Part shown: positions 1 through 64,000 of the stretch, one piece after another
How positions within the stretch are numbered: position 1 is the stretch's first letter
How the letters are laid out: the number at the start of each line of letters is the position of its first letter
Origin: an uncultured Granulosicoccaceae bacterium
Lineage (GTDB): Bacteria; Pseudomonadota; Gammaproteobacteria; Granulosicoccales; Granulosicoccaceae
DNA: 64,000 bases
NCBI GenBank assembly: GCA_937922675.1
Contig: CALAJN010000016.1
Span: 1-64,000 of the forward strand
Direction: 5' to 3'
Made by a program: the position numbers and the translations under genes
Notes under the pieces: model-generated
Seen by the model: only the letters and a program-made list of their open reading frames with translations
Databases searched by the model: none
What the model was told of the DNA's origin: nothing

Positions 1-142
1 CATAGGCGCGCGCTTCTCCACCCATCTTCTCCGCCTGACAGATCGTCAACGCCGCGGTCAGCGTGGTCTTGCCGTGATCGACGTGGCCGATCGTGCCCAC
101 ATTCACGTGGGGTTTGGTTCGTTCGAATTTTTCCTTCGACAT
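1..142 (-). CDS. tuf: Elongation factor Tu, N-terminal part (runs off the window)
   Basis: The first 47 codons of EF-Tu, the GTPase that carries aminoacyl-tRNA to the ribosome, read leftward off the edge. The start ATG is at 142. The protein begins [20 protein letters not shown] and continues into the P-loop [10 protein letters not shown], diagnostic of EF-Tu. It follows three tRNA genes on the same strand, the arrangement of tufB in gammaproteobacteria, so this is probably the tufB-type copy. The C-terminal domains lie outside the window. Confidence 0.97.
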
Positions 143-213
143 CGCTGTTCAGACGCCCTGCTTCGTGTTGTACGTTGACGGAATGCCTGCCAGCGAACTG
201 GCAAGCCTGAATG

Positions 214-289
<76 letters not shown>

Positions 290-317
290 AATCTGTACTG
301 AGTTACTACCCTACCGC

Positions 318-391
318 TGGAGCGGGTGAGGGGAATCGAACCCCTATCATCAGATTGGAAATCTGAGGTTCTACCGTTGAACTACACCCGC
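318..391 (-). tRNA. glyT: tRNA-Gly (anticodon TCC)
   Basis: 74 nt on the minus strand. The acceptor stem GCGGGTG pairs with CACCCGC, the T-loop is GGTTCGATTCC, the anticodon loop TTTCCAA reads TCC, and CCA is encoded. It lies between the Tyr and Thr tRNAs, in the same order as tyrU-glyT-thrT-tufB of enteric bacteria. Confidence 0.96.
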
Positions 392-447
392 TTGACCACG
401 GACTGACATACTGATCTGACCTAGGTACAAGACAACTGCCTGATTGG

Positions 448-529
448 TGGAGGGAGGAGGATTCGAACCTCCGAAGGCTGAGCCAGCAGATTTACAGTCT
501 GCCCCCTTTGACCGCTCGGGAATCCCTCC
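448..529 (-). tRNA. tyrU: tRNA-Tyr (anticodon GTA)
   Basis: 82 nt on the minus strand with the long variable arm of a class II tRNA. The acceptor stem GGAGGGA pairs with TCCCTCC, the anticodon loop CTGTAAA reads GTA, the T-loop is GGTTCGAATCC, and CCA is encoded. It is the first gene of the tRNA/tuf transcription unit, about 17 bases downstream of a strong promoter. Confidence 0.96.
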
Positions 530-545
530 AAACAGGCAGCCCGAT

Positions 546-574
546 ATTATGGCGGGCTGTGCGCGGGGTGTCAA
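546..574 (-). promoter_or_regulatory. Sigma70-type promoter of the tRNA-tuf operon
   Basis: On the minus strand a perfect -35 box TTGACA (574-569) is followed after exactly 17 bases by CATAAT (551-546). The bases just downstream are GC-rich, the discriminator type typical of stable-RNA promoters under stringent control (known for the class, inferred here). Transcription would start close to 538, just ahead of tRNA-Tyr. The rest of 530-779 shows no convincing gene. Confidence 0.8.
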
Positions 575-779
575 ACGAGTTGAGAGAATGATTGCAAAAG
601 CGGACTCGCGACGAAGGGCCAATGAACGCGTGGCCGTGGCCCCTCGATCAACACTCAATCACTGGGTTACTCATCGCCTGTGGTTGATTCCACGGCGAAA
701 CACCAGGGTTTTTGGCAAGACCATCCTCTGTCGATGTCGCCGCACTTCATGACTCGCCTTGGCTGGGCGGCGTCGCGCC

Positions 780-1088
780 TCACACCAGAGCGGTTGCAAA
801 CACCTGCTTGATGTTGGCAACCGTGATATCGACAAGTGTGCCACCCATCAAATGTGTATTGGTCAAGGTGATCAGGAAACTGTTGCTGACGTTTTCAGCG
901 TAGATGGCCGTGTGGTGTTGCAGGATTTCTGAATCCTGCCCCTCTCCCTCCACGGACAAGAAGCGCCTTCCAGGCACCATATGTACCTTGCTATCTGTCG
1001 CATCACGTGTCGCCTCGATGAATTGCTTGATATAGGCGTCGAGCAGCTCTTGTTGACCGACCATCTTGTCAAGCTTTCGTACCTTCAC
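780..1088 (-). CDS. Hypothetical protein, 102 aa
   Basis: I do not recognise this protein. It starts with GTG at 1088 (an internal ATG at 1064 is possible) and overlaps the end of the preceding small gene by 20 bases. It has no signal peptide, membrane helix or cysteine motif. The first half is charged and probably helical; the second half is rich in beta-branched residues and could form a small alpha/beta fold. Its position, head-to-tail behind aapP, suggests co-transcription with the amino-acid transporter. Codon choice resembles the neighbours, but an open frame by chance cannot be excluded. Confidence 0.45.
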   Translation of the reverse strand: MKVRKLDKMVGQQELLDAYIKQFIEATRDATDSKVHMVPGRRFLSVEGEGQDSEILQHHTAIYAENVSNSFLITLTNTHLMGGTLVDITVANIKQVFATALV

Positions 1089-1335
1089 CGCTGTCGTTCT
1101 CGGACTTCAGGGCGTGTAACTCAGACCTGCCCAAGTGTCCTTGCAACAGTGATTGCGAAAGAATGGCTCCTTCACCACCAGCGGAATCCGGACCACCCAG
1201 CAGAGCGTCAAGGTGGTGCCCCAGCTCCTCGGTGTATACCGCTTCCAACACAGAATGACCACATTCGGCAACTTTCAGAGCGTTGACTTTCAGGCCCTTG
1301 CCGCGACCCTCCGCGTTACCGGCAATACTGATCAA
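1069..1335 (-). CDS. Hypothetical protein, 88 aa
   Basis: Unrecognised. The frame opens with TTG at 1335, directly after the aapP stop codon, and ends inside the next small gene, so translation would be coupled to aapP. The product is soluble, rich in Gly, Leu and His, with no clear domain. With the 102-aa gene it forms a two-gene tail on the aap operon. A non-ATG start and absence of a known family keep confidence low. Confidence 0.35.
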   Translation of the reverse strand: MISIAGNAEGRGKGLKVNALKVAECGHSVLEAVYTEELGHHLDALLGGPDSAGGEGAILSQSLLQGHLGRSELHALKSENDSGEGTKA

Positions 1336-2121
1336 TCAGTGGGCCAGAATCTGACTCAGGAACAACTGCGTACGCTCGGACTGGGGGTTATCGAAGAACG
1401 CGCCAGGTTCGTTCTGCTCGATGATCTGCCCAGCGTCCATGAAGATCACGCGATTCGCAACCGTCTTTGCGAAACCCATCTCATGGGTCACACAGATCAT
1501 GGTCATGCCCTCGCGGGCAAGCTCTATCATGACGTCCAGCACCTCCTTGATCATCTCAGGATCAAGTGCAGAGGTAGGCTCATCAAACAGCATGATCTTG
1601 GGGTTCATGCACAGTGAGCGCGCGATGGCCACTCGCTGCTGCTGACCACCGGACAGTTGGCCAGGAAATTTGCTTGCCTGCTCGGGAATACGCACCCGCT
1701 CGAGGTACTTCATGGCGACCTCTTCAGCCTCATTCTTGGGCATTTTCTTGACCCAGATGGGTGCAAGCGTGCAGTTCTCGAGCACCGTCAAGTGCGGGAA
1801 CAGATTGAAGTGCTGAAACACCATGCCCACTTCACGGCGAATGGCATCGATGTTCTTCAGATCATCCGTCAGCTCTATACCGTCAACATTAATGGAGCCC
1901 GACTGATGCTCCTCAAGTCTGTTGATACAACGAATCAGCGTGGACTTACCTGAGCCTGATGGCCCGCAGATAACGATGCGCTCTCCACGTCGCACCTCCA
2001 GATCAATGCTCTTGAGTACATGGAACTGGCCGTACCACTTGTCCATGTCGGCGATACGAATGACCACCTCATCGCTGACGGCAAGGCTCGGTGCACCGGA
2101 TGTGCTTGCAACTTCACTCAT
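1336..2121 (-). CDS. aapP: General L-amino-acid ABC transporter, ATP-binding protein AapP
   Basis: This is the cytoplasmic ATPase of a polar amino-acid uptake system. The 261 residues contain Walker [10 protein letters not shown], the Q-loop, signature [13 protein letters not shown], Walker [14 protein letters not shown] and the H-loop of the PAAT family. It is the last recognisable gene of aapJ-aapQ-aapM-aapP, 15 bases behind aapM. The length is normal. The two small frames behind it are not part of any Aap system I know. Confidence 0.93.
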
Positions 2122-2136
2122 GTGTTCATCCTCGCT

Positions 2137-3267
2137 CTAGCGCTTGTGGCCGGTGTGTAGCTTTTCTTCAATATGACGACTGTAGAGCGCCATGGCATAG
2201 CAGCAGACCCAAAAGACCAATGCCACAAAAACATAGCCGGTATAGGGTACCGATTGAATAGACCAATTGGGATCGTTGATCGACGACTGTACGATTCCCA
2301 GCAAATCAAGCAACCCGATAATCAGTACAAGCGTGGTGTCCTTGAATAGCCCGATAAAGGTATTGACGATTCCGGGGATGACAATCTTGAGCGCCTGAGG
2401 TAGCACGATCAGTCGCATCATCTTCCAGTATGGCAATCCGAGCGCCATTGCACCTTCGTACTGACCCTTGGGAATGGCCTGCAAGCCACCGCGCACAACT
2501 TCCGCCATGTAGGCCGAGGCAAACAACGCCACCCCGATAACGGCGCGCAGCAGTTGATCAAAAGTGACATCAGGTGGTAGAAACAAGGGGAACATGACCG
2601 ACGCCATGAACAGTACGGCAACCAGAGGTATGCCCCGCCAGAACTCGATGAACAGGGTGCACACCAGACGCATGATTGGCATCGTTGAGCGTCTGCCAAG
2701 CGCCAATACAATGCCCAAGGGTAGTGAGGCAACGATGCCTGACAAGGCAATCACCAGTGTCAGCATGAAACCACCCCAACGTGATGTTTCAACGACCGGC
2801 AAGCCGAATACGCCGCCGTACAACATGAAATAAGACACGATCGGGAACGGGATCAGCATTAGCAAGCCTACCCACTTACGCAGTGGCATCTTTTCAAAGG
2901 CCAGCAAAAAAATACCGCCGAGCAAGACATACAACACGATGTTCACGCGCCAGCGCTCGGCTTGCGGATAAAAACCGTAGAGAAACTGCTCCCAGCGAGC
3001 TGTTATGAACGGCCAACAGGCAGCGCCCGGATTGGCACGACAGGCCTCGGCACCGCCCGACCAGTTTGCTTTGACCACCAACCAGTTGAGCGCGGGCGGC
3101 ACGGCGTACAGAACAATGGCGAGCGCAACCAACGTCAGTATCGTGTTGGTACGGGACGAGAACAGGTTATCGCGCAGCCAGGCAATCGGTCCGTCTGTGC
3201 GAATAGGCGCTGGCTTATCGGGAAGATCGCCTGCGTTGACAATACTGCCAGTGGAGAACGTGTTCAT
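2137..3267 (-). CDS. aapM: General L-amino-acid ABC transporter permease AapM
   Basis: The second membrane subunit, 376 aa. A soluble N-terminal stretch precedes several hydrophobic helices. The core from about residue 160 is a HisM-type permease domain with the EAA loop region (EVVRGGLQAIPKGQYEGA). The extra N-terminal helices and loop are usual for AapM, which is longer than HisM-type permeases. The start ATG at 3267 abuts the aapQ stop. It pairs with AapQ to form the channel driven by AapP. Confidence 0.93.
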   Translation of the reverse strand: MNTFSTGSIVNAGDLPDKPAPIRTDGPIAWLRDNLFSSRTNTILTLVALAIVLYAVPPALNWLVVKANWSGGAEACRANPGAACWPFITARWEQFLYGFYPQAERWRVNIVLYVLLGGIFLLAFEKMPLRKWVGLLMLIPFPIVSYFMLYGGVFGLPVVETSRWGGFMLTLVIALSGIVASLPLGIVLALGRRSTMPIMRLVCTLFIEFWRGIPLVAVLFMASVMFPLFLPPDVTFDQLLRAVIGVALFASAYMAEVVRGGLQAIPKGQYEGAMALGLPYWKMMRLIVLPQALKIVIPGIVNTFIGLFKDTTLVLIIGLLDLLGIVQSSINDPNWSIQSVPYTGYVFVALVFWVCCYAMALYSRHIEEKLHTGHKR

Positions 3268-4467
3268 TTATCGCTCCACCAGTTTGATACGTGAGTTGTA
3301 CCAGTTCATGAAACCGGACGTCAGCAAGCTCAAGGTCAGGTACACAGCGAGCGTCATCGCCATGATCTCAACTGCCTGGCCCGTCTGGTTCAAGGTGGTA
3401 CCTGCAAAAACCGCGAACAGATCCGGGTAGGCGATTGCTGTTGCAAGGCTGGAATTCTTCGTCAGATTCAAGAACTGGCTTGTCAGCGGCGGCACGATAA
3501 CGCGCATGGCTTGAGGCACGATGACCAGACGCATTCGGTGATTGGGCTTGATACCCAAGGCAGAGGCAGCCTCGGTTTGACCGTGACTGACCGCTTGTAT
3601 GCCTGCACGCACAATTTCAGCGATAAATGCTGCGGTATAGATAACCAGGGCAAACAGCAGCGCGACGAACTCCGGAATGATCGTGACACCACCGCGCAAG
3701 GCAAAACGCGACATTTCGGCGGGTTTGAATTCAAGCGGCATGCCCGTCGCAAAAAAGGCAATGAGCGGCAGACCGATGAGCAAACCCAGACCAGTCCAGA
3801 AGACAGGGAATTGCAACCCGGTGCGCACCTGACGCGCACGCGCCCAGGCACGCAACACAAAGATCAGAATCACCGCTGCCAGCAAGGCGTACCAGACCAG
3901 GTTGAACCCGGGCTGTGTAATGGGTTCAGCAAAGATCACACCGCGGTTGTTGACGCTAAAAAAAACTGAATCACCCGCCTCGTGCAGCGAGCGCGGCCCA
4001 GGCAAGGGTTTGAGCACCGCGCCGTACCAGAAGAGGATTTGCAACAACAAGGGGACGTTACGAAACAGCTCGATGTAGAACGTCGCGATCTTTTGAATCA
4101 GCCAATTGCGGGACAGTCGCGCAATGCCAATGACAAACCCCAGTGCCAACGCGAGCACACACCCGACTACGGCAACGATGATGGTGTTGACCAAGCCAAC
4201 GAGAAACACCTGAAAGTAGTTTGACGTTTCGGCGTAGTCGATAAAAGGTGTCGTGATGATGCCGAATCCGGCAGAGGTCTCAAGAAACCCGAACCCGGAG
4301 GCAAGTCCGCGCTGCTCCATATTGGTAGCCGTATTCTTCACCACCATCCAGACAAAGGCGGCGAGAACAAGGACAACCAGTGCCTGCCAGACCAGGGCTC
4401 GTTTGGCAGGGTCGCGCCAAAAGCTCGGGCGAGCAGCAGGCAAAGTGGTCACAGCGGATTCAGTCAT
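3268..4467 (-). CDS. aapQ: General L-amino-acid ABC transporter permease AapQ
   Basis: The first membrane subunit, 399 aa. It has an N-terminal anchor helix, a HisM-type permease core split by a long periplasmic insertion (around residues 140-250) and a C-terminal EAA loop (EIVRAGIQAVSHGQTEAA). This split architecture and length are characteristic of AapQ. It is transcribed with aapM, whose ATG follows directly. It is separated from aapJ by a hairpin. Confidence 0.93.
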   Translation of the reverse strand: MTESAVTTLPAARPSFWRDPAKRALVWQALVVLVLAAFVWMVVKNTATNMEQRGLASGFGFLETSAGFGIITTPFIDYAETSNYFQVFLVGLVNTIIVAVVGCVLALALGFVIGIARLSRNWLIQKIATFYIELFRNVPLLLQILFWYGAVLKPLPGPRSLHEAGDSVFFSVNNRGVIFAEPITQPGFNLVWYALLAAVILIFVLRAWARARQVRTGLQFPVFWTGLGLLIGLPLIAFFATGMPLEFKPAEMSRFALRGGVTIIPEFVALLFALVIYTAAFIAEIVRAGIQAVSHGQTEAASALGIKPNHRMRLVIVPQAMRVIVPPLTSQFLNLTKNSSLATAIAYPDLFAVFAGTTLNQTGQAVEIMAMTLAVYLTLSLLTSGFMNWYNSRIKLVER

Positions 4468-4540
4468 GGGCTAGCACAGATGACGGCAGGGACTCTTAAA
4501 AAAGGTCTGCATAGCAGACGCACATCCGAAGTACAAACGA

Positions 4541-4573
4541 CAACGCCCCTGCCAGAACTGGCCAGGGGCGTTG
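4541..4573 (-). terminator. Hairpin between aapJ and aapQ
   Basis: An 11-bp perfect inverted repeat (CAACGCCCCTG and CAGGGGCGTTG) encloses an 11-base loop that can itself pair partly (CCAG/CTGG). On the minus strand it is followed by a T-containing stretch without a long T run. Hairpins at this position commonly stop or stabilise most transcripts after the binding-protein gene, so that AapJ is made in excess over the permeases. Confidence 0.7.
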
Positions 4574-4613
4574 TTTGACTCACGTTGTATCGCCTGAGCG
4601 ATCAGCGCAGAGC

Positions 4614-5636
4614 TTATCGCATGGGCGGTGCGTAGAGCACACCACCGTCTGACCAGAGTGCGTTCAAGCCACGCTCGAGCGCAAGCTGTGTGTCCGGGCC
4701 GACGTTGCGGTCATAACTCTCGGCATAGTTTCCGACAGCGGTAATGATGTTGGCGCAAAAACCGTTCTCCAAACCAATCTTGGAGCCAAGATCACCGTCG
4801 GCACCCAGAATGCGCTGGATGTTCGGGTCACTGGATTCCATCATCTCGGCAACATTGCTGCTGTCGATGCCAGCTTCTTCAGCATTGATCATGCAGGCGA
4901 GGGTCCAGCGAGCGATATCACCCCACTGAGCATCACCGTGGCGAACCAGCGGTCCAAGCGGCTCTTTGGAGATGATCTCTGGCAATACCATGTGATCGTC
5001 AGGAGCAGACAACTTGGTGCGTTGCGCAGCGAGACCTGAGCGGTCAGTGGTGTATACGTCACATCGGCCCGCATCGTAGGCAGCAACAACTTCGTCAGCC
5101 TTTTCAAACGCAACAACCGTGTACTCCATGCCCTGAGCACGGAAGTAATCTGCTACGTTCAGCTCGGTGGTAGTACCCGTGTTGGTGCAGACAGCCGCGC
5201 CGTCAAGCTCGGTTGCACTGGCAACGCCCAATGATGTTGGGACCATGAAGCCCTGACCATCGTAATAGTTGACGCCGATGAACTCACCAAAGTCGCTGTC
5301 ACGACTCATGGTCCAGGTGGTGTTACGCGACAGCACATCGATCTCGCCGGATGTCAGCGCGGTGAAGCGGACCTTGGCAGAAAGTGGCGTGAATTTGACG
5401 GCTTCTGCGTCATTGAATACAGCGGCAGCCATGGCGCGGCAAAAATCAACGTCCAGACCTGTCCACTCACCCGCGTCATCCGGGTTGGAGAAACCGGGCA
5501 GGCCCTGTGACACTCCGCATTGGATGGAACCTTTCTCCATCACTGCTTCGAGGGTTTCATCGGCGTGTGCAACGCCTGTGGCGGCGAAAGCACCGGCAAC
5601 CGCTGCAGCGGCCGCAACGTTCTTGAAAACTGACAT
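4614..5636 (-). CDS. aapJ: General L-amino-acid ABC transporter, periplasmic binding protein AapJ
   Basis: A 340-aa solute-binding protein that delivers L-amino acids to AapQMP. The first 25 residues form a signal peptide ending AHA. The mature protein has the polar amino-acid binding fold with the Aap hallmarks CGVSQGLPGFSNPD, WTGLDVDFCRA and SRNTTWTMSRD, and internal cysteine pairs. It is the first gene of the operon. The about 165 bases upstream should hold the promoter, but I see no strong consensus there. Confidence 0.95.
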   Translation of the reverse strand: MSVFKNVAAAAAVAGAFAATGVAHADETLEAVMEKGSIQCGVSQGLPGFSNPDDAGEWTGLDVDFCRAMAAAVFNDAEAVKFTPLSAKVRFTALTSGEIDVLSRNTTWTMSRDSDFGEFIGVNYYDGQGFMVPTSLGVASATELDGAAVCTNTGTTTELNVADYFRAQGMEYTVVAFEKADEVVAAYDAGRCDVYTTDRSGLAAQRTKLSAPDDHMVLPEIISKEPLGPLVRHGDAQWGDIARWTLACMINAEEAGIDSSNVAEMMESSDPNIQRILGADGDLGSKIGLENGFCANIITAVGNYAESYDRNVGPDTQLALERGLNALWSDGGVLYAPPMR

Positions 5637-5802
5637 TGAATTGGAACTCCAAGTTGTATGTTGTGAGAAATTACCACTGGCGCGAGAGCCAGGCTGCGCT
5701 CAGCGGGACACTAGCATAAGGATGAATTGACAGAGTAGCTTTACTGCGACCGTCACATTCTGTCACGCTAACCTGTTCCTTGCGTCACACAAACACCTAA
5801 AC

Positions 5803-6687
5803 ATGGCAGAGCTTGCAGCGCTCGGCGCCGCACTCTGCTGGGCCATAGGTGGCCTGATAGCCGCGGACGCATCGCGCACTCTTGGCGGTATCGCCTTCAC
5901 CCGCATCCGCATGTTATTTGTCGTGGGCATGCTCGGCGTGTGGCTTGTCTGGCAGGGTGCATCGCCGCTTCACGATGAGAGCCTGCCGCTACTCATTGCC
6001 TCCGGCTTGATCGGGATATTCATCGGTGACACTGCTCTTTTCGTGACGCTTGCACGGCTCGGACCGCGCCGCGCCTCGATCCTGTTCTCCGCCAACGCTC
6101 CGTTCACGGTTGTATTGGCCTGGTGGTTATTGGGAGAACGGCTGACGCCGGCAGCCATTGTCGGTTGCGTATTGGTCACCGCTGGCGTGGTCATAGCCAT
6201 TCTTTATGGAAAACGCCGCGACCAGCGGCATGTATGGGAATCAGTCCGCGGCTCGTTGTGGGTCGGTGTGCTCATCGGACTGCTGGCGGCTTTGGGACAA
6301 TCCACAGGATCGCTTCTCGCAAAGCCCGCGCTTGCGGCAGGGACAGACCCGGTAACCGTTGCGACCGTGCGAAACGTCGCCGCACTTGCAGGCCTTTATG
6401 CCTCGCGTTTGTTTCTACCCCACCACACCCGCGCTAAAACCCCACTGACATTAGCCTTGACCGGCAGGCTCATCGCCTCGGGCTTGTTTGGCATGGCTCT
6501 GGGAATGACGCTGCTGCTGTACGCCTTCCAGAACGGGTCTGTTGGCCTGTCGGCTGCGCTGTCATCGACTACCCCGGTGTTGTTGATCCCGATGATCTGG
6601 TGGCTTTCCAGAGAGCGGCCAGCCTTGGGGGCCTGGATCGGCGCTGTGTTGGCGGTCGCAGGTTGCGCGCTGATCGTTGTGCACTGA
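5803..6687 (+). CDS. EamA/DMT-family transporter
   Basis: A 294-aa inner-membrane protein with about ten hydrophobic segments in two EamA repeats (residues about 1-135 and 150-294), the drug/metabolite transporter architecture. Substrate cannot be told from sequence; relatives export amino acids or other metabolites. It diverges from aapJ, with 166 bases between the two starts. A second, different DMT transporter lies at 13.2 kb. Confidence 0.88.
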   Translation: MAELAALGAALCWAIGGLIAADASRTLGGIAFTRIRMLFVVGMLGVWLVWQGASPLHDESLPLLIASGLIGIFIGDTALFVTLARLGPRRASILFSANAPFTVVLAWWLLGERLTPAAIVGCVLVTAGVVIAILYGKRRDQRHVWESVRGSLWVGVLIGLLAALGQSTGSLLAKPALAAGTDPVTVATVRNVAALAGLYASRLFLPHHTRAKTPLTLALTGRLIASGLFGMALGMTLLLYAFQNGSVGLSAALSSTTPVLLIPMIWWLSRERPALGAWIGAVLAVAGCALIVVH

Positions 6688-6742
6688 ATACCCAGCGCTG
6701 AAAACCGAAAAGGCATCGATGCACCCCGTCGTATCAGCTGAC

Positions 6743-7498
6743 TTAGTGATTGGGAAGTGCCACCGACAGCTCATGAAAAATGGCGTCCAGAGCAACTGTG
6801 AAATCCGGCGGCGGCGGCGCCGCGGGCCCGCCGAAACCATTGATCATCGAATTGGCGAGCGAGACCGACACGCTTCCGGCAAAGCTGCTGCCGGTGTAGC
6901 GCACGTAGTCAGTGCGCGCAATCGGCGAGGTGCTCCAATTCTTGCGCCAGCGCAGCGATCCTGTGCCAAGGTCTATCAATGTAGCCGCGACTTGAACGGT
7001 TCTGCGCGAAGCCAGCACCACGCGTTGACGATCCGATGCGATCTGACCGGACTGGTCGCGGAAGGGCTCGCTCGCAGGCTCAAGGATATCCGTATCGTTC
7101 TGCTCGATACGTATCAACAAGCCACGCCGAGCATTCAAAGGAGTCGCCATGACCGTTTGTAGCGCTTGATTGGCCAAACGACCTGACTGCGCAAATTCCT
7201 TCGACAAGGACAGGTATCTGTCTCTACCCACCGCTGCGCGTACCTGAGCCAGGGGAGTCACACGACGGCTACCCGAAGCCATCAGGGCCTCCTCCAGCGA
7301 GTTACTGACCGTGACGGTGGACAGCGGCGTGCTCACCTCGGGAGCGGCAACCACGGCCACCACTGCTATTCCGGCGACAGCCTGAGACTCAACCGTTGCA
7401 ATGGGTGTTCCGCAGCCAACAGTCAACAACGAGCAAATCGTGATGCCACCCGATGCCAACAGAGCGCGCCGCCGGCTGACTACATCACACTGGGACAC
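6743..7498 (-). CDS. Putative lipoprotein of unknown function
   Basis: I read the start as GTG at 7498, because GAGG lies five bases upstream and it gives a normal lipoprotein signal: RRR, a hydrophobic stretch, then lipobox TVGC. The frame stays open to 7573, but that adds an improbable N-terminus. The mature protein (about 220 aa) has a beta-rich middle part and a Pro-rich patch (PAAPPPPDF) near the C-terminus. The text around VQVAATLIDLGTGSLRWRK resembles beta-strands of curli/CsgG-like or DUF-type lipoproteins, but I cannot assign a family. It is divergent from gltA. Confidence 0.65.
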   Translation of the reverse strand: MSQCDVVSRRRALLASGGITICSLLTVGCGTPIATVESQAVAGIAVVAVVAAPEVSTPLSTVTVSNSLEEALMASGSRRVTPLAQVRAAVGRDRYLSLSKEFAQSGRLANQALQTVMATPLNARRGLLIRIEQNDTDILEPASEPFRDQSGQIASDRQRVVLASRRTVQVAATLIDLGTGSLRWRKNWSTSPIARTDYVRYTGSSFAGSVSVSLANSMINGFGGPAAPPPPDFTVALDAIFHELSVALPNH

Positions 7499-7618
7499 GC
7501 TAACCTCGAGATCTGTACCTCTCTCTAGTGTAGTCAAGCCCCGCAAAACCTCTCGATGAAACGCTGTTGCCACTTAAGCCTTATAATCCGGGCTCAACGA
7601 TGTGGACATGAGTAGAAT

Positions 7619-8899
7619 ATGAGCGACGGCGCGGCCAAAATCACCAACAAGGACGGCAGGACGGCAGAACTCCCCATTCTGAGCGGCACTCACGGCCCGG
7701 ACGTGGTCGATGTGCGCGGATTGCGCAAGGAAACCGGTCTGTTTACGTACGACCCAGGTTTCGCCAGCACTGCCAGCTGCAAGAGCGCAATCACGTTTAT
7801 CGATGGCGATGAGGGCATTCTGCTGCACCGCGGCTACCCGATAGAACAGCTGGCCGAACACAGTAATTATCTGGAGGTTTCCTACCTGCTGATGTACGGC
7901 GAGCTGCCAAACCAGCAGCAGCGCGAGCAGTTCGAGCACACCATCAGTCGCCACACGATGGTGCATGAGAACATCCGGACCTTTCTCGGTGGTTTTAGAT
8001 ACGACGCTCACCCGATGGCCATGCTGGTCGGTACCGTCGGCGCCATGTCGAGCTTCTACCACGACTCCACCGATATCAACAATCCGCAGCATCGCGAGAT
8101 CTCGGCGCAGAGATTGATTGCCAAGATGCCTACCTTGGCTGCCTACTGCTATGCGCGCTACACAGGACGCCCCCTGCTCTACCCGGATAACAGCCTCTCT
8201 TATGTAGAGAACTTCACGCGCATGATGTTTGGTGTGCCAGCCGAGGAATACACACCTAACCCCGTGGTCACTTCTGCTCTGGAACTGATCATGATCCTGC
8301 ACGCAGATCACGAACAGAACGCGAGCACCTCCACTGTCCGGCTAACCGGTAGCTCGGGTGCAAACCCGTTTGCATCCATTGCGGCAGGCATTGCCAGTTT
8401 GTGGGGTCCAGCTCACGGCGGTGCCAACGAGGCCGTTATCAATATGCTCGACGCCATTCTCTACTCCGGAGAAACCATAGAGCAAACCATCGCACGAGCC
8501 AAAGACAAGAGCGACCCCTTCCGTTTGATGGGATTCGGGCACCGTGTCTACAAGAACTTTGACCCACGGGCCAAGCTTATTCAAAAAATGTGTCACGATT
8601 TACTTGCTGATCTTGGTGGCGACCAGCCCTTGTTCGAGCTTGCCATGGAGCTTGAGAAAGCCACACTCGCCGATGAGTATTTCATTGAGCGAAGGCTCTA
8701 CCCGAACGTGGATTTCTACTCCGGAATCATTTTGCGGGCCTTGGATATTCCAATGAACATGTTTACCGTCATGTTCGCGATAAGCCGTAACGTTGGCTGG
8801 ATCTCTCACTGGATGGAGATGCATGAGGATCGTGAATTCCGGATTGGCAGACCTCAACAAATTTATGTCGGCGCTCCCAGGCGCGACTATCCGGCCTGA
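7619..8899 (+). CDS. gltA: Citrate synthase
   Basis: It condenses acetyl-CoA and oxaloacetate to citrate, the entry step of the TCA cycle. The 426 residues match the length of the hexameric type II enzyme of gammaproteobacteria. The catalytic residues are visible: His in GPAHGGANE, His in GFGHRVYKN and Asp in YPNVDFYSG. It is monocistronic; the sdh-suc genes that often neighbour gltA are absent here. Confidence 0.97.
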
Positions 8900-8956
8900 T
8901 ACACACGGACATCAAACACACTGAACGCGATTGACTCATCCGCTTTTACCAACGCG

Positions 8957-9418
8957 TTGTCAGCCGCTGCCAATGGCGTATCCATTGTATCGACAGCGCA
9001 TCGGGGGCGGCGCGCTGGCTTGACCGTCAGCTCCATGTGCTCGGTGTGTGCCGAGCCGCCGCTCCTGCTAGCCTGTGTCATGGCTGACAACGAGTTCTGT
9101 GCGCTGGCTGAAGCAGAGGGCTTCTTCGCTATCAACATACTCGCCCAGACTCATATGCAGGTCGCCCTGACCTTCGGCGGACTCACCGGAGAAGATTCGA
9201 GGAAGCGTTTTGATACCGGTGAGTGGGGACGCGGGCAAGCCGGAGCCCCTGTGTTGCAAGACGCACTGGTATCGCTCGAGTGCCGATTGGACTCGGCGAT
9301 GACGCGAGGTACTCACCGCATCTATATCGGTGAAGTCATCGATGTGCTCAGTAATGACGGCCAGGCTCTTGTATACACCGCGCGCGGCTTCGCCAGCACT
9401 GTCCCCTTGGTGACCTAG
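8957..9418 (+). CDS. Flavin reductase-domain protein
   Basis: A small FMN-binding split-barrel protein of the flavin reductase family: NGVSIVSTAHRGRRAGLTVS (TG-V-V-T-like first strand), then SSMCSVCAEPPLLLACV and FAINIL. Such proteins supply reduced flavin to oxygenases or act as independent reductases; the partner is unknown. The TTG start at 8957 is uncertain: the reading frame continues upstream with family-like sequence (DSSAFTNALSAAANG), so the true start may be a rare codon near 8921-8930. It lies between gltA and the GhrA-like gene, same strand. Confidence 0.82.
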   Translation: MSAAANGVSIVSTAHRGRRAGLTVSSMCSVCAEPPLLLACVMADNEFCALAEAEGFFAINILAQTHMQVALTFGGLTGEDSRKRFDTGEWGRGQAGAPVLQDALVSLECRLDSAMTRGTHRIYIGEVIDVLSNDGQALVYTARGFASTVPLVT

Positions 9419-9461
9419 CGCGCGGAGCAGCGTTGATAGAAGGCCGGGCCGAGGGTCGTCT

Positions 9462-10433
9462 GTGAACAAGGATATCGGCATGACGCAAGCGCTGTTGTTC
9501 CATTGCGCCGGCCCCGAGGGCCCGGCGATGTTCAAGTCGCTGTGCAAGCAGCTCGAACACAAAGCGCCTGACATCGAGCCACGCTTGTGGCCCGAGGTGG
9601 GTAACCCCGACGAGGTGCGATACGCCGCTGTTTGGCTACCACCTGATGGCTTCTTTGAGCCTCTGACAAAGCTTGCAGCCGTGCTTGCGCTGTCTGCGGG
9701 TGTCGAGCGGCTGCTGGACGATCCTCACTTGCCAGCACACCTACCAGTGATACGCCTTGAGGATGCGGGCATGGGTGAACTCATGGCCGAGTACGTCCTG
9801 TACGGCGTGCTTCACGCGCACCGACAATTTCCGCAACTCGTGGCAAATGCCGCTACGGCTCACTGGGGGCGCGATTGCCCAGGCAATGCTGCCAAGGCGT
9901 TTCACATCGGCATCCTCGGGGCCGGTGTGCTGGGCCAACAGGTGGCCATGCGACTAGTGAAAAACGGCTACACACCAACCTGCTGGAGCCGCACAAACCG
10001 ATCGCTGCCTGAAGGCATCGGGCACTGCCACGGAGATGAGGCTTTGCTGGATCTTGCCCGCAACAGCCAGGTGCTGGTGTGTCTGTTGCCGCTGACCACG
10101 GCGACGCGCAACATTCTCGACAAGGAACTGTTCAACGTGATGCCAGCGGGGGGCTTTGTAATCAACGCAGCGCGCGGCGAGCATCTGGTTGACAGGGATC
10201 TGATCGCAGCGATCAGCAGAGGCGCACTTGCAGGCGCTCTGCTGGATGTTTTCCGCGAAGAACCGCTACCTGCAGAACACCCTTTTTGGGCTGAATCACG
10301 GATTATCGTCACGCCTCACATAGCAGCGCCCAGCCAGCCGACGGCAACGGCTGCGCAGGTTGTCGATTCAATCGTAAAGCTTGAGCACGGCCAACAACCC
10401 GGTGGGCTGGTCAATCGCGAACTAGGCTACTGA
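9462..10433 (+). CDS. ghrA: Glyoxylate/hydroxypyruvate reductase A (D-2-hydroxyacid dehydrogenase)
   Basis: It reduces glyoxylate and hydroxypyruvate with NAD(P)H. The 323 residues fit GhrA. The C-terminal half shows the Rossmann motif GAGVLGQQVA, the substrate-binding Arg in NAARGEHLVD, Glu in FREEPLP and the catalytic His in TPHIAAPS. The frame is open from GTG at 9462; an ATG at 9480 is an equally possible start. It converges with lptE and overlaps its end by 12 bases. Confidence 0.88.
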   Translation: MNKDIGMTQALLFHCAGPEGPAMFKSLCKQLEHKAPDIEPRLWPEVGNPDEVRYAAVWLPPDGFFEPLTKLAAVLALSAGVERLLDDPHLPAHLPVIRLEDAGMGELMAEYVLYGVLHAHRQFPQLVANAATAHWGRDCPGNAAKAFHIGILGAGVLGQQVAMRLVKNGYTPTCWSRTNRSLPEGIGHCHGDEALLDLARNSQVLVCLLPLTTATRNILDKELFNVMPAGGFVINAARGEHLVDRDLIAAISRGALAGALLDVFREEPLPAEHPFWAESRIIVTPHIAAPSQPTATAAQVVDSIVKLEHGQQPGGLVNRELGY

Positions 10434-10955
10434 GTCAGCAAGGCTTGCGAGGGTGCGCAGCACAATTTGCGTGACCAGCTCCTCGCGCAGTTCCTCGCGC
10501 AGGGTACGTGCCTCGTTTTCCTTGCCGAGGACCTCGGTTTCATCGTAGGTGTATTCACGCGTGACCCGAACAACGTTGGCCTGACGCTCTGCATCCTCCT
10601 CGAACACCTGTCCGGAGGCCGCACGTTGTACCACGAGCGCGACCGCATGGCTCAGTTCAAACTCACTGACCCGCCCCGAACTCTGTACAGACACGATTCG
10701 CTCGGCCACCTGCTCGTCCGTCACTCGCAACAGCACATCGGCAACATCCCGGTTACTCGCCAGCTCAAAATCCCTGCGCACCAGCGCATCGCGCAATGGG
10801 GTGGCGATGCTCACATCACGATCAGCATCGACATACACCCGCCCCACGTCGCCGATGGTCATCTGGCTACCACGCAGGCGGAACCCGCAGCCCGCCACGG
10901 CTGTTGTGGCAACGATCAGCAGCGAGCCGTTGAAGTGTCGTCGAGAAACTGCCAT
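10422..10955 (-). CDS. lptE: LPS-assembly lipoprotein LptE
   Basis: The outer-membrane lipoprotein that plugs the LptD barrel during lipopolysaccharide export. Residues 1-23 form a lipoprotein signal ending VAGC, followed by the family hallmark GFRLRG. The 177-aa length is usual, and a charged C-terminal helix (LREELREELVTQ) fits LptE. In most gammaproteobacteria lptE follows leuS directly; here leuS ends 3.9 kb away on the same strand, with four genes between them. Confidence 0.88.
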   Translation of the reverse strand: MAVSRRHFNGSLLIVATTAVAGCGFRLRGSQMTIGDVGRVYVDADRDVSIATPLRDALVRRDFELASNRDVADVLLRVTDEQVAERIVSVQSSGRVSEFELSHAVALVVQRAASGQVFEEDAERQANVVRVTREYTYDETEVLGKENEARTLREELREELVTQIVLRTLASLADSVA

Positions 10956-11028
10956 CCAAAACCTGTTTGGGCAAAGCGTGTCCCGTAGTGTAGCGCCTGC
11001 GCCCAGCGAGGCCCGCTACACTGAAGCA

Positions 11029-11559
11029 ATGCACCGCCTCGTGATGAATCGATCAATCTATACCGACTTCGTCGAGACTGAAGTTCCCTCGGCCCGTCGA
11101 ACCCTCTGGATTGTGACCGCTGATATCAAGGACCTGCATGTCGAGTCAGAGGGGCGATTCAGACCCTTTCTGGATGTGCTCGATGCACTGGTGCGCAAGG
11201 GCGTTGCCGTACGGCTAATCCATGCCAGGGAACCTGGACCCCGTTTTCGTGAAGATTTTGATCGATGCAGCGCCTTGGTAAACAGTGATTTGTTCGAACG
11301 CATTTTGTGCCCACGTGTCCATACCAAGGCCATTGTTGTCGATGACCGGCTGGCTTTCGTCGGCTCTGCAAATCTCACAGGTGCAGGTCTTGGCGCCAAG
11401 CACGCAGACAAACGAAACTTTGAAGCAGGCTTTATCTTCGACGATCGCCAGCATATCGATGAACTTGTGAGCTGGATCGATTCTCTATACCTTGGTAACT
11501 GGTGCCACAGTTGCCGACGACGACAATACTGCCCTGACCCGATTGCAGACGATGTCTGA
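11029..11559 (+). CDS. Phospholipase D-like domain protein
   Basis: A 176-aa cytoplasmic protein with a single PLD catalytic motif (HTKAIVVDDRLAFVGS, H-x-K-x4-D) and the following N in SANLTG. Single-motif members usually dimerise and are often nucleases. The C-terminus has a Cys cluster (CHSCRRRQYC) that could bind zinc. I chose ATG at 11029; the frame is open further upstream, where it only overlaps lptE antisense. The stop overlaps the start of the RNase II-like gene by 8 bases, so the two are probably translated together, which hints at a shared nucleic-acid role. Confidence 0.82.
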   Translation: MHRLVMNRSIYTDFVETEVPSARRTLWIVTADIKDLHVESEGRFRPFLDVLDALVRKGVAVRLIHAREPGPRFREDFDRCSALVNSDLFERILCPRVHTKAIVVDDRLAFVGSANLTGAGLGAKHADKRNFEAGFIFDDRQHIDELVSWIDSLYLGNWCHSCRRRQYCPDPIADDV

Positions 11560-13225
11560 ACACAACGCCCGCGAGCTGATCACCCGGTTTCTTGAATCAA
11601 GCGGCATACCGCTTGAGCACAGTGTCGAGGCAGAACGGGAAGCAGCAGACTGGCTTGAGGCCCCCGGCATTGATGACCCCGCCTTGGCAGACCTTCTGCA
11701 CGTGCCCTTCGTAACGGTGGACAATGACACGTCGCGAGACCTTGATCAGGCACTGCATGTCTCCTCCGAGAGCACGGGCTGGCGGATCCAGTACGCCCTG
11801 GCTGACGCGGCTTATTACATTCGCCCCGGGAGCGCTCTGTGGCAAAAGGCGCTTGAGCGCGGAGCGAGCCTGTATGCACCGGATCGTGCCTTGGCCATGC
11901 TGCCACTCGCCTTGTCAGAGGATTTGGTATCGCTCAACCCGGGAGTTACGCGACGCGCATTCGTTATTGATATGGCCGTTGGCACTGACGGCACTATCAC
12001 GCGTAGTTTTTTCGCGCGGGCTCGTGTTCGCAGTCGACTTCAATTGACCTATGCCGGTGTGCAGCGTGTCGTTGACGGGGAAGCCGAACTTGAAGAAGCC
12101 CGGGCACCCAATCCAGAGTCAATGGCAGCAGATTTTGACGAACACTCAGCGGTTCTTGATTCGCTTGGACACTTGAAAAGCGTGGGCCTTGCACTTGAAG
12201 GTGCGCAGCGCCGACGCGGTGTTACACCCTTTGATCGCACAGAGAGCGAGATACGTGTGCAAGGGGATCCCCCTGTTTTCGACATCGAGCCAAGAGAACG
12301 CCTTGGCAGTGAGCGCTGGAACGAACAACTCAGCCTTGCCTGCAATATGCAAGGCGCTGCGCTGCTGGTTGCCCTCGAGTCCGATGATCCATCACTTGAA
12401 CCTGTGTTTCGAGTTCACGATGCGCCGGGCACTAGTCGTTTGCACGATCTTGAAAACAGTCTCCTGGCCCTGAACGAGCACTTGTCCTTGCAAGGCGACT
12501 GGAGAAGAGATCGTAAAGCCGAGCCTTCCATTGCCGCCTGGTTCAGCGCACTACCCAAGGGCGCCCCCAGGCTGAAGCGAGCGATTCAAAGGCAGATTCT
12601 GCGCACACAGAATGCTTCCTCCTATGAAGGCTCGGCGGGCCGGCATCACGCACTCGCCGCTGATAGCTACGCACGTTTTTCCTCTCCCATGCGAGAGATC
12701 GTGGGCATTCATACTCACTTGGTAGCAGTCGACGCACTGGGGCTGCAATCGTCTGAAGCTGCTCGCTCAGTGGAACTTCGTGACGCGGTTATCCAGGCAG
12801 CGGAAGATTCCAAAGCGCGGCAGAAGACTCTGGATCGTGCCATTTTGTTTGAAGTGATTGCCGACTTGTTTGAAGGTGACTTAGCCGCGACAGACACTCC
12901 TTGGCGAGCAGGGACCTTGTTAGGTATCGACAAGCACAAGCTACACATCGGTCTGGACAGGATGGCACTGGATATCAAGATCTACCGAGACGATCTTGAA
13001 GCCGTGACCGGAGCTAGCTGGATGTTCGATAGTGTTACCGCCACCTCGGATGACGAGGTTCTCGATTCATTCGTACTGGGCGATGGGGTGCGCATTCAGG
13101 CTTTGCACTTCGACGCTGAACGGCGGCGATTTGTGTTCAAGCTCAAAACACTCGGCAATCGGCCCAACCTTGGCGAAAAACGCCGAAAGCGCAACCGGAA
13201 CACCAGAAAACGCGCGCACAAGTAG
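11552..13225 (+). CDS. RNase II/RNB-family exoribonuclease-like protein
   Basis: An RNB catalytic domain occupies most of the protein (about 557 aa from ATG 11552; TTG at 11492 is a weaker alternative). The magnesium-binding signature reads VDNDTSRDLDQAL: the three aspartates matching D201, D207 and D209 of E. coli RNase II are present, but the fourth (D210) is Gln. Later RNB motifs are visible (RVHDAPG, then YARFSSPMRE). The C-terminus is very basic and could bind RNA. There is no obvious N-terminal cold-shock pair, so it is a short family member. Activity on RNA is inferred. Confidence 0.88.
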   Translation: MSEHNARELITRFLESSGIPLEHSVEAEREAADWLEAPGIDDPALADLLHVPFVTVDNDTSRDLDQALHVSSESTGWRIQYALADAAYYIRPGSALWQKALERGASLYAPDRALAMLPLALSEDLVSLNPGVTRRAFVIDMAVGTDGTITRSFFARARVRSRLQLTYAGVQRVVDGEAELEEARAPNPESMAADFDEHSAVLDSLGHLKSVGLALEGAQRRRGVTPFDRTESEIRVQGDPPVFDIEPRERLGSERWNEQLSLACNMQGAALLVALESDDPSLEPVFRVHDAPGTSRLHDLENSLLALNEHLSLQGDWRRDRKAEPSIAAWFSALPKGAPRLKRAIQRQILRTQNASSYEGSAGRHHALAADSYARFSSPMREIVGIHTHLVAVDALGLQSSEAARSVELRDAVIQAAEDSKARQKTLDRAILFEVIADLFEGDLAATDTPWRAGTLLGIDKHKLHIGLDRMALDIKIYRDDLEAVTGASWMFDSVTATSDDEVLDSFVLGDGVRIQALHFDAERRRFVFKLKTLGNRPNLGEKRRKRNRNTRKRAHK

Positions 13226-13230
13226 CGTCA

Positions 13231-14163
13231 TCAAGTGCGGGCGACACGCTCGGCAAGGCTGATTCCGCCGATAACAAACACAAGGCCCAAGGCGTGATAC
13301 CAGGCGAAGGATTCGCCCAGTAACAGCACAGCGAGGGCCGAGCCGAAAATCGGTACCAGGTTCAGGAACACGCCGGCCCGATTGCTACCGATCAGTTCAA
13401 CGCCGCGAAGCCACGCGAGTTGACTGATCATGGTCGGGAAAACCACGATATAGGCCAACACCAGCCAAGCCGAAAAAGACGTCGTCACTTGCGGGCTGTG
13501 CATCTGTTCCCATGCCGTGAAAGGAATAGTGGTGATAAAGGCAGACAGGCCAATCACCGTCAAAAAGCTCAGCCAGTGGATGGGCGGGCGCCATCGAAGT
13601 GCAATCGTATAACCAGCATAAAAGGCGCTGGCCAACAACATCCACACATCGCCGATCACAAGATCGCCTTCGAGCAAGCTCAGTGGACGGCCAGAAGTTG
13701 TCACCAGAACAACGCCCAGTATCGAGATCAAAAGCCCAACAACTTGCAGAGCTACCGTTCGCTGGCGAAAAAGCACGAAGTTGGTGAGCATGATGATACA
13801 GGGTGCCACCGACTGAATGATGCTGACGTTGATCGCGGTCGTAGTTTGAAGGGCGAGGTACATCAGCATATTGAAAACTGCCATACCCAAAGCGCCAAGC
13901 AAGAACAGAAAGGGCAGGTTCTGGCGTATCACCGCCCAATCCTGCCGAACGATTCTCCAACCAAAAACGAAGAGAATAACGACAGCAAAACCCCAGCGCA
14001 GGCTGGTCAGTACAAAGGGCCCCCAATCGCTGGTAGACATCTTGCCGGCCACGGCATTGCCGCCCCAGAGCAAGGGTGCGATAACCAGAAAAACATAGGC
14101 ATTGCCCTGAGACGACGGGCCGTCGGCTAGCGCGCCCTGGGCTTGCGTTTTTTCAGCCTTCAA
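13231..14163 (-). CDS. EamA/DMT-family transporter
   Basis: An inner-membrane protein with ten hydrophobic segments in two EamA repeats (GNAYVFLVIAPLLWGGNAVA opens the first). I place the start at TTG 14163, which overlaps the stop of the LysE gene as TTGA; the frame is open to 14262, but the upstream residues are not family-like. About 310 aa. Pairing with a LysE exporter suggests both are metabolite exporters made from one transcript. Confidence 0.87.
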   Translation of the reverse strand: MKAEKTQAQGALADGPSSQGNAYVFLVIAPLLWGGNAVAGKMSTSDWGPFVLTSLRWGFAVVILFVFGWRIVRQDWAVIRQNLPFLFLLGALGMAVFNMLMYLALQTTTAINVSIIQSVAPCIIMLTNFVLFRQRTVALQVVGLLISILGVVLVTTSGRPLSLLEGDLVIGDVWMLLASAFYAGYTIALRWRPPIHWLSFLTVIGLSAFITTIPFTAWEQMHSPQVTTSFSAWLVLAYIVVFPTMISQLAWLRGVELIGSNRAGVFLNLVPIFGSALAVLLLGESFAWYHALGLVFVIGGISLAERVART

Positions 14164-14801
14164 GACTTTGACGTACCTGACACGGCCAGCCACAGCCCAC
14201 CACTTACGAGGGACAAGGCAGCGGCGCGCTCTGTCAGTCGTACACGAGATTGCGTCAGCCAACGCCCTGCTCTTCCTGCAGCAAGTGCGTAGAGGCCATC
14301 GAACACGGCACCTATGAGCATGAACACCAGACCGAGCAGCAATAGTTGCGGCACCGCCGGTCGAGCGATATCAACGAACTGTGGAAGAAACGCACCGAAC
14401 AACACCAGTGCCTTGGGATTCGCCCAGATGACAAGAAAGCCTTGTTTGATAAAAGCGACATCACTGCCCGGTCGTCCCACACCCACGCTCGAGTCTTGCT
14501 GCAGACTTGCCCCGTTGGCGCGCCACAGCTTGACACCCAGGCAGATCAGGTATGCAGCACCCAACAACCGGACCAGCTCAAAGACCGGGCCCATCTGCTC
14601 CATCAGGTTGCCAAATCCGACAGCGAGTAACAACAGCATGGAGGCAAGCCCCAGCTGCGTACCAACCACGTTCATGAGCCCTGCCCGTGCTCCCCCGCTC
14701 AGACTGTTTGCGACGATAACTGTCACAGTAGGACCAGGAACGATGACGATCGCAGCGGAGGCAAGCGCAAACAACAGCAGCGCATCGATGTTGACAGGCA
14801 C
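14160..14801 (-). CDS. LysE/RhtB-family translocator
   Basis: A 213-aa membrane exporter with six hydrophobic segments. The N-terminus (LFALASAAIVIVPGPTVTVI) carries the PGP motif typical of LysE/RhtB amino-acid exporters. It lies six bases behind leuS on the same strand and is coupled to the DMT transporter behind it. The substrate is probably an amino acid, by family. Confidence 0.9.
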   Translation of the reverse strand: MPVNIDALLLFALASAAIVIVPGPTVTVIVANSLSGGARAGLMNVVGTQLGLASMLLLLAVGFGNLMEQMGPVFELVRLLGAAYLICLGVKLWRANGASLQQDSSVGVGRPGSDVAFIKQGFLVIWANPKALVLFGAFLPQFVDIARPAVPQLLLLGLVFMLIGAVFDGLYALAAGRAGRWLTQSRVRLTERAAALSLVSGGLWLAVSGTSKS

Positions 14802-14807
14802 CTGACG

Positions 14808-17426
14808 TTAGTTGGCCACGATATTGACCAGACGCCCAGGCACGACGATGACCTTGCGCACCGTCGCATCGCCAATGTGGCGTTTGACCGACTCGTCCTG
14901 CATGGCTGCCTGTTCGCAGTCCTCCCTCGACGCATCACTCGCCACTGAAATCTCTGCGCGGCGCTTGCCATTGACCTGCACAACCAACGTTATCGAGTCG
15001 CGTACCAATGCGTCCTCATCCACCTCTGGCCAGGCTTCATTCATCAGTGCCGTCGTGTAGCCAAGTTTCTCCCACAGGACGTGAGTGACGTGCGGTACAT
15101 AGGGTTGTAACAAGCGCACCAGTGCACTGGCTGCCTCATGCGCGACTGCACGCCCATGCTCGCCCTTGGGCGTGAATCGCGACAGCTCGTTGAAGAGCTC
15201 CATCATCGATGCGATAGCTGTGTTGAAGGTCATACGACGCTCGATGTCATCGGTGACCTTGCCGATGGTCTCGTGCGTCTTGCGCCGCAGATCTCGCTCG
15301 GCATCGTCAAGCGCCTCCTGTTCAACGTCTGCGTCTACCGCATCCAGCTCCTCAATCTCTCGCCATACGCGCTTGAGAAATCGGTGCATACCATCAACAC
15401 CGCCCTCCTTCCATTCCAGCGACTGGTGCGGAGGAGAATCCGACATGGAAAATAGGCGTACCGTATCTGCACCATAGCGACTGATCATGGCTAGAGGATC
15501 AACGCCATTACTCTTGGACTTGGACATCTTTTCAATGCGCCCGACCTTTACGGGATTGCCGTCGGCTTTCAAGGTCGCACCACTGATACGCCCTTTGTCG
15601 TCTCGCTCAAGCTCGAGCTCGTCCCGCGTGAAGTACTCAGGCTTACCGTCATCGTCACGATAAAACGTTTCCGCAATGACCATGCCCTGGGTGAGTAGCC
15701 GTGTGAACGGTTCATCGGATGTCACCACACCTACATCGCGCATCAGTTTGTGAAAGAAGCGCGCATACAGGAGATGTAATACGGCGTGCTCTATGCCGCC
15801 AATGTACTGATCTACCGGCAACCAGTAGTTGGCGCGCTCATCGAGCATGGCATCAGCGTCGGGGCTGCAATAACGTGCGTAGTACCAGCTGGACTCAAAG
15901 AAGGTGTCGAAGGTATCGGTTTCACGGGTGCCAGGCTTGCCGCTCCCGGGTACGGTGGTTTCATAAAAACCGGGGTCCGATTTGATCGGCGAATTGACAC
16001 CTGAGAAGGCCACATCTTCGGGCAACTTGACCGGAAGATCACTCTCCGGGACCGCATGTGGAGTGCCCTCCTCGTCGTAGATGATAGGGATCGGGCAGCC
16101 CCAGTAGCGTTGCCTTGAAACGCCCCAGTCCCTGAGCCGGTAGTTGACCTTTTTGGATCCATTGGCTGTGCTGACCAGATGCTCAGCTGTTTTTTCAAAG
16201 GCCTCCTCAAATCCGAGACCATCAAAGACACCGGAATTGATCGTGACTGTGTCCTGTTTGTCGAGAAATGCACTTTCGGATAGGTCCACAGGCTTGCTGG
16301 TGGACTGAATCACCTGCCGGATCGGCAGACCAAACTTGCTGGCAAATTCATAATCCCGTTGGTCGTGGCCGGGCACTGCCATAACTGCCCCCGTGCCATA
16401 ACCCATCAACACGAAGTTGGCACACCAGACCGGCAGGCGTTCCTGTGTCACCGGGTTCAGTACCTCGTAGCCAAGAGGCACACCGCGCTTTTCCAGCGTA
16501 TCCAGCGCCGCTTCTGTCGTGCCGGCATCCGCGCAGCTCTTGATGAAGGCAGCAACCTCAGGGCTGTACTTGGCTGCCGCCCGCGCAATCGGGTGCTCTG
16601 CCGCTACTGCCATGTAAGTGACTCCCGCTACAGTGTCCGGGCGAGTCGTGTAGACGCGGATGGCATCAGCGACGCCGTCTTCTGTGACATCGGCCGGGGC
16701 ATTGCCGCGCCCCACTAATTGGAAGTCGAATTCCACGCCCTCGGACCGACCAATCCAGTTGCGCTGCATGGTCTTGACCGCATCGGGCCAACCTTCGAGC
16801 CGGTCAAGCTCCTCGAGTAGCTCGTCGGCATAGTCGGTGATCTTCAGAAACCACTGCGGGATCTCACGCCGCTCGACCTTGGCACCCGAACGCCAGCCGC
16901 GCCCATCGGCATCGACCTGCTCGTTGGCGAGTACGGTCTGTTCGACCGGATCCCAATTGACCACAGCCATTTTGCGATAGGCAAGCCCCTTCTCGAACAG
17001 CTTGGTAAAAAACCACTGCTCCCAACGGTAGTACTCGGGACGACACGTCGTGACTTCACGAGACCAGTCATAGGCAAATCCCAGACTGGTCAGCTGCTCG
17101 CGCATCTCCTCGATGTTGGCATAGGTCCACTTTGCAGGCGCTGTGTTGTTCTTGATCGCGGCGTTCTCGGCTGGCAGACCAAAAGCATCCCAGCCCATCG
17201 GCTGCAACACGTTGAAGCCCTGCATACGCTTGTAACGCGAGAGCACATCGCCGATGGTGTAATTGCGAACGTGGCCCATGTGCAGGCTGCCTGACGGGTA
17301 CGGCAGCATGCACAAGCAGTAGTACTTCTCGCGTCCGTCCTCTTCCTCGGCGCGAAAAGCATCGTTTTTTTCCCAGACCGACTGGACTTCAGACTCTAGT
17401 GCGCGGAAGTCGTAGGGGGCGGACAT
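14808..17426 (-). CDS. leuS: Leucyl-tRNA synthetase
   Basis: It charges tRNA-Leu. From ATG 17426 (MSAPYDFRALESEVQ) the protein has about 872 aa, normal for bacterial LeuRS. The class I signatures are present: HMGH in SGSLHMGHVRNY and KMSKS in EKMSKSKSNG. The large editing (CP1) domain lies between them, with the T-rich motif (VYTTRPDTVAG). The frame continues to 17486, but those residues are not conserved in the family. The next genes downstream are exporters, not the usual lptE-holA. Confidence 0.97.
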   Translation of the reverse strand: MSAPYDFRALESEVQSVWEKNDAFRAEEEDGREKYYCLCMLPYPSGSLHMGHVRNYTIGDVLSRYKRMQGFNVLQPMGWDAFGLPAENAAIKNNTAPAKWTYANIEEMREQLTSLGFAYDWSREVTTCRPEYYRWEQWFFTKLFEKGLAYRKMAVVNWDPVEQTVLANEQVDADGRGWRSGAKVERREIPQWFLKITDYADELLEELDRLEGWPDAVKTMQRNWIGRSEGVEFDFQLVGRGNAPADVTEDGVADAIRVYTTRPDTVAGVTYMAVAAEHPIARAAAKYSPEVAAFIKSCADAGTTEAALDTLEKRGVPLGYEVLNPVTQERLPVWCANFVLMGYGTGAVMAVPGHDQRDYEFASKFGLPIRQVIQSTSKPVDLSESAFLDKQDTVTINSGVFDGLGFEEAFEKTAEHLVSTANGSKKVNYRLRDWGVSRQRYWGCPIPIIYDEEGTPHAVPESDLPVKLPEDVAFSGVNSPIKSDPGFYETTVPGSGKPGTRETDTFDTFFESSWYYARYCSPDADAMLDERANYWLPVDQYIGGIEHAVLHLLYARFFHKLMRDVGVVTSDEPFTRLLTQGMVIAETFYRDDDGKPEYFTRDELELERDDKGRISGATLKADGNPVKVGRIEKMSKSKSNGVDPLAMISRYGADTVRLFSMSDSPPHQSLEWKEGGVDGMHRFLKRVWREIEELDAVDADVEQEALDDAERDLRRKTHETIGKVTDDIERRMTFNTAIASMMELFNELSRFTPKGEHGRAVAHEAASALVRLLQPYVPHVTHVLWEKLGYTTALMNEAWPEVDEDALVRDSITLVVQVNGKRRAEISVASDASREDCEQAAMQDESVKRHIGDATVRKVIVVPGRLVNIVAN

Positions 17427-17546
17427 GGCAAGCTCGTGTTGCAAGAGTGTGAGCCCTTGATGATACAGGCCGAGTTCGCTTTGCACGCCCCTCTGGTCAA
17501 GTTCAAGGCTTCCTGGGTATATCAGGTAGTACCAGCGGCTCAGCCA

Positions 17547-19093
<1,547 letters not shown>

Positions 19094-19200
19094 GAGTAGG
19101 GCTTCCGTGATTGAAAACTACACCGATGCCGCACACCGTGAGCACCTGTTTGGTGCGCACAATTCTAGCAAAGCCTGCTGCCGGACGGCAGCTCAGTCAT

Positions 19201-20330
<1,130 letters not shown>

Positions 20331-20334
<4 letters not shown>

Positions 20335-21464
20335 TTCATACCCGTGGTGGCAATGCCTGTCGTGATGTACTTTTGCAAAAAACCAAACACCAGTGTGATC
20401 GGGATCAACGAAACGACTGTCATGGCAAGCACGTAGTTATAGGCGGTATCATTCTCACCGCTAAAGGCCGTCAAGCCGATCTGGATGGTGTGTACTGACG
20501 GGTCCGAGATCAGCACGATCAAGGGCCAGAGAAAGTCGTTCCAGCGCCAGATAACCGAGAGGATCGCGAGCACCGCCAGCGCCGGCAGCGACAACGGCAA
20601 CACGATACGCCAGTAGATCTTCCACTCCGAAGCTGCGTCCATGCGAGCGGCTTCGAGCAGTTCATCGGGGATGGTCAACATGTACTGGCGCAACAGAAAC
20701 ACACCGGTCGGCGTGGCGGCCGCCGGAATGATCACGCCCCATAGCGTCCCGGAAAGACCAAAGATCCATACCACAAAGAACAGCGATACCAGGATGATGG
20801 TCGGCGGAATCAACAAGGTTGCGATGATCAGCAACATGAATGTCGTGCGCCCGCGGAAGGTGTACTTGGACAAGGCAAAAGCTGCCATGGAGTTGGTCAG
20901 TAGCGTTATCAACGTTGCAACGACTGTCACGAATACCGAGTTGCCAAGCAGACGCCCGATGTTGAACTGACTGGCACCGCCTCGTTGCAGCAAGGGATCC
21001 AGATAGTTCTCGGTTGCCACGCGTACTTCATCACGCGGCACCAGATCCAGACGCGGTGCTTGCAGAACGGTCTCTACATCATCGGTCGCCACCACATCGG
21101 TGAGTTTTCGAGTGGGTCCGACCTTGACGACTTCGCGGGTGACGCCATCATCGTTGGTCCATTCGTAGAGCAATTTCTCACCGATACCCGGCACTTCCTC
21201 AACGATGTGCGCATAGGGCAAGGCTCGTGTGTCGAAGGTCTCAAGCGCGGTTTCTGGCTTGATGGAACTGAGCACCGTCCAAATGACGGGCCCAAGAATC
21301 ACGAGCAAGCCAAACCCGAGGTAAGCCCAGGCGAGCAAATCGTTCATCCCGACCCGACTTCCGGTTTCCGGGTTACCGCGCGTTCGCGTCAAAAAAGCAA
21401 TGAGCCCGCCTTTTTTTCGCTGCTGATCAACACTGGGGTCAGCTGAAGGTATGGTCGCTGACAT
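20331..21464 (-). CDS. Carbohydrate ABC transporter permease (MalG type)
   Basis: An inner-membrane permease of 377 aa, longer than the usual 270-300. The core has the EAA loop (LLEAARMDAASEWKIYWRIV) and six helices. The extra length is a hydrophilic periplasmic segment of roughly 100 aa between the first and second helix, rich in acidic and basic residues (about residues 70-170). Substrate is unknown but belongs to the same pathway as the three Gfo/Idh/MocA dehydrogenases. Confidence 0.9.
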
Positions 21465-21465
21465 G

Positions 21466-22968
21466 TCAGATACCCGAGTTGCGGCGCGTCAGCCATAACT
21501 GACCCAAGGTGAACACCGCAATGAATACCGCCATGATTACCGAGCCTGCGGCGGCCATGCCGTAGTTGCGCGAGGTGGTAAAGGCCGTCTCGAAGATGTA
21601 CTGCACCACCATGAAGGTCTCACGACCAGGGCCGCCCCCTGTCAACGTGTAGACCTCGTCAAACACCTGAAAGGCCTTGATCAACGACAGCACGAGAACG
21701 ACCGTGAAGGTTGGCATCAACAGCGGAAAGGTAATGCGCGAGAAGGTACGAAACGGCGTTGCTGCATCCATCTCGGCGGCCTCGTACAGATCCCGAGGTA
21801 TCGCCTGCAAGCCCGCGAGCAGAATCAGCATATAGAAGCCCATGTGATGCCAGGTGTAGACAAACACCAACCAGAAAAAAGGCCAACCGGTCTTCGGTGT
21901 GACCAGCCAGTTGACCGGACGAAAGCGCCCGAGGTCAAATACGGCATCGAACTGGATCAATACAAGCGCGATCATCGAGAGTGCAAAACAGATCGCCACC
22001 AAGGGGCGTGCCAGCGATCGGCGGTCTGCAATCTGCCATAACAGCAAGAGCCCAAGCGCAAGCGCAAGGCACAGACCAATATCGAAACCGAACAGCTGAC
22101 CGGTAGCAGCTCCGGACGCGTCAACAGGACCGATGCCAAGAGCTGCGAGCGGAGATGCCCACCAGGTTACCAGCACCACCAGGCCTGCAAACAGTGACGC
22201 CCATGGCAGCGAAGGTTCGGCTTCTGCGCTGTCATCAGTGGTGAACTTTACGCCGCCACCGCGCCAGGTGCGCTCGGCAGTGATCAACAACAGGATTCCG
22301 ACCATGACGCTTGCGAGTATGTCGATACCGGCGATGCCGGCAAAACTGTTTACGACGCCATGTGCATCGCCAAGCGTTGCGTTGAGCACACCCTTGCGGT
22401 GCAGCACCCACTGCCAGATGTTGGCAATGACCACCGGTGACAACATCACAGGATAAAAGAACAACGCGCGCCAGAAGCCGCGCCCTCGAACGGTCAAATT
22501 GACAACCAGCGCGGTAACAAGGGAGGCAATACACAACACCGGCACCGCCACCAACACAAATTTGAAAGTGTTGAACATGCCAGTCCAGAAGTTGAAGCCG
22601 GAGGCATGGCAGCTGCGCGGCTCAAAGACCGTGTCACAGTCAAACAGCTGCTGGTAGTTATCGGTCCCTACCCAGGGCCTGCTGAACAGCGAAATCGAAT
22701 TGCCGCTGGTGAACGATACATAGAAGTTCAGCAACAAGGGCAGAAAGGTAAACAGACCGAACAACAACAGGTTCGGGAACAAAAAGGCATACGGCACGCC
22801 ATTACGTCCCCAGACGTTCTGGGCCCATTCGACTGGAAAGCCGATCAGATCGGCCAGAAAATGATGCGCCTGGGTGACCCGGTAGCTCCGGTTGCGAAGC
22901 AACCAGACACTACCGTAGCCAACCCAGACAAGGCCAACCAATACTGCAGCGAGTCCAATAGGAGTCAT
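21466..22968 (-). CDS. Carbohydrate ABC transporter permease (MalF type) with a large insertion
   Basis: A 500-aa inner-membrane permease, about 200 residues longer than its family norm. The C-terminal part has the EAA loop (LYEAAEMDAATPFRTFSRIT) and the N-terminal part the MalF-type segment NLLLFGLFTFLPLLLNFYVS. Between about residues 225 and 345 lies an insertion with a charged linker and two to three extra hydrophobic segments. An additional helix precedes the core. It pairs with the MalG-type gene one base downstream. Confidence 0.88.
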   Translation of the reverse strand: MTPIGLAAVLVGLVWVGYGSVWLLRNRSYRVTQAHHFLADLIGFPVEWAQNVWGRNGVPYAFLFPNLLLFGLFTFLPLLLNFYVSFTSGNSISLFSRPWVGTDNYQQLFDCDTVFEPRSCHASGFNFWTGMFNTFKFVLVAVPVLCIASLVTALVVNLTVRGRGFWRALFFYPVMLSPVVIANIWQWVLHRKGVLNATLGDAHGVVNSFAGIAGIDILASVMVGILLLITAERTWRGGGVKFTTDDSAEAEPSLPWASLFAGLVVLVTWWASPLAALGIGPVDASGAATGQLFGFDIGLCLALALGLLLLWQIADRRSLARPLVAICFALSMIALVLIQFDAVFDLGRFRPVNWLVTPKTGWPFFWLVFVYTWHHMGFYMLILLAGLQAIPRDLYEAAEMDAATPFRTFSRITFPLLMPTFTVVLVLSLIKAFQVFDEVYTLTGGGPGRETFMVVQYIFETAFTTSRNYGMAAAGSVIMAVFIAVFTLGQLWLTRRNSGI

Positions 22969-23022
22969 CGACAGCGCGACGGTCTTGTACGCATGAGTCG
23001 GCTATCGATGTCCTGCATTGCC

Positions 23023-24309
23023 TTACTGAATGTTGGCTTCCAGGTCTTCGTTTATCTTGACCATAGCTTCGTCAAGCGTCAGCTCATCGTTCATGACAGC
23101 CGATACGTACTGCACGGTCGCATTGAAGATGACGAAGTTGAACGGATAGCCCTGCAGCTGAAAGGCTTGCGGTGTCTGCTCCGCTGCCTTGCCCGCAGCT
23201 GCTGCAAAGGTGTTCAGAGACGCAGAGATGACATCACTGGCACCAAACTCCGCGTAGTCGATACCGTCAGCTTGAAGTTTGGCGTGCGCAGGAATGGCGT
23301 AGTTGGAACCATAGATGAACTTGGCATTCTCGTCCTGCGACAGAAAGTCGATGAACTTGGCCGCCATCTCTGGATGCTCTGTGTCCTTGAAGGCCACAAC
23401 CCCGTTGCCGCCCGGCATGATGCCGCAGCCTGCAGGTCCACACGGCACCGGAACCACAGCCCACTCGAAGCTGTCACCGACGTTGTCCGCGACACTGGCA
23501 GTAGCCCATGAGCCAGACATGTGAAACGGCACGTCGCCACTGGCAAACATCTCGTTACCGTTCTGGTACTTGGCGCCAGAGGCTGCCGGCCAAACATCAG
23601 GCGGCATCAGACCGTCAGCATGCCAATCGACCATCTTCTGCATGAACTCCTTGAAGCCATCATCGATAACAGGGTTTCCATCGGCATCAAAATACGCAGC
23701 ACCGTAGGACATCGCAGGCCCTGCAACACGGTGACCCGAGCGGTCCATGACCATGCCGGCATAACTGCCGGTCGCCTCCATGACTTCTTTGCTGGCCGCA
23801 GCCCAATCATCCCAGGTGGCACCTTCAGCAGGTACATCAACACCGGCCTCTTCGAATAGCGTCAGGTTGACAAAGGGACCGGTCACGGTCATTCCAGCGT
23901 GGAAGCCATAGATGCCATCACCTCCGGCAGCACCGCGGTACCATCCGAGTATTGCACCGTAGTCGGCTTCCCAATCATCGGCATCCACGTAGGGCTTCAG
24001 ATCAAGATAATAGGGGTTCAGGCCACCGAGGTTGGTGACCAGAGCCATGTCGGGTCCAGTGCCTGCCTCAAGCTGGCTCTCGAGTCCGTCACGCACGATG
24101 TCGTAGCCGACCACGTTGAGCTCGATCTCGACGCCTTCGTTGGCTGCTTCAAACTGATCGATCAGCGTGCCGTAGGTTTCCGCTTCATTGCCGTCGGCGT
24201 AAATCATGAAGCTGAGCTTGGCGTCGTCTTGCGCAAACGCGCTGCCAGACGCAAGAGCTGCCGAGACGGCGGCCGCCAACGCACAGCGAAGGATTGTGGG
24301 GGATTTCAT
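23023..24309 (-). CDS. Sugar-type ABC transporter, periplasmic binding protein (family 1)
   Basis: I start it at ATG 24309, which gives a clean signal peptide (KSPTILRCALAAAVSAALAS, cleavage after AFA). The mature part is a family 1 extracellular solute-binding protein (LSFMIYADGNEAETYGTLID, later MSGSWATASVADN). About 428 aa. The ligand is likely a sugar, polyol or derivative. It precedes its two permeases and ATPase and follows the three dehydrogenase genes on the same strand after a gap of about 190 bases. Confidence 0.92.
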   Translation of the reverse strand: MKSPTILRCALAAAVSAALASGSAFAQDDAKLSFMIYADGNEAETYGTLIDQFEAANEGVEIELNVVGYDIVRDGLESQLEAGTGPDMALVTNLGGLNPYYLDLKPYVDADDWEADYGAILGWYRGAAGGDGIYGFHAGMTVTGPFVNLTLFEEAGVDVPAEGATWDDWAAASKEVMEATGSYAGMVMDRSGHRVAGPAMSYGAAYFDADGNPVIDDGFKEFMQKMVDWHADGLMPPDVWPAASGAKYQNGNEMFASGDVPFHMSGSWATASVADNVGDSFEWAVVPVPCGPAGCGIMPGGNGVVAFKDTEHPEMAAKFIDFLSQDENAKFIYGSNYAIPAHAKLQADGIDYAEFGASDVISASLNTFAAAAGKAAEQTPQAFQLQGYPFNFVIFNATVQYVSAVMNDELTLDEAMVKINEDLEANIQ

Positions 24310-24496
24310 TCTCTCTCTCCAATAGGTTCTTGCCGCACTAAGATCAAACCTGTGCCGCTGGCTCACATGAGACAGCAAAACGCGGTTGCGGGTCAACCTG
24401 CGGGAGTGTCCAACGATCAATTTGACCGATTTGTCGATTGATTGGCCCCGCAGATACTACGCCGCCTCGCCTTTGAGCCTGCGCAATGACTGACTA

Positions 24497-25585
24497 TCAG
24501 ACAGTCCAGTTGCCGTATCCCGGGGCGTCAGCAAGCAGAGGCAGCGTGACTCGAGCGCCCGTTGCATCGGCCTGATAAATCGCCGTAATCAACTCCAGCG
24601 ACGCACGTGCATCGGCTAGCGTCACCGGAAGTGCGGCGGTTCCATCAAGAGCCTCGCCCAGTCGCTCGAATTGTCGGGCATAGCCCTCAACATGAAGTAC
24701 GTGCGCCGCCACCGTCTCATCGATCACCGCTTGCGCATCGCCCAGAGTTTCTTGCGGCCCACGCGCCTGGAACTGCCATGGTGCTGTGCCCGGGTTATAG
24801 GGCTCAAGGCCGCTCTCGGCAGTCAGATGCTCAAAACAGAAGCGTAACCTGGAGTGATCAACAGCCCCGCCAAGCGTCACTGACGACGTCACTAGCGCGC
24901 CACTGCTCATACGGTAAAGCAATGATCCGCAGTCTTCGGTTTCAATCGGATTCACGCGCGTAGCAAGATCAGCCTGAACAGAGGCCACCGGCCCGAACAC
25001 ACGACACAAGAGGTCATGGTTGTGTATCGCGTGTCCGACCACAGCCCCGCCGAGTTCAGTCGCCCACTTGCCGCGCCACGGTACATGGTAATAGTCCGAC
25101 AATCGGTTCCAATGGGTTTCCACGGTAGCGACCAGCGGCTTACCTGCCAGCCCTGCTTTGATCAGGTCCAGCAAGGCACCCATGCCATTGCCAAAACGAT
25201 ATTGAAATACGGGCATCAACAGACGATCCGATGAGTTGAGCATCTCAGCGACTTCATCGATTTCGGCAAGAGAGGCGACCAGGGGTTTCTCGCATACCAC
25301 ATGCTTGTTACACGTCAGTGCGTTGAGAATCGTTTGCTTGTGCAACTGCGGGGGCAGGCAGATATCGATGATGTCTACAGATGAATCGCTCAGGACTGCG
25401 TCAAGATCGTTGGCGTAGGCCGTCGATGAGCCCTTGGCACGTGCTTGTTGCACGAGTGGCTCCGCTCGGCTGGCATCCAGATCACAGATGACGGCCACAT
25501 CGAATCGCTCGCTGTTAGCGAGAAATCCTGTGAGATGCTCGGCGCCGATACCGGCACCCACAATCGCTACGCGATGACGCGTCAT
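24497..25585 (-). CDS. Gfo/Idh/MocA-family oxidoreductase (first of three)
   Basis: An NAD(P)-dependent dehydrogenase of 362 aa: Rossmann motif VGAGIGAEHL at the N-terminus, the family EKP motif (HVVCEKPLVA) and a catalytic-type segment GGAVVGHAIHNHDLL. Members oxidise hydroxyls of sugars, inositols and glycosides. Its start overlaps the stop of the next dehydrogenase upstream by 4 bases. It differs clearly from the other two, so a series of oxidation or epimerisation steps is more likely than gene redundancy. Confidence 0.9.
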   Translation of the reverse strand: MTRHRVAIVGAGIGAEHLTGFLANSERFDVAVICDLDASRAEPLVQQARAKGSSTAYANDLDAVLSDSSVDIIDICLPPQLHKQTILNALTCNKHVVCEKPLVASLAEIDEVAEMLNSSDRLLMPVFQYRFGNGMGALLDLIKAGLAGKPLVATVETHWNRLSDYYHVPWRGKWATELGGAVVGHAIHNHDLLCRVFGPVASVQADLATRVNPIETEDCGSLLYRMSSGALVTSSVTLGGAVDHSRLRFCFEHLTAESGLEPYNPGTAPWQFQARGPQETLGDAQAVIDETVAAHVLHVEGYARQFERLGEALDGTAALPVTLADARASLELITAIYQADATGARVTLPLLADAPGYGNWTV

Positions 25586-26610
25586 CGCGTGACAGCGCCC
25601 AATCGGGTCGCTTGCTGTTGAGCCAGCAAGGCAAGCTCCATGACTCGAAAACAGTGGGACTGAGTCATCGCTGTCTCGGTTCTGTTCACCACATCGTGCA
25701 CCAGTTGACTGTAGTAAGGCAGCGGCTGTGTACTGCAGTCAATGTGTTCAGCCCCTTTGCTATCAACGACGTACAAATGGTTGGTCCCCTCACGCACGGC
25801 TATATCCACGTACTTGCGCAGTTCGATATAGCCCTCGGTACCGAGGATCATCAGACGCCCATCGCCCCAGGTTGGAAGACCGTCCGGTGTGTACCAGTCG
25901 ACTCGCACATAGCCGTGGGCAGCGCCACCCGGACCTTCAGCGAGCAGAGAGAGCTCGCCAAAATCCTGTAAGCCAGAATGCTCGGGGTTGGCATAATTGG
26001 CAACACTTGAGGACACGATGCGTGCATCTTCAACTCCTGCAAAATGCAAGAACTGATCGATCTGGTGACTGGCGATATCCACCAGGATGCCGCCATAAGC
26101 CACCTCATCAAAAAACCAGTCCGGTCGCTTTGGGAGGTTGAGCCTGTGCGGCCCTATGCCAAGTGTCTGCACGACACGCCCGATGCGCCCTTTCGCAACG
26201 AGTTCAGACGCCTTCTGTACGGCCGGAACCTCGAAGCGCTCGGAAAAATTGATTGACCATATGCGCCCGCTGTCAGCCACCGCTGCGCGCAGGGCACCGA
26301 GTTGTTCAAGCGTCGTGCATCCGGGCTTGTCCGACATGACGTCCTTGCCCGCCTTGACCGCCATCAAGGCAATCTCTGCGCGATCACGCGGTATGGCGGC
26401 GGTAACGATGAGCTGAATATCAGGATCATTGATCAATAAATCCATATCGTCTACACGATGCACGTCTGGAAAGCGCTTGATAAAGCCTGACAATGGCTCG
26501 GGCTCACCGTCAGTCCAATAGCCGGCGCACTCGCAGCCAAGTTCGAGCAAGCGACCGGTTTGCTCATAGATGTGACGATGGTCCAGGCCAATCGCTGCAA
26601 AACGAATCAT
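25582..26610 (-). CDS. Gfo/Idh/MocA-family oxidoreductase (second of three)
   Basis: A 342-aa dehydrogenase. The usual EKP is DKP here (DVMSDKPGCTT), the variant seen in part of the family. The substrate-side motif is GGILVDIASHQIDQF with the candidate catalytic His. The N-terminus (IRFAAIGLDHRHIY) replaces the standard GxGxxG by a GLDH-type turn, another subfamily feature. It is transcribed between the other two dehydrogenases. Confidence 0.88.
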   Translation of the reverse strand: MIRFAAIGLDHRHIYEQTGRLLELGCECAGYWTDGEPEPLSGFIKRFPDVHRVDDMDLLINDPDIQLIVTAAIPRDRAEIALMAVKAGKDVMSDKPGCTTLEQLGALRAAVADSGRIWSINFSERFEVPAVQKASELVAKGRIGRVVQTLGIGPHRLNLPKRPDWFFDEVAYGGILVDIASHQIDQFLHFAGVEDARIVSSSVANYANPEHSGLQDFGELSLLAEGPGGAAHGYVRVDWYTPDGLPTWGDGRLMILGTEGYIELRKYVDIAVREGTNHLYVVDSKGAEHIDCSTQPLPYYSQLVHDVVNRTETAMTQSHCFRVMELALLAQQQATRLGAVTR

Positions 26611-26666
26611 CTATTGGTTCTCACTTGAATCAGGACGATGGAACCTGGATTCCGCGCAGGCGAGCA

Positions 26667-27710
26667 TCAGGCTTGATCTGCCAGCATCACATGACGCCTA
26701 CGATGAGACGAGTCGAGCAATGCATCGATCAGCTGATGCACACGCAGAGAGTCACGGCCAGTGACAGCCGGTGAGCGCCCTTGCTCGATGGCATCCAGAA
26801 AGTCCTCGATCAAGCGCTGGTGCCAGTGATGCGGAAAGTCCATGGGATCCGCTCCACCACCACTGCCGGTGTCGGCACCGAGAGACTCGGTATCGCCTTT
26901 GCGGTAGTGAATCGTGAGCTCTGCACCTGAGAGATAGAGGGTACCCTCACTGCCTGCGATCACTATTCGCTCGGTCGCACCGGGATACTCGGCCGTTGTA
27001 GCGACCAGGGACCCGGTAGCACCGTTCTCAAACCGCAAGGCTGCACCGACAAAATCCTCACATTCCATCGAATGATGTGCCGTGGTTGCCGCCATGGCCG
27101 CGACTTCCACAACAGGGCCTGTCAAGGCCAGCATCAAATCCAGTGAATGAATTGCCTGACTGATCAGAACACCACCACCATCACGGTCCAGGCTGCCGCG
27201 CCCCACCTTGTCGTAATAGGTCTGCTCTCGCCACCAGGGCACCTCGACTCTCACCGATGTCAGTGTTCCAAGCCCTCCCTGTAACATCACCTCGCGCGCG
27301 CGCAAGGACGCGTCCCGAAAGCGTTGCTGAAAAACGATACCGAGCTGCACATCAGCGGCGTCTGCAATCTCTACCAGCGCGGTAGCCGCCTGGGTCGTGC
27401 GCTCGACCGGCTTCTCCATCAAGATATGTTTGCCGCCTCTGGCCAACGACCGAACATATTCGGCACGCGCATCCGGAGGAATAATCAGGATGACGATCTG
27501 TATATCCGGATCGTTGATGAGGCTGGCAACATCATCAACCACCGGCAAATGCCAGCGATTATTGAAACTCTGTCGTCGCTCAACACTGGGGCTCCAGGCC
27601 GCCTTGCAGTGAATACGGCCTGCCTGCTGCAGAGCAATGAGGCTCTTTGCATGCGGCAGTGACGCCATACCAAGGCCGATGACGCCGAGGGTGATGGGGG
27701 TAGCACTCAC
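26667..27710 (-). CDS. Gfo/Idh/MocA-family oxidoreductase (third of three)
   Basis: A 347-aa dehydrogenase: VIGLGMASLPHAKSL at the N-terminus, EKP motif HILMEKPVERT, and GGGVLISQAIHSLDL with the conserved His and Asp. The C-terminal domain is the usual beta-sheet (HWHQRLIEDFLDAIEQ). Its start overlaps the stop of the dioxygenase gene by 4 bases, so the two products are probably made together. Confidence 0.9.
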   Translation of the reverse strand: MSATPITLGVIGLGMASLPHAKSLIALQQAGRIHCKAAWSPSVERRQSFNNRWHLPVVDDVASLINDPDIQIVILIIPPDARAEYVRSLARGGKHILMEKPVERTTQAATALVEIADAADVQLGIVFQQRFRDASLRAREVMLQGGLGTLTSVRVEVPWWREQTYYDKVGRGSLDRDGGGVLISQAIHSLDLMLALTGPVVEVAAMAATTAHHSMECEDFVGAALRFENGATGSLVATTAEYPGATERIVIAGSEGTLYLSGAELTIHYRKGDTESLGADTGSGGGADPMDFPHHWHQRLIEDFLDAIEQGRSPAVTGRDSLRVHQLIDALLDSSHRRRHVMLADQA

Positions 27711-28474
27711 GAGACCGGGATGTCCTCATAAACTGCTGACCGGGTATCGGGAATCGGTGAATTATCGGCTGTTCTATAGGTGAATACCAACGAACGTTTG
27801 AGCACATCTGACTCATTGCGGCCGGCGGCGTGCAAGGTACGTGAATGAAAGAACAACACGTCACCTGCTTGTAACTCAACCGGAGTAGCAGATGCGAGAA
27901 GCCCGGCATTGGGCTCGTAGTCTTCACGAAAGAACAAGGCCGCATCGAACTGCCCGGGATCAAACTCCAACTGGTGAGACCCAGGTATGACCAACAGGCA
28001 GCCATTGTCGACAGTCTCCGGCCCTAGCGCGATCCAGACACTGATCAGCTCACGCCGGTCAAATCGCCAATAGCGAATGTCCTGGTGCCAGCTGGTCACA
28101 CTGGAGAAGCCCGGGTGTTTCGTCATCACACAGTTGTGGTGGTTTTGCGAAAGCAGCACATCGCGACTACCGGTCAGTGAGTGCAGGATCGAGACAATGG
28201 CAGGATCTCGGGCTACGGCGCGAAACGCGCCGTCTCGCCCATAGGCATTGAGCAATCGACGTGGCGTTCTACCTCCGGGGGCCAGTACCGAATCCGGTGC
28301 CCCCGGATAGCGCACATCAGCCTCAAACTCGACCGGCGCCAGTGCCGGATTCAAGGATCCATCAATGGCATCGATCAGTAGCTGGACCCTGTCGCCATCC
28401 AGCAAGCCTCGTTCAATCACGAAGCCATCACGCGAAAAATCAGCGACGGGTATACTCAGGGACAGTCGGCTCAT
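27707..28474 (-). CDS. Phytanoyl-CoA dioxygenase (PhyH) family protein
   Basis: A 255-aa Fe(II)/2-oxoglutarate-dependent oxygenase. The facial triad is visible: HxD in SWHQDIRYW and the distal His in RTLHAAGRN, followed by the 2-oxoglutarate-binding Arg (KRSLVFTYR). Bacterial members hydroxylate or demethylate many small molecules, not only fatty acyl-CoA. It is the first gene of the row with three dehydrogenases and an ABC importer, so it probably starts breakdown of the imported compound. Confidence 0.88.
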   Translation of the reverse strand: MSRLSLSIPVADFSRDGFVIERGLLDGDRVQLLIDAIDGSLNPALAPVEFEADVRYPGAPDSVLAPGGRTPRRLLNAYGRDGAFRAVARDPAIVSILHSLTGSRDVLLSQNHHNCVMTKHPGFSSVTSWHQDIRYWRFDRRELISVWIALGPETVDNGCLLVIPGSHQLEFDPGQFDAALFFREDYEPNAGLLASATPVELQAGDVLFFHSRTLHAAGRNESDVLKRSLVFTYRTADNSPIPDTRSAVYEDIPVS

Positions 28475-28574
28475 GGCCCGAGTCTACCGCTGTCAGAGCG
28501 CTCAGACCCAGATCGCTGTAACAGCACCCAAAAACGGTTTCCAGCGGCACACAGATGCCTGTATCGAGCACCCC

Positions 28575-28958
28575 ATGATCTTTCTCGCTTTGATGACCCT
28601 GGCCTGTGTTGGCCTACTGTTTTTCATCTCTTTCAAGATGGGAACGATGCGCGCCAAACATGCTGTGCCTGCGGGCTCGGTAGAAGGGGCAGACGAGTTC
28701 AATCGCTATGCGCGCTCACAGGCGAACCTGATTGAGGGCCTGATGATGTTCCTGCCATCGGTGTGGGTGTTTGCATACTTTGGCAACGCAAATTTCGCAG
28801 GTCTGCTAGCGCTGGTTTTTGTCGGCGCCCGTACTTTCTATCATCGCGCGTATGTCACTGATCCTGCAAAACGCGGGCGACCTTTCATGGTGGGCATCGG
28901 TACAACAGCACTCGCGTGGCTTGGCGCCTTGATCTCGATCGTTCTTCACGCACTGTGA
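28575..28958 (+). CDS. MAPEG-family membrane protein
   Basis: A 127-aa integral membrane protein with four hydrophobic segments and the MAPEG core (EFNRYARSQANLIEGLMMFL, then ARTFYHRAYV). Eukaryotic relatives are glutathione-dependent enzymes; bacterial function is mostly unknown. ATG at 28575 is chosen because the upstream reading frame overlaps the opposite gene and lacks family sequence. The aldo/keto reductase follows after 10 bases. Confidence 0.85.
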   Translation: MIFLALMTLACVGLLFFISFKMGTMRAKHAVPAGSVEGADEFNRYARSQANLIEGLMMFLPSVWVFAYFGNANFAGLLALVFVGARTFYHRAYVTDPAKRGRPFMVGIGTTALAWLGALISIVLHAL

Positions 28959-28968
28959 CAAAACGCCA

Positions 28969-30015
28969 ATGACAGTCTCACACTACCGGCCTGCCAACGA
29001 TCGCTACGAGCGAATGAGCTACCGCCGCTGTGGGCGGTCAGGATTGAAGCTACCTGCCATCTCCCTGGGGCTCTGGCACAACTTTGGGCACGACTCGGTT
29101 GCGGCAACGCAACGGGACATCTGTCGTACGGCCTTTGACCACGGCATTACCCATTTTGATCTGGCCAACAACTATGGTCCACCAGCAGGCTCTGCTGAAA
29201 GCGCCTTTGGACGAATTCTTGCCACCGATTTCGCAGGCTTCAGAGATGAGCTCGTGATCTCCACGAAAGCGGGTTACTACATGTGGCCCGGCCCTTATGG
29301 CGAGTACGGAAGTCGCAAATATCTGGTGTCCTCTTGTGATGCAAGCCTTGCACGTATGGGACTGGACCACGTCGATATTTTCTACTCACATCGCTACGAC
29401 CCGGAGACGCCGCTTGAAGAGACCATGGGCGCGCTGGACTTCATCGTACGCTCAGGGCGCGCACGCTACGTCGGCATCTCTTCCTACAACAGCGAGTGTA
29501 CTCGCCGAGCAGCTGCCATTCTCGATGATCTTGGTACACCCTGCCTGATACACCAGCCAAGCTACAACTTGCTCAACCGATGGCTGGAACGAGACGGCCT
29601 GAAAGACACGTTGACGGAGCTCGGCATCGGCTCCATCGCGTTCACCCCTCTTGCCCAAGGGATGTTGACCAGCAAATATCTGAACGGCATTCCTGAAGGC
29701 AGTCGAGCTACGCAGGGCAAGTCTCTGGATCCCTCACTCGTGTCACCTCGAGCTATAGAAAGTCTCAATGCCCTGAATGAGATCGCTGCCCGGCGAGACC
29801 AGACGCTGGCACAAATGGCCATCGCCTGGGTTCTGCGCGGCGACGGAATTACCACCGCATTGATCGGGGCATCAAGGGCTGCACAGGTAGTTGACTGTGT
29901 CGGTGCTATCGCAAACCTGGAGTTCACTGATGCCGAGCTTGCCGAGATCGACGCTTGTGCCTCGGAAGAGGACATCAACCTCTGGGCGCGATCATCCGCG
30001 GGCGATCAAGAATGA
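28969..30015 (+). CDS. Aldo/keto reductase (YghZ/L-glyceraldehyde-3-phosphate reductase type)
   Basis: A 348-aa NADPH-dependent reductase. The tetrad is visible: Asp and Tyr in HFDLANNYGPP, Lys in VISTKAGYYM and His in DIFYSHRYDP. The MWPGPYGEYGSRK stretch and length are those of the YghZ (AKR14) group, which reduces L-glyceraldehyde 3-phosphate and methylglyoxal. It could detoxify aldehydes from the neighbouring sugar pathway, but this is inference. Its stop overlaps the next ATG (ATGA). Confidence 0.9.
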   Translation: MTVSHYRPANDRYERMSYRRCGRSGLKLPAISLGLWHNFGHDSVAATQRDICRTAFDHGITHFDLANNYGPPAGSAESAFGRILATDFAGFRDELVISTKAGYYMWPGPYGEYGSRKYLVSSCDASLARMGLDHVDIFYSHRYDPETPLEETMGALDFIVRSGRARYVGISSYNSECTRRAAAILDDLGTPCLIHQPSYNLLNRWLERDGLKDTLTELGIGSIAFTPLAQGMLTSKYLNGIPEGSRATQGKSLDPSLVSPRAIESLNALNEIAARRDQTLAQMAIAWVLRGDGITTALIGASRAAQVVDCVGAIANLEFTDAELAEIDACASEEDINLWARSSAGDQE

Positions 30016-30257
30016 ATGAGGCTGACATATCCCGCATCATCGAGATGGCGTGGGAGGATCGCACGCCGTTCGAGGCACTCGAAGCAAGCTACGGATTGAG
30101 CGAGCCCGAGGTGATACGCCTCATGCGCCAACAACTGAAACCGCGTAGTTTCCGCGTGTGGCGCAAGCGGGTCAGCGGACGCAAGACCAAGCACCTGGAG
30201 CGTCGCCCGGCGGATGTCAGTCGAGCTTACTGTTCAACACAATACAAGCATCGCTGA
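30012..30257 (+). CDS. TIGR03643-family small conserved protein
   Basis: An 81-aa protein that starts with ATG overlapping the stop of the aldo/keto reductase. The sequence ISRIIEMAWEDRTPFEAL, then GLSEPEVIRLMR and SFRVWRKRVSGR, is the pattern of the TIGR03643/DUF2805 family, which is widespread and uncharacterised. The N-terminal half looks like a helix-turn-helix, and the C-terminus is strongly basic, so nucleic-acid binding is conceivable. Confidence 0.85.
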   Translation: MNEADISRIIEMAWEDRTPFEALEASYGLSEPEVIRLMRQQLKPRSFRVWRKRVSGRKTKHLERRPADVSRAYCSTQYKHR

Positions 30258-30282
30258 GTCACGGCTTTACTCGCCCCGAGCC

Positions 30283-31659
30283 TTACCTGCCTTGTAGCGG
30301 CCACAGCTCGGTTTGAGGATAAAACTGAGACCAGGCAAACCAGAACGAGTCATGACTGCCTAGATCATCGCCGCCACTGTTGGTCGCTCGCAGGCCGCCA
30401 CCGTCGAGCACCAGGCGTACACCACCGCTCTCAACTGGATCTCCCTTGAGCAGCGCAGTCATGGCGATACTGCGCTGAAAGGCAATGGCCTTACCAGCAC
30501 TGCCGATGACCCCGACGACATCCTCGTGAACAGTGAGCCTCGGGTCCACATCACCGACGGGGAAGATGGGGCCATCGGCATCACGTCCGTTGCGAAAATC
30601 AAAGTCCCGCCCCAGCGCCAACGCCTCGACAAGCACGGTAGTTTCGGGATGTGCCTCTTTCCACGCACCCCACTCGGTTGTCACCACACTCGCCTGATCC
30701 ATCTTGAAGTCTATGTCAGCGAGCGGACCGGTGACCGCATCGCCGCGAAAGGTATCGAACACCGACTGCGATGTGATGTCGTACATCACCTTGTTGGACC
30801 TGATCAACAATCCGGAGGTGCGCAGCACTGGACGCTCCACGCCGTCAGGCAACTCATCGGTGAACCAGGCTTGCGCAGACCCGCACAGAGTGCAGTAAGG
30901 GATGCCGAGGTCACGTCCTCCCAGCGTATCGTTGACCATCTCGCGGACCTCCATGATCTGGCGTGGGTAGGCGCGAGCTTCACCATTGACCACGACTCCA
31001 AAGACGATATCCTCATCGTCGAGCCACCGCGCTTCAGCTGCGGGAACAACGTCGGGATTATCCGCCGCAGGTATACAGTTGCAGGCTTCATCTGTGGTGT
31101 CAAAGGCCCGGTCGTCAATCAACACTCCACCCCACGATACGTGCCTCCAATCGATGTCTCCCTCCACAAAAATTCGCTCCCAACCCGGCACGAATGAGGT
31201 GAAGATCGTGCGCTTGTACGACAGATACCCCGGCGGTGCCGGGATATCCCAGGCAATCAGGTGATCCGTGGTCTTGCCCCAGGTATTTCCATCGTCAAAG
31301 GTGATGTCGAGCAACGCGCCTGCCGCCACTGCAAGATCCCGGTTCAAGCCCGGGTGACTGGCAAAGCGCATCATATCGGCGATGATCCAGGCAACCCGCG
31401 GATCACCTGATTTACCAATGTTGGCCAGAGCCTCCTGCTGGTCAATGCCCCACGTTGATCTTTCGAGGCTTTCAACAAAGGCGGTCTGAAGAGCAGCATC
31501 GAGGTTTGCTTGCAACGGGCCGTTCGGGACTTTCGGAGGCGCACCAAAGGCATCAACTACGTGGGCGGGTAACGCTGTTGCAGCCTGCTGCGCCAGGACA
31601 GGGCAAGGGCTTGCAACCAGCAACAGGGCCGCCAACAAAACGCGACCATGCTGTCTCAA
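30283..31659 (-). CDS. DUF3179-domain exported protein
   Basis: The frame is open to GTG 31812, where it overlaps the end of the BNR gene, but only a start near TTG 31659 places the hydrophobic stretch (RVLLAALLLVASPCPVLAQ) as a normal signal peptide. The start is therefore uncertain. The mature protein carries the DUF3179 domain with its hallmark YPRQIMEVREMVNDTLGG and IPYCTLCGSAQA; the two Cys could bind metal or form a redox pair. Function is unknown. It is transcribed with the BNR lipoprotein, and both are exported. Confidence 0.85.
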   Translation of the reverse strand: MRQHGRVLLAALLLVASPCPVLAQQAATALPAHVVDAFGAPPKVPNGPLQANLDAALQTAFVESLERSTWGIDQQEALANIGKSGDPRVAWIIADMMRFASHPGLNRDLAVAAGALLDITFDDGNTWGKTTDHLIAWDIPAPPGYLSYKRTIFTSFVPGWERIFVEGDIDWRHVSWGGVLIDDRAFDTTDEACNCIPAADNPDVVPAAEARWLDDEDIVFGVVVNGEARAYPRQIMEVREMVNDTLGGRDLGIPYCTLCGSAQAWFTDELPDGVERPVLRTSGLLIRSNKVMYDITSQSVFDTFRGDAVTGPLADIDFKMDQASVVTTEWGAWKEAHPETTVLVEALALGRDFDFRNGRDADGPIFPVGDVDPRLTVHEDVVGVIGSAGKAIAFQRSIAMTALLKGDPVESGGVRLVLDGGGLRATNSGGDDLGSHDSFWFAWSQFYPQTELWPLQGR

Positions 31660-31801
31660 GCGCTCGATAGCACCTGAAAATGTGCATGAATCCACAAAGG
31701 CTGAGCGCCGCAGAGCATCGTAGTAAGGGTTCACGTGTGCAGACCGTTGGGAGACTGCACGTTCAGACCGAATCAAGGCGAAACAGTTCGCCAGGATGCT
31801 T

Positions 31802-34255
31802 TTACCGCGCACTCAGCTTGACAAGCCCCATCCCGACCTGGGAGATATAAACACTCCCGTCCCTTGAGACGTCTATCCCGCTCGGGGCAATCACGCTACT
31901 GCGATAGTGTTGCGGCGTGACCTCTTCAAATGCGGTGTCCGTGGTCGGGTTTTCCATGATGAACAGGCCGGAGCTCACACCCTTCTTTGAATCCTGTTGC
32001 TGGGCCAACCACAAATAGCCATTCGGTCCAAACACAAGGGGGCCGGGTCGGGCAATGGCTGCACCGGTCGTCAGCTTCGTCAGGTCAGTAATTCCTTCCG
32101 AGTCCGGGTCACCAAAAATCCGTGTGTCAGCATCCGTCAGTCGATACACCTTGAATCGATTGCCGATGGGCGATTTGCGGTTACCCTGAATCGAGAGATA
32201 CAAGGTCGCAGCGTCACTGTCATCAGCTGTCAGGTAGCCGGTGTTAAAAAAATGCTTGTTGTTGAACGTCATCGCGGGCCAGATATCTATCCAGCTCTGA
32301 CCGCCATCATCGGATCGGTAGAAACCCGCTGACAAGTCAAGCAGATAGACGATCCCGGAGTTGCCATTGTCCGGCCACAAGAAATTGCTTCGATTGGTCT
32401 TACCGATGGCAACACCACTGCTTTGTGACCACTGACCCTCGTGAAAGCGATAAACACCCTCACCTTCTACCGCTGCCAGAATAGTCTGACTTGTTGCTGA
32501 AATACCGTCGTGATAGCCGTAGGCAACAGCCCGGACTCTGCCGTCGTTTGCATCAGTGGCAGCTCCAAGATGGGTATTGGTCCATCCAGAACTGGACGGG
32601 TTGCCCAAGGCTGTCGCTGTTTTCATGTAGAGCTCACCACCCTCGTTTCTGTCCCGATCACCTACCCCGAGAATGAGTTGGTTAGCGACAGCATCAAATA
32701 TGACATCGAAGCCCTTGGATTCAGCGCCGCGGGGCTTGTCGCGAGACACATCAGCGTTCTGAAATCCATTACGCGTCTCCAGTACGACGTAGTCAGTATT
32801 TGCAAGTACAACCTGAGCCGGATTATTGGGATTGACAGCAACACCATTGTTGGCAGTCGCTTGCATGTTGAATACAGCAGGCTCCCATAGCTCACCACCA
32901 TCACTCGACTTCCATAAACCGCCACGGCCCGACACATAGATAACGTCGTCAGACACAGCATCACCACCTCTGGCCACATCTATAGAACTGACAACGCTGT
33001 TTTTACGTCCAAGACCGCCCTGCTGAAAAGCTTCTGTTCGATACCACCAATCGTAGGATGTGCCGTGAATGCGGTCCGAGACATTTTCATTGACGTCTAC
33101 CAGAGGCTCCCAGCTGCTACCACCACTCACTGACCGCCACACGCTGGAATAGTTTGAACCATTGGCCGTTCCACCCAGGTTGTTAGCTCCGATGTAGACG
33201 ACATCCTCATCACCGACCGAGTATCCAGTAACAGCTGTCCATTGCCTGTTGTTGTTGCCGATGGCAAGCCCTGAGTTGACCAATCCCCACGATTCGCCAT
33301 TGTATTTGACGATGCCATTGACACTGACAGCGCCGTAGACGTTGCCGCTATCAAGGACTGCGACTCCTTCAGGCAGAGGTGTGGCGTACTCCAGGGTCGA
33401 CTTGGCGGCAGACGGGTTCGAGTAGTCGATTCTATAAATCCCGTTGCCAGCACTGTTTGGAAATTGAATGGCAGCAAAAACCGTATCGGGTATCGCTGGG
33501 TCATGAGCCAGGGCACGCACAAAACCTGCAGTGTTGACAGCTGACACTTCCCGATCGCCACCACCTGCAAACAAGCGCACTCCGGTCTTGTAGGTGCCTG
33601 CGATAACGATATCGTCAGTATAGGATTGCGTATTCTCACCTGGATCAACAACGATCAAATCTCCGTTTGACCGTGGATGCGCATTGGGTATCGGATCAGA
33701 CGCGGCCGGGTGATTGCCGGAAAACTGAGCCTTCGCGCCCTCTGCTGTCAAAACCCAGGTGTCACCACCGTCAATGGAGCGAAACAAGCCCCCTGACCCG
33801 CCTTTGTCACCCGTACCCGCGTACAGAATCTGCTCGTTGTCCGGGGTGATTGCCAATGAGGCTACTTTCGGGCTCCTCAAGCCGGCATTGCGAGTGGTAA
33901 AGCTCAGGCCGCCATCAGTTGATTTGAAAACACCAGACACATCCGCGGAGGAATAGACCGACAACCCATCAGCCGTGGTGCTCACATCGCTTTGAAATCC
34001 GCCGCCACTGACGTTTGTGTCAACGACCCGCAAGGCACGAGGGTCAGGCGTCGCGGCCCCGAGAGAGGGCTCGATCAACTCAACGGTCTCGGTCAGCTCG
34101 GCCGACGCAGGCGCTGGCTTCGACGCCTGGGCAGGGATCGGCAGGGCGGCAGCGGCCGGCGCGATCATGGTCTGCTCTGCCGACGATTCGCAGCCATAGA
34201 GCACCGTCAGCGGCACCAGACAGATCGCCAGCTGGCATTTGATGATCGTTCGCAT
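31802..34255 (-). CDS. Large BNR/beta-propeller lipoprotein
   Basis: About 817 aa from ATG 34255, which begins a lipoprotein signal (lipobox LYGC). The mature protein consists of many repeats with Asp-box-like motifs (STDGGLSFTT, SIDGGDTWVL, SVSGGSSWEP, SSDGGELWEP, SDDGGQSWID). This is the BNR/sialidase-type propeller seen in surface glycosidases and photosystem-assembly-like proteins. No catalytic sialidase Arg triad (RIP motif) is evident, so binding or scaffolding is as likely as hydrolysis. The N-terminal region after the Cys is low-complexity and Ala/Pro-rich, a flexible tether. Confidence 0.8.
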   Translation of the reverse strand: MRTIIKCQLAICLVPLTVLYGCESSAEQTMIAPAAAALPIPAQASKPAPASAELTETVELIEPSLGAATPDPRALRVVDTNVSGGGFQSDVSTTADGLSVYSSADVSGVFKSTDGGLSFTTRNAGLRSPKVASLAITPDNEQILYAGTGDKGGSGGLFRSIDGGDTWVLTAEGAKAQFSGNHPAASDPIPNAHPRSNGDLIVVDPGENTQSYTDDIVIAGTYKTGVRLFAGGGDREVSAVNTAGFVRALAHDPAIPDTVFAAIQFPNSAGNGIYRIDYSNPSAAKSTLEYATPLPEGVAVLDSGNVYGAVSVNGIVKYNGESWGLVNSGLAIGNNNRQWTAVTGYSVGDEDVVYIGANNLGGTANGSNYSSVWRSVSGGSSWEPLVDVNENVSDRIHGTSYDWWYRTEAFQQGGLGRKNSVVSSIDVARGGDAVSDDVIYVSGRGGLWKSSDGGELWEPAVFNMQATANNGVAVNPNNPAQVVLANTDYVVLETRNGFQNADVSRDKPRGAESKGFDVIFDAVANQLILGVGDRDRNEGGELYMKTATALGNPSSSGWTNTHLGAATDANDGRVRAVAYGYHDGISATSQTILAAVEGEGVYRFHEGQWSQSSGVAIGKTNRSNFLWPDNGNSGIVYLLDLSAGFYRSDDGGQSWIDIWPAMTFNNKHFFNTGYLTADDSDAATLYLSIQGNRKSPIGNRFKVYRLTDADTRIFGDPDSEGITDLTKLTTGAAIARPGPLVFGPNGYLWLAQQQDSKKGVSSGLFIMENPTTDTAFEEVTPQHYRSSVIAPSGIDVSRDGSVYISQVGMGLVKLSAR

Positions 34256-34544
34256 GAAAGTAGCTCGGTCTACATCCTTTGGATACCCGTATATCAATGC
34301 CCGTGCCAGCTCTCTTCCTGATGCACACGCACATCGGGAAGAGAGCACGCCGCAGCCTGACCGCCATAGTTTTGGCGAGACAGGTAAATGCGACATCTCG
34401 GTGACCGCACCGGGCCACCTGCATCGTGGCTTGCGGGCAGCACGCTTTACTTGGTGTGTCGCTTGTGCTTGGCTCGTCTGCCCCTATCCAAGCCGATGCG
34501 CCTCCCATACAATCGCCAACCCTTCGACATATCTGCGTCACCCG

Positions 34545-37500
34545 ATGGCCCGAAGCATCAGTATCGAGAACGCCCATCAGAACAATCTCAAGCATCTTGA
34601 TCTGAACTTGCCGCATGGCGAGCTGATTGTCGTTACCGGCGTGTCGGGTAGTGGCAAATCAACACTCGCTTTTGACACCATCTACGCCGAAGGACAGAGA
34701 CGCTATGTAGAGACCTTCAGTCCCTATGCGCGCCAGTTTCTGGACCGAATGGACAAGCCTCACGTCGACAGGATCGACGGCATTCCGCCAGCGATCGCCA
34801 TCGACCAGACCAATCCTGTCAGAACCTCGCGCTCGACGGTCGGGACCATGACCGAACTCAACGATCACATCAAACTGTTGTTTGCGCGCTGTGCTGCGCT
34901 GTATTGCAGTGGCTGCGGTCGAGAAGTGCGCAGAGATACCCCGGAGCAGATCACGGCGCACTGGATCGATGACAGTGACCACCCCGGAAGTCGTGTGATG
35001 ATCACCTTCCGGGTAGACATCCCCGAGAATTTCAGCGGTGACGAGATCGAGGACTGGTTGACGCGCCAGGGCTTTACCCGAATTCATGCGCGCAACCAGC
35101 AGCATATTGATGTCATCCAGGATCGGCTCAAGGCAACACCGGAAAACCGCGGCCGTTTTATGGAAGCCATAGAGGCAGGCCTGCGCTACGGGCAGGGCAA
35201 GGTCACCGTTCACAGGCTCGACGAGAATCGGATACCGACCGACTCACAGAGCTTCTCGACACGATTGCAGTGTGAATCCTGCGGCATCCGCTACCGCGAT
35301 CCCTTGCCCTCGACCTTCAGTTTCAACACACCGATTGGCGCGTGTGAAAGTTGCCGCGGTTTTGGACGAGTGATGGGTATCGACTACCGCCTGACAGTGC
35401 CCGACACCAGCAAATCCATTGAGCAAGGTGTGGTCAAGGTCTTTCAGAGCGAAAGTGGCAAGTCGTGCCAACGTGATCTTGTGCGCGCCGCCAAACGCGC
35501 TGCCATACCGCTTGACAGACCCTTTGATGAACTGACTGACATACAGCGCGATTGGTTGATACACGGCGACGGTGGCGAAGATGGCTGGTACGGCGTCAAG
35601 GGCTTCTTTGACTACCTTGAGCGCAAGTCCTACAAGATGCACGTCAGGGTGATGCTCGCAAAATACCGCAGTTACGACGAATGCCCGGATTGCGCAGGCG
35701 CACGACTCAAACCTGAATCCCTCAATTGGCGTATAGGCTCACTTGAACATGCCAATGCCGTGACCGATGCGAAGCAACGCTGGTTTACAGCGCAGTGCAG
35801 CATGAGCGCATCTGCACGCAAAACGCTCCCCGGTCTGAACGTTACTGACCTTATGCAGCTGCCTATAGGTCAGTTGGCGCAGTTCATCGATCTACTGGCG
35901 GGTGACGTCACCGATGAGCCTACGCGCATGGTGACAGGCGAGATGCGCGCACGATTGAATTACCTGGTCGACGTCGGTCTGAGTTACCTTACGCTCGATC
36001 GACAAAGCCGCACTCTGTCTGGTGGCGAAGTACAGCGAATCAATCTGACCACAGCGCTTGGCACCTCCCTGGTCAATACACTGTTTGTACTCGATGAGCC
36101 CAGCATTGGCTTGCACCCACGCGATATAGATCGGCTCACGCGTGTGTTGTTGCGCTTGCGCGATGCAGGTAACACGTTGATTGTGGTTGAACATGACCCA
36201 CAACTGATGATGCACGCTGATCGCATCGTGGATGTTGGCCCTGGCCCGGGCAATCAAGGCGGGCAGATCGTATTCAACGGCTCGCCAACAGCCCTTGTGG
36301 ACAACAAGACGTCGTTGACGGCGGACTATTTTGCCGGTCGCAAAAAAATCGAATTCAGCCCATTGCGAGCAGCGCGCTCTGCCATCAATGATGAGATCAA
36401 GCTGACCGGCGCTTGCGGACACAACCTGCAAAAGCTCAACCTGCAGATTCCACTCAACCGTTTGGTCTGTATCACCGGCCCCTCAGGTTCTGGCAAATCC
36501 TCGTTGATACAGGACACCTTGTACAACGCCCTTACCGCCGCGAAGGGCAAGCCACAGGAGCTTGCATTGGAATTTGACACGCTCACCGGTGAAGACTTGA
36601 TAGACGATGTTGTCATGGTGGACCAGTCCCCCATCGGCAAGAGTGCGCGCTCCAACCCGGTGAGCTATACCGGTGCGTTTGAGCCGATACGCAAGTTATT
36701 TGAACGCACACCAGAGGCCAAGGAGCGCAACTACCGCGCGAGCATGTTCAGCTTCAACTCCGGCATGAAGTGCCCGGCATGCTCGGGCAACGGATTCGAG
36801 CATGTCGAGATGCAATTTCTCTCCGATGTATACATCCGTTGCGGCGAGTGTCAGGGCCGACGTTACCGTTCAGAACTTCTGGAAATCAAACTGTTCGTTG
36901 CTCACGAACCCGATGGTCAGTCAATTGCAGATGTGCTCGATATGACAGTTGATCGAGCGCTGGAATTTTTCCGCGATGAAGTCTATGTGACGCGCGCCCT
37001 GCAACCCATGAAAGACGTAGGCCTCGGATACGTGACACTCGGCCAGCCGGTGCCAACATTGTCTGGAGGCGAGGCACAGCGGTTGAAACTTGCTGCACAT
37101 TTGGGTGAAGCCGCAGGTGTCAGCTCAAAGTACAAAAATCGTGGACACACCTTGTTCATGTTCGATGAGCCCACAACCGGGCTGCACTACGACGACATAG
37201 CACGCCTGCTAAGTGCGCTTGGACAACTGCTGGACAAGGGGCACTCACTGGTAGTGGTTGAGCACAACCTCGACGTCATTGCTTGTGCTGAACACATCAT
37301 CGATCTGGGTCCGGATGGCGGTGCTGCCGGTGGAAAAATCGTATTCAAAGGCAGTGTCAAGAACCTTCATAAAAACACCAATAGCGCCACGGCGCGTAGC
37401 CTGCTTGAATACGCAGAGGCAAGCGATCACCTGCGCTCGTCGAAAGTCGCCGAGGACGTAGGCTCGTTGAGCGTACGCTCCTCTGTAACAGCCGAGTACA

Positions 37501-40079
37501 TTCATGTGCAAAACGCACGTGAGCACAACCTCAAAGATATCGACGTGAAAATTCCTCGCGATGCCTTCACGGTCATTACTGGCAAGAGTGGTTCTGGCAA
37601 GAGCACACTGGCTTTTGACATCGTGTTCAAGGAGGGCCAGCGGCGCTATCTTGAATCTCTAAACGCCTATGCCCGGCAGTTCGTGCAACCTGCGTCTCGC
37701 CCTGATGTGGATGCGATCAGCGGTATACCGCCCACCGTCGCGATCGAGCAGCGCACAAGTCGCGGTGGTCGCAAGAGCACCGTTGCGACCATGACCGAGA
37801 TCTATCATTTTCTGCGCCTGATGTTCGTCAAGCTTGGCGAGCAATATTGTCCGGACTGTGGCGTTGCAATCTCTGCCCAGTCAGTGGAAGCCATAGCCTC
37901 GCAATTGATGAAGAAGCACCGAGGCAAAACCGTATCACTGCACGCTCCACTGGTTACTCATAGAAAGGGTTACTACACTGATCTTGCCAAATGGGCTGCC
38001 AACAAGGGCTTTGACACCCTGCGTGTTGATGGCGCGGACACCTCAACGGCTGATTGGCCCCGACTGGATCGCTTCAAGGAGCACACGATTGACCTACCGC
38101 TTGGGCGCTTTAGCGTTGAGCCTAAACATGAAAAGGCGCTGATCCATCATTTGCAGCTCGCCGTTGATCATGGCAGCGGACTCGTCAAGATTGCTGCCGG
38201 TCGAGGTAGTGAAACGCTCTATTCGGTGCAACGTGCCTGTCATAGCTGTCATCGCAGCTTTCCGGAACTGGATCCGCGCATGTTCAGCTACAACTCACGT
38301 CACGGCTGGTGCCCGGATTGTTTCGGCACAGGTGAAGTATTGCCAGGCTTCGATGAAGAGCAAACTGGCGAAGAGAAGAGTTGGCGCGCAGGTGAGGATG
38401 AAGAGCACATCGTGTGTGAGTTATGTGAAGGTCAACGTCTGAAACCTGAATCACTGTCAGTCTGGTTCAAGGACTACACCATCGCTGATTTCGCGGCCTT
38501 GTCGATTGTGGAGGCACGAGAGGTATTCAACAGCATTTCCCTTGATGACCGCGAGACAGCGATCGCGCAGGACATTCTGAGCGAACTGCTATCACGCCTG
38601 GATTTTTTGGGTGAAGTAGGTCTTGGTTATCTCGCGCTTGATCGCTCCGCACCTACCCTGTCCGGTGGTGAAGCGCAACGTATTCGCCTTGCCGCACAAC
38701 TTGGATCCAACCTCGAAGGCGTGTGCTACATCCTTGACGAGCCGACCATCGGCTTGCATCCACGAGACAACCGGATGCTGCTGGATACGCTGGCAAGACT
38801 TCAGGGCAAGGGCAACACGGTGATTGTGGTTGAACACGATGAGGAGACGATTCGCCATGCGGATCACGTCATCGATATCGGGCCCGGCGCCGGCGTGCGA
38901 GGAGGAGAGATCGTCGCCGAGGGCACGGTTGACGAGATCACCCGGGTTCTGGAGTCACCAACCGGGCGCCTGCTCGAATCACCCTTGCGCCATCCCTTGA
39001 ACCCAACTCGCACAAAAGCGCAAGAAATGCTGCATGTGGAGAAGGCGGATCTTCATAATCTACGCAGCGTCACAGTTGACATACCCTTGCGGAGGCTGGT
39101 CTGCGTTAGCGGTGTTTCAGGCTCTGGCAAGAGCACGCTGATAAGAGACGTAGTACACGACAGCCTGCGGGGTCTGAATTCCCAGCAAAAAAAGGCACGC
39201 TCCAAACGCAAACCTGGCCCTCCCAAGGGCTGCCGCAGCATCTCCGGTTGGGAACGCATTGACCGTGTATTGGAAGTGGACCAAACCCCTATCGGCAAAA
39301 CCTCAAGATCCTGTCCGGCGACCTATATAGGCTTCTGGGACAACGTTCGCCGCTTGTTCGCCGACACCACTGACGCACGCATCAGAGGGTTTCAGGCCAG
39401 TCGCTTCAGTTTCAATACCGGTGATGGGCGTTGCGGCGAATGCCAGGGGCAAGGGATGCAAAGAATCGAGATGAATTTCCTGCCTGACGTCAAGGTGCCC
39501 TGCGAGGCCTGTGTCGGCCAGCGCTTCAATTCAGAGACCCTGGCAGTGCGCTGGAAGGACACCAGCATCGGCGAGCTGTTGATGATGGACGTGGACGAGG
39601 CATTGCCTCTGTTCGAGGCTCACCCCAGCATTCACCACCCTTTGACTCTTCTGCAGGACGTTGGCCTTGGCTACCTGACGCTCGGACAGGCCAGTGCAAC
39701 CCTCTCCGGAGGCGAAGCGCAAAGGATCAAGCTCGTCTCCGAACTCGCCAAGGCCAAACCGGATCTGCAGGATTCAAGCGGCAAACGCGTGGTCAGGACA
39801 CATACTCTGTACATCCTTGATGAGCCTTCAGTCGGTCTGCACATGGCTGACGTGGAGAACCTGATTCATGTACTGCACCGTCTCGTTGACGCGGGTAACT
39901 CCGTCATCCTGATCGAGCACAATCTGGATCTGATTGCCGAGGCGGACTGGATTATCGACATGGGTCCCGAAGGTGGTGACGGCGGCGGGCGTGTGGTTGC
40001 GCGAGGTACACCCAAGCGCATCGCAGCCTCCAAGACCTCGCGCACTGCGCCCTTTCTCAAGACGATGCTCGCCTCCTGA
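34545..40079 (+). CDS. uvrA: Double-length UvrA-like excinuclease ABC subunit A (four ATPase modules)
   Basis: From ATG 34545 the protein has 1,844 aa, twice the usual 940. It is two UvrA-like halves in tandem, about residues 1-975 and 980-1844. Four Walker A motifs (near residues 32, 645, 1012, 1522; GxSGSGKS) and four LSGGE signatures are present. Each half has its own Cys-rich zinc motifs, for example CPACSGNGFEH and CGECQGRRY in the first, CHSCHRSF, CGECQGQGMQR and CEACVGQRF in the second. No frameshift separates the halves. UvrA recognises bulky DNA damage as a dimer; this protein may be a fused dimer. It may be an accessory copy, since no uvrB or ssb lies nearby. The frame is open to 34239, but upstream residues are not UvrA-like. 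Confidence 0.92.
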   Translation: MARSISIENAHQNNLKHLDLNLPHGELIVVTGVSGSGKSTLAFDTIYAEGQRRYVETFSPYARQFLDRMDKPHVDRIDGIPPAIAIDQTNPVRTSRSTVGTMTELNDHIKLLFARCAALYCSGCGREVRRDTPEQITAHWIDDSDHPGSRVMITFRVDIPENFSGDEIEDWLTRQGFTRIHARNQQHIDVIQDRLKATPENRGRFMEAIEAGLRYGQGKVTVHRLDENRIPTDSQSFSTRLQCESCGIRYRDPLPSTFSFNTPIGACESCRGFGRVMGIDYRLTVPDTSKSIEQGVVKVFQSESGKSCQRDLVRAAKRAAIPLDRPFDELTDIQRDWLIHGDGGEDGWYGVKGFFDYLERKSYKMHVRVMLAKYRSYDECPDCAGARLKPESLNWRIGSLEHANAVTDAKQRWFTAQCSMSASARKTLPGLNVTDLMQLPIGQLAQFIDLLAGDVTDEPTRMVTGEMRARLNYLVDVGLSYLTLDRQSRTLSGGEVQRINLTTALGTSLVNTLFVLDEPSIGLHPRDIDRLTRVLLRLRDAGNTLIVVEHDPQLMMHADRIVDVGPGPGNQGGQIVFNGSPTALVDNKTSLTADYFAGRKKIEFSPLRAARSAINDEIKLTGACGHNLQKLNLQIPLNRLVCITGPSGSGKSSLIQDTLYNALTAAKGKPQELALEFDTLTGEDLIDDVVMVDQSPIGKSARSNPVSYTGAFEPIRKLFERTPEAKERNYRASMFSFNSGMKCPACSGNGFEHVEMQFLSDVYIRCGECQGRRYRSELLEIKLFVAHEPDGQSIADVLDMTVDRALEFFRDEVYVTRALQPMKDVGLGYVTLGQPVPTLSGGEAQRLKLAAHLGEAAGVSSKYKNRGHTLFMFDEPTTGLHYDDIARLLSALGQLLDKGHSLVVVEHNLDVIACAEHIIDLGPDGGAAGGKIVFKGSVKNLHKNTNSATARSLLEYAEASDHLRSSKVAEDVGSLSVRSSVTAEYIHVQNAREHNLKDIDVKIPRDAFTVITGKSGSGKSTLAFDIVFKEGQRRYLESLNAYARQFVQPASRPDVDAISGIPPTVAIEQRTSRGGRKSTVATMTEIYHFLRLMFVKLGEQYCPDCGVAISAQSVEAIASQLMKKHRGKTVSLHAPLVTHRKGYYTDLAKWAANKGFDTLRVDGADTSTADWPRLDRFKEHTIDLPLGRFSVEPKHEKALIHHLQLAVDHGSGLVKIAAGRGSETLYSVQRACHSCHRSFPELDPRMFSYNSRHGWCPDCFGTGEVLPGFDEEQTGEEKSWRAGEDEEHIVCELCEGQRLKPESLSVWFKDYTIADFAALSIVEAREVFNSISLDDRETAIAQDILSELLSRLDFLGEVGLGYLALDRSAPTLSGGEAQRIRLAAQLGSNLEGVCYILDEPTIGLHPRDNRMLLDTLARLQGKGNTVIVVEHDEETIRHADHVIDIGPGAGVRGGEIVAEGTVDEITRVLESPTGRLLESPLRHPLNPTRTKAQEMLHVEKADLHNLRSVTVDIPLRRLVCVSGVSGSGKSTLIRDVVHDSLRGLNSQQKKARSKRKPGPPKGCRSISGWERIDRVLEVDQTPIGKTSRSCPATYIGFWDNVRRLFADTTDARIRGFQASRFSFNTGDGRCGECQGQGMQRIEMNFLPDVKVPCEACVGQRFNSETLAVRWKDTSIGELLMMDVDEALPLFEAHPSIHHPLTLLQDVGLGYLTLGQASATLSGGEAQRIKLVSELAKAKPDLQDSSGKRVVRTHTLYILDEPSVGLHMADVENLIHVLHRLVDAGNSVILIEHNLDLIAEADWIIDMGPEGGDGGGRVVARGTPKRIAASKTSRTAPFLKTMLAS

Positions 40080-40241
40080 GCACCGCCACTCTCGGCTCGA
40101 AGCCAGCTTTTATGGAAGACTGAATACCCGCAACACCCCTGCTCGGTCGCCGCTGGATAGCCGCTGCGATAGAGAGACAACAGAGGTGGAACATGTTTTG
40201 CGTCACGGAGACCATCGAGGACACTCTTTTGACGCAGCTCC

Positions 40242-41420
40242 ATGGTTGCACCTCCTGCCCAGACAAAGACAACTGATCAGCGCGCGCGACAGCTGCTCTC
40301 ACGGTGTTTTTCGCTTGCATTGACCGCCGGCGTACTCATCTGTTGTGCCACCACGACCGCGGGTCTTGCCTACCTTGCCTGGGGTCAGGAAGACAAGCCT
40401 GTGAACACGACGGCATTGGTGTCGTTGCCATTGGATCCGGTGTTGGCCCGAGCGGCAACGCAAGCTGTCAATCAAGCAACGAGCCAAACTACAAGCAAGG
40501 TCATAACCAAGGCTGCTGACCAGCTCGCCACTCGAATACAGGCCGACTCTGACGGTGCTGCGCATGATCCCTCAAAGCATCCGCACCCGGCTCTTTCAGC
40601 ACAAGCGCCTGTTGGTAGCTTCGACGACATCAAGGTAAAGGGTACGCCAGTCCCCATCGAGCCAGTGCCGAGCACCGAGCCTGCGGACGTGGTCGTCGAC
40701 TTGCCCGTGCCTGCCCCAACCCAAAAGCAAGCCTCCAGCACCGAGGATCGATTCATCGTGATGATCGATCCTGGCCACGGCGGTAGCGATCCGGGCGCCA
40801 AGGCTCCCAATGGCCTACTGGAAAAAGACATCACCCGCGACATTGCCGAACGAACACGATTGTTCTTGAGCGAGATCGAGGACATGGATGTGTTAATGAC
40901 ACGCGAGGGCGACGCAGGCCTGTCCCGCCAGCTTCGCGTCAATCGCATCAAATCCAGTGGTGCTGATCTGGTTGTGTCACTCCACTTCAACCATTTGCCG
41001 CAGTCGGATATCACACTCGTGGAGTCGTTCTACGCAAGTCGAGAAAACATTCTCGAGAGCCGTGCTCTGCAGCGTGAAGCAGGTGCGCAACTACCGACTT
41101 CCGACAATGACATTGATCTGAACTTCACTGCCGGCTCCGCCCGCCTGGCCGGCCTGATACAAAATCGGGTATACAGCGAAGTCAGCAATGGCAACTCGAC
41201 CACCATTGACGCAGGTGTCAAGCCGGATACCTTGTTTGTGCTCACACGCAGTTTCCTGCCCGGCGCTCTCGTTGAGTTGACCTGCCTGAGCAACCCACGT
41301 GAAGCTGAGCGCCTGACCACCGAGTCATACCGAAACGAGCTTTCCGCCGCACTTGCCGATGCCATCCGCAACTACCGCGCATCGCTCAAGGAGCATCCGC
41401 TCGATGCACTGGATGTGTGA
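40242..41420 (+). CDS. N-acetylmuramoyl-L-alanine amidase (Amidase_3)
   Basis: It cleaves the bond between MurNAc and the peptide stem in peptidoglycan. Residues about 20-48 form a membrane anchor or signal; a Pro/Ala/Thr-rich linker follows to about 165. The catalytic domain has the zinc ligands His in MIDPGHGGSDPG, Glu in LLEKDITRD and His in VSLHFNHLP, and the catalytic Glu in LVELTCLSN. There is no AMIN domain, unlike AmiC. About 392 aa. Confidence 0.93.
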   Translation: MVAPPAQTKTTDQRARQLLSRCFSLALTAGVLICCATTTAGLAYLAWGQEDKPVNTTALVSLPLDPVLARAATQAVNQATSQTTSKVITKAADQLATRIQADSDGAAHDPSKHPHPALSAQAPVGSFDDIKVKGTPVPIEPVPSTEPADVVVDLPVPAPTQKQASSTEDRFIVMIDPGHGGSDPGAKAPNGLLEKDITRDIAERTRLFLSEIEDMDVLMTREGDAGLSRQLRVNRIKSSGADLVVSLHFNHLPQSDITLVESFYASRENILESRALQREAGAQLPTSDNDIDLNFTAGSARLAGLIQNRVYSEVSNGNSTTIDAGVKPDTLFVLTRSFLPGALVELTCLSNPREAERLTTESYRNELSAALADAIRNYRASLKEHPLDALDV

Positions 41421-41550
41421 TTGACTGCTCACGAGTTTCGTGACGCTGTTACCAGGCTGACGGTCCGCGTTGCGCCACAATATGCACCGTCAAGCCAGAG
41501 GGCACATCAGCAATTGCGCGAATACTCGTTGAATTGCTGATTGAATTGCA

Positions 41551-41584
41551 GCCCGCTACACGACTCTCCAGCGTGGTAGCGGGC
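41551..41584 (+). terminator. Hairpin downstream of the amidase gene
   Basis: GCCCGCTAC..ACG and CGTGGTAGCGGGC form a 12-13-bp stem with one bulge around a 9-base loop. There is no clear T run behind it, so termination is likely but not certain. The surrounding 41421-41669 shows no gene; a short direct repeat (GAATTGC) lies just before the hairpin. Confidence 0.5.
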
Positions 41585-41669
41585 TAGAGCCTTCCTCTCA
41601 GAGCAAGTGGCCAGTGCATGGAGGCCCAGCAACGCGTTACTCTTGCCCGCCCGACATGAGAGATAGCAG

Positions 41670-42200
41670 GTGCCTGGCCCGGCCGACGACCCGCATCGCA
41701 TCACAGATATTGACTCCTTGACCGCACTCTATGGCTCGGTAAGCCAGCGGTCGCGCGACAAGGTGTTCCCTTCTCTACTGGAAGAGCACCGCGAATTTAT
41801 CGCGGCCGCCGGATTCTGCGTGCTGGCCAGCGCAGGGGACCACTACCTGGATTGTTCACCTCGCGGCGATGCGCCCGGCGAGGCGTTTGCGGTGCTCGAT
41901 AACACCCGTATCGCCATGCCTGACCGGCGCGGTAATAACCGTCTGGACACACTGCGGCACGTTATCGACAACCCTCAGGTTGCCGCGCTCTTCCTGGCAC
42001 ATGGCTCAGCCCAGGCCTTGCGCGTCCGTGGTCAAGCGCACATAACACTTGACCCGAAGCTACTCAGCCACTTTGCGCTGGACGCTGAGCGGCCGCGCGC
42101 GGTAATCGTCATCCATGTCAGTGCTGTCTTGCTTCAGAACACCCGCGCCATTCGACGCTCGCAACTCTGGCACTCAGCAGACAGACTGCCCTGCGATTGA
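41670..42200 (+). CDS. PPOX-type FMN-binding protein (MSMEG_1061 family)
   Basis: A 176-aa pyridoxamine-phosphate-oxidase-like split barrel starting at GTG 41670. The motifs FIAAAGFCVLASAG, YLDCSPRGDAPGEAFAVLD and MPDRRGNNRLDTLRHVIDNP match the group annotated as MSMEG_1061-type flavoproteins. The substrate is unknown; relatives bind FMN, F420 or haem. The RGDAPG and DRRGNNR segments would face the flavin phosphate. It converges with the SDR gene. Confidence 0.85.
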   Translation: MPGPADDPHRITDIDSLTALYGSVSQRSRDKVFPSLLEEHREFIAAAGFCVLASAGDHYLDCSPRGDAPGEAFAVLDNTRIAMPDRRGNNRLDTLRHVIDNPQVAALFLAHGSAQALRVRGQAHITLDPKLLSHFALDAERPRAVIVIHVSAVLLQNTRAIRRSQLWHSADRLPCD

Positions 42201-42266
42201 TCACCCGATGATCCACCCGTGATCAACCGGGAAATCCTCCAGAGATCACACTCGGAGACAACGCGC

Positions 42267-43016
42267 TCAAGAAAACACCAGTCCGCCGTTGATATCAATG
42301 TTGGTGCCTGTCATGTAGGAGGCACTACTCGCAGCGAGAAAGCACACAAGATCCGCGACCTCTTCGGACTTGCCTTCGCGCTTCAGAGGAACGATGCTAG
42401 CGACGTGCTTGCGTACTTCATCTTTTGTAAACGTGTCATGGAAGCCGGTATCTATCATCCCGGGACAGACACTGTTGACACGTATGTCAGGGCCCAATTC
42501 CTTGGCCATGCCGCGCGCCATATTCATCACGGCAGCCTTGGAGGCTGCATAGGCAATGGCGCCGGGGCCACCCCCATCACGCGCGGCCTGCGAGGCGATG
42601 GGAATGATCGCGCCACCCTTTTCTTGCAAGTGCGGCAACCCGGCTCTGACGAGGTGTAAAAATGAGGTTGCATTCAGGTCCATCACGGTCTGCCAATGCT
42701 CTGGAGTGAGTTCAGCCAGTGGCTTGCGGGCGACCAGCCCGCCCGTGACATGCACGAGGGTATCCAACGAGCCGAATGCTGCTACTGTGTCCGCAACCAG
42801 CTTGTCCACAGCAGCAGGATCAGTCATGTCGCCCTGACTGGCGAAAGCCTTGCCACCGGCGGCCTCGATCTCGTTTACTGCGCTGTCAGCGCCGGTTGAA
42901 CTTGAGTGGTAATTGATTGCCACGCTTGCCCCTGCTCGAGCCAGGCGGAGGGCACAGGCCCGCCCGATATCTCGTCCGCCACCGGTGACAATTGCAACTC
43001 GACCTGTCATGTCCAT
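42267..43016 (-). CDS. Short-chain dehydrogenase/reductase (probable keto-sugar-acid reductase)
   Basis: A 249-aa SDR starting at ATG 43016 (or 43010). It has the cofactor motif VTGGGRDIGRA, the catalytic Tyr and Lys in YAASKAA, and Ser in IPIASQAA. By sequence it is a FabG-like oxidoreductase. Its divergent GntR repressor, the KDG-type kinase and a shared operator with a TRAP transporter suggest it reduces or oxidises a uronate intermediate, for instance 4-deoxy-5-hexulose uronate in alginate catabolism. That substrate is inference. Confidence 0.88.
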   Translation of the reverse strand: MDMTGRVAIVTGGGRDIGRACALRLARAGASVAINYHSSSTGADSAVNEIEAAGGKAFASQGDMTDPAAVDKLVADTVAAFGSLDTLVHVTGGLVARKPLAELTPEHWQTVMDLNATSFLHLVRAGLPHLQEKGGAIIPIASQAARDGGGPGAIAYAASKAAVMNMARGMAKELGPDIRVNSVCPGMIDTGFHDTFTKDEVRKHVASIVPLKREGKSEEVADLVCFLAASSASYMTGTNIDINGGLVFS

Positions 43017-43061
43017 CACACACGTCCTGTTCAAAGTTCGGGGTGTTCGGAACGACACCCA

Positions 43062-43090
43062 TTCTGGTATGGTAGTGTACCAGCTAATAT
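43062..43090. promoter_or_regulatory. Divergent promoter with TGGTA-N3-TACCA operator
   Basis: A perfect 13-bp palindrome (TGGTA GTG TACCA, 43070-43082) lies between a possible -35 (TTCTGG, 43062) and a -10 (TAATAT, 43085-43090) of the rightward gntR promoter. It also overlaps a possible leftward promoter for the SDR gene. TGGTA-type palindromes are typical of GntR/FCD regulators such as UxuR-like proteins. The same motif occurs before dctP. Confidence 0.7.
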
Positions 43091-43175
43091 TTCCAAAGAG
43101 CATCCTGCCGTCTCTCTCACTGCCTTGGCGATGGGCACAACTGCCGCGAAAGCGGTTGCGCAACGCCCCTGATTC

Positions 43176-43883
43176 ATGAGCCCCTCTGTTATGAGCGCGA
43201 CATCAGCGCCCTCTGAAGTCGAGGCACGCCGCACAACTGCCGACACGGTGTTCAACGCGCTGCGTGAAGACATAACAAAGATGCGTCTGTGCCCTGGCAC
43301 TCGCTTGTCTGAGGCTGAGGTCGCCAAGCAATACGATATTTCGCGCCAGCCAGTACGAGAAGCCTTTATCCGTCTCGACAACCTGCGTCTCTTGCAGATC
43401 CGACCTCAGCGAGCCACTGTTGTGCGTCCAATCTCTCGCGAGGGAATCAAACGAGCGCGATTTGTACGCCTGTCTGTGGAATTGGAAGTTGCGCGCCTCG
43501 CCTGTGAGCAATATGACGGCTCAGCCGACGCCACGCTTCATCAGCAGCTTGAACTGCAGCAGGCAAGCCTTGAAAAAGCCGATATGACAGCGTTCACCCA
43601 GCTGGACTACAGCTTTCACAATCAACTGTGTCTGGCCGCCGAACGTCCTCATGCCATGAAGGTGATCAGCGACTGCAAGGCCACCACAGACCGGCTCTGT
43701 ATTCCATCGGCTGTCTATGCCAAACGGACGCCGGAAGTGCTCGAGGATCACCGAGAGATTGTTGATCGGCTGGTGGCACGGGACCTGGACGGCCTGCTAG
43801 CCATAACGCGCGAGCATTTGGGACGGCTGGATGAGTCGCTGGATGCCTTTCAGCTTGAACACTCGGAATACTTTGAGGACTGA
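43176..43883 (+). CDS. GntR-family (FadR/FCD subfamily) transcriptional regulator
   Basis: A 235-aa repressor. Residues about 20-85 form the winged helix-turn-helix (LSEAEVAKQYDISRQPVREA). The rest is an FCD ligand-binding domain whose metal-site residues are visible (Asp and His in LDYSFHNQL, His in EDHREIVDRL, His in TREHLGRL). FCD domains bind sugar acids or organic acids. The first base of the kinase start shares the last base of its stop. It is divergent from the SDR gene and presumably binds the palindromes at 43070 and 57691. Confidence 0.92.
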   Translation: MSPSVMSATSAPSEVEARRTTADTVFNALREDITKMRLCPGTRLSEAEVAKQYDISRQPVREAFIRLDNLRLLQIRPQRATVVRPISREGIKRARFVRLSVELEVARLACEQYDGSADATLHQQLELQQASLEKADMTAFTQLDYSFHNQLCLAAERPHAMKVISDCKATTDRLCIPSAVYAKRTPEVLEDHREIVDRLVARDLDGLLAITREHLGRLDESLDAFQLEHSEYFED

Positions 43884-44806
43884 TGCAGACCCGAGCACTC
43901 GATCTGCTCTGCCTTGGTGAGCCGCTGTACGAGTTCAACCAGGAACCTGACGGTAGGTATATCGGCGGGCATGGCGGGGATACCTCCAATTGCGCCATCG
44001 CTGCCGCTCGCTGCGGTGCTCAAAGCGGCATGCTGACACATCTCGGAGATGACCAGTTTGGTCAAAGCTTCCTGAAGCTGTGGAAACACGAGGGCGTAGA
44101 CACCCGGTGGGTTCAATCCCGACAGGGTCAGGAGACCGGCGTCTACTTTGTGACCCACGATGAAACCGGCCACCACTTCAGCTACCGCAGGCGACATTCG
44201 GCTGCGGCATTGATGAGCGCTGAAGATGTCCCGGAGAGAGCTATCGCCGACGCGCACGTGCTGCATGTCTCAGGCATCAGCCTCGCGATTTCCTCCAGTG
44301 CCGCTGATGCGGTGTTCGCGGCGATCGAGCACGCAAAAAACCAAGGCACGCGTGTCTCATTTGATACCAATCTGAGACTTGCTCTTGCTCCACTGGCGCG
44401 CTCTCGAGCCTTGTTTTTGGACGTCGCGCGACAGTGTGACTTGCTACTCCCCGGCCTCGAAGATGCCCGGGCATTAACCGGCCTCGACAACGAAGAGGCC
44501 ATCGTCGACTACTTTCTCGCTGCTGGCTGCCCACTCATCGCGATGACGCTTGGCTCACGCGGTGTATTGGTGGCCACACCGCAAGAGCGCTTTACCGTAG
44601 ACGCATTTTCTGTCAATGCCATTGATGCTACAGGCGCTGGTGACACGTTTGACGGGGCATTTCTGTCGCAGTGGGTCAAGGGCGCAGACCCGCGCACTGC
44701 AGCAGAGTTTGCAAACGCAGCAGCAGCCCTGTCAACGACAAGCCGAGGCGCCATCGCCGCCATGCCTGAATTCACGGAAGTGGAAGAACTGTTGCGTTCA
44801 GCGTAG
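43883..44806 (+). CDS. kdgK: PfkB-family sugar kinase, probably 2-keto-3-deoxygluconate kinase
   Basis: A 307-aa kinase. The PfkB signatures are present: GGHGGDTSNCAIAAARCG near the N-terminus and the catalytic DATGAGDTFDGAF near the C-terminus. The motif HHFSYRRRHSAA is the kind used by KDG kinases to hold the carboxylated sugar. It phosphorylates KDG to KDPG, which would feed the Entner-Doudoroff aldolase. ATG overlaps the regulator stop (TGATG), so the two are one transcript. Confidence 0.86.
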   Translation: MQTRALDLLCLGEPLYEFNQEPDGRYIGGHGGDTSNCAIAAARCGAQSGMLTHLGDDQFGQSFLKLWKHEGVDTRWVQSRQGQETGVYFVTHDETGHHFSYRRRHSAAALMSAEDVPERAIADAHVLHVSGISLAISSSAADAVFAAIEHAKNQGTRVSFDTNLRLALAPLARSRALFLDVARQCDLLLPGLEDARALTGLDNEEAIVDYFLAAGCPLIAMTLGSRGVLVATPQERFTVDAFSVNAIDATGAGDTFDGAFLSQWVKGADPRTAAEFANAAAALSTTSRGAIAAMPEFTEVEELLRSA

Positions 44807-44849
44807 AGCCAGGGCAAGCAGCAAGGCACGCTGAGCGTGCCCCCACAGA

Positions 44850-45332
44850 TTACTTCTTGTTGCGACGTCGCATCCGTTCCTGAACAGCTTCGTGGCCGGA
44901 TTGCCCCACGCCCCAAGTCAACGAAAGTGAGGACTGCTCCACACGCTCACCAACACAATCGCTCTCTGGCAAACGGATCTGTCGAGCATGAAATTGCACT
45001 CGTAGAAGCCCTGCGATCAAGGTTTCTACTGAACGATGTCGTGCAACATAATTCTGTCGGTTGCGGTGCACTCGCAGCCGCCCAAACTCTCGATCCAGCA
45101 GTCTGCGCACTTGCAGCCGCAAGTTGTTTACAACCGCTGGCTCAAGACACGCGAGGAGGTGGTCAAGGTTGTTGATCTCTACCGAGGCCTCGTAGCTGAG
45201 CGATTGCCTCATGGACAACAATTCTGCGGTGGTACGCGGTGCCATGCTCCTGCCACTTAACACTCTTGGCGAGCGGTAAGCGGCAAGGTCAACAATCGAG
45301 GCTGACTGCTGATTGCTCGTGGACGAGGGCAT
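44850..45332 (-). CDS. Hypothetical protein, 160 aa
   Basis: Unrecognised. Starts at ATG 45332. The N-terminus is Ser-rich; the middle (DHLLACLEPAVVNNLRLQVR) looks helical; the C-terminus ends in a basic run (MRRRNKK). Overall it is Arg-rich and soluble, with no signal or membrane segment. It converges with kdgK and lies behind the first phosphoribosyltransferase on the same strand. Codon use resembles the neighbours, which is the main support. Confidence 0.5.
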   Translation of the reverse strand: MPSSTSNQQSASIVDLAAYRSPRVLSGRSMAPRTTAELLSMRQSLSYEASVEINNLDHLLACLEPAVVNNLRLQVRRLLDREFGRLRVHRNRQNYVARHRSVETLIAGLLRVQFHARQIRLPESDCVGERVEQSSLSLTWGVGQSGHEAVQERMRRRNKK

Positions 45333-45465
45333 CAAAACTCCGTAGGACTGGGCGTTCGATCAACTGCAAACCCAAGCGTTCGCAGCGAAGAGCTCGCATG
45401 GTACCGAGAGTCTATCGCGGGCGGGATTACCGAACCGCTAAAACGTGACCGAGCACGACTCACTG

Positions 45466-46059
45466 TCACAATCTTTCGTCTTGCAACAGGCCTTCGCTCA
45501 GTTGAGCGGTGCGTAGAATCGCTGATAAACGTGGCCGATGCCTGGAGATCTCCTCGGCGCTCAAACCTTCGAGTGAGTGTGGGAACTTGATCCACTCGTC
45601 AGTCTCGTGCAGGAAATAGTCAGGCACCCGTTCAGTCTGCCGACGCGAGGGCTTGTAATAGGGAACAGCCACTCGCACGTCTTCGGGCATGTTGCGCCGC
45701 GTTAATTTAGCGAGCTTGTCGATGATGGCCTGCACGCTGCGCCCGGTGTCAAAGACATCGTCAACGATAAGCAGTCGATCAGTCGCCGAAATTTTCTTCA
45801 CGAGGTAGGACAGGTTATACACCTCTACTTCGCTGGCTTGACGATCAATATCGTGGTACGACGCGGTCCGCACGGTTATGTGATCAGCACTCACCCCGCG
45901 ATAGGCAAGCAACTCCTGAACAGCGACGCCCACCGGTGCCCCACCACGCCAGACAGCCACGATAAAGCTTGGGCGAAACCCGGATCGGTACACGTCGGCT
46001 GCGAGTTTGAAAGAGTCTTCCAGTAGTGCCTGCGCATCCAGATAGATTTTGTCCGCCAT
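45466..46059 (-). CDS. Phosphoribosyltransferase-family protein (first paralogue)
   Basis: About 197 aa from ATG 46059. It has a type I PRTase fold with the PRPP-binding loop LLIVDDVFDTGRS and an N-terminal helix-strand pattern (FIVAVWRGGAPVGVAVQELL) like hypoxanthine or xanthine PRTases. The hood residues differ from Hpt/Gpt, so the base is not predictable. It is divergent from a paralogue 62 bases away; both end in a similar extension (LEGLSAEEISRHRP versus LDGLSEDEISAHKP). Confidence 0.88.
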   Translation of the reverse strand: MADKIYLDAQALLEDSFKLAADVYRSGFRPSFIVAVWRGGAPVGVAVQELLAYRGVSADHITVRTASYHDIDRQASEVEVYNLSYLVKKISATDRLLIVDDVFDTGRSVQAIIDKLAKLTRRNMPEDVRVAVPYYKPSRRQTERVPDYFLHETDEWIKFPHSLEGLSAEEISRHRPRLSAILRTAQLSEGLLQDERL

Positions 46060-46121
46060 CCCGCCATCATACGGGGCAAGCACCCGCGATTCGTTACAAT
46101 CCACCACCAACCAACAGCAAC

Positions 46122-46757
46122 ATGGCTTGCTGCGACCCAGATTTGCCCACGCCCGAAGAGAGCCTCGTGACTGCGCCGGTCCAAAAACGTTTCATCACCG
46201 AGTCCGAGCTGCTTGAGGACGCCTTCAGGCTCGGCGTCAGCATTGCGAATTCAGGCTTCAGGCCCAATACGATCGTGGGTCTGTGGCGTGGCGGCAGCAC
46301 CGTCGGGATCTACGTACAGGAATGCCTGCAAACCCTCGGGATCCTGACAGATCACATCGCCATCCGTACGTCTTACCGCGGCTTGGCAAGCTATGAGCAG
46401 ATGATCGACAACCCGGAGCGCGAGATCCGCATTCACGGGACCCAATATCTACTGGAGACCCTCAAGCACGACAGCGGGCTGTTGATTGTCGACGACGTCT
46501 ATGCTTCCGGTCTGACGATGGAGGCTGTGATCAAAAGGCTGACGAAGAGACTCAAGCGCAACACGCCGCACGATATTCGAACTGCTGCTGTATGGCACAA
46601 ACCTGCTCGTAACCGAACCGGGTCCAGACCCGACTACCACGTCCATGAAAGTGAGCAATGGCTGGTCATGCCGTATGAGCTGGACGGCCTGAGCGAGGAC
46701 GAGATCTCTGCCCACAAACCCTGGCTCGACCCGATCCTGGCCAGTATCAAGCATTGA
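46122..46757 (+). CDS. Phosphoribosyltransferase-family protein (second paralogue)
   Basis: About 211 aa from ATG 46122. It is homologous along its length to the divergent gene (NTIVGLWRGGSTVGIYVQE, RTSYRGLASYE). The PRPP loop reads LLIVDDVYASGLT: the Asp-Thr of a standard loop is Ala-Ser here, so the pair differs at the core of the active site. A Cys pair is at the N-terminus (ACCDPD). It is followed after 1 base by the DUF368 transporter. Confidence 0.87.
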   Translation: MACCDPDLPTPEESLVTAPVQKRFITESELLEDAFRLGVSIANSGFRPNTIVGLWRGGSTVGIYVQECLQTLGILTDHIAIRTSYRGLASYEQMIDNPEREIRIHGTQYLLETLKHDSGLLIVDDVYASGLTMEAVIKRLTKRLKRNTPHDIRTAAVWHKPARNRTGSRPDYHVHESEQWLVMPYELDGLSEDEISAHKPWLDPILASIKH

Positions 46758-46758
46758 C

Positions 46759-47661
46759 ATGAACGCTGACTTCACACTGTTTCTCAAAGGCGTTGCCATG
46801 GGCGCTGCCAACGTGATCCCGGGAGTCTCCGGCGGCACCATCGCCTTGGTCACTGGTATTTATCAACGTCTGATATCGGCCTTGGGCAGTATCGGCCCCA
46901 CCAGTGGTCGGCAATTGCTGAGCGGCGATTTGCGCGGGTTTCTGACGGCGATTGATGCGCGCTGGCTCACCGTGCTCATGCTGGGTGTGGCAGCCAGTAT
47001 CTTGACTCTTGCCAAGCTTTTCGACTGGCTACTGGTAGCCCACGAGAAATTGACCATGGCCTTCTTTTTTGGTCTCATACTCGCGTCGATTGTGTACGTG
47101 GCACAACAGGTGACACGCTGGAGCTCAAGCGCATGGACGTCACTGGCGCTTGGCGTCGGTATCGCACTGGCTATCGCCCTGCTCAGCCCTGGCAGCGAAA
47201 ACGCCGCTCCCTGGTATGTGTTCATGTGCGGCGTTCTCGCTATTGCAAGTATGATTCTGCCTGGGCTCTCAGGTTCGTTTGTACTGATTCTGATGGGCAA
47301 CTACGCACTGGTACTCGGCTCTATCTCTCGGCTGGACCTCGGCGTCCTGATTCCACTCGCTGTTGGTTGCGGTATAGGTCTCGTTGCCTTTTCACACATT
47401 CTGAAGTGGATATTCGAGCGCTATGCCGATGCCACGCTTGCTTTGATGACAGGCTTCGTGGTGGGCTCACTCGCCATTATCTGGCCGTGGAAGCACACGC
47501 TGACCAATGCGATTCAACGAGGCGACGGCGAGGTAAAGACCGTGGTGACAGGCTACGAATGGTATCTGCCCGGACTGAATACCACGACAGCGTTGGCCAT
47601 CCTGCTGGCGATACTGGGCGCAGCGCTGATTATTCTCATGGAGCGCGTGGCACGAGACTGA
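46759..47661 (+). CDS. DUF368 polyprenyl-phosphate transporter
   Basis: A 300-aa inner-membrane protein with about eight hydrophobic segments and two re-entrant-like motifs, MGAANVIPGVSGGTIALVTG and ASMILPGLSGSFVLILMG. This duplicated PG-S-G pattern defines the DUF368 family, recently shown to recycle undecaprenyl phosphate across the membrane. A role in envelope carrier recycling is therefore likely. It begins directly after the second PRTase and overlaps the convergent MFS gene by 26 bases. Confidence 0.9.
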   Translation: MNADFTLFLKGVAMGAANVIPGVSGGTIALVTGIYQRLISALGSIGPTSGRQLLSGDLRGFLTAIDARWLTVLMLGVAASILTLAKLFDWLLVAHEKLTMAFFFGLILASIVYVAQQVTRWSSSAWTSLALGVGIALAIALLSPGSENAAPWYVFMCGVLAIASMILPGLSGSFVLILMGNYALVLGSISRLDLGVLIPLAVGCGIGLVAFSHILKWIFERYADATLALMTGFVVGSLAIIWPWKHTLTNAIQRGDGEVKTVVTGYEWYLPGLNTTTALAILLAILGAALIILMERVARD

Positions 47662-48895
47662 GCGAGTAACGCCACAAGGTATACAGGCCTGCTGCCAGTA
47701 AAAAGGTCAACCAGGTCAACGGGGCCGACGTGCCGTTGTGCAGCAAACTGACCGCAACCGCTGCCAGACCGGCCATTGTTTGCTCGATACCCGAAAGCAA
47801 GGCTGAGGCAGTACCGGACCCTTCTTTGACTGAGCGCAGTGCACGACTTGGGGCGGATGAGAAAACGCAGCCCATACCAAACGTCATGATCATGTAACTA
47901 CAGGTCAACCGAACGGATGTCTCAAGGCCTGAGAGCACCACCAGGCACAAAGCAGCAGCGCCGGCCACTATGATCAAAACGCCAGCGCTCAACAGACGCT
48001 CGCTGGGCCAGGACCCTGCCACACGCGAGGCAAGCAGACTTCCAAAGAAAAACGCGACAACAATAGCGGCTTGATACCAACCGAAACGATCGGGCGACAC
48101 ACCGTGGTTTTCAATGAACACAAAAGGCGCACCGGTCACAAACACGAAAATAAGGCCCAGGGCAATGCCCAACATCATTGAGTGGATGACGAACTCGGCG
48201 TTATGAAGCAAGCGCAGATAGCCTGAGAGGATACGGCGCGGTTGCAGCGCCAGAGGGTCCGGTGTTGTCGACTCAGGCAGGTAGCGCAACACGATCCCAA
48301 AGGACAAAACAGCCATCGCGGCGATCACAAAGAAATTGCTTTGCCAGCCCAGATTAACGTGCAGGTAGCCGCCCAGGATGGGGGCGATTGCAGGCGTTAC
48401 AGCGATGACCATGCCGAGCAAGGCCAAGGCACGCATCTGCTCGGTTTCATCATAGAGGTCCTTGATGACCGCCAGACCGATGACCGCCTCTGCAGCTGCA
48501 GCGGTGCCGAGTAGAACACGCGCAATAATCAGCTGATCGATGGACTGTGCAAACGCGCAGGCGACACACAGAATCGCGACGGCAACCAAGGATGAGAGCA
48601 AGACCGGTTTACGACCAAAGCGATCCGAGAGCGGACCATGAATCAGCTGCGCCAGGCCAAAGGCGAGCAGGTTCAGACTGATGGTCAATTGGACACGCGT
48701 GGCATCTGTCTCGAACCACCTGGCGAGGTCCGGCAGGCTGGGCGAGTACATGTCTGTGGACATGATGCTCGTGCTCGATGCGAGCACGATGATACCGACC
48801 ACCAGCCGAATCGATGCCGGATTCACCGAGGCTTGTTCGGCTGACGGATGTCGAGCAGGCGGCCGCACCGAGGTCGGGCCGTACGAGTCCTTCAT
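47636..48895 (-). CDS. Bcr/CflA-family MFS drug exporter
   Basis: A 419-aa transporter with twelve hydrophobic segments. The Bcr/CflA group is recognised from SIMSTDMYSPSLPDLARWFE in helix 1 and the MFS loop motif LIHGPLSDRFGRKPVLL. It exports antibiotics or metabolites such as bicyclomycin or sulfonamide-like drugs; the actual substrate is unknown. The roughly 30-residue N-terminal tail is long for the group, so the start may be further in. Confidence 0.88.
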   Translation of the reverse strand: MKDSYGPTSVRPPARHPSAEQASVNPASIRLVVGIIVLASSTSIMSTDMYSPSLPDLARWFETDATRVQLTISLNLLAFGLAQLIHGPLSDRFGRKPVLLSSLVAVAILCVACAFAQSIDQLIIARVLLGTAAAAEAVIGLAVIKDLYDETEQMRALALLGMVIAVTPAIAPILGGYLHVNLGWQSNFFVIAAMAVLSFGIVLRYLPESTTPDPLALQPRRILSGYLRLLHNAEFVIHSMMLGIALGLIFVFVTGAPFVFIENHGVSPDRFGWYQAAIVVAFFFGSLLASRVAGSWPSERLLSAGVLIIVAGAAALCLVVLSGLETSVRLTCSYMIMTFGMGCVFSSAPSRALRSVKEGSGTASALLSGIEQTMAGLAAVAVSLLHNGTSAPLTWLTFLLAAGLYTLWRYSLSLVPRAP

Positions 48896-49207
48896 CCCGG
48901 TGCCTCTGTGGTGCGGCGCGCCAGCTTACATCGACAAACGCTCCACTGTCCGAAATTACATCGACAGTGCCTTGTCGATAACTACATGCGTCCAGGCACC
49001 TTCCGGCGCCTCACTGATCACCAGTGACCGCACCCCCGCCGACCGGACCGATTTCTGCGATGACACCGCCATCGACCAAAACATCAGCCTCGTAAGTTCG
49101 GTCAGCGGTCACCATCGTGGCGCCATTGATAACAATAGTCATCGACTATTTACTCACGTTGGTCTGATCACAATTCAGTAAGTCCAGCAACTACTGACGC
49201 ACTTGGC
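48896..49207. other. Intergenic region with no recognisable gene
   Basis: About 310 bases between the MFS exporter and the M20 hydrolase. A rightward frame crosses it, but it begins inside the MFS gene and shows no domain. There is a short imperfect repeat (ATTACATCGACA and AACTACATG around 48956-48987). Promoters for the leftward exporter should lie here, but I see no strong consensus. Confidence 0.5.
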
Positions 49208-50482
49208 CTAGCTGTCAACGATACGCGCAGTCTCGACGACAGCATGGAATAGCACGTTGGCCCCAGCTGTGGCCCAAGCCGGTGTAATCTCTTCAGCCTC
49301 GTTGTGCGAGAGTCCGTCAATACAGGGGCACATCACCATAGCGGTCGGCGCAACCCGGTTGATCCAGCAGGCATCGTGACCGGCGCCAGAGACGATGTCG
49401 CGATGTGTATACCCCAGGCGATCAGCTGCGCTACGCACTGCAGTGACGCAGGTCTCATCAAAGGTTACAGGGTCGAAGCCGCCCACCTCTTCTATTTCCA
49501 TACCGAGTCCGATGGCCTCGATGATCTGCTGCGCGCCTTGTCGAAAACGCGACTCCATATCAGCAATGACACTCTTTTCCGGGTGCCGAAAATCAACAGT
49601 GAACACGACGCGGCCGGGGATGATGTTGCGAGAATTGGGGTAGACATCGCAGTGACCAATAGCACCCACTGCATACGGCGCATGTGACAACGCGATATCG
49701 TTGACAAGCTCGGTCATTCGCGCCATGCCCAGGCCTGCATTGACACGCATCGGCATCGGTGTGGAACCGGTGTGACTCTCCTTGCCGGTCAGACGCACCT
49801 CCAGCCATTTCAGTCCCTGCCCGTGCGTCACAACACCGATCTCGCACTCCTCGCGCTCAAGGATTGGACCTTGCTCAATATGCAACTCGAAGAACGCGTG
49901 CATCTTGCGTGCGCCAACCACTTCCTCACCCTTGAATCCAATACGGGCAAGTTCGTCCCCAAGACGCTTGCCATCGGCATCCACACGATCGTAAGCCCAG
50001 TCGAGTGTGTGCATATTGGCAAATACACCGGAAGCGACCATCGCGGGAGCGAACCGCGTGCCCTCTTCGTTAGTCCAGTTGGTCACGACTATGGGGTGGC
50101 GAGTGGAGACATTGATGTCGTTGAGCTGACGAACGATTTCAAGCCCCGCAAGGACTCCAAGAACCCCATCGTATTTGCCACCAGTGGGTTGCGTATCCAG
50201 ATGACTACCCACGTACACAGGCAGGGCATCAGGATCTGTCCCCTCACGACGCGCAAACATGGTGCCCATGGCATCAAGACCCATACTGCAACCCGCAGCC
50301 TCACACCACTTTTGAAACAGACGGCGACCCTCGGCGTCTTCGTCAGTGAGTGTTTGCCGATTGTTGCCACCGGCAAGCCCAGGCCCGATCTCGGCCATTT
50401 CCATCAACGAAGCCCACAAGCGCTCGCCGTCTATCCGCAGATTGCTTCTCACTGATTGGGCGCCAACTGAGTCTATTGGCAT
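49208..50482 (-). CDS. M20 Zn-dependent hydrolase (N-carbamoyl amino acid hydrolase / ureidopropionase type)
   Basis: About 424 aa from ATG 50482. The metal ligands are clear: His and Asp in VGSHLDTQPTGGKYDG, Glu in NWTNEEGTRFAP, His in FELHIEQGP, and GAGHDACWIN near the C-terminus. This family cleaves N-carbamoyl groups (ureidopropionase, allantoate amidohydrolase, L-carbamoylase). Linkage to methylmalonate-semialdehyde dehydrogenase suggests beta-ureidopropionase in reductive pyrimidine breakdown. The dihydropyrimidinase and dehydrogenase genes are not in the window. Confidence 0.88.
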   Translation of the reverse strand: MPIDSVGAQSVRSNLRIDGERLWASLMEMAEIGPGLAGGNNRQTLTDEDAEGRRLFQKWCEAAGCSMGLDAMGTMFARREGTDPDALPVYVGSHLDTQPTGGKYDGVLGVLAGLEIVRQLNDINVSTRHPIVVTNWTNEEGTRFAPAMVASGVFANMHTLDWAYDRVDADGKRLGDELARIGFKGEEVVGARKMHAFFELHIEQGPILEREECEIGVVTHGQGLKWLEVRLTGKESHTGSTPMPMRVNAGLGMARMTELVNDIALSHAPYAVGAIGHCDVYPNSRNIIPGRVVFTVDFRHPEKSVIADMESRFRQGAQQIIEAIGLGMEIEEVGGFDPVTFDETCVTAVRSAADRLGYTHRDIVSGAGHDACWINRVAPTAMVMCPCIDGLSHNEAEEITPAWATAGANVLFHAVVETARIVDS

Positions 50483-50493
50483 CAAAAATACCC

Positions 50494-51981
50494 CTAGTGA
50501 GTCGGGAACGTGAATACGGCACCTTCTCGAATACCGGTTGGCCACCGACTGGTCACCGTCTTGAGGCGAGTATAAAAGTGCACACCCTCCGGACCGTAGA
50601 TCGAGTGGTCTCCAAACAATGAACGCTTCCAACCGCCGAAGCTGTGATACGCCACCGGCACTGGAATCGGCACGTTGATGCCAACCATGCCTACTTGAAT
50701 ATCATTGGCAAAGGCGCGGGCTGCATCGCCATCACGTGTAAAAATGGCGGTGCCGTTTCCGTATTCATGATCATTGATCATGGTGACGGACTCGTTGTAG
50801 TCCGCTGCTCGCACTACCGCCAAGACAGGCCCAAATATTTCTTCCTGATAAATGCGCATGTCGGTGGTGACATGATCAAACAGGCTGCCCCCCAGAAAGT
50901 ACCCGTTCTCATAGCCCTGCAAGGAAATTGATCGCCCATCCACCACAAGCTGAGCGCCCGCTTCAACCCCTGCGTCGATCAACGAAGTGATGCGCAGCTT
51001 TGCATCTGCTGTTATGACGGGCCCCATTTCTGATTCGCTGTCGTCGGCAGGACCAACTTTCAAGGCTTCGACACGCGGTCTCAACTTGGCGACCAGAGCA
51101 TCAGCTGTGCCCTCACCGACCGGCACGGCAACTGACACAGCCATACAACGCTCACCGGCCGAGCCATAGCCGGCGCCCATGAGCGCATCTACCGCCTGAT
51201 CAAGGTCTGCATCCGGCATGATGATCATGTGGTTCTTGGCACCACCGAGCGCTTGTACACGTTTACCTGCCTCGGTACCACGTCGATACACGTACTCAGC
51301 TATCGGTGTTGAGCCAACAAAACTGACCGCTTGGACATCGGGATGATCAAGTAGTGCATCCACAGCTACCTTGTCGCCGTGAACCACATTCAGTACCCCA
51401 GATGGCAAACCGGCCTCATGCAGCAGGTCGGCAACGAACATGACAGCAGAGGGATCGCGCTCTGAAGGCTTCAAGACAAAAGTGTTGCCGCAGGCAATGG
51501 CTACCGGGTACATCCAAAGAGGCACCATGGCCGGAAAATTGAACGGCGTTATACCGGCACACACACCGAGGGCCTGCCGATCAGACCAGGAATCAATGCC
51601 AGGTCCTACATTGCGACTGAACTCGCCTTTCAACAGTTGAGGGATACCGCAGCAAAACTCAACAACCTCTCTGCCGCGCTGGACTTCACCGAGTGCGTCA
51701 TCGTGGGTTTTGCCGTGCTCACGAGATATTTCCCGTGCCACATCATCCGCCCGCTCCTGCAGCAGGGTGTTGAAACGGAACATGACGGCCGCACGTTTGG
51801 CCGGCGGCGTATTTGACCAGGCGGGCAAGGCAGCTTTGGCAGCAGCAACGGCGGCTCCTACATCACCAACGCTGGACAAACCCAGTGTGTCCGTCTCCTC
51901 GCCAGTGGCCGGGTTGAAAACCGGCTGCGACTTGCCACTGGTGGTGGCGCTGCGGGTACCTGCAACGAGGTTTTCGATCAT
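50494..51981 (-). CDS. mmsA: CoA-acylating methylmalonate-semialdehyde dehydrogenase
   Basis: It converts methylmalonate or malonate semialdehyde to propionyl- or acetyl-CoA. The 495 residues include NAD-binding [15 protein letters not shown], the catalytic Cys in [14 protein letters not shown] and the family-typical [13 protein letters not shown]. There is no separate catalytic Glu motif, as expected for this CoA-dependent class. It is upstream of the M20 hydrolase, separated by 11 bases. Roles in valine, inositol or beta-alanine breakdown are all possible. Confidence 0.93.
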
Positions 51982-52133
51982 GACTCAGCTCTCTTGGACC
52001 TTCGGCGGAAGGCTGAAGAAAGCTAACTCATGTAGATGACACGGTCAACGAATCAACGCTGTGTCAGGCACCAGATTGCTCCTGACGTTATACCATTGCA
52101 GACGCTGTCTCCAAGATTGCACCGCTCGCTACT

Positions 52134-52688
52134 ATGCCAATCGAACCGCCCCCTACAGAAAGCCTCGTCGAATCCTTTCCGCCTCTGGAAGGCAAGCGAG
52201 CGCGAGTCCTGGTCCTGGGCACCGTGCCTGGCACACACTCCATAGCAGCCGCTCAATACTACGCGCATGCACGCAACGCCTTCTGGCCGATGGCGCTTGC
52301 TGTGTGTACAAACACGGCACCAGCACCGGACGCCGCCTTCATCGCACCCTATGCGGATCGCGTTGCTCGCATCACCGAAGCAGGGATCGCGGTATGGGAC
52401 GTGCTCGCTCGTTGCGAACGCCGAGGCAGCCTGGACAGCGCCATTGTCACTGGCTCTGAACAGACCAATGAACTCATTTCCTTTGCGCAACGCCACCCGG
52501 AGCTGGAACGTATTGTGTTCAACGGCAGAACGTCAGAGCGCTTGTTCTTGCGTCACGTAATGAAACTGGACGAGGCAGAGGCCACCTTCGAGAACATTGA
52601 ACTCGTCGGTGCGCCGTCAACCAGTCCGGCGATGGCCGCACTGACGCTTGAGGAGAAATTTGTCGTCTGGTCCCGGCTACTAAGCTGA
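52134..52688 (+). CDS. DNA-deoxyinosine (hypoxanthine) glycosylase, UDG family 6
   Basis: A 184-aa base-excision repair enzyme. The motif LVLGTVPGTHSIAAAQYYAH followed by ARNAFWP is that of the hypoxanthine-DNA glycosylase branch of the uracil-glycosylase superfamily, which lacks the catalytic Asp/Asn of classic UDG. Motif 2 is GAPSTSPA. It removes deaminated adenine from DNA. It is a lone gene between mmsA and fur. Confidence 0.88.
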   Translation: MPIEPPPTESLVESFPPLEGKRARVLVLGTVPGTHSIAAAQYYAHARNAFWPMALAVCTNTAPAPDAAFIAPYADRVARITEAGIAVWDVLARCERRGSLDSAIVTGSEQTNELISFAQRHPELERIVFNGRTSERLFLRHVMKLDEAEATFENIELVGAPSTSPAMAALTLEEKFVVWSRLLS

Positions 52689-52735
52689 AGCGCGCATCGG
52701 ATGAAACACTTGCCATAGCGAGATCCACTGGTGCG

Positions 52736-53176
52736 TCAGTCAGTCTCGTCCTGATAGACACCGTACAGAACGATTCGATGATCCGTCAGGGAGTAACCAA
52801 GCTCTTCGGCAATCTCGTGCAGGCGTTCTTCGATACGCACGTCCTTGAACTCAGCCACCCTGCCCGACTTCACGCATACGATGTGATCATGGTTGTCGCC
52901 ATTGTCCAGCTCGAAAACGGCCTGGCCGCCAGCAAAGTGATGACGGGTGACAATCCCGGCACCCTCAAACTGTGTCAGCACCCGATAAACGGTTGCGAGT
53001 CCGATGTCGCTGTCATTGGACAGCAGCTCCTTGTAGACATCCTCTGCACTCAAATGATGCGGCTCAGCCTCCTCGAGAATCTCCAGAATGCGCAAACGCG
53101 GTGTCGTGACCTTGAGGCCCGCCTTGCGCAAATCATGAGTGCCCTGGTGTTCGCGGGCTTCGCTGGCCTCGGCCAT
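52736..53176 (-). CDS. fur: Ferric uptake regulator Fur
   Basis: An iron-sensing repressor of 146 aa from ATG 53176. The DNA-binding half is LKVTTPRLRILEIL, then IGLATVYRVLTQFE. The dimer half has the metal His cluster (TRHHFAGGQAVFELD, DNHDHIVC, SLTDHRIVLYG). The CxxC structural zinc motif of E. coli Fur is incomplete (CVKSG), a variant also known from pseudomonads. No iron box is visible nearby. Confidence 0.94.
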   Translation of the reverse strand: MAEASEAREHQGTHDLRKAGLKVTTPRLRILEILEEAEPHHLSAEDVYKELLSNDSDIGLATVYRVLTQFEGAGIVTRHHFAGGQAVFELDNGDNHDHIVCVKSGRVAEFKDVRIEERLHEIAEELGYSLTDHRIVLYGVYQDETD

Positions 53177-53539
53177 GGAGTTGTCCTGAGATGGTAACCA
53201 CCGCAGTATAGGGTTTATCCCTGTTCTTAGCATGGGCTTTGACCGATTGCCGTCGATTTCACTGCGGATGGGAGTGGGGCCGACGAGGGATCAGCGAAGC
53301 ATCTGCGGCGGCGCCCAGGCTGGTGCACACGCAGGTTATTTCAGACACAGCCTAACGGCCGCACAGCGCCCAGAAGCGGCTACACACCCTCGTGTAACAG
53401 GTTTCTTGCACCACAAGTGGTCGCTCTACTCGCCGCTGTAACAAAGGTCTGATCAGCTGCACGGATGACGCGCACGCTCGGATACCGTACCCGCGCTCAG
53501 CACGTGGCGCTTCTTCAAGCTGACTTCAGGAAGGCCAGA
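53177..53539. other. Intergenic region between fur and cheV
   Basis: About 360 bases with no convincing gene. Rightward, a frame starting at ATG 53465 leads into cheV, but its first 25 residues are not CheV-like. An AGGAAGG ribosome-binding site lies at about 53528. I see no sigma28 motif typical of flagellar and chemotaxis genes. Confidence 0.5.
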
Positions 53540-54523
53540 GTGGACCTCAAATCAATTGACGACCGCACCAATCTCGCCGGTACCAACCGGTTGGAATTGT
53601 TGACGTTCAGGCTCTGCGACACGCGTGACCCTGCAGGGACTGCCCTCTACGGCATAAATGTATTCAAGGTGCGTGAGTTGATGGTGACGCCACGACTGAT
53701 GCCGATTCCAGAGATGCACCCCTGCATGGCAGGAGTCGCGAACATCCGCGGCAAGGTCGTGCCGGTCATCGACCTTGACCTGTACATGGGTTTTCAACGC
53801 CCTCCTGAATCATCCCCTATCCTGGTCGTCACGGAATTCAACCGCAGCACCCAGGGCTTCCTGGTTGACGAGGTAGAAAGCATCATGCCTCTCGCCTGGA
53901 GTGATGTTCAGGAGCCACCTGAAATGATTGCCGAGGCACACAACAATATCCTGACCGCATTCAGCCCGCTCGAAGAAAAAACGATGCTACTCACCATCGA
54001 CGTCGAGCGGGTGATCTATGATGTTCTCGGCAGCAACACAGACGACATGGCCGAGGCTGATATCGCCAAGGTGAATGATTCGCGCATGATCTTCTTCTGT
54101 GACGACTCAGCAGTAGCGCGGGCGCAGGTGACCAAGATCCTGGATCGGATGGATGTCGCGCATCAATCTGCTGTCAACGGCCAGGATGCCCATGACATGC
54201 TGATGCAGATAGCCGATGAGGCAGAAGCTGGGGGCAAGAAGCTCTCTGACCTGTTGCTGGCGGTCGTCACCGATGTAGAGATGCCCAAGATGGACGGCTA
54301 TGTACTGACGTCAAAACTCAAGGCAGACAAACGGTTCAAGGACGTTCCAGTGATGATGCACTCGTCGTTATCCACATCGGAAAACAAGCGTCTTGGCATG
54401 CGCGTGGGCGCAGATGGTTACATTCCAAAGCTGCAGCCAAGAGAGTTCTCGTCAACCTTGGTTGATCTGATCGCAAAGGCTCATCCGGATGTTGCCGTCG
54501 AGCAGCTGCCCAAGGTCGCCTGA
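53540..54523 (+). CDS. cheV: Chemotaxis coupling protein CheV (CheW domain plus receiver)
   Basis: It links chemoreceptors to CheA and is adjustable by phosphorylation. GTG 53540 is chosen because it follows AGGAAGG and gives the standard CheV start (LKSIDDRTNLAGTNRLELL). Residues about 10-160 form the CheW domain (IRGKVVPVIDLDLYMGF). Residues about 190-327 form the receiver domain with the acid pair FFCDDS, phospho-Asp in VVTDVEMPKMDGY and Lys in YIPKLQP. No other chemotaxis gene is in the window. Confidence 0.92.
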   Translation: MDLKSIDDRTNLAGTNRLELLTFRLCDTRDPAGTALYGINVFKVRELMVTPRLMPIPEMHPCMAGVANIRGKVVPVIDLDLYMGFQRPPESSPILVVTEFNRSTQGFLVDEVESIMPLAWSDVQEPPEMIAEAHNNILTAFSPLEEKTMLLTIDVERVIYDVLGSNTDDMAEADIAKVNDSRMIFFCDDSAVARAQVTKILDRMDVAHQSAVNGQDAHDMLMQIADEAEAGGKKLSDLLLAVVTDVEMPKMDGYVLTSKLKADKRFKDVPVMMHSSLSTSENKRLGMRVGADGYIPKLQPREFSSTLVDLIAKAHPDVAVEQLPKVA

Positions 54524-54592
54524 TAGCCCGACTCAAGAGCCATTTGAAAAGCTGCACAACAGAAATCGAGCGGAAGAAAGCTGTCGGGCAGC

Positions 54593-56548
54593 TCAGCGAC
54601 TCGCTCCAGACCCCTGCTTGCTGAACAAGTCGACCAGCTGTCGACTCATGACGTCAGGCAACTGCGCAACATCGTGTATTGTCGTCGCGTGGGCATAGTA
54701 TTGCCCCACATCGTGACCAATACCAATGGCTATCAGCTCGGTATCGCCTGCACGCTCGATTTCACGAATGACGTAGCGAAGATGCTTTTCAAGAAAGCGA
54801 CCACTGTTGGTAGACAAGGTCGAGTCGTCAATCGGTGCCCCATCAGAGATCATCATCAAGATCTTTCGTTGCTCACAGCGTTGCTGCAATCGCCCATGGG
54901 CCCATAGCAGTGCCTCACCGTCAATGTTCTCCTTGAGCAGCCCCTTTCGCATCATCAAACCCAAATTGATTCGCGCTTGACGCCAAGGGGTATCAGCCGC
55001 CTTGTAGATAATGTGACGAAGGTCGTTCAGCCTGCCGGGCTCTGCCGGATACCCGGCCTCGACCCAACGCTCCCGAGACTTGCCACCCTTCCAGGCCGCA
55101 GTGGTAAATCCGAGGATCTCGGTCCGAACCCCACACCGCTCGAGCACAGAGCACAGGATATCTGCACACACTGCGGCGACCCGTATCGAGCGCCCGTGCA
55201 TGGAGCCCGAGTTATCGATCAACAAAGTGATGACCGTATCCCTGAAAGGAGTCTCCACCTCCTGCTTGAACGTCAATGCGGACAAAGGATCAGTCAGTAC
55301 ACGCGTCAGGCGCGCGCAATCGAGCTGCCCCTCATCAAGATCAAACTCCCAGCTACGTCGCTGTTGAGCCATGAGCACCCGTTGCAGACGATTGGCAAAG
55401 CGCCCAATGGAGCGTTGCAGATCACCCAGGTGCGTATCGAGGAGCTTGCGCAGTCGCATAAGCTCCTCAAGGGTGCAGATATCCAGTGGCCTGACAATTT
55501 CATCGTACTCACGTGTATAGATCGGGTACTCACCGCGTCGGGCAATGGAGACCCCGTCGCTGCTGGCATGCCAACTCGCTCCCGGTTGATCCGAACTGCG
55601 ATCCTGCACGTCCTCGTCCGGCTCTATCGCATCACTTCCGTCTTCGGCCGATGCATCATCGCCTTCGTCCTCGGTATTTGCATCATCACCGCTCGGCAGA
55701 CTGTCCTGTTCATTGCCACTGTTGCTATCAGCATCCGCGTCATCACTCTCGTCCTGCTCTGCCTGCTCACCGGAATCACTGTCAGGTGCGTCTTCAGAGT
55801 CACTGGCTTCGAGCCCAAGCTTTCGAAGTAATTGGTCGACATCAAGGGCAAAAGCCGTCTGATCATCCAAGGCAAACTCATGAGACTGCGCAAGCTCGCC
55901 AATAGTCGCTTCCAGATAGTCACGCCAGTCGGCAATTGCCTCTGACGCAGCAGACGGCAGGCGTGCCCCAAAACGCTCGCGCAACCACAGTGAAGCGGCG
56001 TGTTCTATACCAATACGCGTACTGCCTGGCATCCTAGCCATGCTTGCATTGTCATCTCGGGACTCGGAGAGCACTTCCGACTTTGGAGCGCCGCCGATGG
56101 AATCAAGCAGACTGCGATAGCGCCGTTGCAAGGCTACATCAAGGTTGCTGGCTACACCATCAAAGTCTCTGGCGCCGAGCATTTCCACACGGGCCTGTTC
56201 AGCAAGCGCAAACAGGCGCTGCGAGATATCACTTGACGGCTCGTGGCGCAAGTGAGTACGCGGATCGTGATGCTGACGGTGCAATGCAATGGCATCGCTA
56301 CGCCCCCGTGCCTCCATTCGGTCAAGTCGGTTGGCACCAGGAGGCAGCTCGGGCACTTCTACTTTTGACTGACCCGCCGACTGACCTGCCAATTGGGTGC
56401 TGTCACCGTCAGCAAAGCGGATTTCCAAGGAGCTGTCTTCGGCAATGGCGCGCGCACAGGCCACCGTCGAGCGCTCGAAGCCATCAGGACTGGCATCGTT
56501 TGCGGGCTCCTTATCTGTCACCGCAGCGCTTGACTCAAACTGGTTCAA
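54593..56548 (-). CDS. cobT: Aerobic cobaltochelatase subunit CobT
   Basis: With CobS it forms the ATPase ring that helps CobN insert cobalt into hydrogenobyrinate diamide. About 651 aa; the start is uncertain, TTG 56548 is the best candidate after the cobS stop. The N-terminal half is the CobT domain. The middle, about residues 260-350, is a long Asp/Glu/Ser-rich acidic linker. The C-terminal part is a von Willebrand A domain with MIDAS motif [10 protein letters not shown]. CobN is not in the window. Confidence 0.9.
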
Positions 56549-56561
56549 CCATGACTCAGGT

Positions 56562-57545
56562 TTAACTACTGGTGTCGAGCATCTCTTCACCAAACACACG
56601 CTGGTAAAGCTCGGCAATCAGCGAGCGCTCCATGGGATCACATTTGTTGACAAAAACCAGCTCAAAAGCCAAGGCCGGATCCTTGAAGAATTTTAGATTT
56701 TCGGTCCAGGTGATCACTGTACGTGGACTCATTACCGTAGCCAGGTCACCATTTCTAAACGCTGAGCGTGTCAGGTTTGCCAGCTGTACCATGCGCTCTA
56801 CCAACACCTTTCCTTGCTCGTCATGCAAGTGCTTGGCCTTGGCAAGAACAATGGCTACTTCTTGTTCAGCTGGCAGGTAGTTCAAGATCGTGGTCACCGA
56901 CCATCGGTCCATCTGTGCCTGATTGATCTGCTGAGTGCCGTGATATAGCCCGGTGGTATCACCAAGGCCTACCGTGTTGGCTGTGGCAAAAAACCGGAAT
57001 GCCGGATGCGGGCGCAATACGCGGCTTTGATCCAGTAGCGTCAACTGACCCGAGGCCTCCAGCACCCGTTGAATAACAAACATCACATCGGGGCGGCCGG
57101 CGTCGTACTCGTCAAACACAAGAGCAACATTACGTTGGTAGGCCCAGGGCAAGATGCCGTCCTGAAACTCTGTGACCTGCTTGCCATCCTTCAACACGAT
57201 CGCGTCCTTGCCAATCAAGTCGATGCGACTGACGTGACTGTCAAGATTGATTCGCAGGCACGGCCAGTTGAGGCGTGCAGCCACTTGCTCGATGTGGGTG
57301 GACTTACCGGTGCCGTGAAACCCCGAGACGAGAACTCGCCAATCATTGGCAAAGCCGGACAGGATCGCAAGCGTTGTGGCTCGATCAAAGCGGTAGTCCG
57401 GGTCGATTTCAGGGACCCGTTCAGAAACGTCTGAATACGCCGGGACCTCGATATCGGAGGCAAATCCGAAGGTGTCATCGACGCGCACCGTGGTGTCGGG
57501 CATCGGGCTCTCGGCGGACGCATCCGTGAGACGGGTGTCGAGCAT
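56562..57545 (-). CDS. cobS: Aerobic cobaltochelatase subunit CobS
   Basis: An AAA+ ATPase of about 327 aa (ATG 57545). Walker A is [13 protein letters not shown] and Walker [10 protein letters not shown]; the sensor region is [12 protein letters not shown]. The N-terminal segment [20 protein letters not shown] is the CobS signature. It is transcribed just before cobT. Such a CobST pair is best known from alphaproteobacteria; related ChlID pairs are usual in pseudomonads. Confidence 0.92.
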
Positions 57546-57670
57546 TCTTGACAACTTTCAGGCAGCGAAAGGAGCCCTTGATCTTACCGTGCACACGCGC
57601 GACCTGCGCAACAGTGCGTCGAGCCCGTCGCTTCTACCGTTTGTTTCATGTCGACTTGTGAAAAATCTGC

Positions 57671-57710
57671 TTGACAGTGATGCTCCTGTGTATGGTATTC
57701 TACCATACCA
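57671..57710 (+). promoter_or_regulatory. dctP promoter with TGGTA-N3-TACCA operator
   Basis: A perfect -35 TTGACA (57671-57676) is followed 17-19 bases later by a -10-like region (GGTATT or TATTCT) lying inside a 17-bp perfect palindrome (TATGGTA TTC TACCATA, 57691-57707). A third TACCA follows at 57706-57710. A repressor there would cover the -10. The core equals the palindrome in the SDR/gntR divergent promoter. Confidence 0.75.
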
Positions 57711-57819
57711 GTTGTACGGCCCTGGCTGTTGCGCTGTACGTCCCGAGCGCATGTGCTATCGGGTCGAACACCACATGATCACGAACAACACACAAGCAGA
57801 AACCCGGAGGATTAATTAC

Positions 57820-58791
57820 ATGTTCAAGAAACTTTCTCTCGTTTTGACCGGGGCGCTGGCATGCGCGTCGTTTAGCGTCCAGGCGGAAGACTGGCGCGCA
57901 TGGAACATTCACAATGACGGCCATCCAAACACCGCCGCCATGGATCGTTTCTCAGAGCTCGTGAGTGAGGCCACCGGCGGTGAAATCAACGTCGAAGTAT
58001 TTCACGGCGGCGTCCTCGGCTCACAACCCGATGCGCTTGAGCAAGTTCGCCTTGGCGCTATCGAGATCGGCAACTTCAACCTCGGCCCCATCGGCCCGAT
58101 CGTCAAGGAAGCCAATCTGGTCTCCCTGCCCTTCATTTTCAAAAGTGTTCCGCACATGTTTCGCGTACTCGAAGGCGAAGCCGGTGAAACCATCGCAGCT
58201 GCCATGGCAGAAGCTGGCATCAAGCCGCTCGCCTGGGTTGACGCAGGTGCACGCTCGTTCTACAGCCAAAAGCCGATCAATACACCCGCAGATGTCGAGG
58301 GCCTGAAGATCCGAGTCATGAACAATGACCTGTACACCTCCATGATTTCTGCCATGGGCGGCAACCCCTCACCGATGGCATTCGCCGAGGTTCAACAAGC
58401 ACTCAAGACCGGTGTTGTGGATGGTGCAGAAAATAACTTTCCTTCGTTCAAGAGCGTTGGACACTACGAAGTTACCACTCACTACTCGCTCAGCGAGCAC
58501 CTGATCATCCCTGAGTGCATCTGCGTCAACACGGCCAAGTTTGACGCCCTTTCAGAAGACATGCAGGCAGCCGTTCGCGGTGCCGCCGAAGAGGCAGCCT
58601 TGTACCAGCGCGAGCTCTGGGCGGTACAGTCCGGACAAGCACGTGAGGAAGTAGAAGCTGCCGGCATTGTGGTCAACGAAATTGCTGACAAGGGCCCGTT
58701 CCAGGATGCCATGGTTGCGGTTTATGACGAATACCTGGCCGCCAATCCCGACATGGCAGACCTGGTCGAGATGGCTAAAAACACTGAGTAA
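57820..58791 (+). CDS. dctP: TRAP transporter substrate-binding protein DctP
   Basis: A 323-aa periplasmic protein (ATG 57820, CGGAGG ribosome-binding site 9 bases upstream). The signal peptide ends at VQAED. The DctP fold is clear from WVDAGARSFYSQKPINTPAD, LKIRVMNN (the carboxylate-binding Arg) and VVDGAENNFPSF. GARSFY and ENNFPSF are typical of the branch that binds uronates and related sugar acids. The operator, shared with the KDG-kinase locus, supports a uronate ligand. Confidence 0.92.
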   Translation: MFKKLSLVLTGALACASFSVQAEDWRAWNIHNDGHPNTAAMDRFSELVSEATGGEINVEVFHGGVLGSQPDALEQVRLGAIEIGNFNLGPIGPIVKEANLVSLPFIFKSVPHMFRVLEGEAGETIAAAMAEAGIKPLAWVDAGARSFYSQKPINTPADVEGLKIRVMNNDLYTSMISAMGGNPSPMAFAEVQQALKTGVVDGAENNFPSFKSVGHYEVTTHYSLSEHLIIPECICVNTAKFDALSEDMQAAVRGAAEEAALYQRELWAVQSGQAREEVEAAGIVVNEIADKGPFQDAMVAVYDEYLAANPDMADLVEMAKNTE

Positions 58792-58809
58792 GCGTCTGAA
58801 GCAAGTAAT

Positions 58810-58854
58810 CTACACAGGGGGTGACCGGGTGTTGCCAGGCACCCCCTTCTGTAG
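58810..58854 (+). terminator. Hairpin between dctP and dctQ
   Basis: CTACACAGGGGGTG and CACCCCCTTCTGTAG form a long stem (seven GC-rich pairs at the top, extended with mismatches) around a 16-base loop. There is no T run, so it is probably an RNA-stabilising or partial-termination hairpin that raises binding-protein expression over the membrane subunits. It mirrors the aapJ-aapQ hairpin. Confidence 0.65.
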
Positions 58855-58957
58855 CGCAGTTCATTGATTGGCATTCACAGTGTTTGCGTAAACCACAGCC
58901 CCAGTACACCACCGTGTCCTCTGGAGTGTTTCTGATCCACCGCCGGGAGGGCCAACA

Positions 58958-59485
58958 GTGAGCGACGTTACCGAAGCCTCGTCCTTCGTACGCGGAATGA
59001 ACAAGACCTACGACCTGCTCTGCCGTGTATGCCTGGTACTCGCCGGTACAGCCTTGGTCGTCATGACCTTGATGTTTGCCTGGCTCGTCTTTGGACGCTA
59101 TGTGCTCAACGACACCCCGACATGGGTCGAACAGGTCTCGCACCTGTTGTTGATGGTGATCGCCTTCCTTGGTGCAGCTGTTGGCGTCAAACAGGATACT
59201 CACCTGTCCGTTGTATTTTTCCGCAGCGTCGTACCCACATGGCTACGTACAGCATTTGTCTTCATGACAGACCTGTTGATGGCGAGTTTTGGCGCCTTGA
59301 TGTTCTGGTTTGGACTTGAGCTTACGATGTTCAAGTGGAAATCACTGATACCGTTGATCCAGGTACCTGAAGGCCTGCGTTCACTGCCTTTGACCATTTG
59401 CGGGGCGCTTGTGTTCTTGTTTTCAATAGGTCATCTGATTCAGCTCCTGCGCGGTCGCGATTCGCGCAAAGACAGCATCGAGTAG
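58958..59485 (+). CDS. dctQ: TRAP transporter small membrane subunit DctQ
   Basis: A 175-aa protein starting at GTG 58958 with GGGAGG seven bases upstream. It has four hydrophobic segments and the DctQ motif FGRYVLNDTPTWVEQVSHLL. The small subunit holds the large subunit DctM in the membrane. It ends 12 bases before dctM. Confidence 0.92.
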   Translation: MSDVTEASSFVRGMNKTYDLLCRVCLVLAGTALVVMTLMFAWLVFGRYVLNDTPTWVEQVSHLLLMVIAFLGAAVGVKQDTHLSVVFFRSVVPTWLRTAFVFMTDLLMASFGALMFWFGLELTMFKWKSLIPLIQVPEGLRSLPLTICGALVFLFSIGHLIQLLRGRDSRKDSIE

Positions 59486-59497
59486 AGAGACAAAAAC

Positions 59498-60778
59498 ATG
59501 GGACTCGCTTTGCTGCTAGGGGTATTCGCCCTGTGCGTCGTTATCGGTTTACCCGTTGCCTTTGCACTGGGCATTTCGGCACTTGCCGCATTCTGGTTTG
59601 AAGGCCTGCCAATGCTGATCGTATTTCAGCGCATCGTGTCGGGCATCAATGTGTACTCCCTGATGGCGATCCCCTTCTTCATCTTCGCCGGGGAGCTGAT
59701 GTTCCATGGCGGTATCGCCCAGCGCTTGGTGCGGTTTGCACAAAACGCGGTAGGTGCCATGCGCGGCGGACTGGGCACAGTCAACGTGTTCTCTTCGATG
59801 TTGTTTGGAGGTATCTCAGGCTCCGCTATCGCTGATATCTCCGCATTGGGCTCAATCCTTATCCCGGTAATGAAGGACAAGGGCTACGACGCCGACTACG
59901 CGGTCAATGTCACGGTAACCTCATCGATCGCTGGCATCATCATTCCACCCAGTCACAACATGATCATCTTCGCGCTCGCCACAGGCGGCGCAGTCTCGAT
60001 ATCCAAGCTGTTCCTGGCCGGAGTCATACCTGGCGTCTTGATGTGTACCTGCCTTGCCGTTGCCGCTTACGTCATTGCGGTAAAACGTGGATATGCGGCT
60101 GAAAAATTTCCCGGGTGGACGGTGCTGGTGTTGAGTTTCTTCAGTGCCATTCCGGGTTTGTTGACAGCCATCATCATCGTTGGTGGCGTCTTGTCCGGTG
60201 TATTCACGGCAACCGAATCAGGGGCGTTTGGCGCGCTCTACGCTTTTATCGTCACGGTGGCCGTGTACCGCTCCATCACATGGGAGAGCTTCAAGGTCGC
60301 TGTGGTGAGCTCAGTGCGCACCACATCGATGGTCATGATCCTGATCGCTTGCGCCGGGGCCTTTGCCTACATGTTGACTTTCTTTCGAGTACCCAGTTTG
60401 ACCATCAGCTTTTTGACCGGCCTGACTGAAAATCCGATCCTGATCCTTCTGATGATCAATGGCGTGCTGTTGCTACTCGGCATGATCATGGATATGGCGG
60501 CACTCATACTGATCTGTACCCCGATTTTCATGCCAATCATGAATCAGCTTGGGGTCGACCCCTTGCAGTTCGGAATGATCCTCCTTGTCAATCTGGGGCT
60601 GGGGCTGTGCACCCCTCCGGTAGGGTCCTGCCTGTTTGTGGGCTGTGCCGTGGGCAAGCTACCCATGGAGAAGGCGGTGCGTACGATCTGGCCGTTCTAC
60701 CTCGCGATCCTTGTCGCACTGATGCTGATCACCTTTGTACCCGCAATCTCACTGACCTTGCCTCGATTGATCAGCTAG
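59498..60778 (+). CDS. dctM: TRAP transporter large membrane subunit DctM
   Basis: A 426-aa sodium-coupled transport subunit with about twelve hydrophobic segments. The DctM motifs GGISGSAIADISALGSILIP, IIIPPSHNMI and LGLCTPPVG are all present. It completes the dctPQM operon. A terminator follows 73 bases later. Confidence 0.95.
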   Translation: MGLALLLGVFALCVVIGLPVAFALGISALAAFWFEGLPMLIVFQRIVSGINVYSLMAIPFFIFAGELMFHGGIAQRLVRFAQNAVGAMRGGLGTVNVFSSMLFGGISGSAIADISALGSILIPVMKDKGYDADYAVNVTVTSSIAGIIIPPSHNMIIFALATGGAVSISKLFLAGVIPGVLMCTCLAVAAYVIAVKRGYAAEKFPGWTVLVLSFFSAIPGLLTAIIIVGGVLSGVFTATESGAFGALYAFIVTVAVYRSITWESFKVAVVSSVRTTSMVMILIACAGAFAYMLTFFRVPSLTISFLTGLTENPILILLMINGVLLLLGMIMDMAALILICTPIFMPIMNQLGVDPLQFGMILLVNLGLGLCTPPVGSCLFVGCAVGKLPMEKAVRTIWPFYLAILVALMLITFVPAISLTLPRLIS

Positions 60779-60850
60779 CGCCGTCGCCCCCTTGAGGTAC
60801 TGTTGGTCGCAAATAGAACTGGTGGCCAGGACGCAACTGCGATATCCTCA

Positions 60851-60869
60851 CCGCGTCGCGCGGTTTTTT
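60851..60869 (+). terminator. Intrinsic terminator after dctM
   Basis: CCGCG-TCG-CGCGG followed by six T. The stem is short but pure GC, with an additional A-T pair at the base. It separates the TRAP operon from the cobalamin riboswitch directly downstream. Confidence 0.75.
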
Positions 60870-60892
60870 CTTGAGGCCTCGTTCTTCGAGGC

Positions 60893-61080
60893 ATTGACAA
60901 AAACGCAAGAGGGAACGGAGTTAAATGCTCCGGCTGCCCCCGCAACTGTAAGTGACGAGGCGCCACCACAAGCCCACTGGACACGGCCAACACGGCCACC
61001 GGGAAGGGGGTAGCGCAACTGCCAGCGCATTAACGAGTGCTGACAGCGTCACAAGCCAGGAGACCTGCCGCACGACGCGA
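60893..61080 (+). ncRNA. Cobalamin riboswitch
   Basis: Conserved elements of the B12 aptamer occur in order: AAGAGGGAA (60907-60915), the hallmark GCTGCCCCCGCAACTGTAAG (60934-60953), GACGAGG, a GGGAAGGGGG segment and the 3' box AAGCCAGGAGACCTGCC (61053-61069). It would shut off the receptor gene downstream when adenosylcobalamin is abundant. The distance of about 135 bases to the start codon leaves room for an expression platform. The outer limits are approximate. Confidence 0.95.
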
Positions 61081-61213
61081 TTGTTTCACCGGACGGGGTG
61101 TGTCGGTGCGCGTTGTCGTGGTGCCACTGATGTGTGCTGCCGCCTCCCCGTGTGCCTTTGCGCTGTGTCCGGATTCCGAGTAGATCCACTGGCAGATTCG
61201 CACTGGCACATCG

Positions 61214-63259
61214 ATGGACGAGGCCTTCCACTTACCGCCAGCGCCTGTGCGCAAACGATGGCCGCTAGCTGCCGTGGGCGTAGTGTTGCCATTCACCTGC
61301 GTTGCGCTGCAGGTGTCAATGGTTGCCGCCAGCGACGTACTCGACGGCATCACCATCACTGCCCCACGCGACATTCAGGGCAGTACCACCGGGGAAGTCA
61401 TTGCCGAAGAGTCAAGCATTGCGAGCACTCAACTTCCTTCGCAGCGTTTGACTGAGGGCGGCGCTGGTCTTGCACGCATTCTCGGGCGTACAGCCGGTGT
61501 GCAAAGTCGTGGAGCAGGAGGCTTTGGCAGTGTAGAAAACCTCTCCATACGAGCCGGCAGCAGCGCACAGACTGGCGTGTATCTGGATGGCATCCGGCTC
61601 AATGGTGCGGGCAACCCTACCTTTGATCTAGGCGCTATTGACGCACTGAATCTTGACGCTGTCGATATCTATCGCGGTGCCAGCCCGCATGTATTCGGCA
61701 ACAGTGACATCGGCGGTGCTGTCAATCTACGTACGCCGAAGACCAACAATAGCGAGCCGAGTGCTTCGGTCTCGCTGAGCGCAGGAAGTTTCAACACGCT
61801 GGGGGCGCGCCTTGGCGGTTCAGGCGGCCGTGGTCCCTGGCATGTACTAGGCGTGCTGAGCACCCGTCAATCAGATAACGACTACTCCGTGATCGACAAC
61901 AACGGAACGCGCTTTAACCCACTTGATGACAAGCGCGAACGGCGCAACAATGCCGATGCGAGCCTGACGTCTGCGCTTGCCCGCGTACACTATCAGGCCA
62001 GTGACACCCGCGCCGCCAGTGCCGTCATTCAAGCTGGCAGTCGTGATTCAGGCGTGCCCACACCGCAAAACTTTACTGACAACGACGCGCGCTTTGCGAC
62101 GGACTCGGCCTCGTTGCACCTGACGCACAGCGTCGATAGAACCGGCAACTGGAATACACGCCAGACGCTATTCGCCAACCAACTCGATAGTCTTTTTGAC
62201 GACCCTGATGCGGATGTCGGACTCGGCGCACAGGTTACCGATAGTTCCACCACGACTACGGGTGCCCGAGTGTTTGCGGAGCATATTGATGAAAGGGGTA
62301 GTTTTTCTACCTTGCTTGAGTTGCGCAATGAACGGCTGGAACACGTGGATTTGATTCGCGGTGGGCGTGATCTGCAAGCACAGCGTCAGGAACTTGCTCT
62401 GCTTTCACACTATGCGCTGTGGTTTCCGGGTGACGCAATTGTCTTTACACCCGGCATTGAGTGGCGCCAAACACGTGATCGTGTAACGGTCTCTCCCGAG
62501 GCCGAGCGCTTACGAGGTACGCCGGAGGCGACGAATGAACGCATATTCTTGCAGAGCCTCGGTATGCGAGCTGATATAGGTAGCAACTTCTCGCTGCGTG
62601 CCAATGCAGCCCGCCTACAGCGCAGCCCGTCATTTGCCGAGCTGTTCGGGGATTCTGGTCTGCAATTGGCGAGCTCGGATCTGCGATCCGAAAGGGGTAC
62701 CAACATCGATCTGGAGCTGAACTGGCAGGACACTCCGAACAACCCCCAACACAGTGCATCGTTCACGGTGTTCTCAAGCTCGCGCAAGCAACTTATTGCA
62801 AACGTGTTTGACTCACGCGGCGTCAGTCGGGCCGAGAACATCGCGGATGCGCAAGTACTGGGTCTCGAGGTCCGGGTTGCCTATTCGATCACGCCTGTGT
62901 TGAGCCTGGATACCAACCTGACATGGCAGCAAACAAAGCAGAAGGATCCCATCGCAGCCTTTGACGGCAGGCAGCTTCCGGGGCAGGCAACTCTTGTGGT
63001 TGGATCGCGACTCGAATGGCAGCGAGGGCCATGGCGCGCCTGGTATGGGATAGACCATGAACGTGGACGCTTCTACGACACAGCGAATCTTCTTGCAGCA
63101 CCCGACACCACCACACATTACGCGGGGATCGGATGGGAACGTAATCCGTTCTCGGTATCGCTCACTCTTGACAACCTCACCGATGAAATTGTCGAGGATT
63201 TCCGCCGATTTCCTCGCCCGGGGCGATCTGCTTTCTTGTCAGTCCAACTGACCCTTTAG
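61214..63259 (+). CDS. BtuB-like TonB-dependent outer-membrane receptor
   Basis: A 681-aa receptor. A long N-terminal signal region (hydrophobic stretch about residues 18-40) is followed by a plug domain (RILGRTAGVQSRGAGGFG, then IRAGSSAQTGVYLDGIRLN and DIYRGASPHVFGNSDIGGAV) and a 22-strand barrel ending in RSAFLSVQLTL with a terminal hydrophobic residue. Regulation by the cobalamin riboswitch points to vitamin B12 or another corrinoid as ligand. The start ATG 61214 has a weak ribosome-binding site, so the N-terminus is uncertain. Confidence 0.9.
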   Translation: MDEAFHLPPAPVRKRWPLAAVGVVLPFTCVALQVSMVAASDVLDGITITAPRDIQGSTTGEVIAEESSIASTQLPSQRLTEGGAGLARILGRTAGVQSRGAGGFGSVENLSIRAGSSAQTGVYLDGIRLNGAGNPTFDLGAIDALNLDAVDIYRGASPHVFGNSDIGGAVNLRTPKTNNSEPSASVSLSAGSFNTLGARLGGSGGRGPWHVLGVLSTRQSDNDYSVIDNNGTRFNPLDDKRERRNNADASLTSALARVHYQASDTRAASAVIQAGSRDSGVPTPQNFTDNDARFATDSASLHLTHSVDRTGNWNTRQTLFANQLDSLFDDPDADVGLGAQVTDSSTTTTGARVFAEHIDERGSFSTLLELRNERLEHVDLIRGGRDLQAQRQELALLSHYALWFPGDAIVFTPGIEWRQTRDRVTVSPEAERLRGTPEATNERIFLQSLGMRADIGSNFSLRANAARLQRSPSFAELFGDSGLQLASSDLRSERGTNIDLELNWQDTPNNPQHSASFTVFSSSRKQLIANVFDSRGVSRAENIADAQVLGLEVRVAYSITPVLSLDTNLTWQQTKQKDPIAAFDGRQLPGQATLVVGSRLEWQRGPWRAWYGIDHERGRFYDTANLLAAPDTTTHYAGIGWERNPFSVSLTLDNLTDEIVEDFRRFPRPGRSAFLSVQLTL

Positions 63260-63274
63260 CCAACGTTACTTCTC

Positions 63275-64000
63275 ATGATACTGAAACACCCAAACGCGTC
63301 ACCTCTGTCCTTGCGACGCTTTCAATCGGCTGTACTTGTTGCTACCACATTGGCGATTGGCGCCTGCGGCAGTGATAACAACAGCGATGAGAATTCTTCC
63401 GACGGAGAAATTGCAGCGTTTGTTGCAACGCGCGCTGTCGACTTTGGATCCGGGCGCGTTGATCGCCTGGTCATCGATGGTGATGGCTATGTCGTTGACG
63501 GCAACTACCCCTCAACCATCTCTGACCTTCGCGTCGGCACCATTGATGGCGACATGATTGAGGTGGCACGCTTTGGCACCTCGACCTTGGCACGCTACAC
63601 TGCCGACGACACCAGTGCGCCTGTATGGGAGTTCTCAGCCAACAGCGAAAACAGCGACGCCAACCCGATTGATGTCATTTTCGACGAATCAGGTTTTGGG
63701 TATGTCACACGGTACAGCGAGGATGAGCTCTGGGTCATTGATCCGGCTGTAGCAGCTGATGCAGAAGCTGACTTTGTCGATACCACCTTTGATCTCGGTG
63801 CCTACGACGACGACGCACCAAACATGACTGATGCGGTAATCGTCGACAATCGTCTGTTCGTCTTGATGGAACGTCTTGAGAACGGTTTCAACCCGTCCCA
63901 ACCTGGCTACATCGCAGTCTTCGACCTGTTGACCGGGCTGGAAGTAGACACCGGCCGAGGCGCAGAGGGGCTCTTGGGTATTGAATTGAACACCGTTAAC
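63275..64000 (+). CDS. Putative lipoprotein, N-terminal part (runs off the window)
   Basis: ATG 63275 lies 15 bases behind the receptor gene; the frame stays open to the window edge (242 codons). A lipoprotein signal is visible (SAVLVATTLAIGACGSD). The mature part is acidic and shows repeated strand patterns (RVGTIDGDMIEVARFG, FGYVTRYSEDELWVID, GYIAVFDLLTG), suggesting a beta-propeller of the YncE or surface-binding type. Probably co-transcribed with the receptor under the riboswitch, so a role in corrinoid capture is possible. No exact family recognised. Confidence 0.8.
   Translation, partial: MILKHPNASPLSLRRFQSAVLVATTLAIGACGSDNNSDENSSDGEIAAFVATRAVDFGSGRVDRLVIDGDGYVVDGNYPSTISDLRVGTIDGDMIEVARFGTSTLARYTADDTSAPVWEFSANSENSDANPIDVIFDESGFGYVTRYSEDELWVIDPAVAADAEADFVDTTFDLGAYDDDAPNMTDAVIVDNRLFVLMERLENGFNPSQPGYIAVFDLLTGLEVDTGRGAEGLLGIELNTVN

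Follow-up and report, generated by a model that had tools for sequence, protein, structure and literature searches.

Are two separate loci on one contig, one built around a GntR regulator and the other encoding a TRAP transporter, held together by a common operator, and if so, for the use of which compound? The window, by which we mean the whole stretch of 64,000 nucleotides analysed, comes from a marine member of the Granulosicoccaceae, and coordinates and domain matches show the gene contents of both loci to be as a previous sequence-only reading had described them. That reading had also joined the loci into a single regulon through a palindrome found at each. We consider it likely that they do form one small regulon, in which a GntR/FCD repressor would control a uronate TRAP importer, a DEH reductase and a KDG kinase, and the GntR site most likely governs the import and breakdown of a sugar acid from seaweed alginate. 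Alginate serves brown algae as a main store of carbon, and DEH, 4-deoxy-5-hexoseulose uronate, is its monomer. The features concerned are the following.

42267-43016, minus strand: SDR, predicted DEH reductase (DehR-like), PF13561/PF00106
43064..43083, plus strand: operator 1, CTGGTATGGTAGTGTACCAG, between SDR and gntR, likewise placed in G035, 2 mismatches to the family core
43176-43883, plus strand: GntR/FCD regulator, PF00392 (58.3 bits) and PF07729 (69.8 bits), each above its cut-off
43883-44806, plus strand: PfkB sugar kinase, predicted KDG kinase, PF00294
57671-57676, plus strand: TTGACA, -35 element of dctP, 17 nt before the operator core
57693..57711, minus strand: operator 2, CTGGTATGGTAGAATACCA, over the dctP -10 position, 1 mismatch to the family core
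57820-58791, plus strand: dctP, TRAP solute-binding protein of uronate type, PF03480
58958-59485, plus strand: dctQ, TRAP small permease, PF04290
59498-60778, plus strand: dctM, TRAP large permease, PF06808, TIGR00786 over its cut-off

Both palindromes are where they had been reported, the 13-mer TGGTAGTGTACCA at 43070-43082 and the 13-mer TGGTATTCTACCA at 57693-57705. Two copies of TGGTA-N3-TACCA in the window compare with a mean of 0.01 expected from 100 dinucleotide shuffles, none of which reached two, and a scan of the whole genome (20 contigs, 3,631,817 bases, 3.63 Mb) shows this pair to be its only exact sites; the control, the same pattern reversed, matches exactly once. With one mismatch allowed, there are 22 further sites in the genome versus 65 for the control, so that only the exact pair is exceptional. 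The expectation that more sites would precede KDPG aldolase or alginate lyase genes failed, because this genome contains no further exact site, and no additional operators were found upstream of either gene in it.

The sequence-only reading located the operator correctly but took too little of it, since the dyad TGGTA-N3-TACCA is just a part. The sequence common to both loci is longer than the 13-mer (CTGGTATGGTAGnnTACCA, at 43064-43082 on the plus strand and 57693-57711 on the minus strand), and each of the two sites contains two overlapping dyads with one common arm. Comparison favours the outer, CTAG-centred dyad over the inner one: a CTAG-centred repeat is conserved upstream of gntR and dctP, and the family form of the operator is TGGTAT-nCTAGn-ATACCA (CTGGTATACTAGTATACCAG). 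With up to three mismatches this core occurs in 15 of 40 upstream regions within the host family and in 26 of 93 outside it, versus 0.4 in shuffles in either case, the 93 being related to one another and not wholly unseen, as the CTAG model was built after the first hits were known. The inner dyad was rejected as the true operator: it is exact in none of those 93 regions, and somewhat enriched in them when two mismatches are allowed (21 versus 6.1). Across 48 genomes there are seven exact CTGGTATGGTAGnnTACCA sites, all at gntR, SDR or dctP. With two mismatches, the operator pattern is not commoner in these genomes than its reversed control (29 versus 28 rows), and 10 of 28 sites lie away from the three genes, only location being special.

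The palindromes had further been said to overlap core promoters, which held at dctP and found no support at the SDR/gntR locus. Every one of the 14 dctP upstream regions that carry the core (up to three mismatches) also has TTGACA, 17 nt ahead of it in 13 cases and 16 nt in one. A sigma-70 scan gave nothing above threshold at dctP, so the -35 claim rests on this conservation. At the SDR/gntR site the same scan found no promoter, and on the side of the SDR no TTGACA stands 14-21 nt ahead of the core.

It is the arrangement of these genes in relatives that supports a single regulon well. An orthologous gntR lies within 1.5 kb of 18 of 31 dctP genes, in several cases with a matching site in between, and it diverges from dctP or SDR-dctP across one site in genomes G008, G013 and G015 (exact) and G001 (2 mismatches). 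Orphan dctP genes retain the site in G033, G019, G026 and G042, with 1, 0, 0 and 1 mismatches, and the three of 30 dctP genomes that are without this GntR (G024, G025 and G006) have no site within four mismatches. Association is not complete: in genomes that bear the GntR, 10 of 27 dctP genes have no operator within three mismatches, four of them none within four. The SDR adjoins dctPQM in G013, G015, G001, G023 and several Rhodobacterales loci. TRAP-gntR is next to an ABC-lyase-SDR-cupin-ManD cluster in Falsirhodobacter algicola and Pseudooceanicola algae, with a half-site on either side of gntR; no half-site was found at the Sulfitobacter pontiacus locus. ManD, the D-mannonate dehydratase, adjoins several of the loci.

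What the proteins may do is suggested by their relatives. The structure model of DctP (pLDDT 88.7) superimposes on 4ovq with Z 43.6, rmsd 1.9 and 69% identity over 301 aligned positions, and R145, R165 and N205, the Arg-Arg-Asn ligand signature, are invariant in 24 homologues; together, sequence and model mark it as a uronate-like solute-binding protein. The regulator has both an N-terminal GntR winged helix and a C-terminal FCD domain, whose pocket cluster D144, H148, H192 and H214, invariant in 14 homologues, we take to be metal ligands; with the UxuR and ExuR models the regulator falls far short of cut-off. As for the SDR, its closest solved chains (4yqy and 3edm) are both uncharacterised, and A1-R' (4w7i) and the related 4tkl reach E-values of at most 1e-40 without being the closest. 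The earlier proposal that it is the reductase gains support from gene neighbourhood: of 34 SDR orthologues, 23 have the gene for a PL15-type exo-oligoalginate lyase (lyase match to 3a0o, 1107 bits) no more than 150 bp away, an arrangement that the window's genome lacks, nine lie within 2 kb of gntR, and the gene order matches that around the validated lyase of Falsirhodobacter sp. alg1. A predicted role in reducing DEH to KDG is thereby supported. The kinase, whose ATG overlaps the gntR stop codon, owes the label of predicted KDG kinase to similarity and context alone: its best NCBIfam model, KDG/KDGal kinase, scores 187.6 bits, under the cut-off of 400, its best solved match is the KDG kinase 1wye, and an orthologue is found in only 7 of 48 genomes.

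We infer binding, repression, the inducer and all substrates, and the model would run as follows. Without inducer, a dimer of GntR would sit on the 18-20 bp inverted repeat, which is represented here by operators 1 and 2. At dctP the repeat begins 17 nt past TTGACA and therefore covers the -10 position, so its occupation would block the promoter, and the second site would place GntR between SDR and the gntR-kinase operon. Repression would end once the FCD domain held a uronate intermediate, be it KDG, KDPG or DEH. The monouronate that DctPQM would take up would be one freed from alginate, most likely either DEH or the unsaturated compound preceding it; the SDR would convert DEH to KDG and the kinase KDG to KDPG, the last step falling to a KDPG aldolase whose gene lies elsewhere. 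Taken further, and only tentatively, at just short of an even chance, DctPQM could be a bacterial importer with high affinity for DEH or for the unsaturated alginate monouronate which, with the DEH reductase, KDG kinase and GntR, makes up a module that scavenges monomer freed by other degraders, under a CTAG-centred operator common to Granulosicoccaceae and algae-associated Rhodobacterales. The gntR, SDR and dctPQM genes are present in G013, G001 and G005, in which (at 89-91% completeness) no PL15-type lyase was found.

The regulon could also stand with another cargo. DctPQM might carry one of the saturated hexuronates D-glucuronate, D-galacturonate, D-mannuronate and L-guluronate; alginate oligomers from a separate ABC system would then be handled by the SDR and kinase, and KDG would act as inducer common to both routes, a possibility that we take seriously even though we hold it to be somewhat less than evenly balanced. 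ManD beside several loci would fit, as would the ligands of solved relatives, since those closer to DctP also bind, we presume, glucuronate or galacturonate. The solved relatives 4MHF and 4N91 bind glucuronate and galacturonate, not DEH, according to the accessible part of PMC7660916. UxaC is present in the window's genome, but 11 of 48 genomes have it and, of the 30 for which dctP loci are listed, 6 (some assemblies being incomplete), a spread too sparse to explain dctPQM, and glucuronate isomerase was discarded as a pathway partner. The adjacency of SDR and dctPQM described above likewise speaks against a separate cargo.

Other readings question the sites themselves. The dctP site could be left over from an ancestral gntR-dctP divergon and no longer be bound: both window sites are oriented as expected if they descend from a single divergent arrangement, and in G035 the same cobT-cobS to btuB interval is without dctPQM, so genes have moved. 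This is improbable given that orphan dctP genes keep their sites and that the distance to TTGACA is conserved. That same conserved distance, with the uniqueness of the exact pair and the conservation of its place, makes it very improbable that the match between the two sites is accidental or that site 1 forms the hairpin of a transcription terminator, despite its terminator-like score and one-mismatch sites no commoner than control.

Elements of the proposed regulon resemble known systems. UxuR/ExuR/GguR-type hexuronate regulons of Proteobacteria have short TGGTAT-type palindromes before uronate genes and a regulator likewise of the GntR family, but the operator here, CTAG-centred and of 6-6-6 form, differs from theirs. 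The hexuronate TRAP systems STM3169-3171, Bpro_3107 and GaaPQM have the fold and Arg-Arg-Asn signature of DctP with the same spacing (R145/R165/N205 corresponding to R150/R170/N210 of STM3169 by equal spacing, not by alignment), whereas the TRAP system here is coupled to a reductase of DEH type and to a GntR linked with alginate. The alyFRB operon of Falsirhodobacter sp. alg1 and the Atu3025 cluster of Agrobacterium unite a UgpC-type ABC importer, a PL15-type oligoalginate lyase and a DehR-like reductase (PMC4866713, accessible part, with zero occurrences each of TRAP and GntR). F. algicola has the order of alyFRB and an SDR 58.6% like that of the window, which, unlike in those clusters, is split off and placed with gntR and the kinase. 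AusR of Zobellia galactanivorans, a GntR-family repressor of alginate genes (PMC8286568, accessible part), also controls alginate use, though in a flavobacterial system of alginate PULs; the comparison covers family and role. Among the literature matches listed (titles and abstract openings), none describes this operator or a TRAP system that transports DEH, which does not prove absence; DHT1 of a fungus is named as a DEH transporter in the accessible parts of both alginate reviews consulted, and word searches did not find 'TRAP' in that of one or 'TRAP transporter' in that of the other. A defined operator makes an alginate-monomer regulon traceable through genomes and links a TRAP importer to the alginate-monomer pathway, and reading distant loci through it can reveal a pathway visible in neither alone.

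Elsewhere in the window's genome, a KDPG aldolase gene adjoins an Edd-like gene, and a PL15-type lyase operon is found without an SDR and without a clear operator. A weak CTGGTATA-type sequence precedes the second gntR of that operon, for which we claim no operator. Granulosicoccaceae are among the kelp-surface families that have alginate lyase genes (PMC9238374, accessible part).

The two TGGTA-N3-TACCA 13-mers to which the sequence-only reading drew attention are present as described and are unusual, with two in the window where 0.01 would be expected, and they are the only exact copies in the 3.63-Mb genome. Both are intergenic: site 1 lies between the divergent SDR and gntR genes and site 2 upstream of the TRAP transporter genes dctPQM. 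Tolerating one mismatch added 22 genome sites versus 65 for the reversed control (the reversed pattern, scanned for background), and significance therefore attaches to the exact pair alone. The genes concerned are the following.

42267-43016, minus strand, SDR
43176-43883, plus strand, gntR (GntR/FCD regulator), its stop overlapping the start of the kinase gene
43883-44806, PfkB kinase (predicted KDG kinase)
57820-60778, dctPQM

Comparison with relatives upheld these sites, in their exact form and conserved place, and slightly shifted their delimitation. The 48 genomes searched as the order represent one family only, the window's own. In the window and in three relatives (G035, G013 and G008) the common stretch, oriented towards gntR, exceeds the 13-mer and reads CTGGTATGGTAGnnTACCA. 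With at most two mismatches this pattern yielded 29 rows (28 distinct sites) in the 48 genomes, and its reversed control 28 rows in the same scan; the signal is therefore the location of the sites and not their number. All seven exact sites are at gntR, SDR or dctP, as are 18 of the 28, the other ten being elsewhere. The comparison also revealed a CTAG-centred repeat, GGTATnCTAGnATACC, exact upstream of dctP in two genomes (G019 and G026). Its core occurs with at most three mismatches in 26/93 gntR or dctP upstream regions outside the family and in 15/40 inside it, versus 0.4 per shuffled set in both cases, while the inner TGGTA-N3-TACCA is exact in 0/93 and 4/40, respectively. The inner dyad originates from a single base change in the CTAG core that creates GGTA, and the axes of the two repeats are 2.5 bp apart; the comparison favours the outer one as the form of the operator. 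Within one mismatch the core is found at 17 places in the 48 genomes versus eight for the control; eleven of the 17 fall at the regulon genes described here, and one more, in G027, is separated by about 1.1 kb from an SDR that forms part of a lyase locus.

Homologues of the regulator (E 1e-20; counts based on 50 rows with at least 38% identity) occur in 42 of the 48 genomes. In G008, G013 and G015 the exact long site stands between gntR and a divergent dctP or SDR-dctPQM, so that the loci split in the window are joined there, and among the 31 dctP genes drawn from 45 rows, 18 have such a gntR no more than 1.5 kb away. G035 has the arrangement of the window, SDR-site-gntR-kinase, and its interval from cobT-cobS to btuB is without the dctPQM that the window has in that place. 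In the window (54593-63259), dctPQM has cobT-cobS (54593-57554) on one side and, on the other, a cobalamin riboswitch (60847-61086) together with a TonB-plug receptor. Genomes with this GntR hold 27 of 30 dctP genes, of which 17 have the operator with at most three mismatches (SDR-dctP operons included) and 23 with at most four, ten being without a good site at the stricter threshold. In the three dctP-bearing genomes without it (G024, G025 and G006), a small sample, the best matches have 5, 6 and 5 mismatches.

A core with at most three mismatches is present in 14 of 30 dctP upstream regions, and TTGACA precedes it in all 14 (13 at 17 nt, one at 16 nt); among the 16 other regions, TTGACA is near the best match in one. 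The hexamer keeps its 17-nt distance in G013, G015, G001 and G008 (SDR or dctP side) and, towards the SDR, is absent before the core in both the window and G035. From this spacing the predicted operator overlaps the -10 position of dctP, as would be expected for a repressor; a promoter scan of both sites gave none above threshold. The regulator itself has GntR and FCD domains, and its D144, H148, H192 and H214, invariant in homologues, are consistent with the metal-containing effector pocket of FCD proteins.

The gntR locus of relatives also contains genes for a UgpC-type ABC importer, a DUF4962/heparinase-like protein and a GH88-like protein. The DUF4962 protein scores 1107 bits against the oligoalginate lyase 3a0o, presumably Atu3025 of family PL15, and this lyase was found in 34/48 genomes. 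The 34 SDR orthologues are spread over 31 genomes: 23 are within 150 bp of the lyase, nine within 2 kb of gntR, and 32 near one or the other (lyase within 6 kb, gntR within 2 kb). In the window's genome and in G035 the lyase operon has no SDR, and the single SDR adjoins gntR and the kinase. In a tree of 55 SDRs the window's protein clusters with its G035 and G034 counterparts, next to same-family SDRs that adjoin a lyase; lyase-adjacent and dctP-adjacent SDRs are intermixed in it. Together with the shared operator, this genomic comparison supports the earlier proposal of one uronate regulon spanning both loci, with the SDR as predicted reductase of the alginate monomer 4-deoxy-5-hexoseulose uronate (DEH) to KDG. 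KDPG aldolase is encoded beside an Edd-like gene on a different contig of the window's genome. The lyase-ABC operon of that genome (G000:C14:6212-13799, locus L077) has its own second GntR/FCD gene.

The predicted DctP structure (pLDDT 88.7) best matches 4ovq (Z 43.6, rmsd 1.9, 301 residues, 69% identity), followed by 4p1l and 4pf8, all of which we take to hold glucuronate or galacturonate. Its R145, R165 and N205 are invariant in 24 homologues and have the spacing of the STM3169 ligand signature, two arginines and an asparagine according to PMC7660916, where 4MHF and 4N91 are also given as structures that bind uronates. Fold match and conserved signature thus make a uronate the likely ligand of the modelled protein. 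A glucuronate isomerase route was rejected as the explanation of the widespread dctPQM, since UxaC is found in only 11/48 genomes. The SDR lies beside dctP in 4/34 cases and in several Rhodobacterales loci, an adjacency that speaks for DEH as the TRAP substrate; a TRAP system carrying the alginate monomer itself would be of wider interest.

In Falsirhodobacter algicola and Pseudooceanicola algae, TRAP-gntR adjoins an ABC-lyase-SDR operon with cupin and ManD genes, the latter locus additionally with a sugar kinase. The half-site CTGGnATACTAG occurs once per gntR flank in both and, at one mismatch, nowhere else in either 18.7-kb locus. Their operon has the gene order described for Falsirhodobacter sp. 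alg1 in PMC4866713, where the lyase is validated and the reductase DehR-like. Sulfitobacter pontiacus has a TRAP-GntR-cupin-SDR-kinase locus without lyase, at which the half-site was searched and not found. On its plasmid (L225), two TRAP systems, cupin, SDR (66% to the window's), aldehyde dehydrogenase, mannonate dehydratase and sugar kinase are clustered, and a lyase is absent among the genes listed. A known comparison for the window's regulator is AusR of Zobellia, a GntR-family repressor of alginate genes according to the review PMC8286568.

Elsewhere in the window, a 1946-aa open frame (34239-40079) with repeated UvrA-type domains and two UvrA interaction stretches looks like a double-length UvrA. 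Positions 19201-28474 encode an ABC sugar-type importer, three Gfo/Idh/MocA oxidoreductases and a PhyH-like protein; in G031 (L049 7531-10743), three adjoining genes of the same families directly precede dctPQM-gntR.
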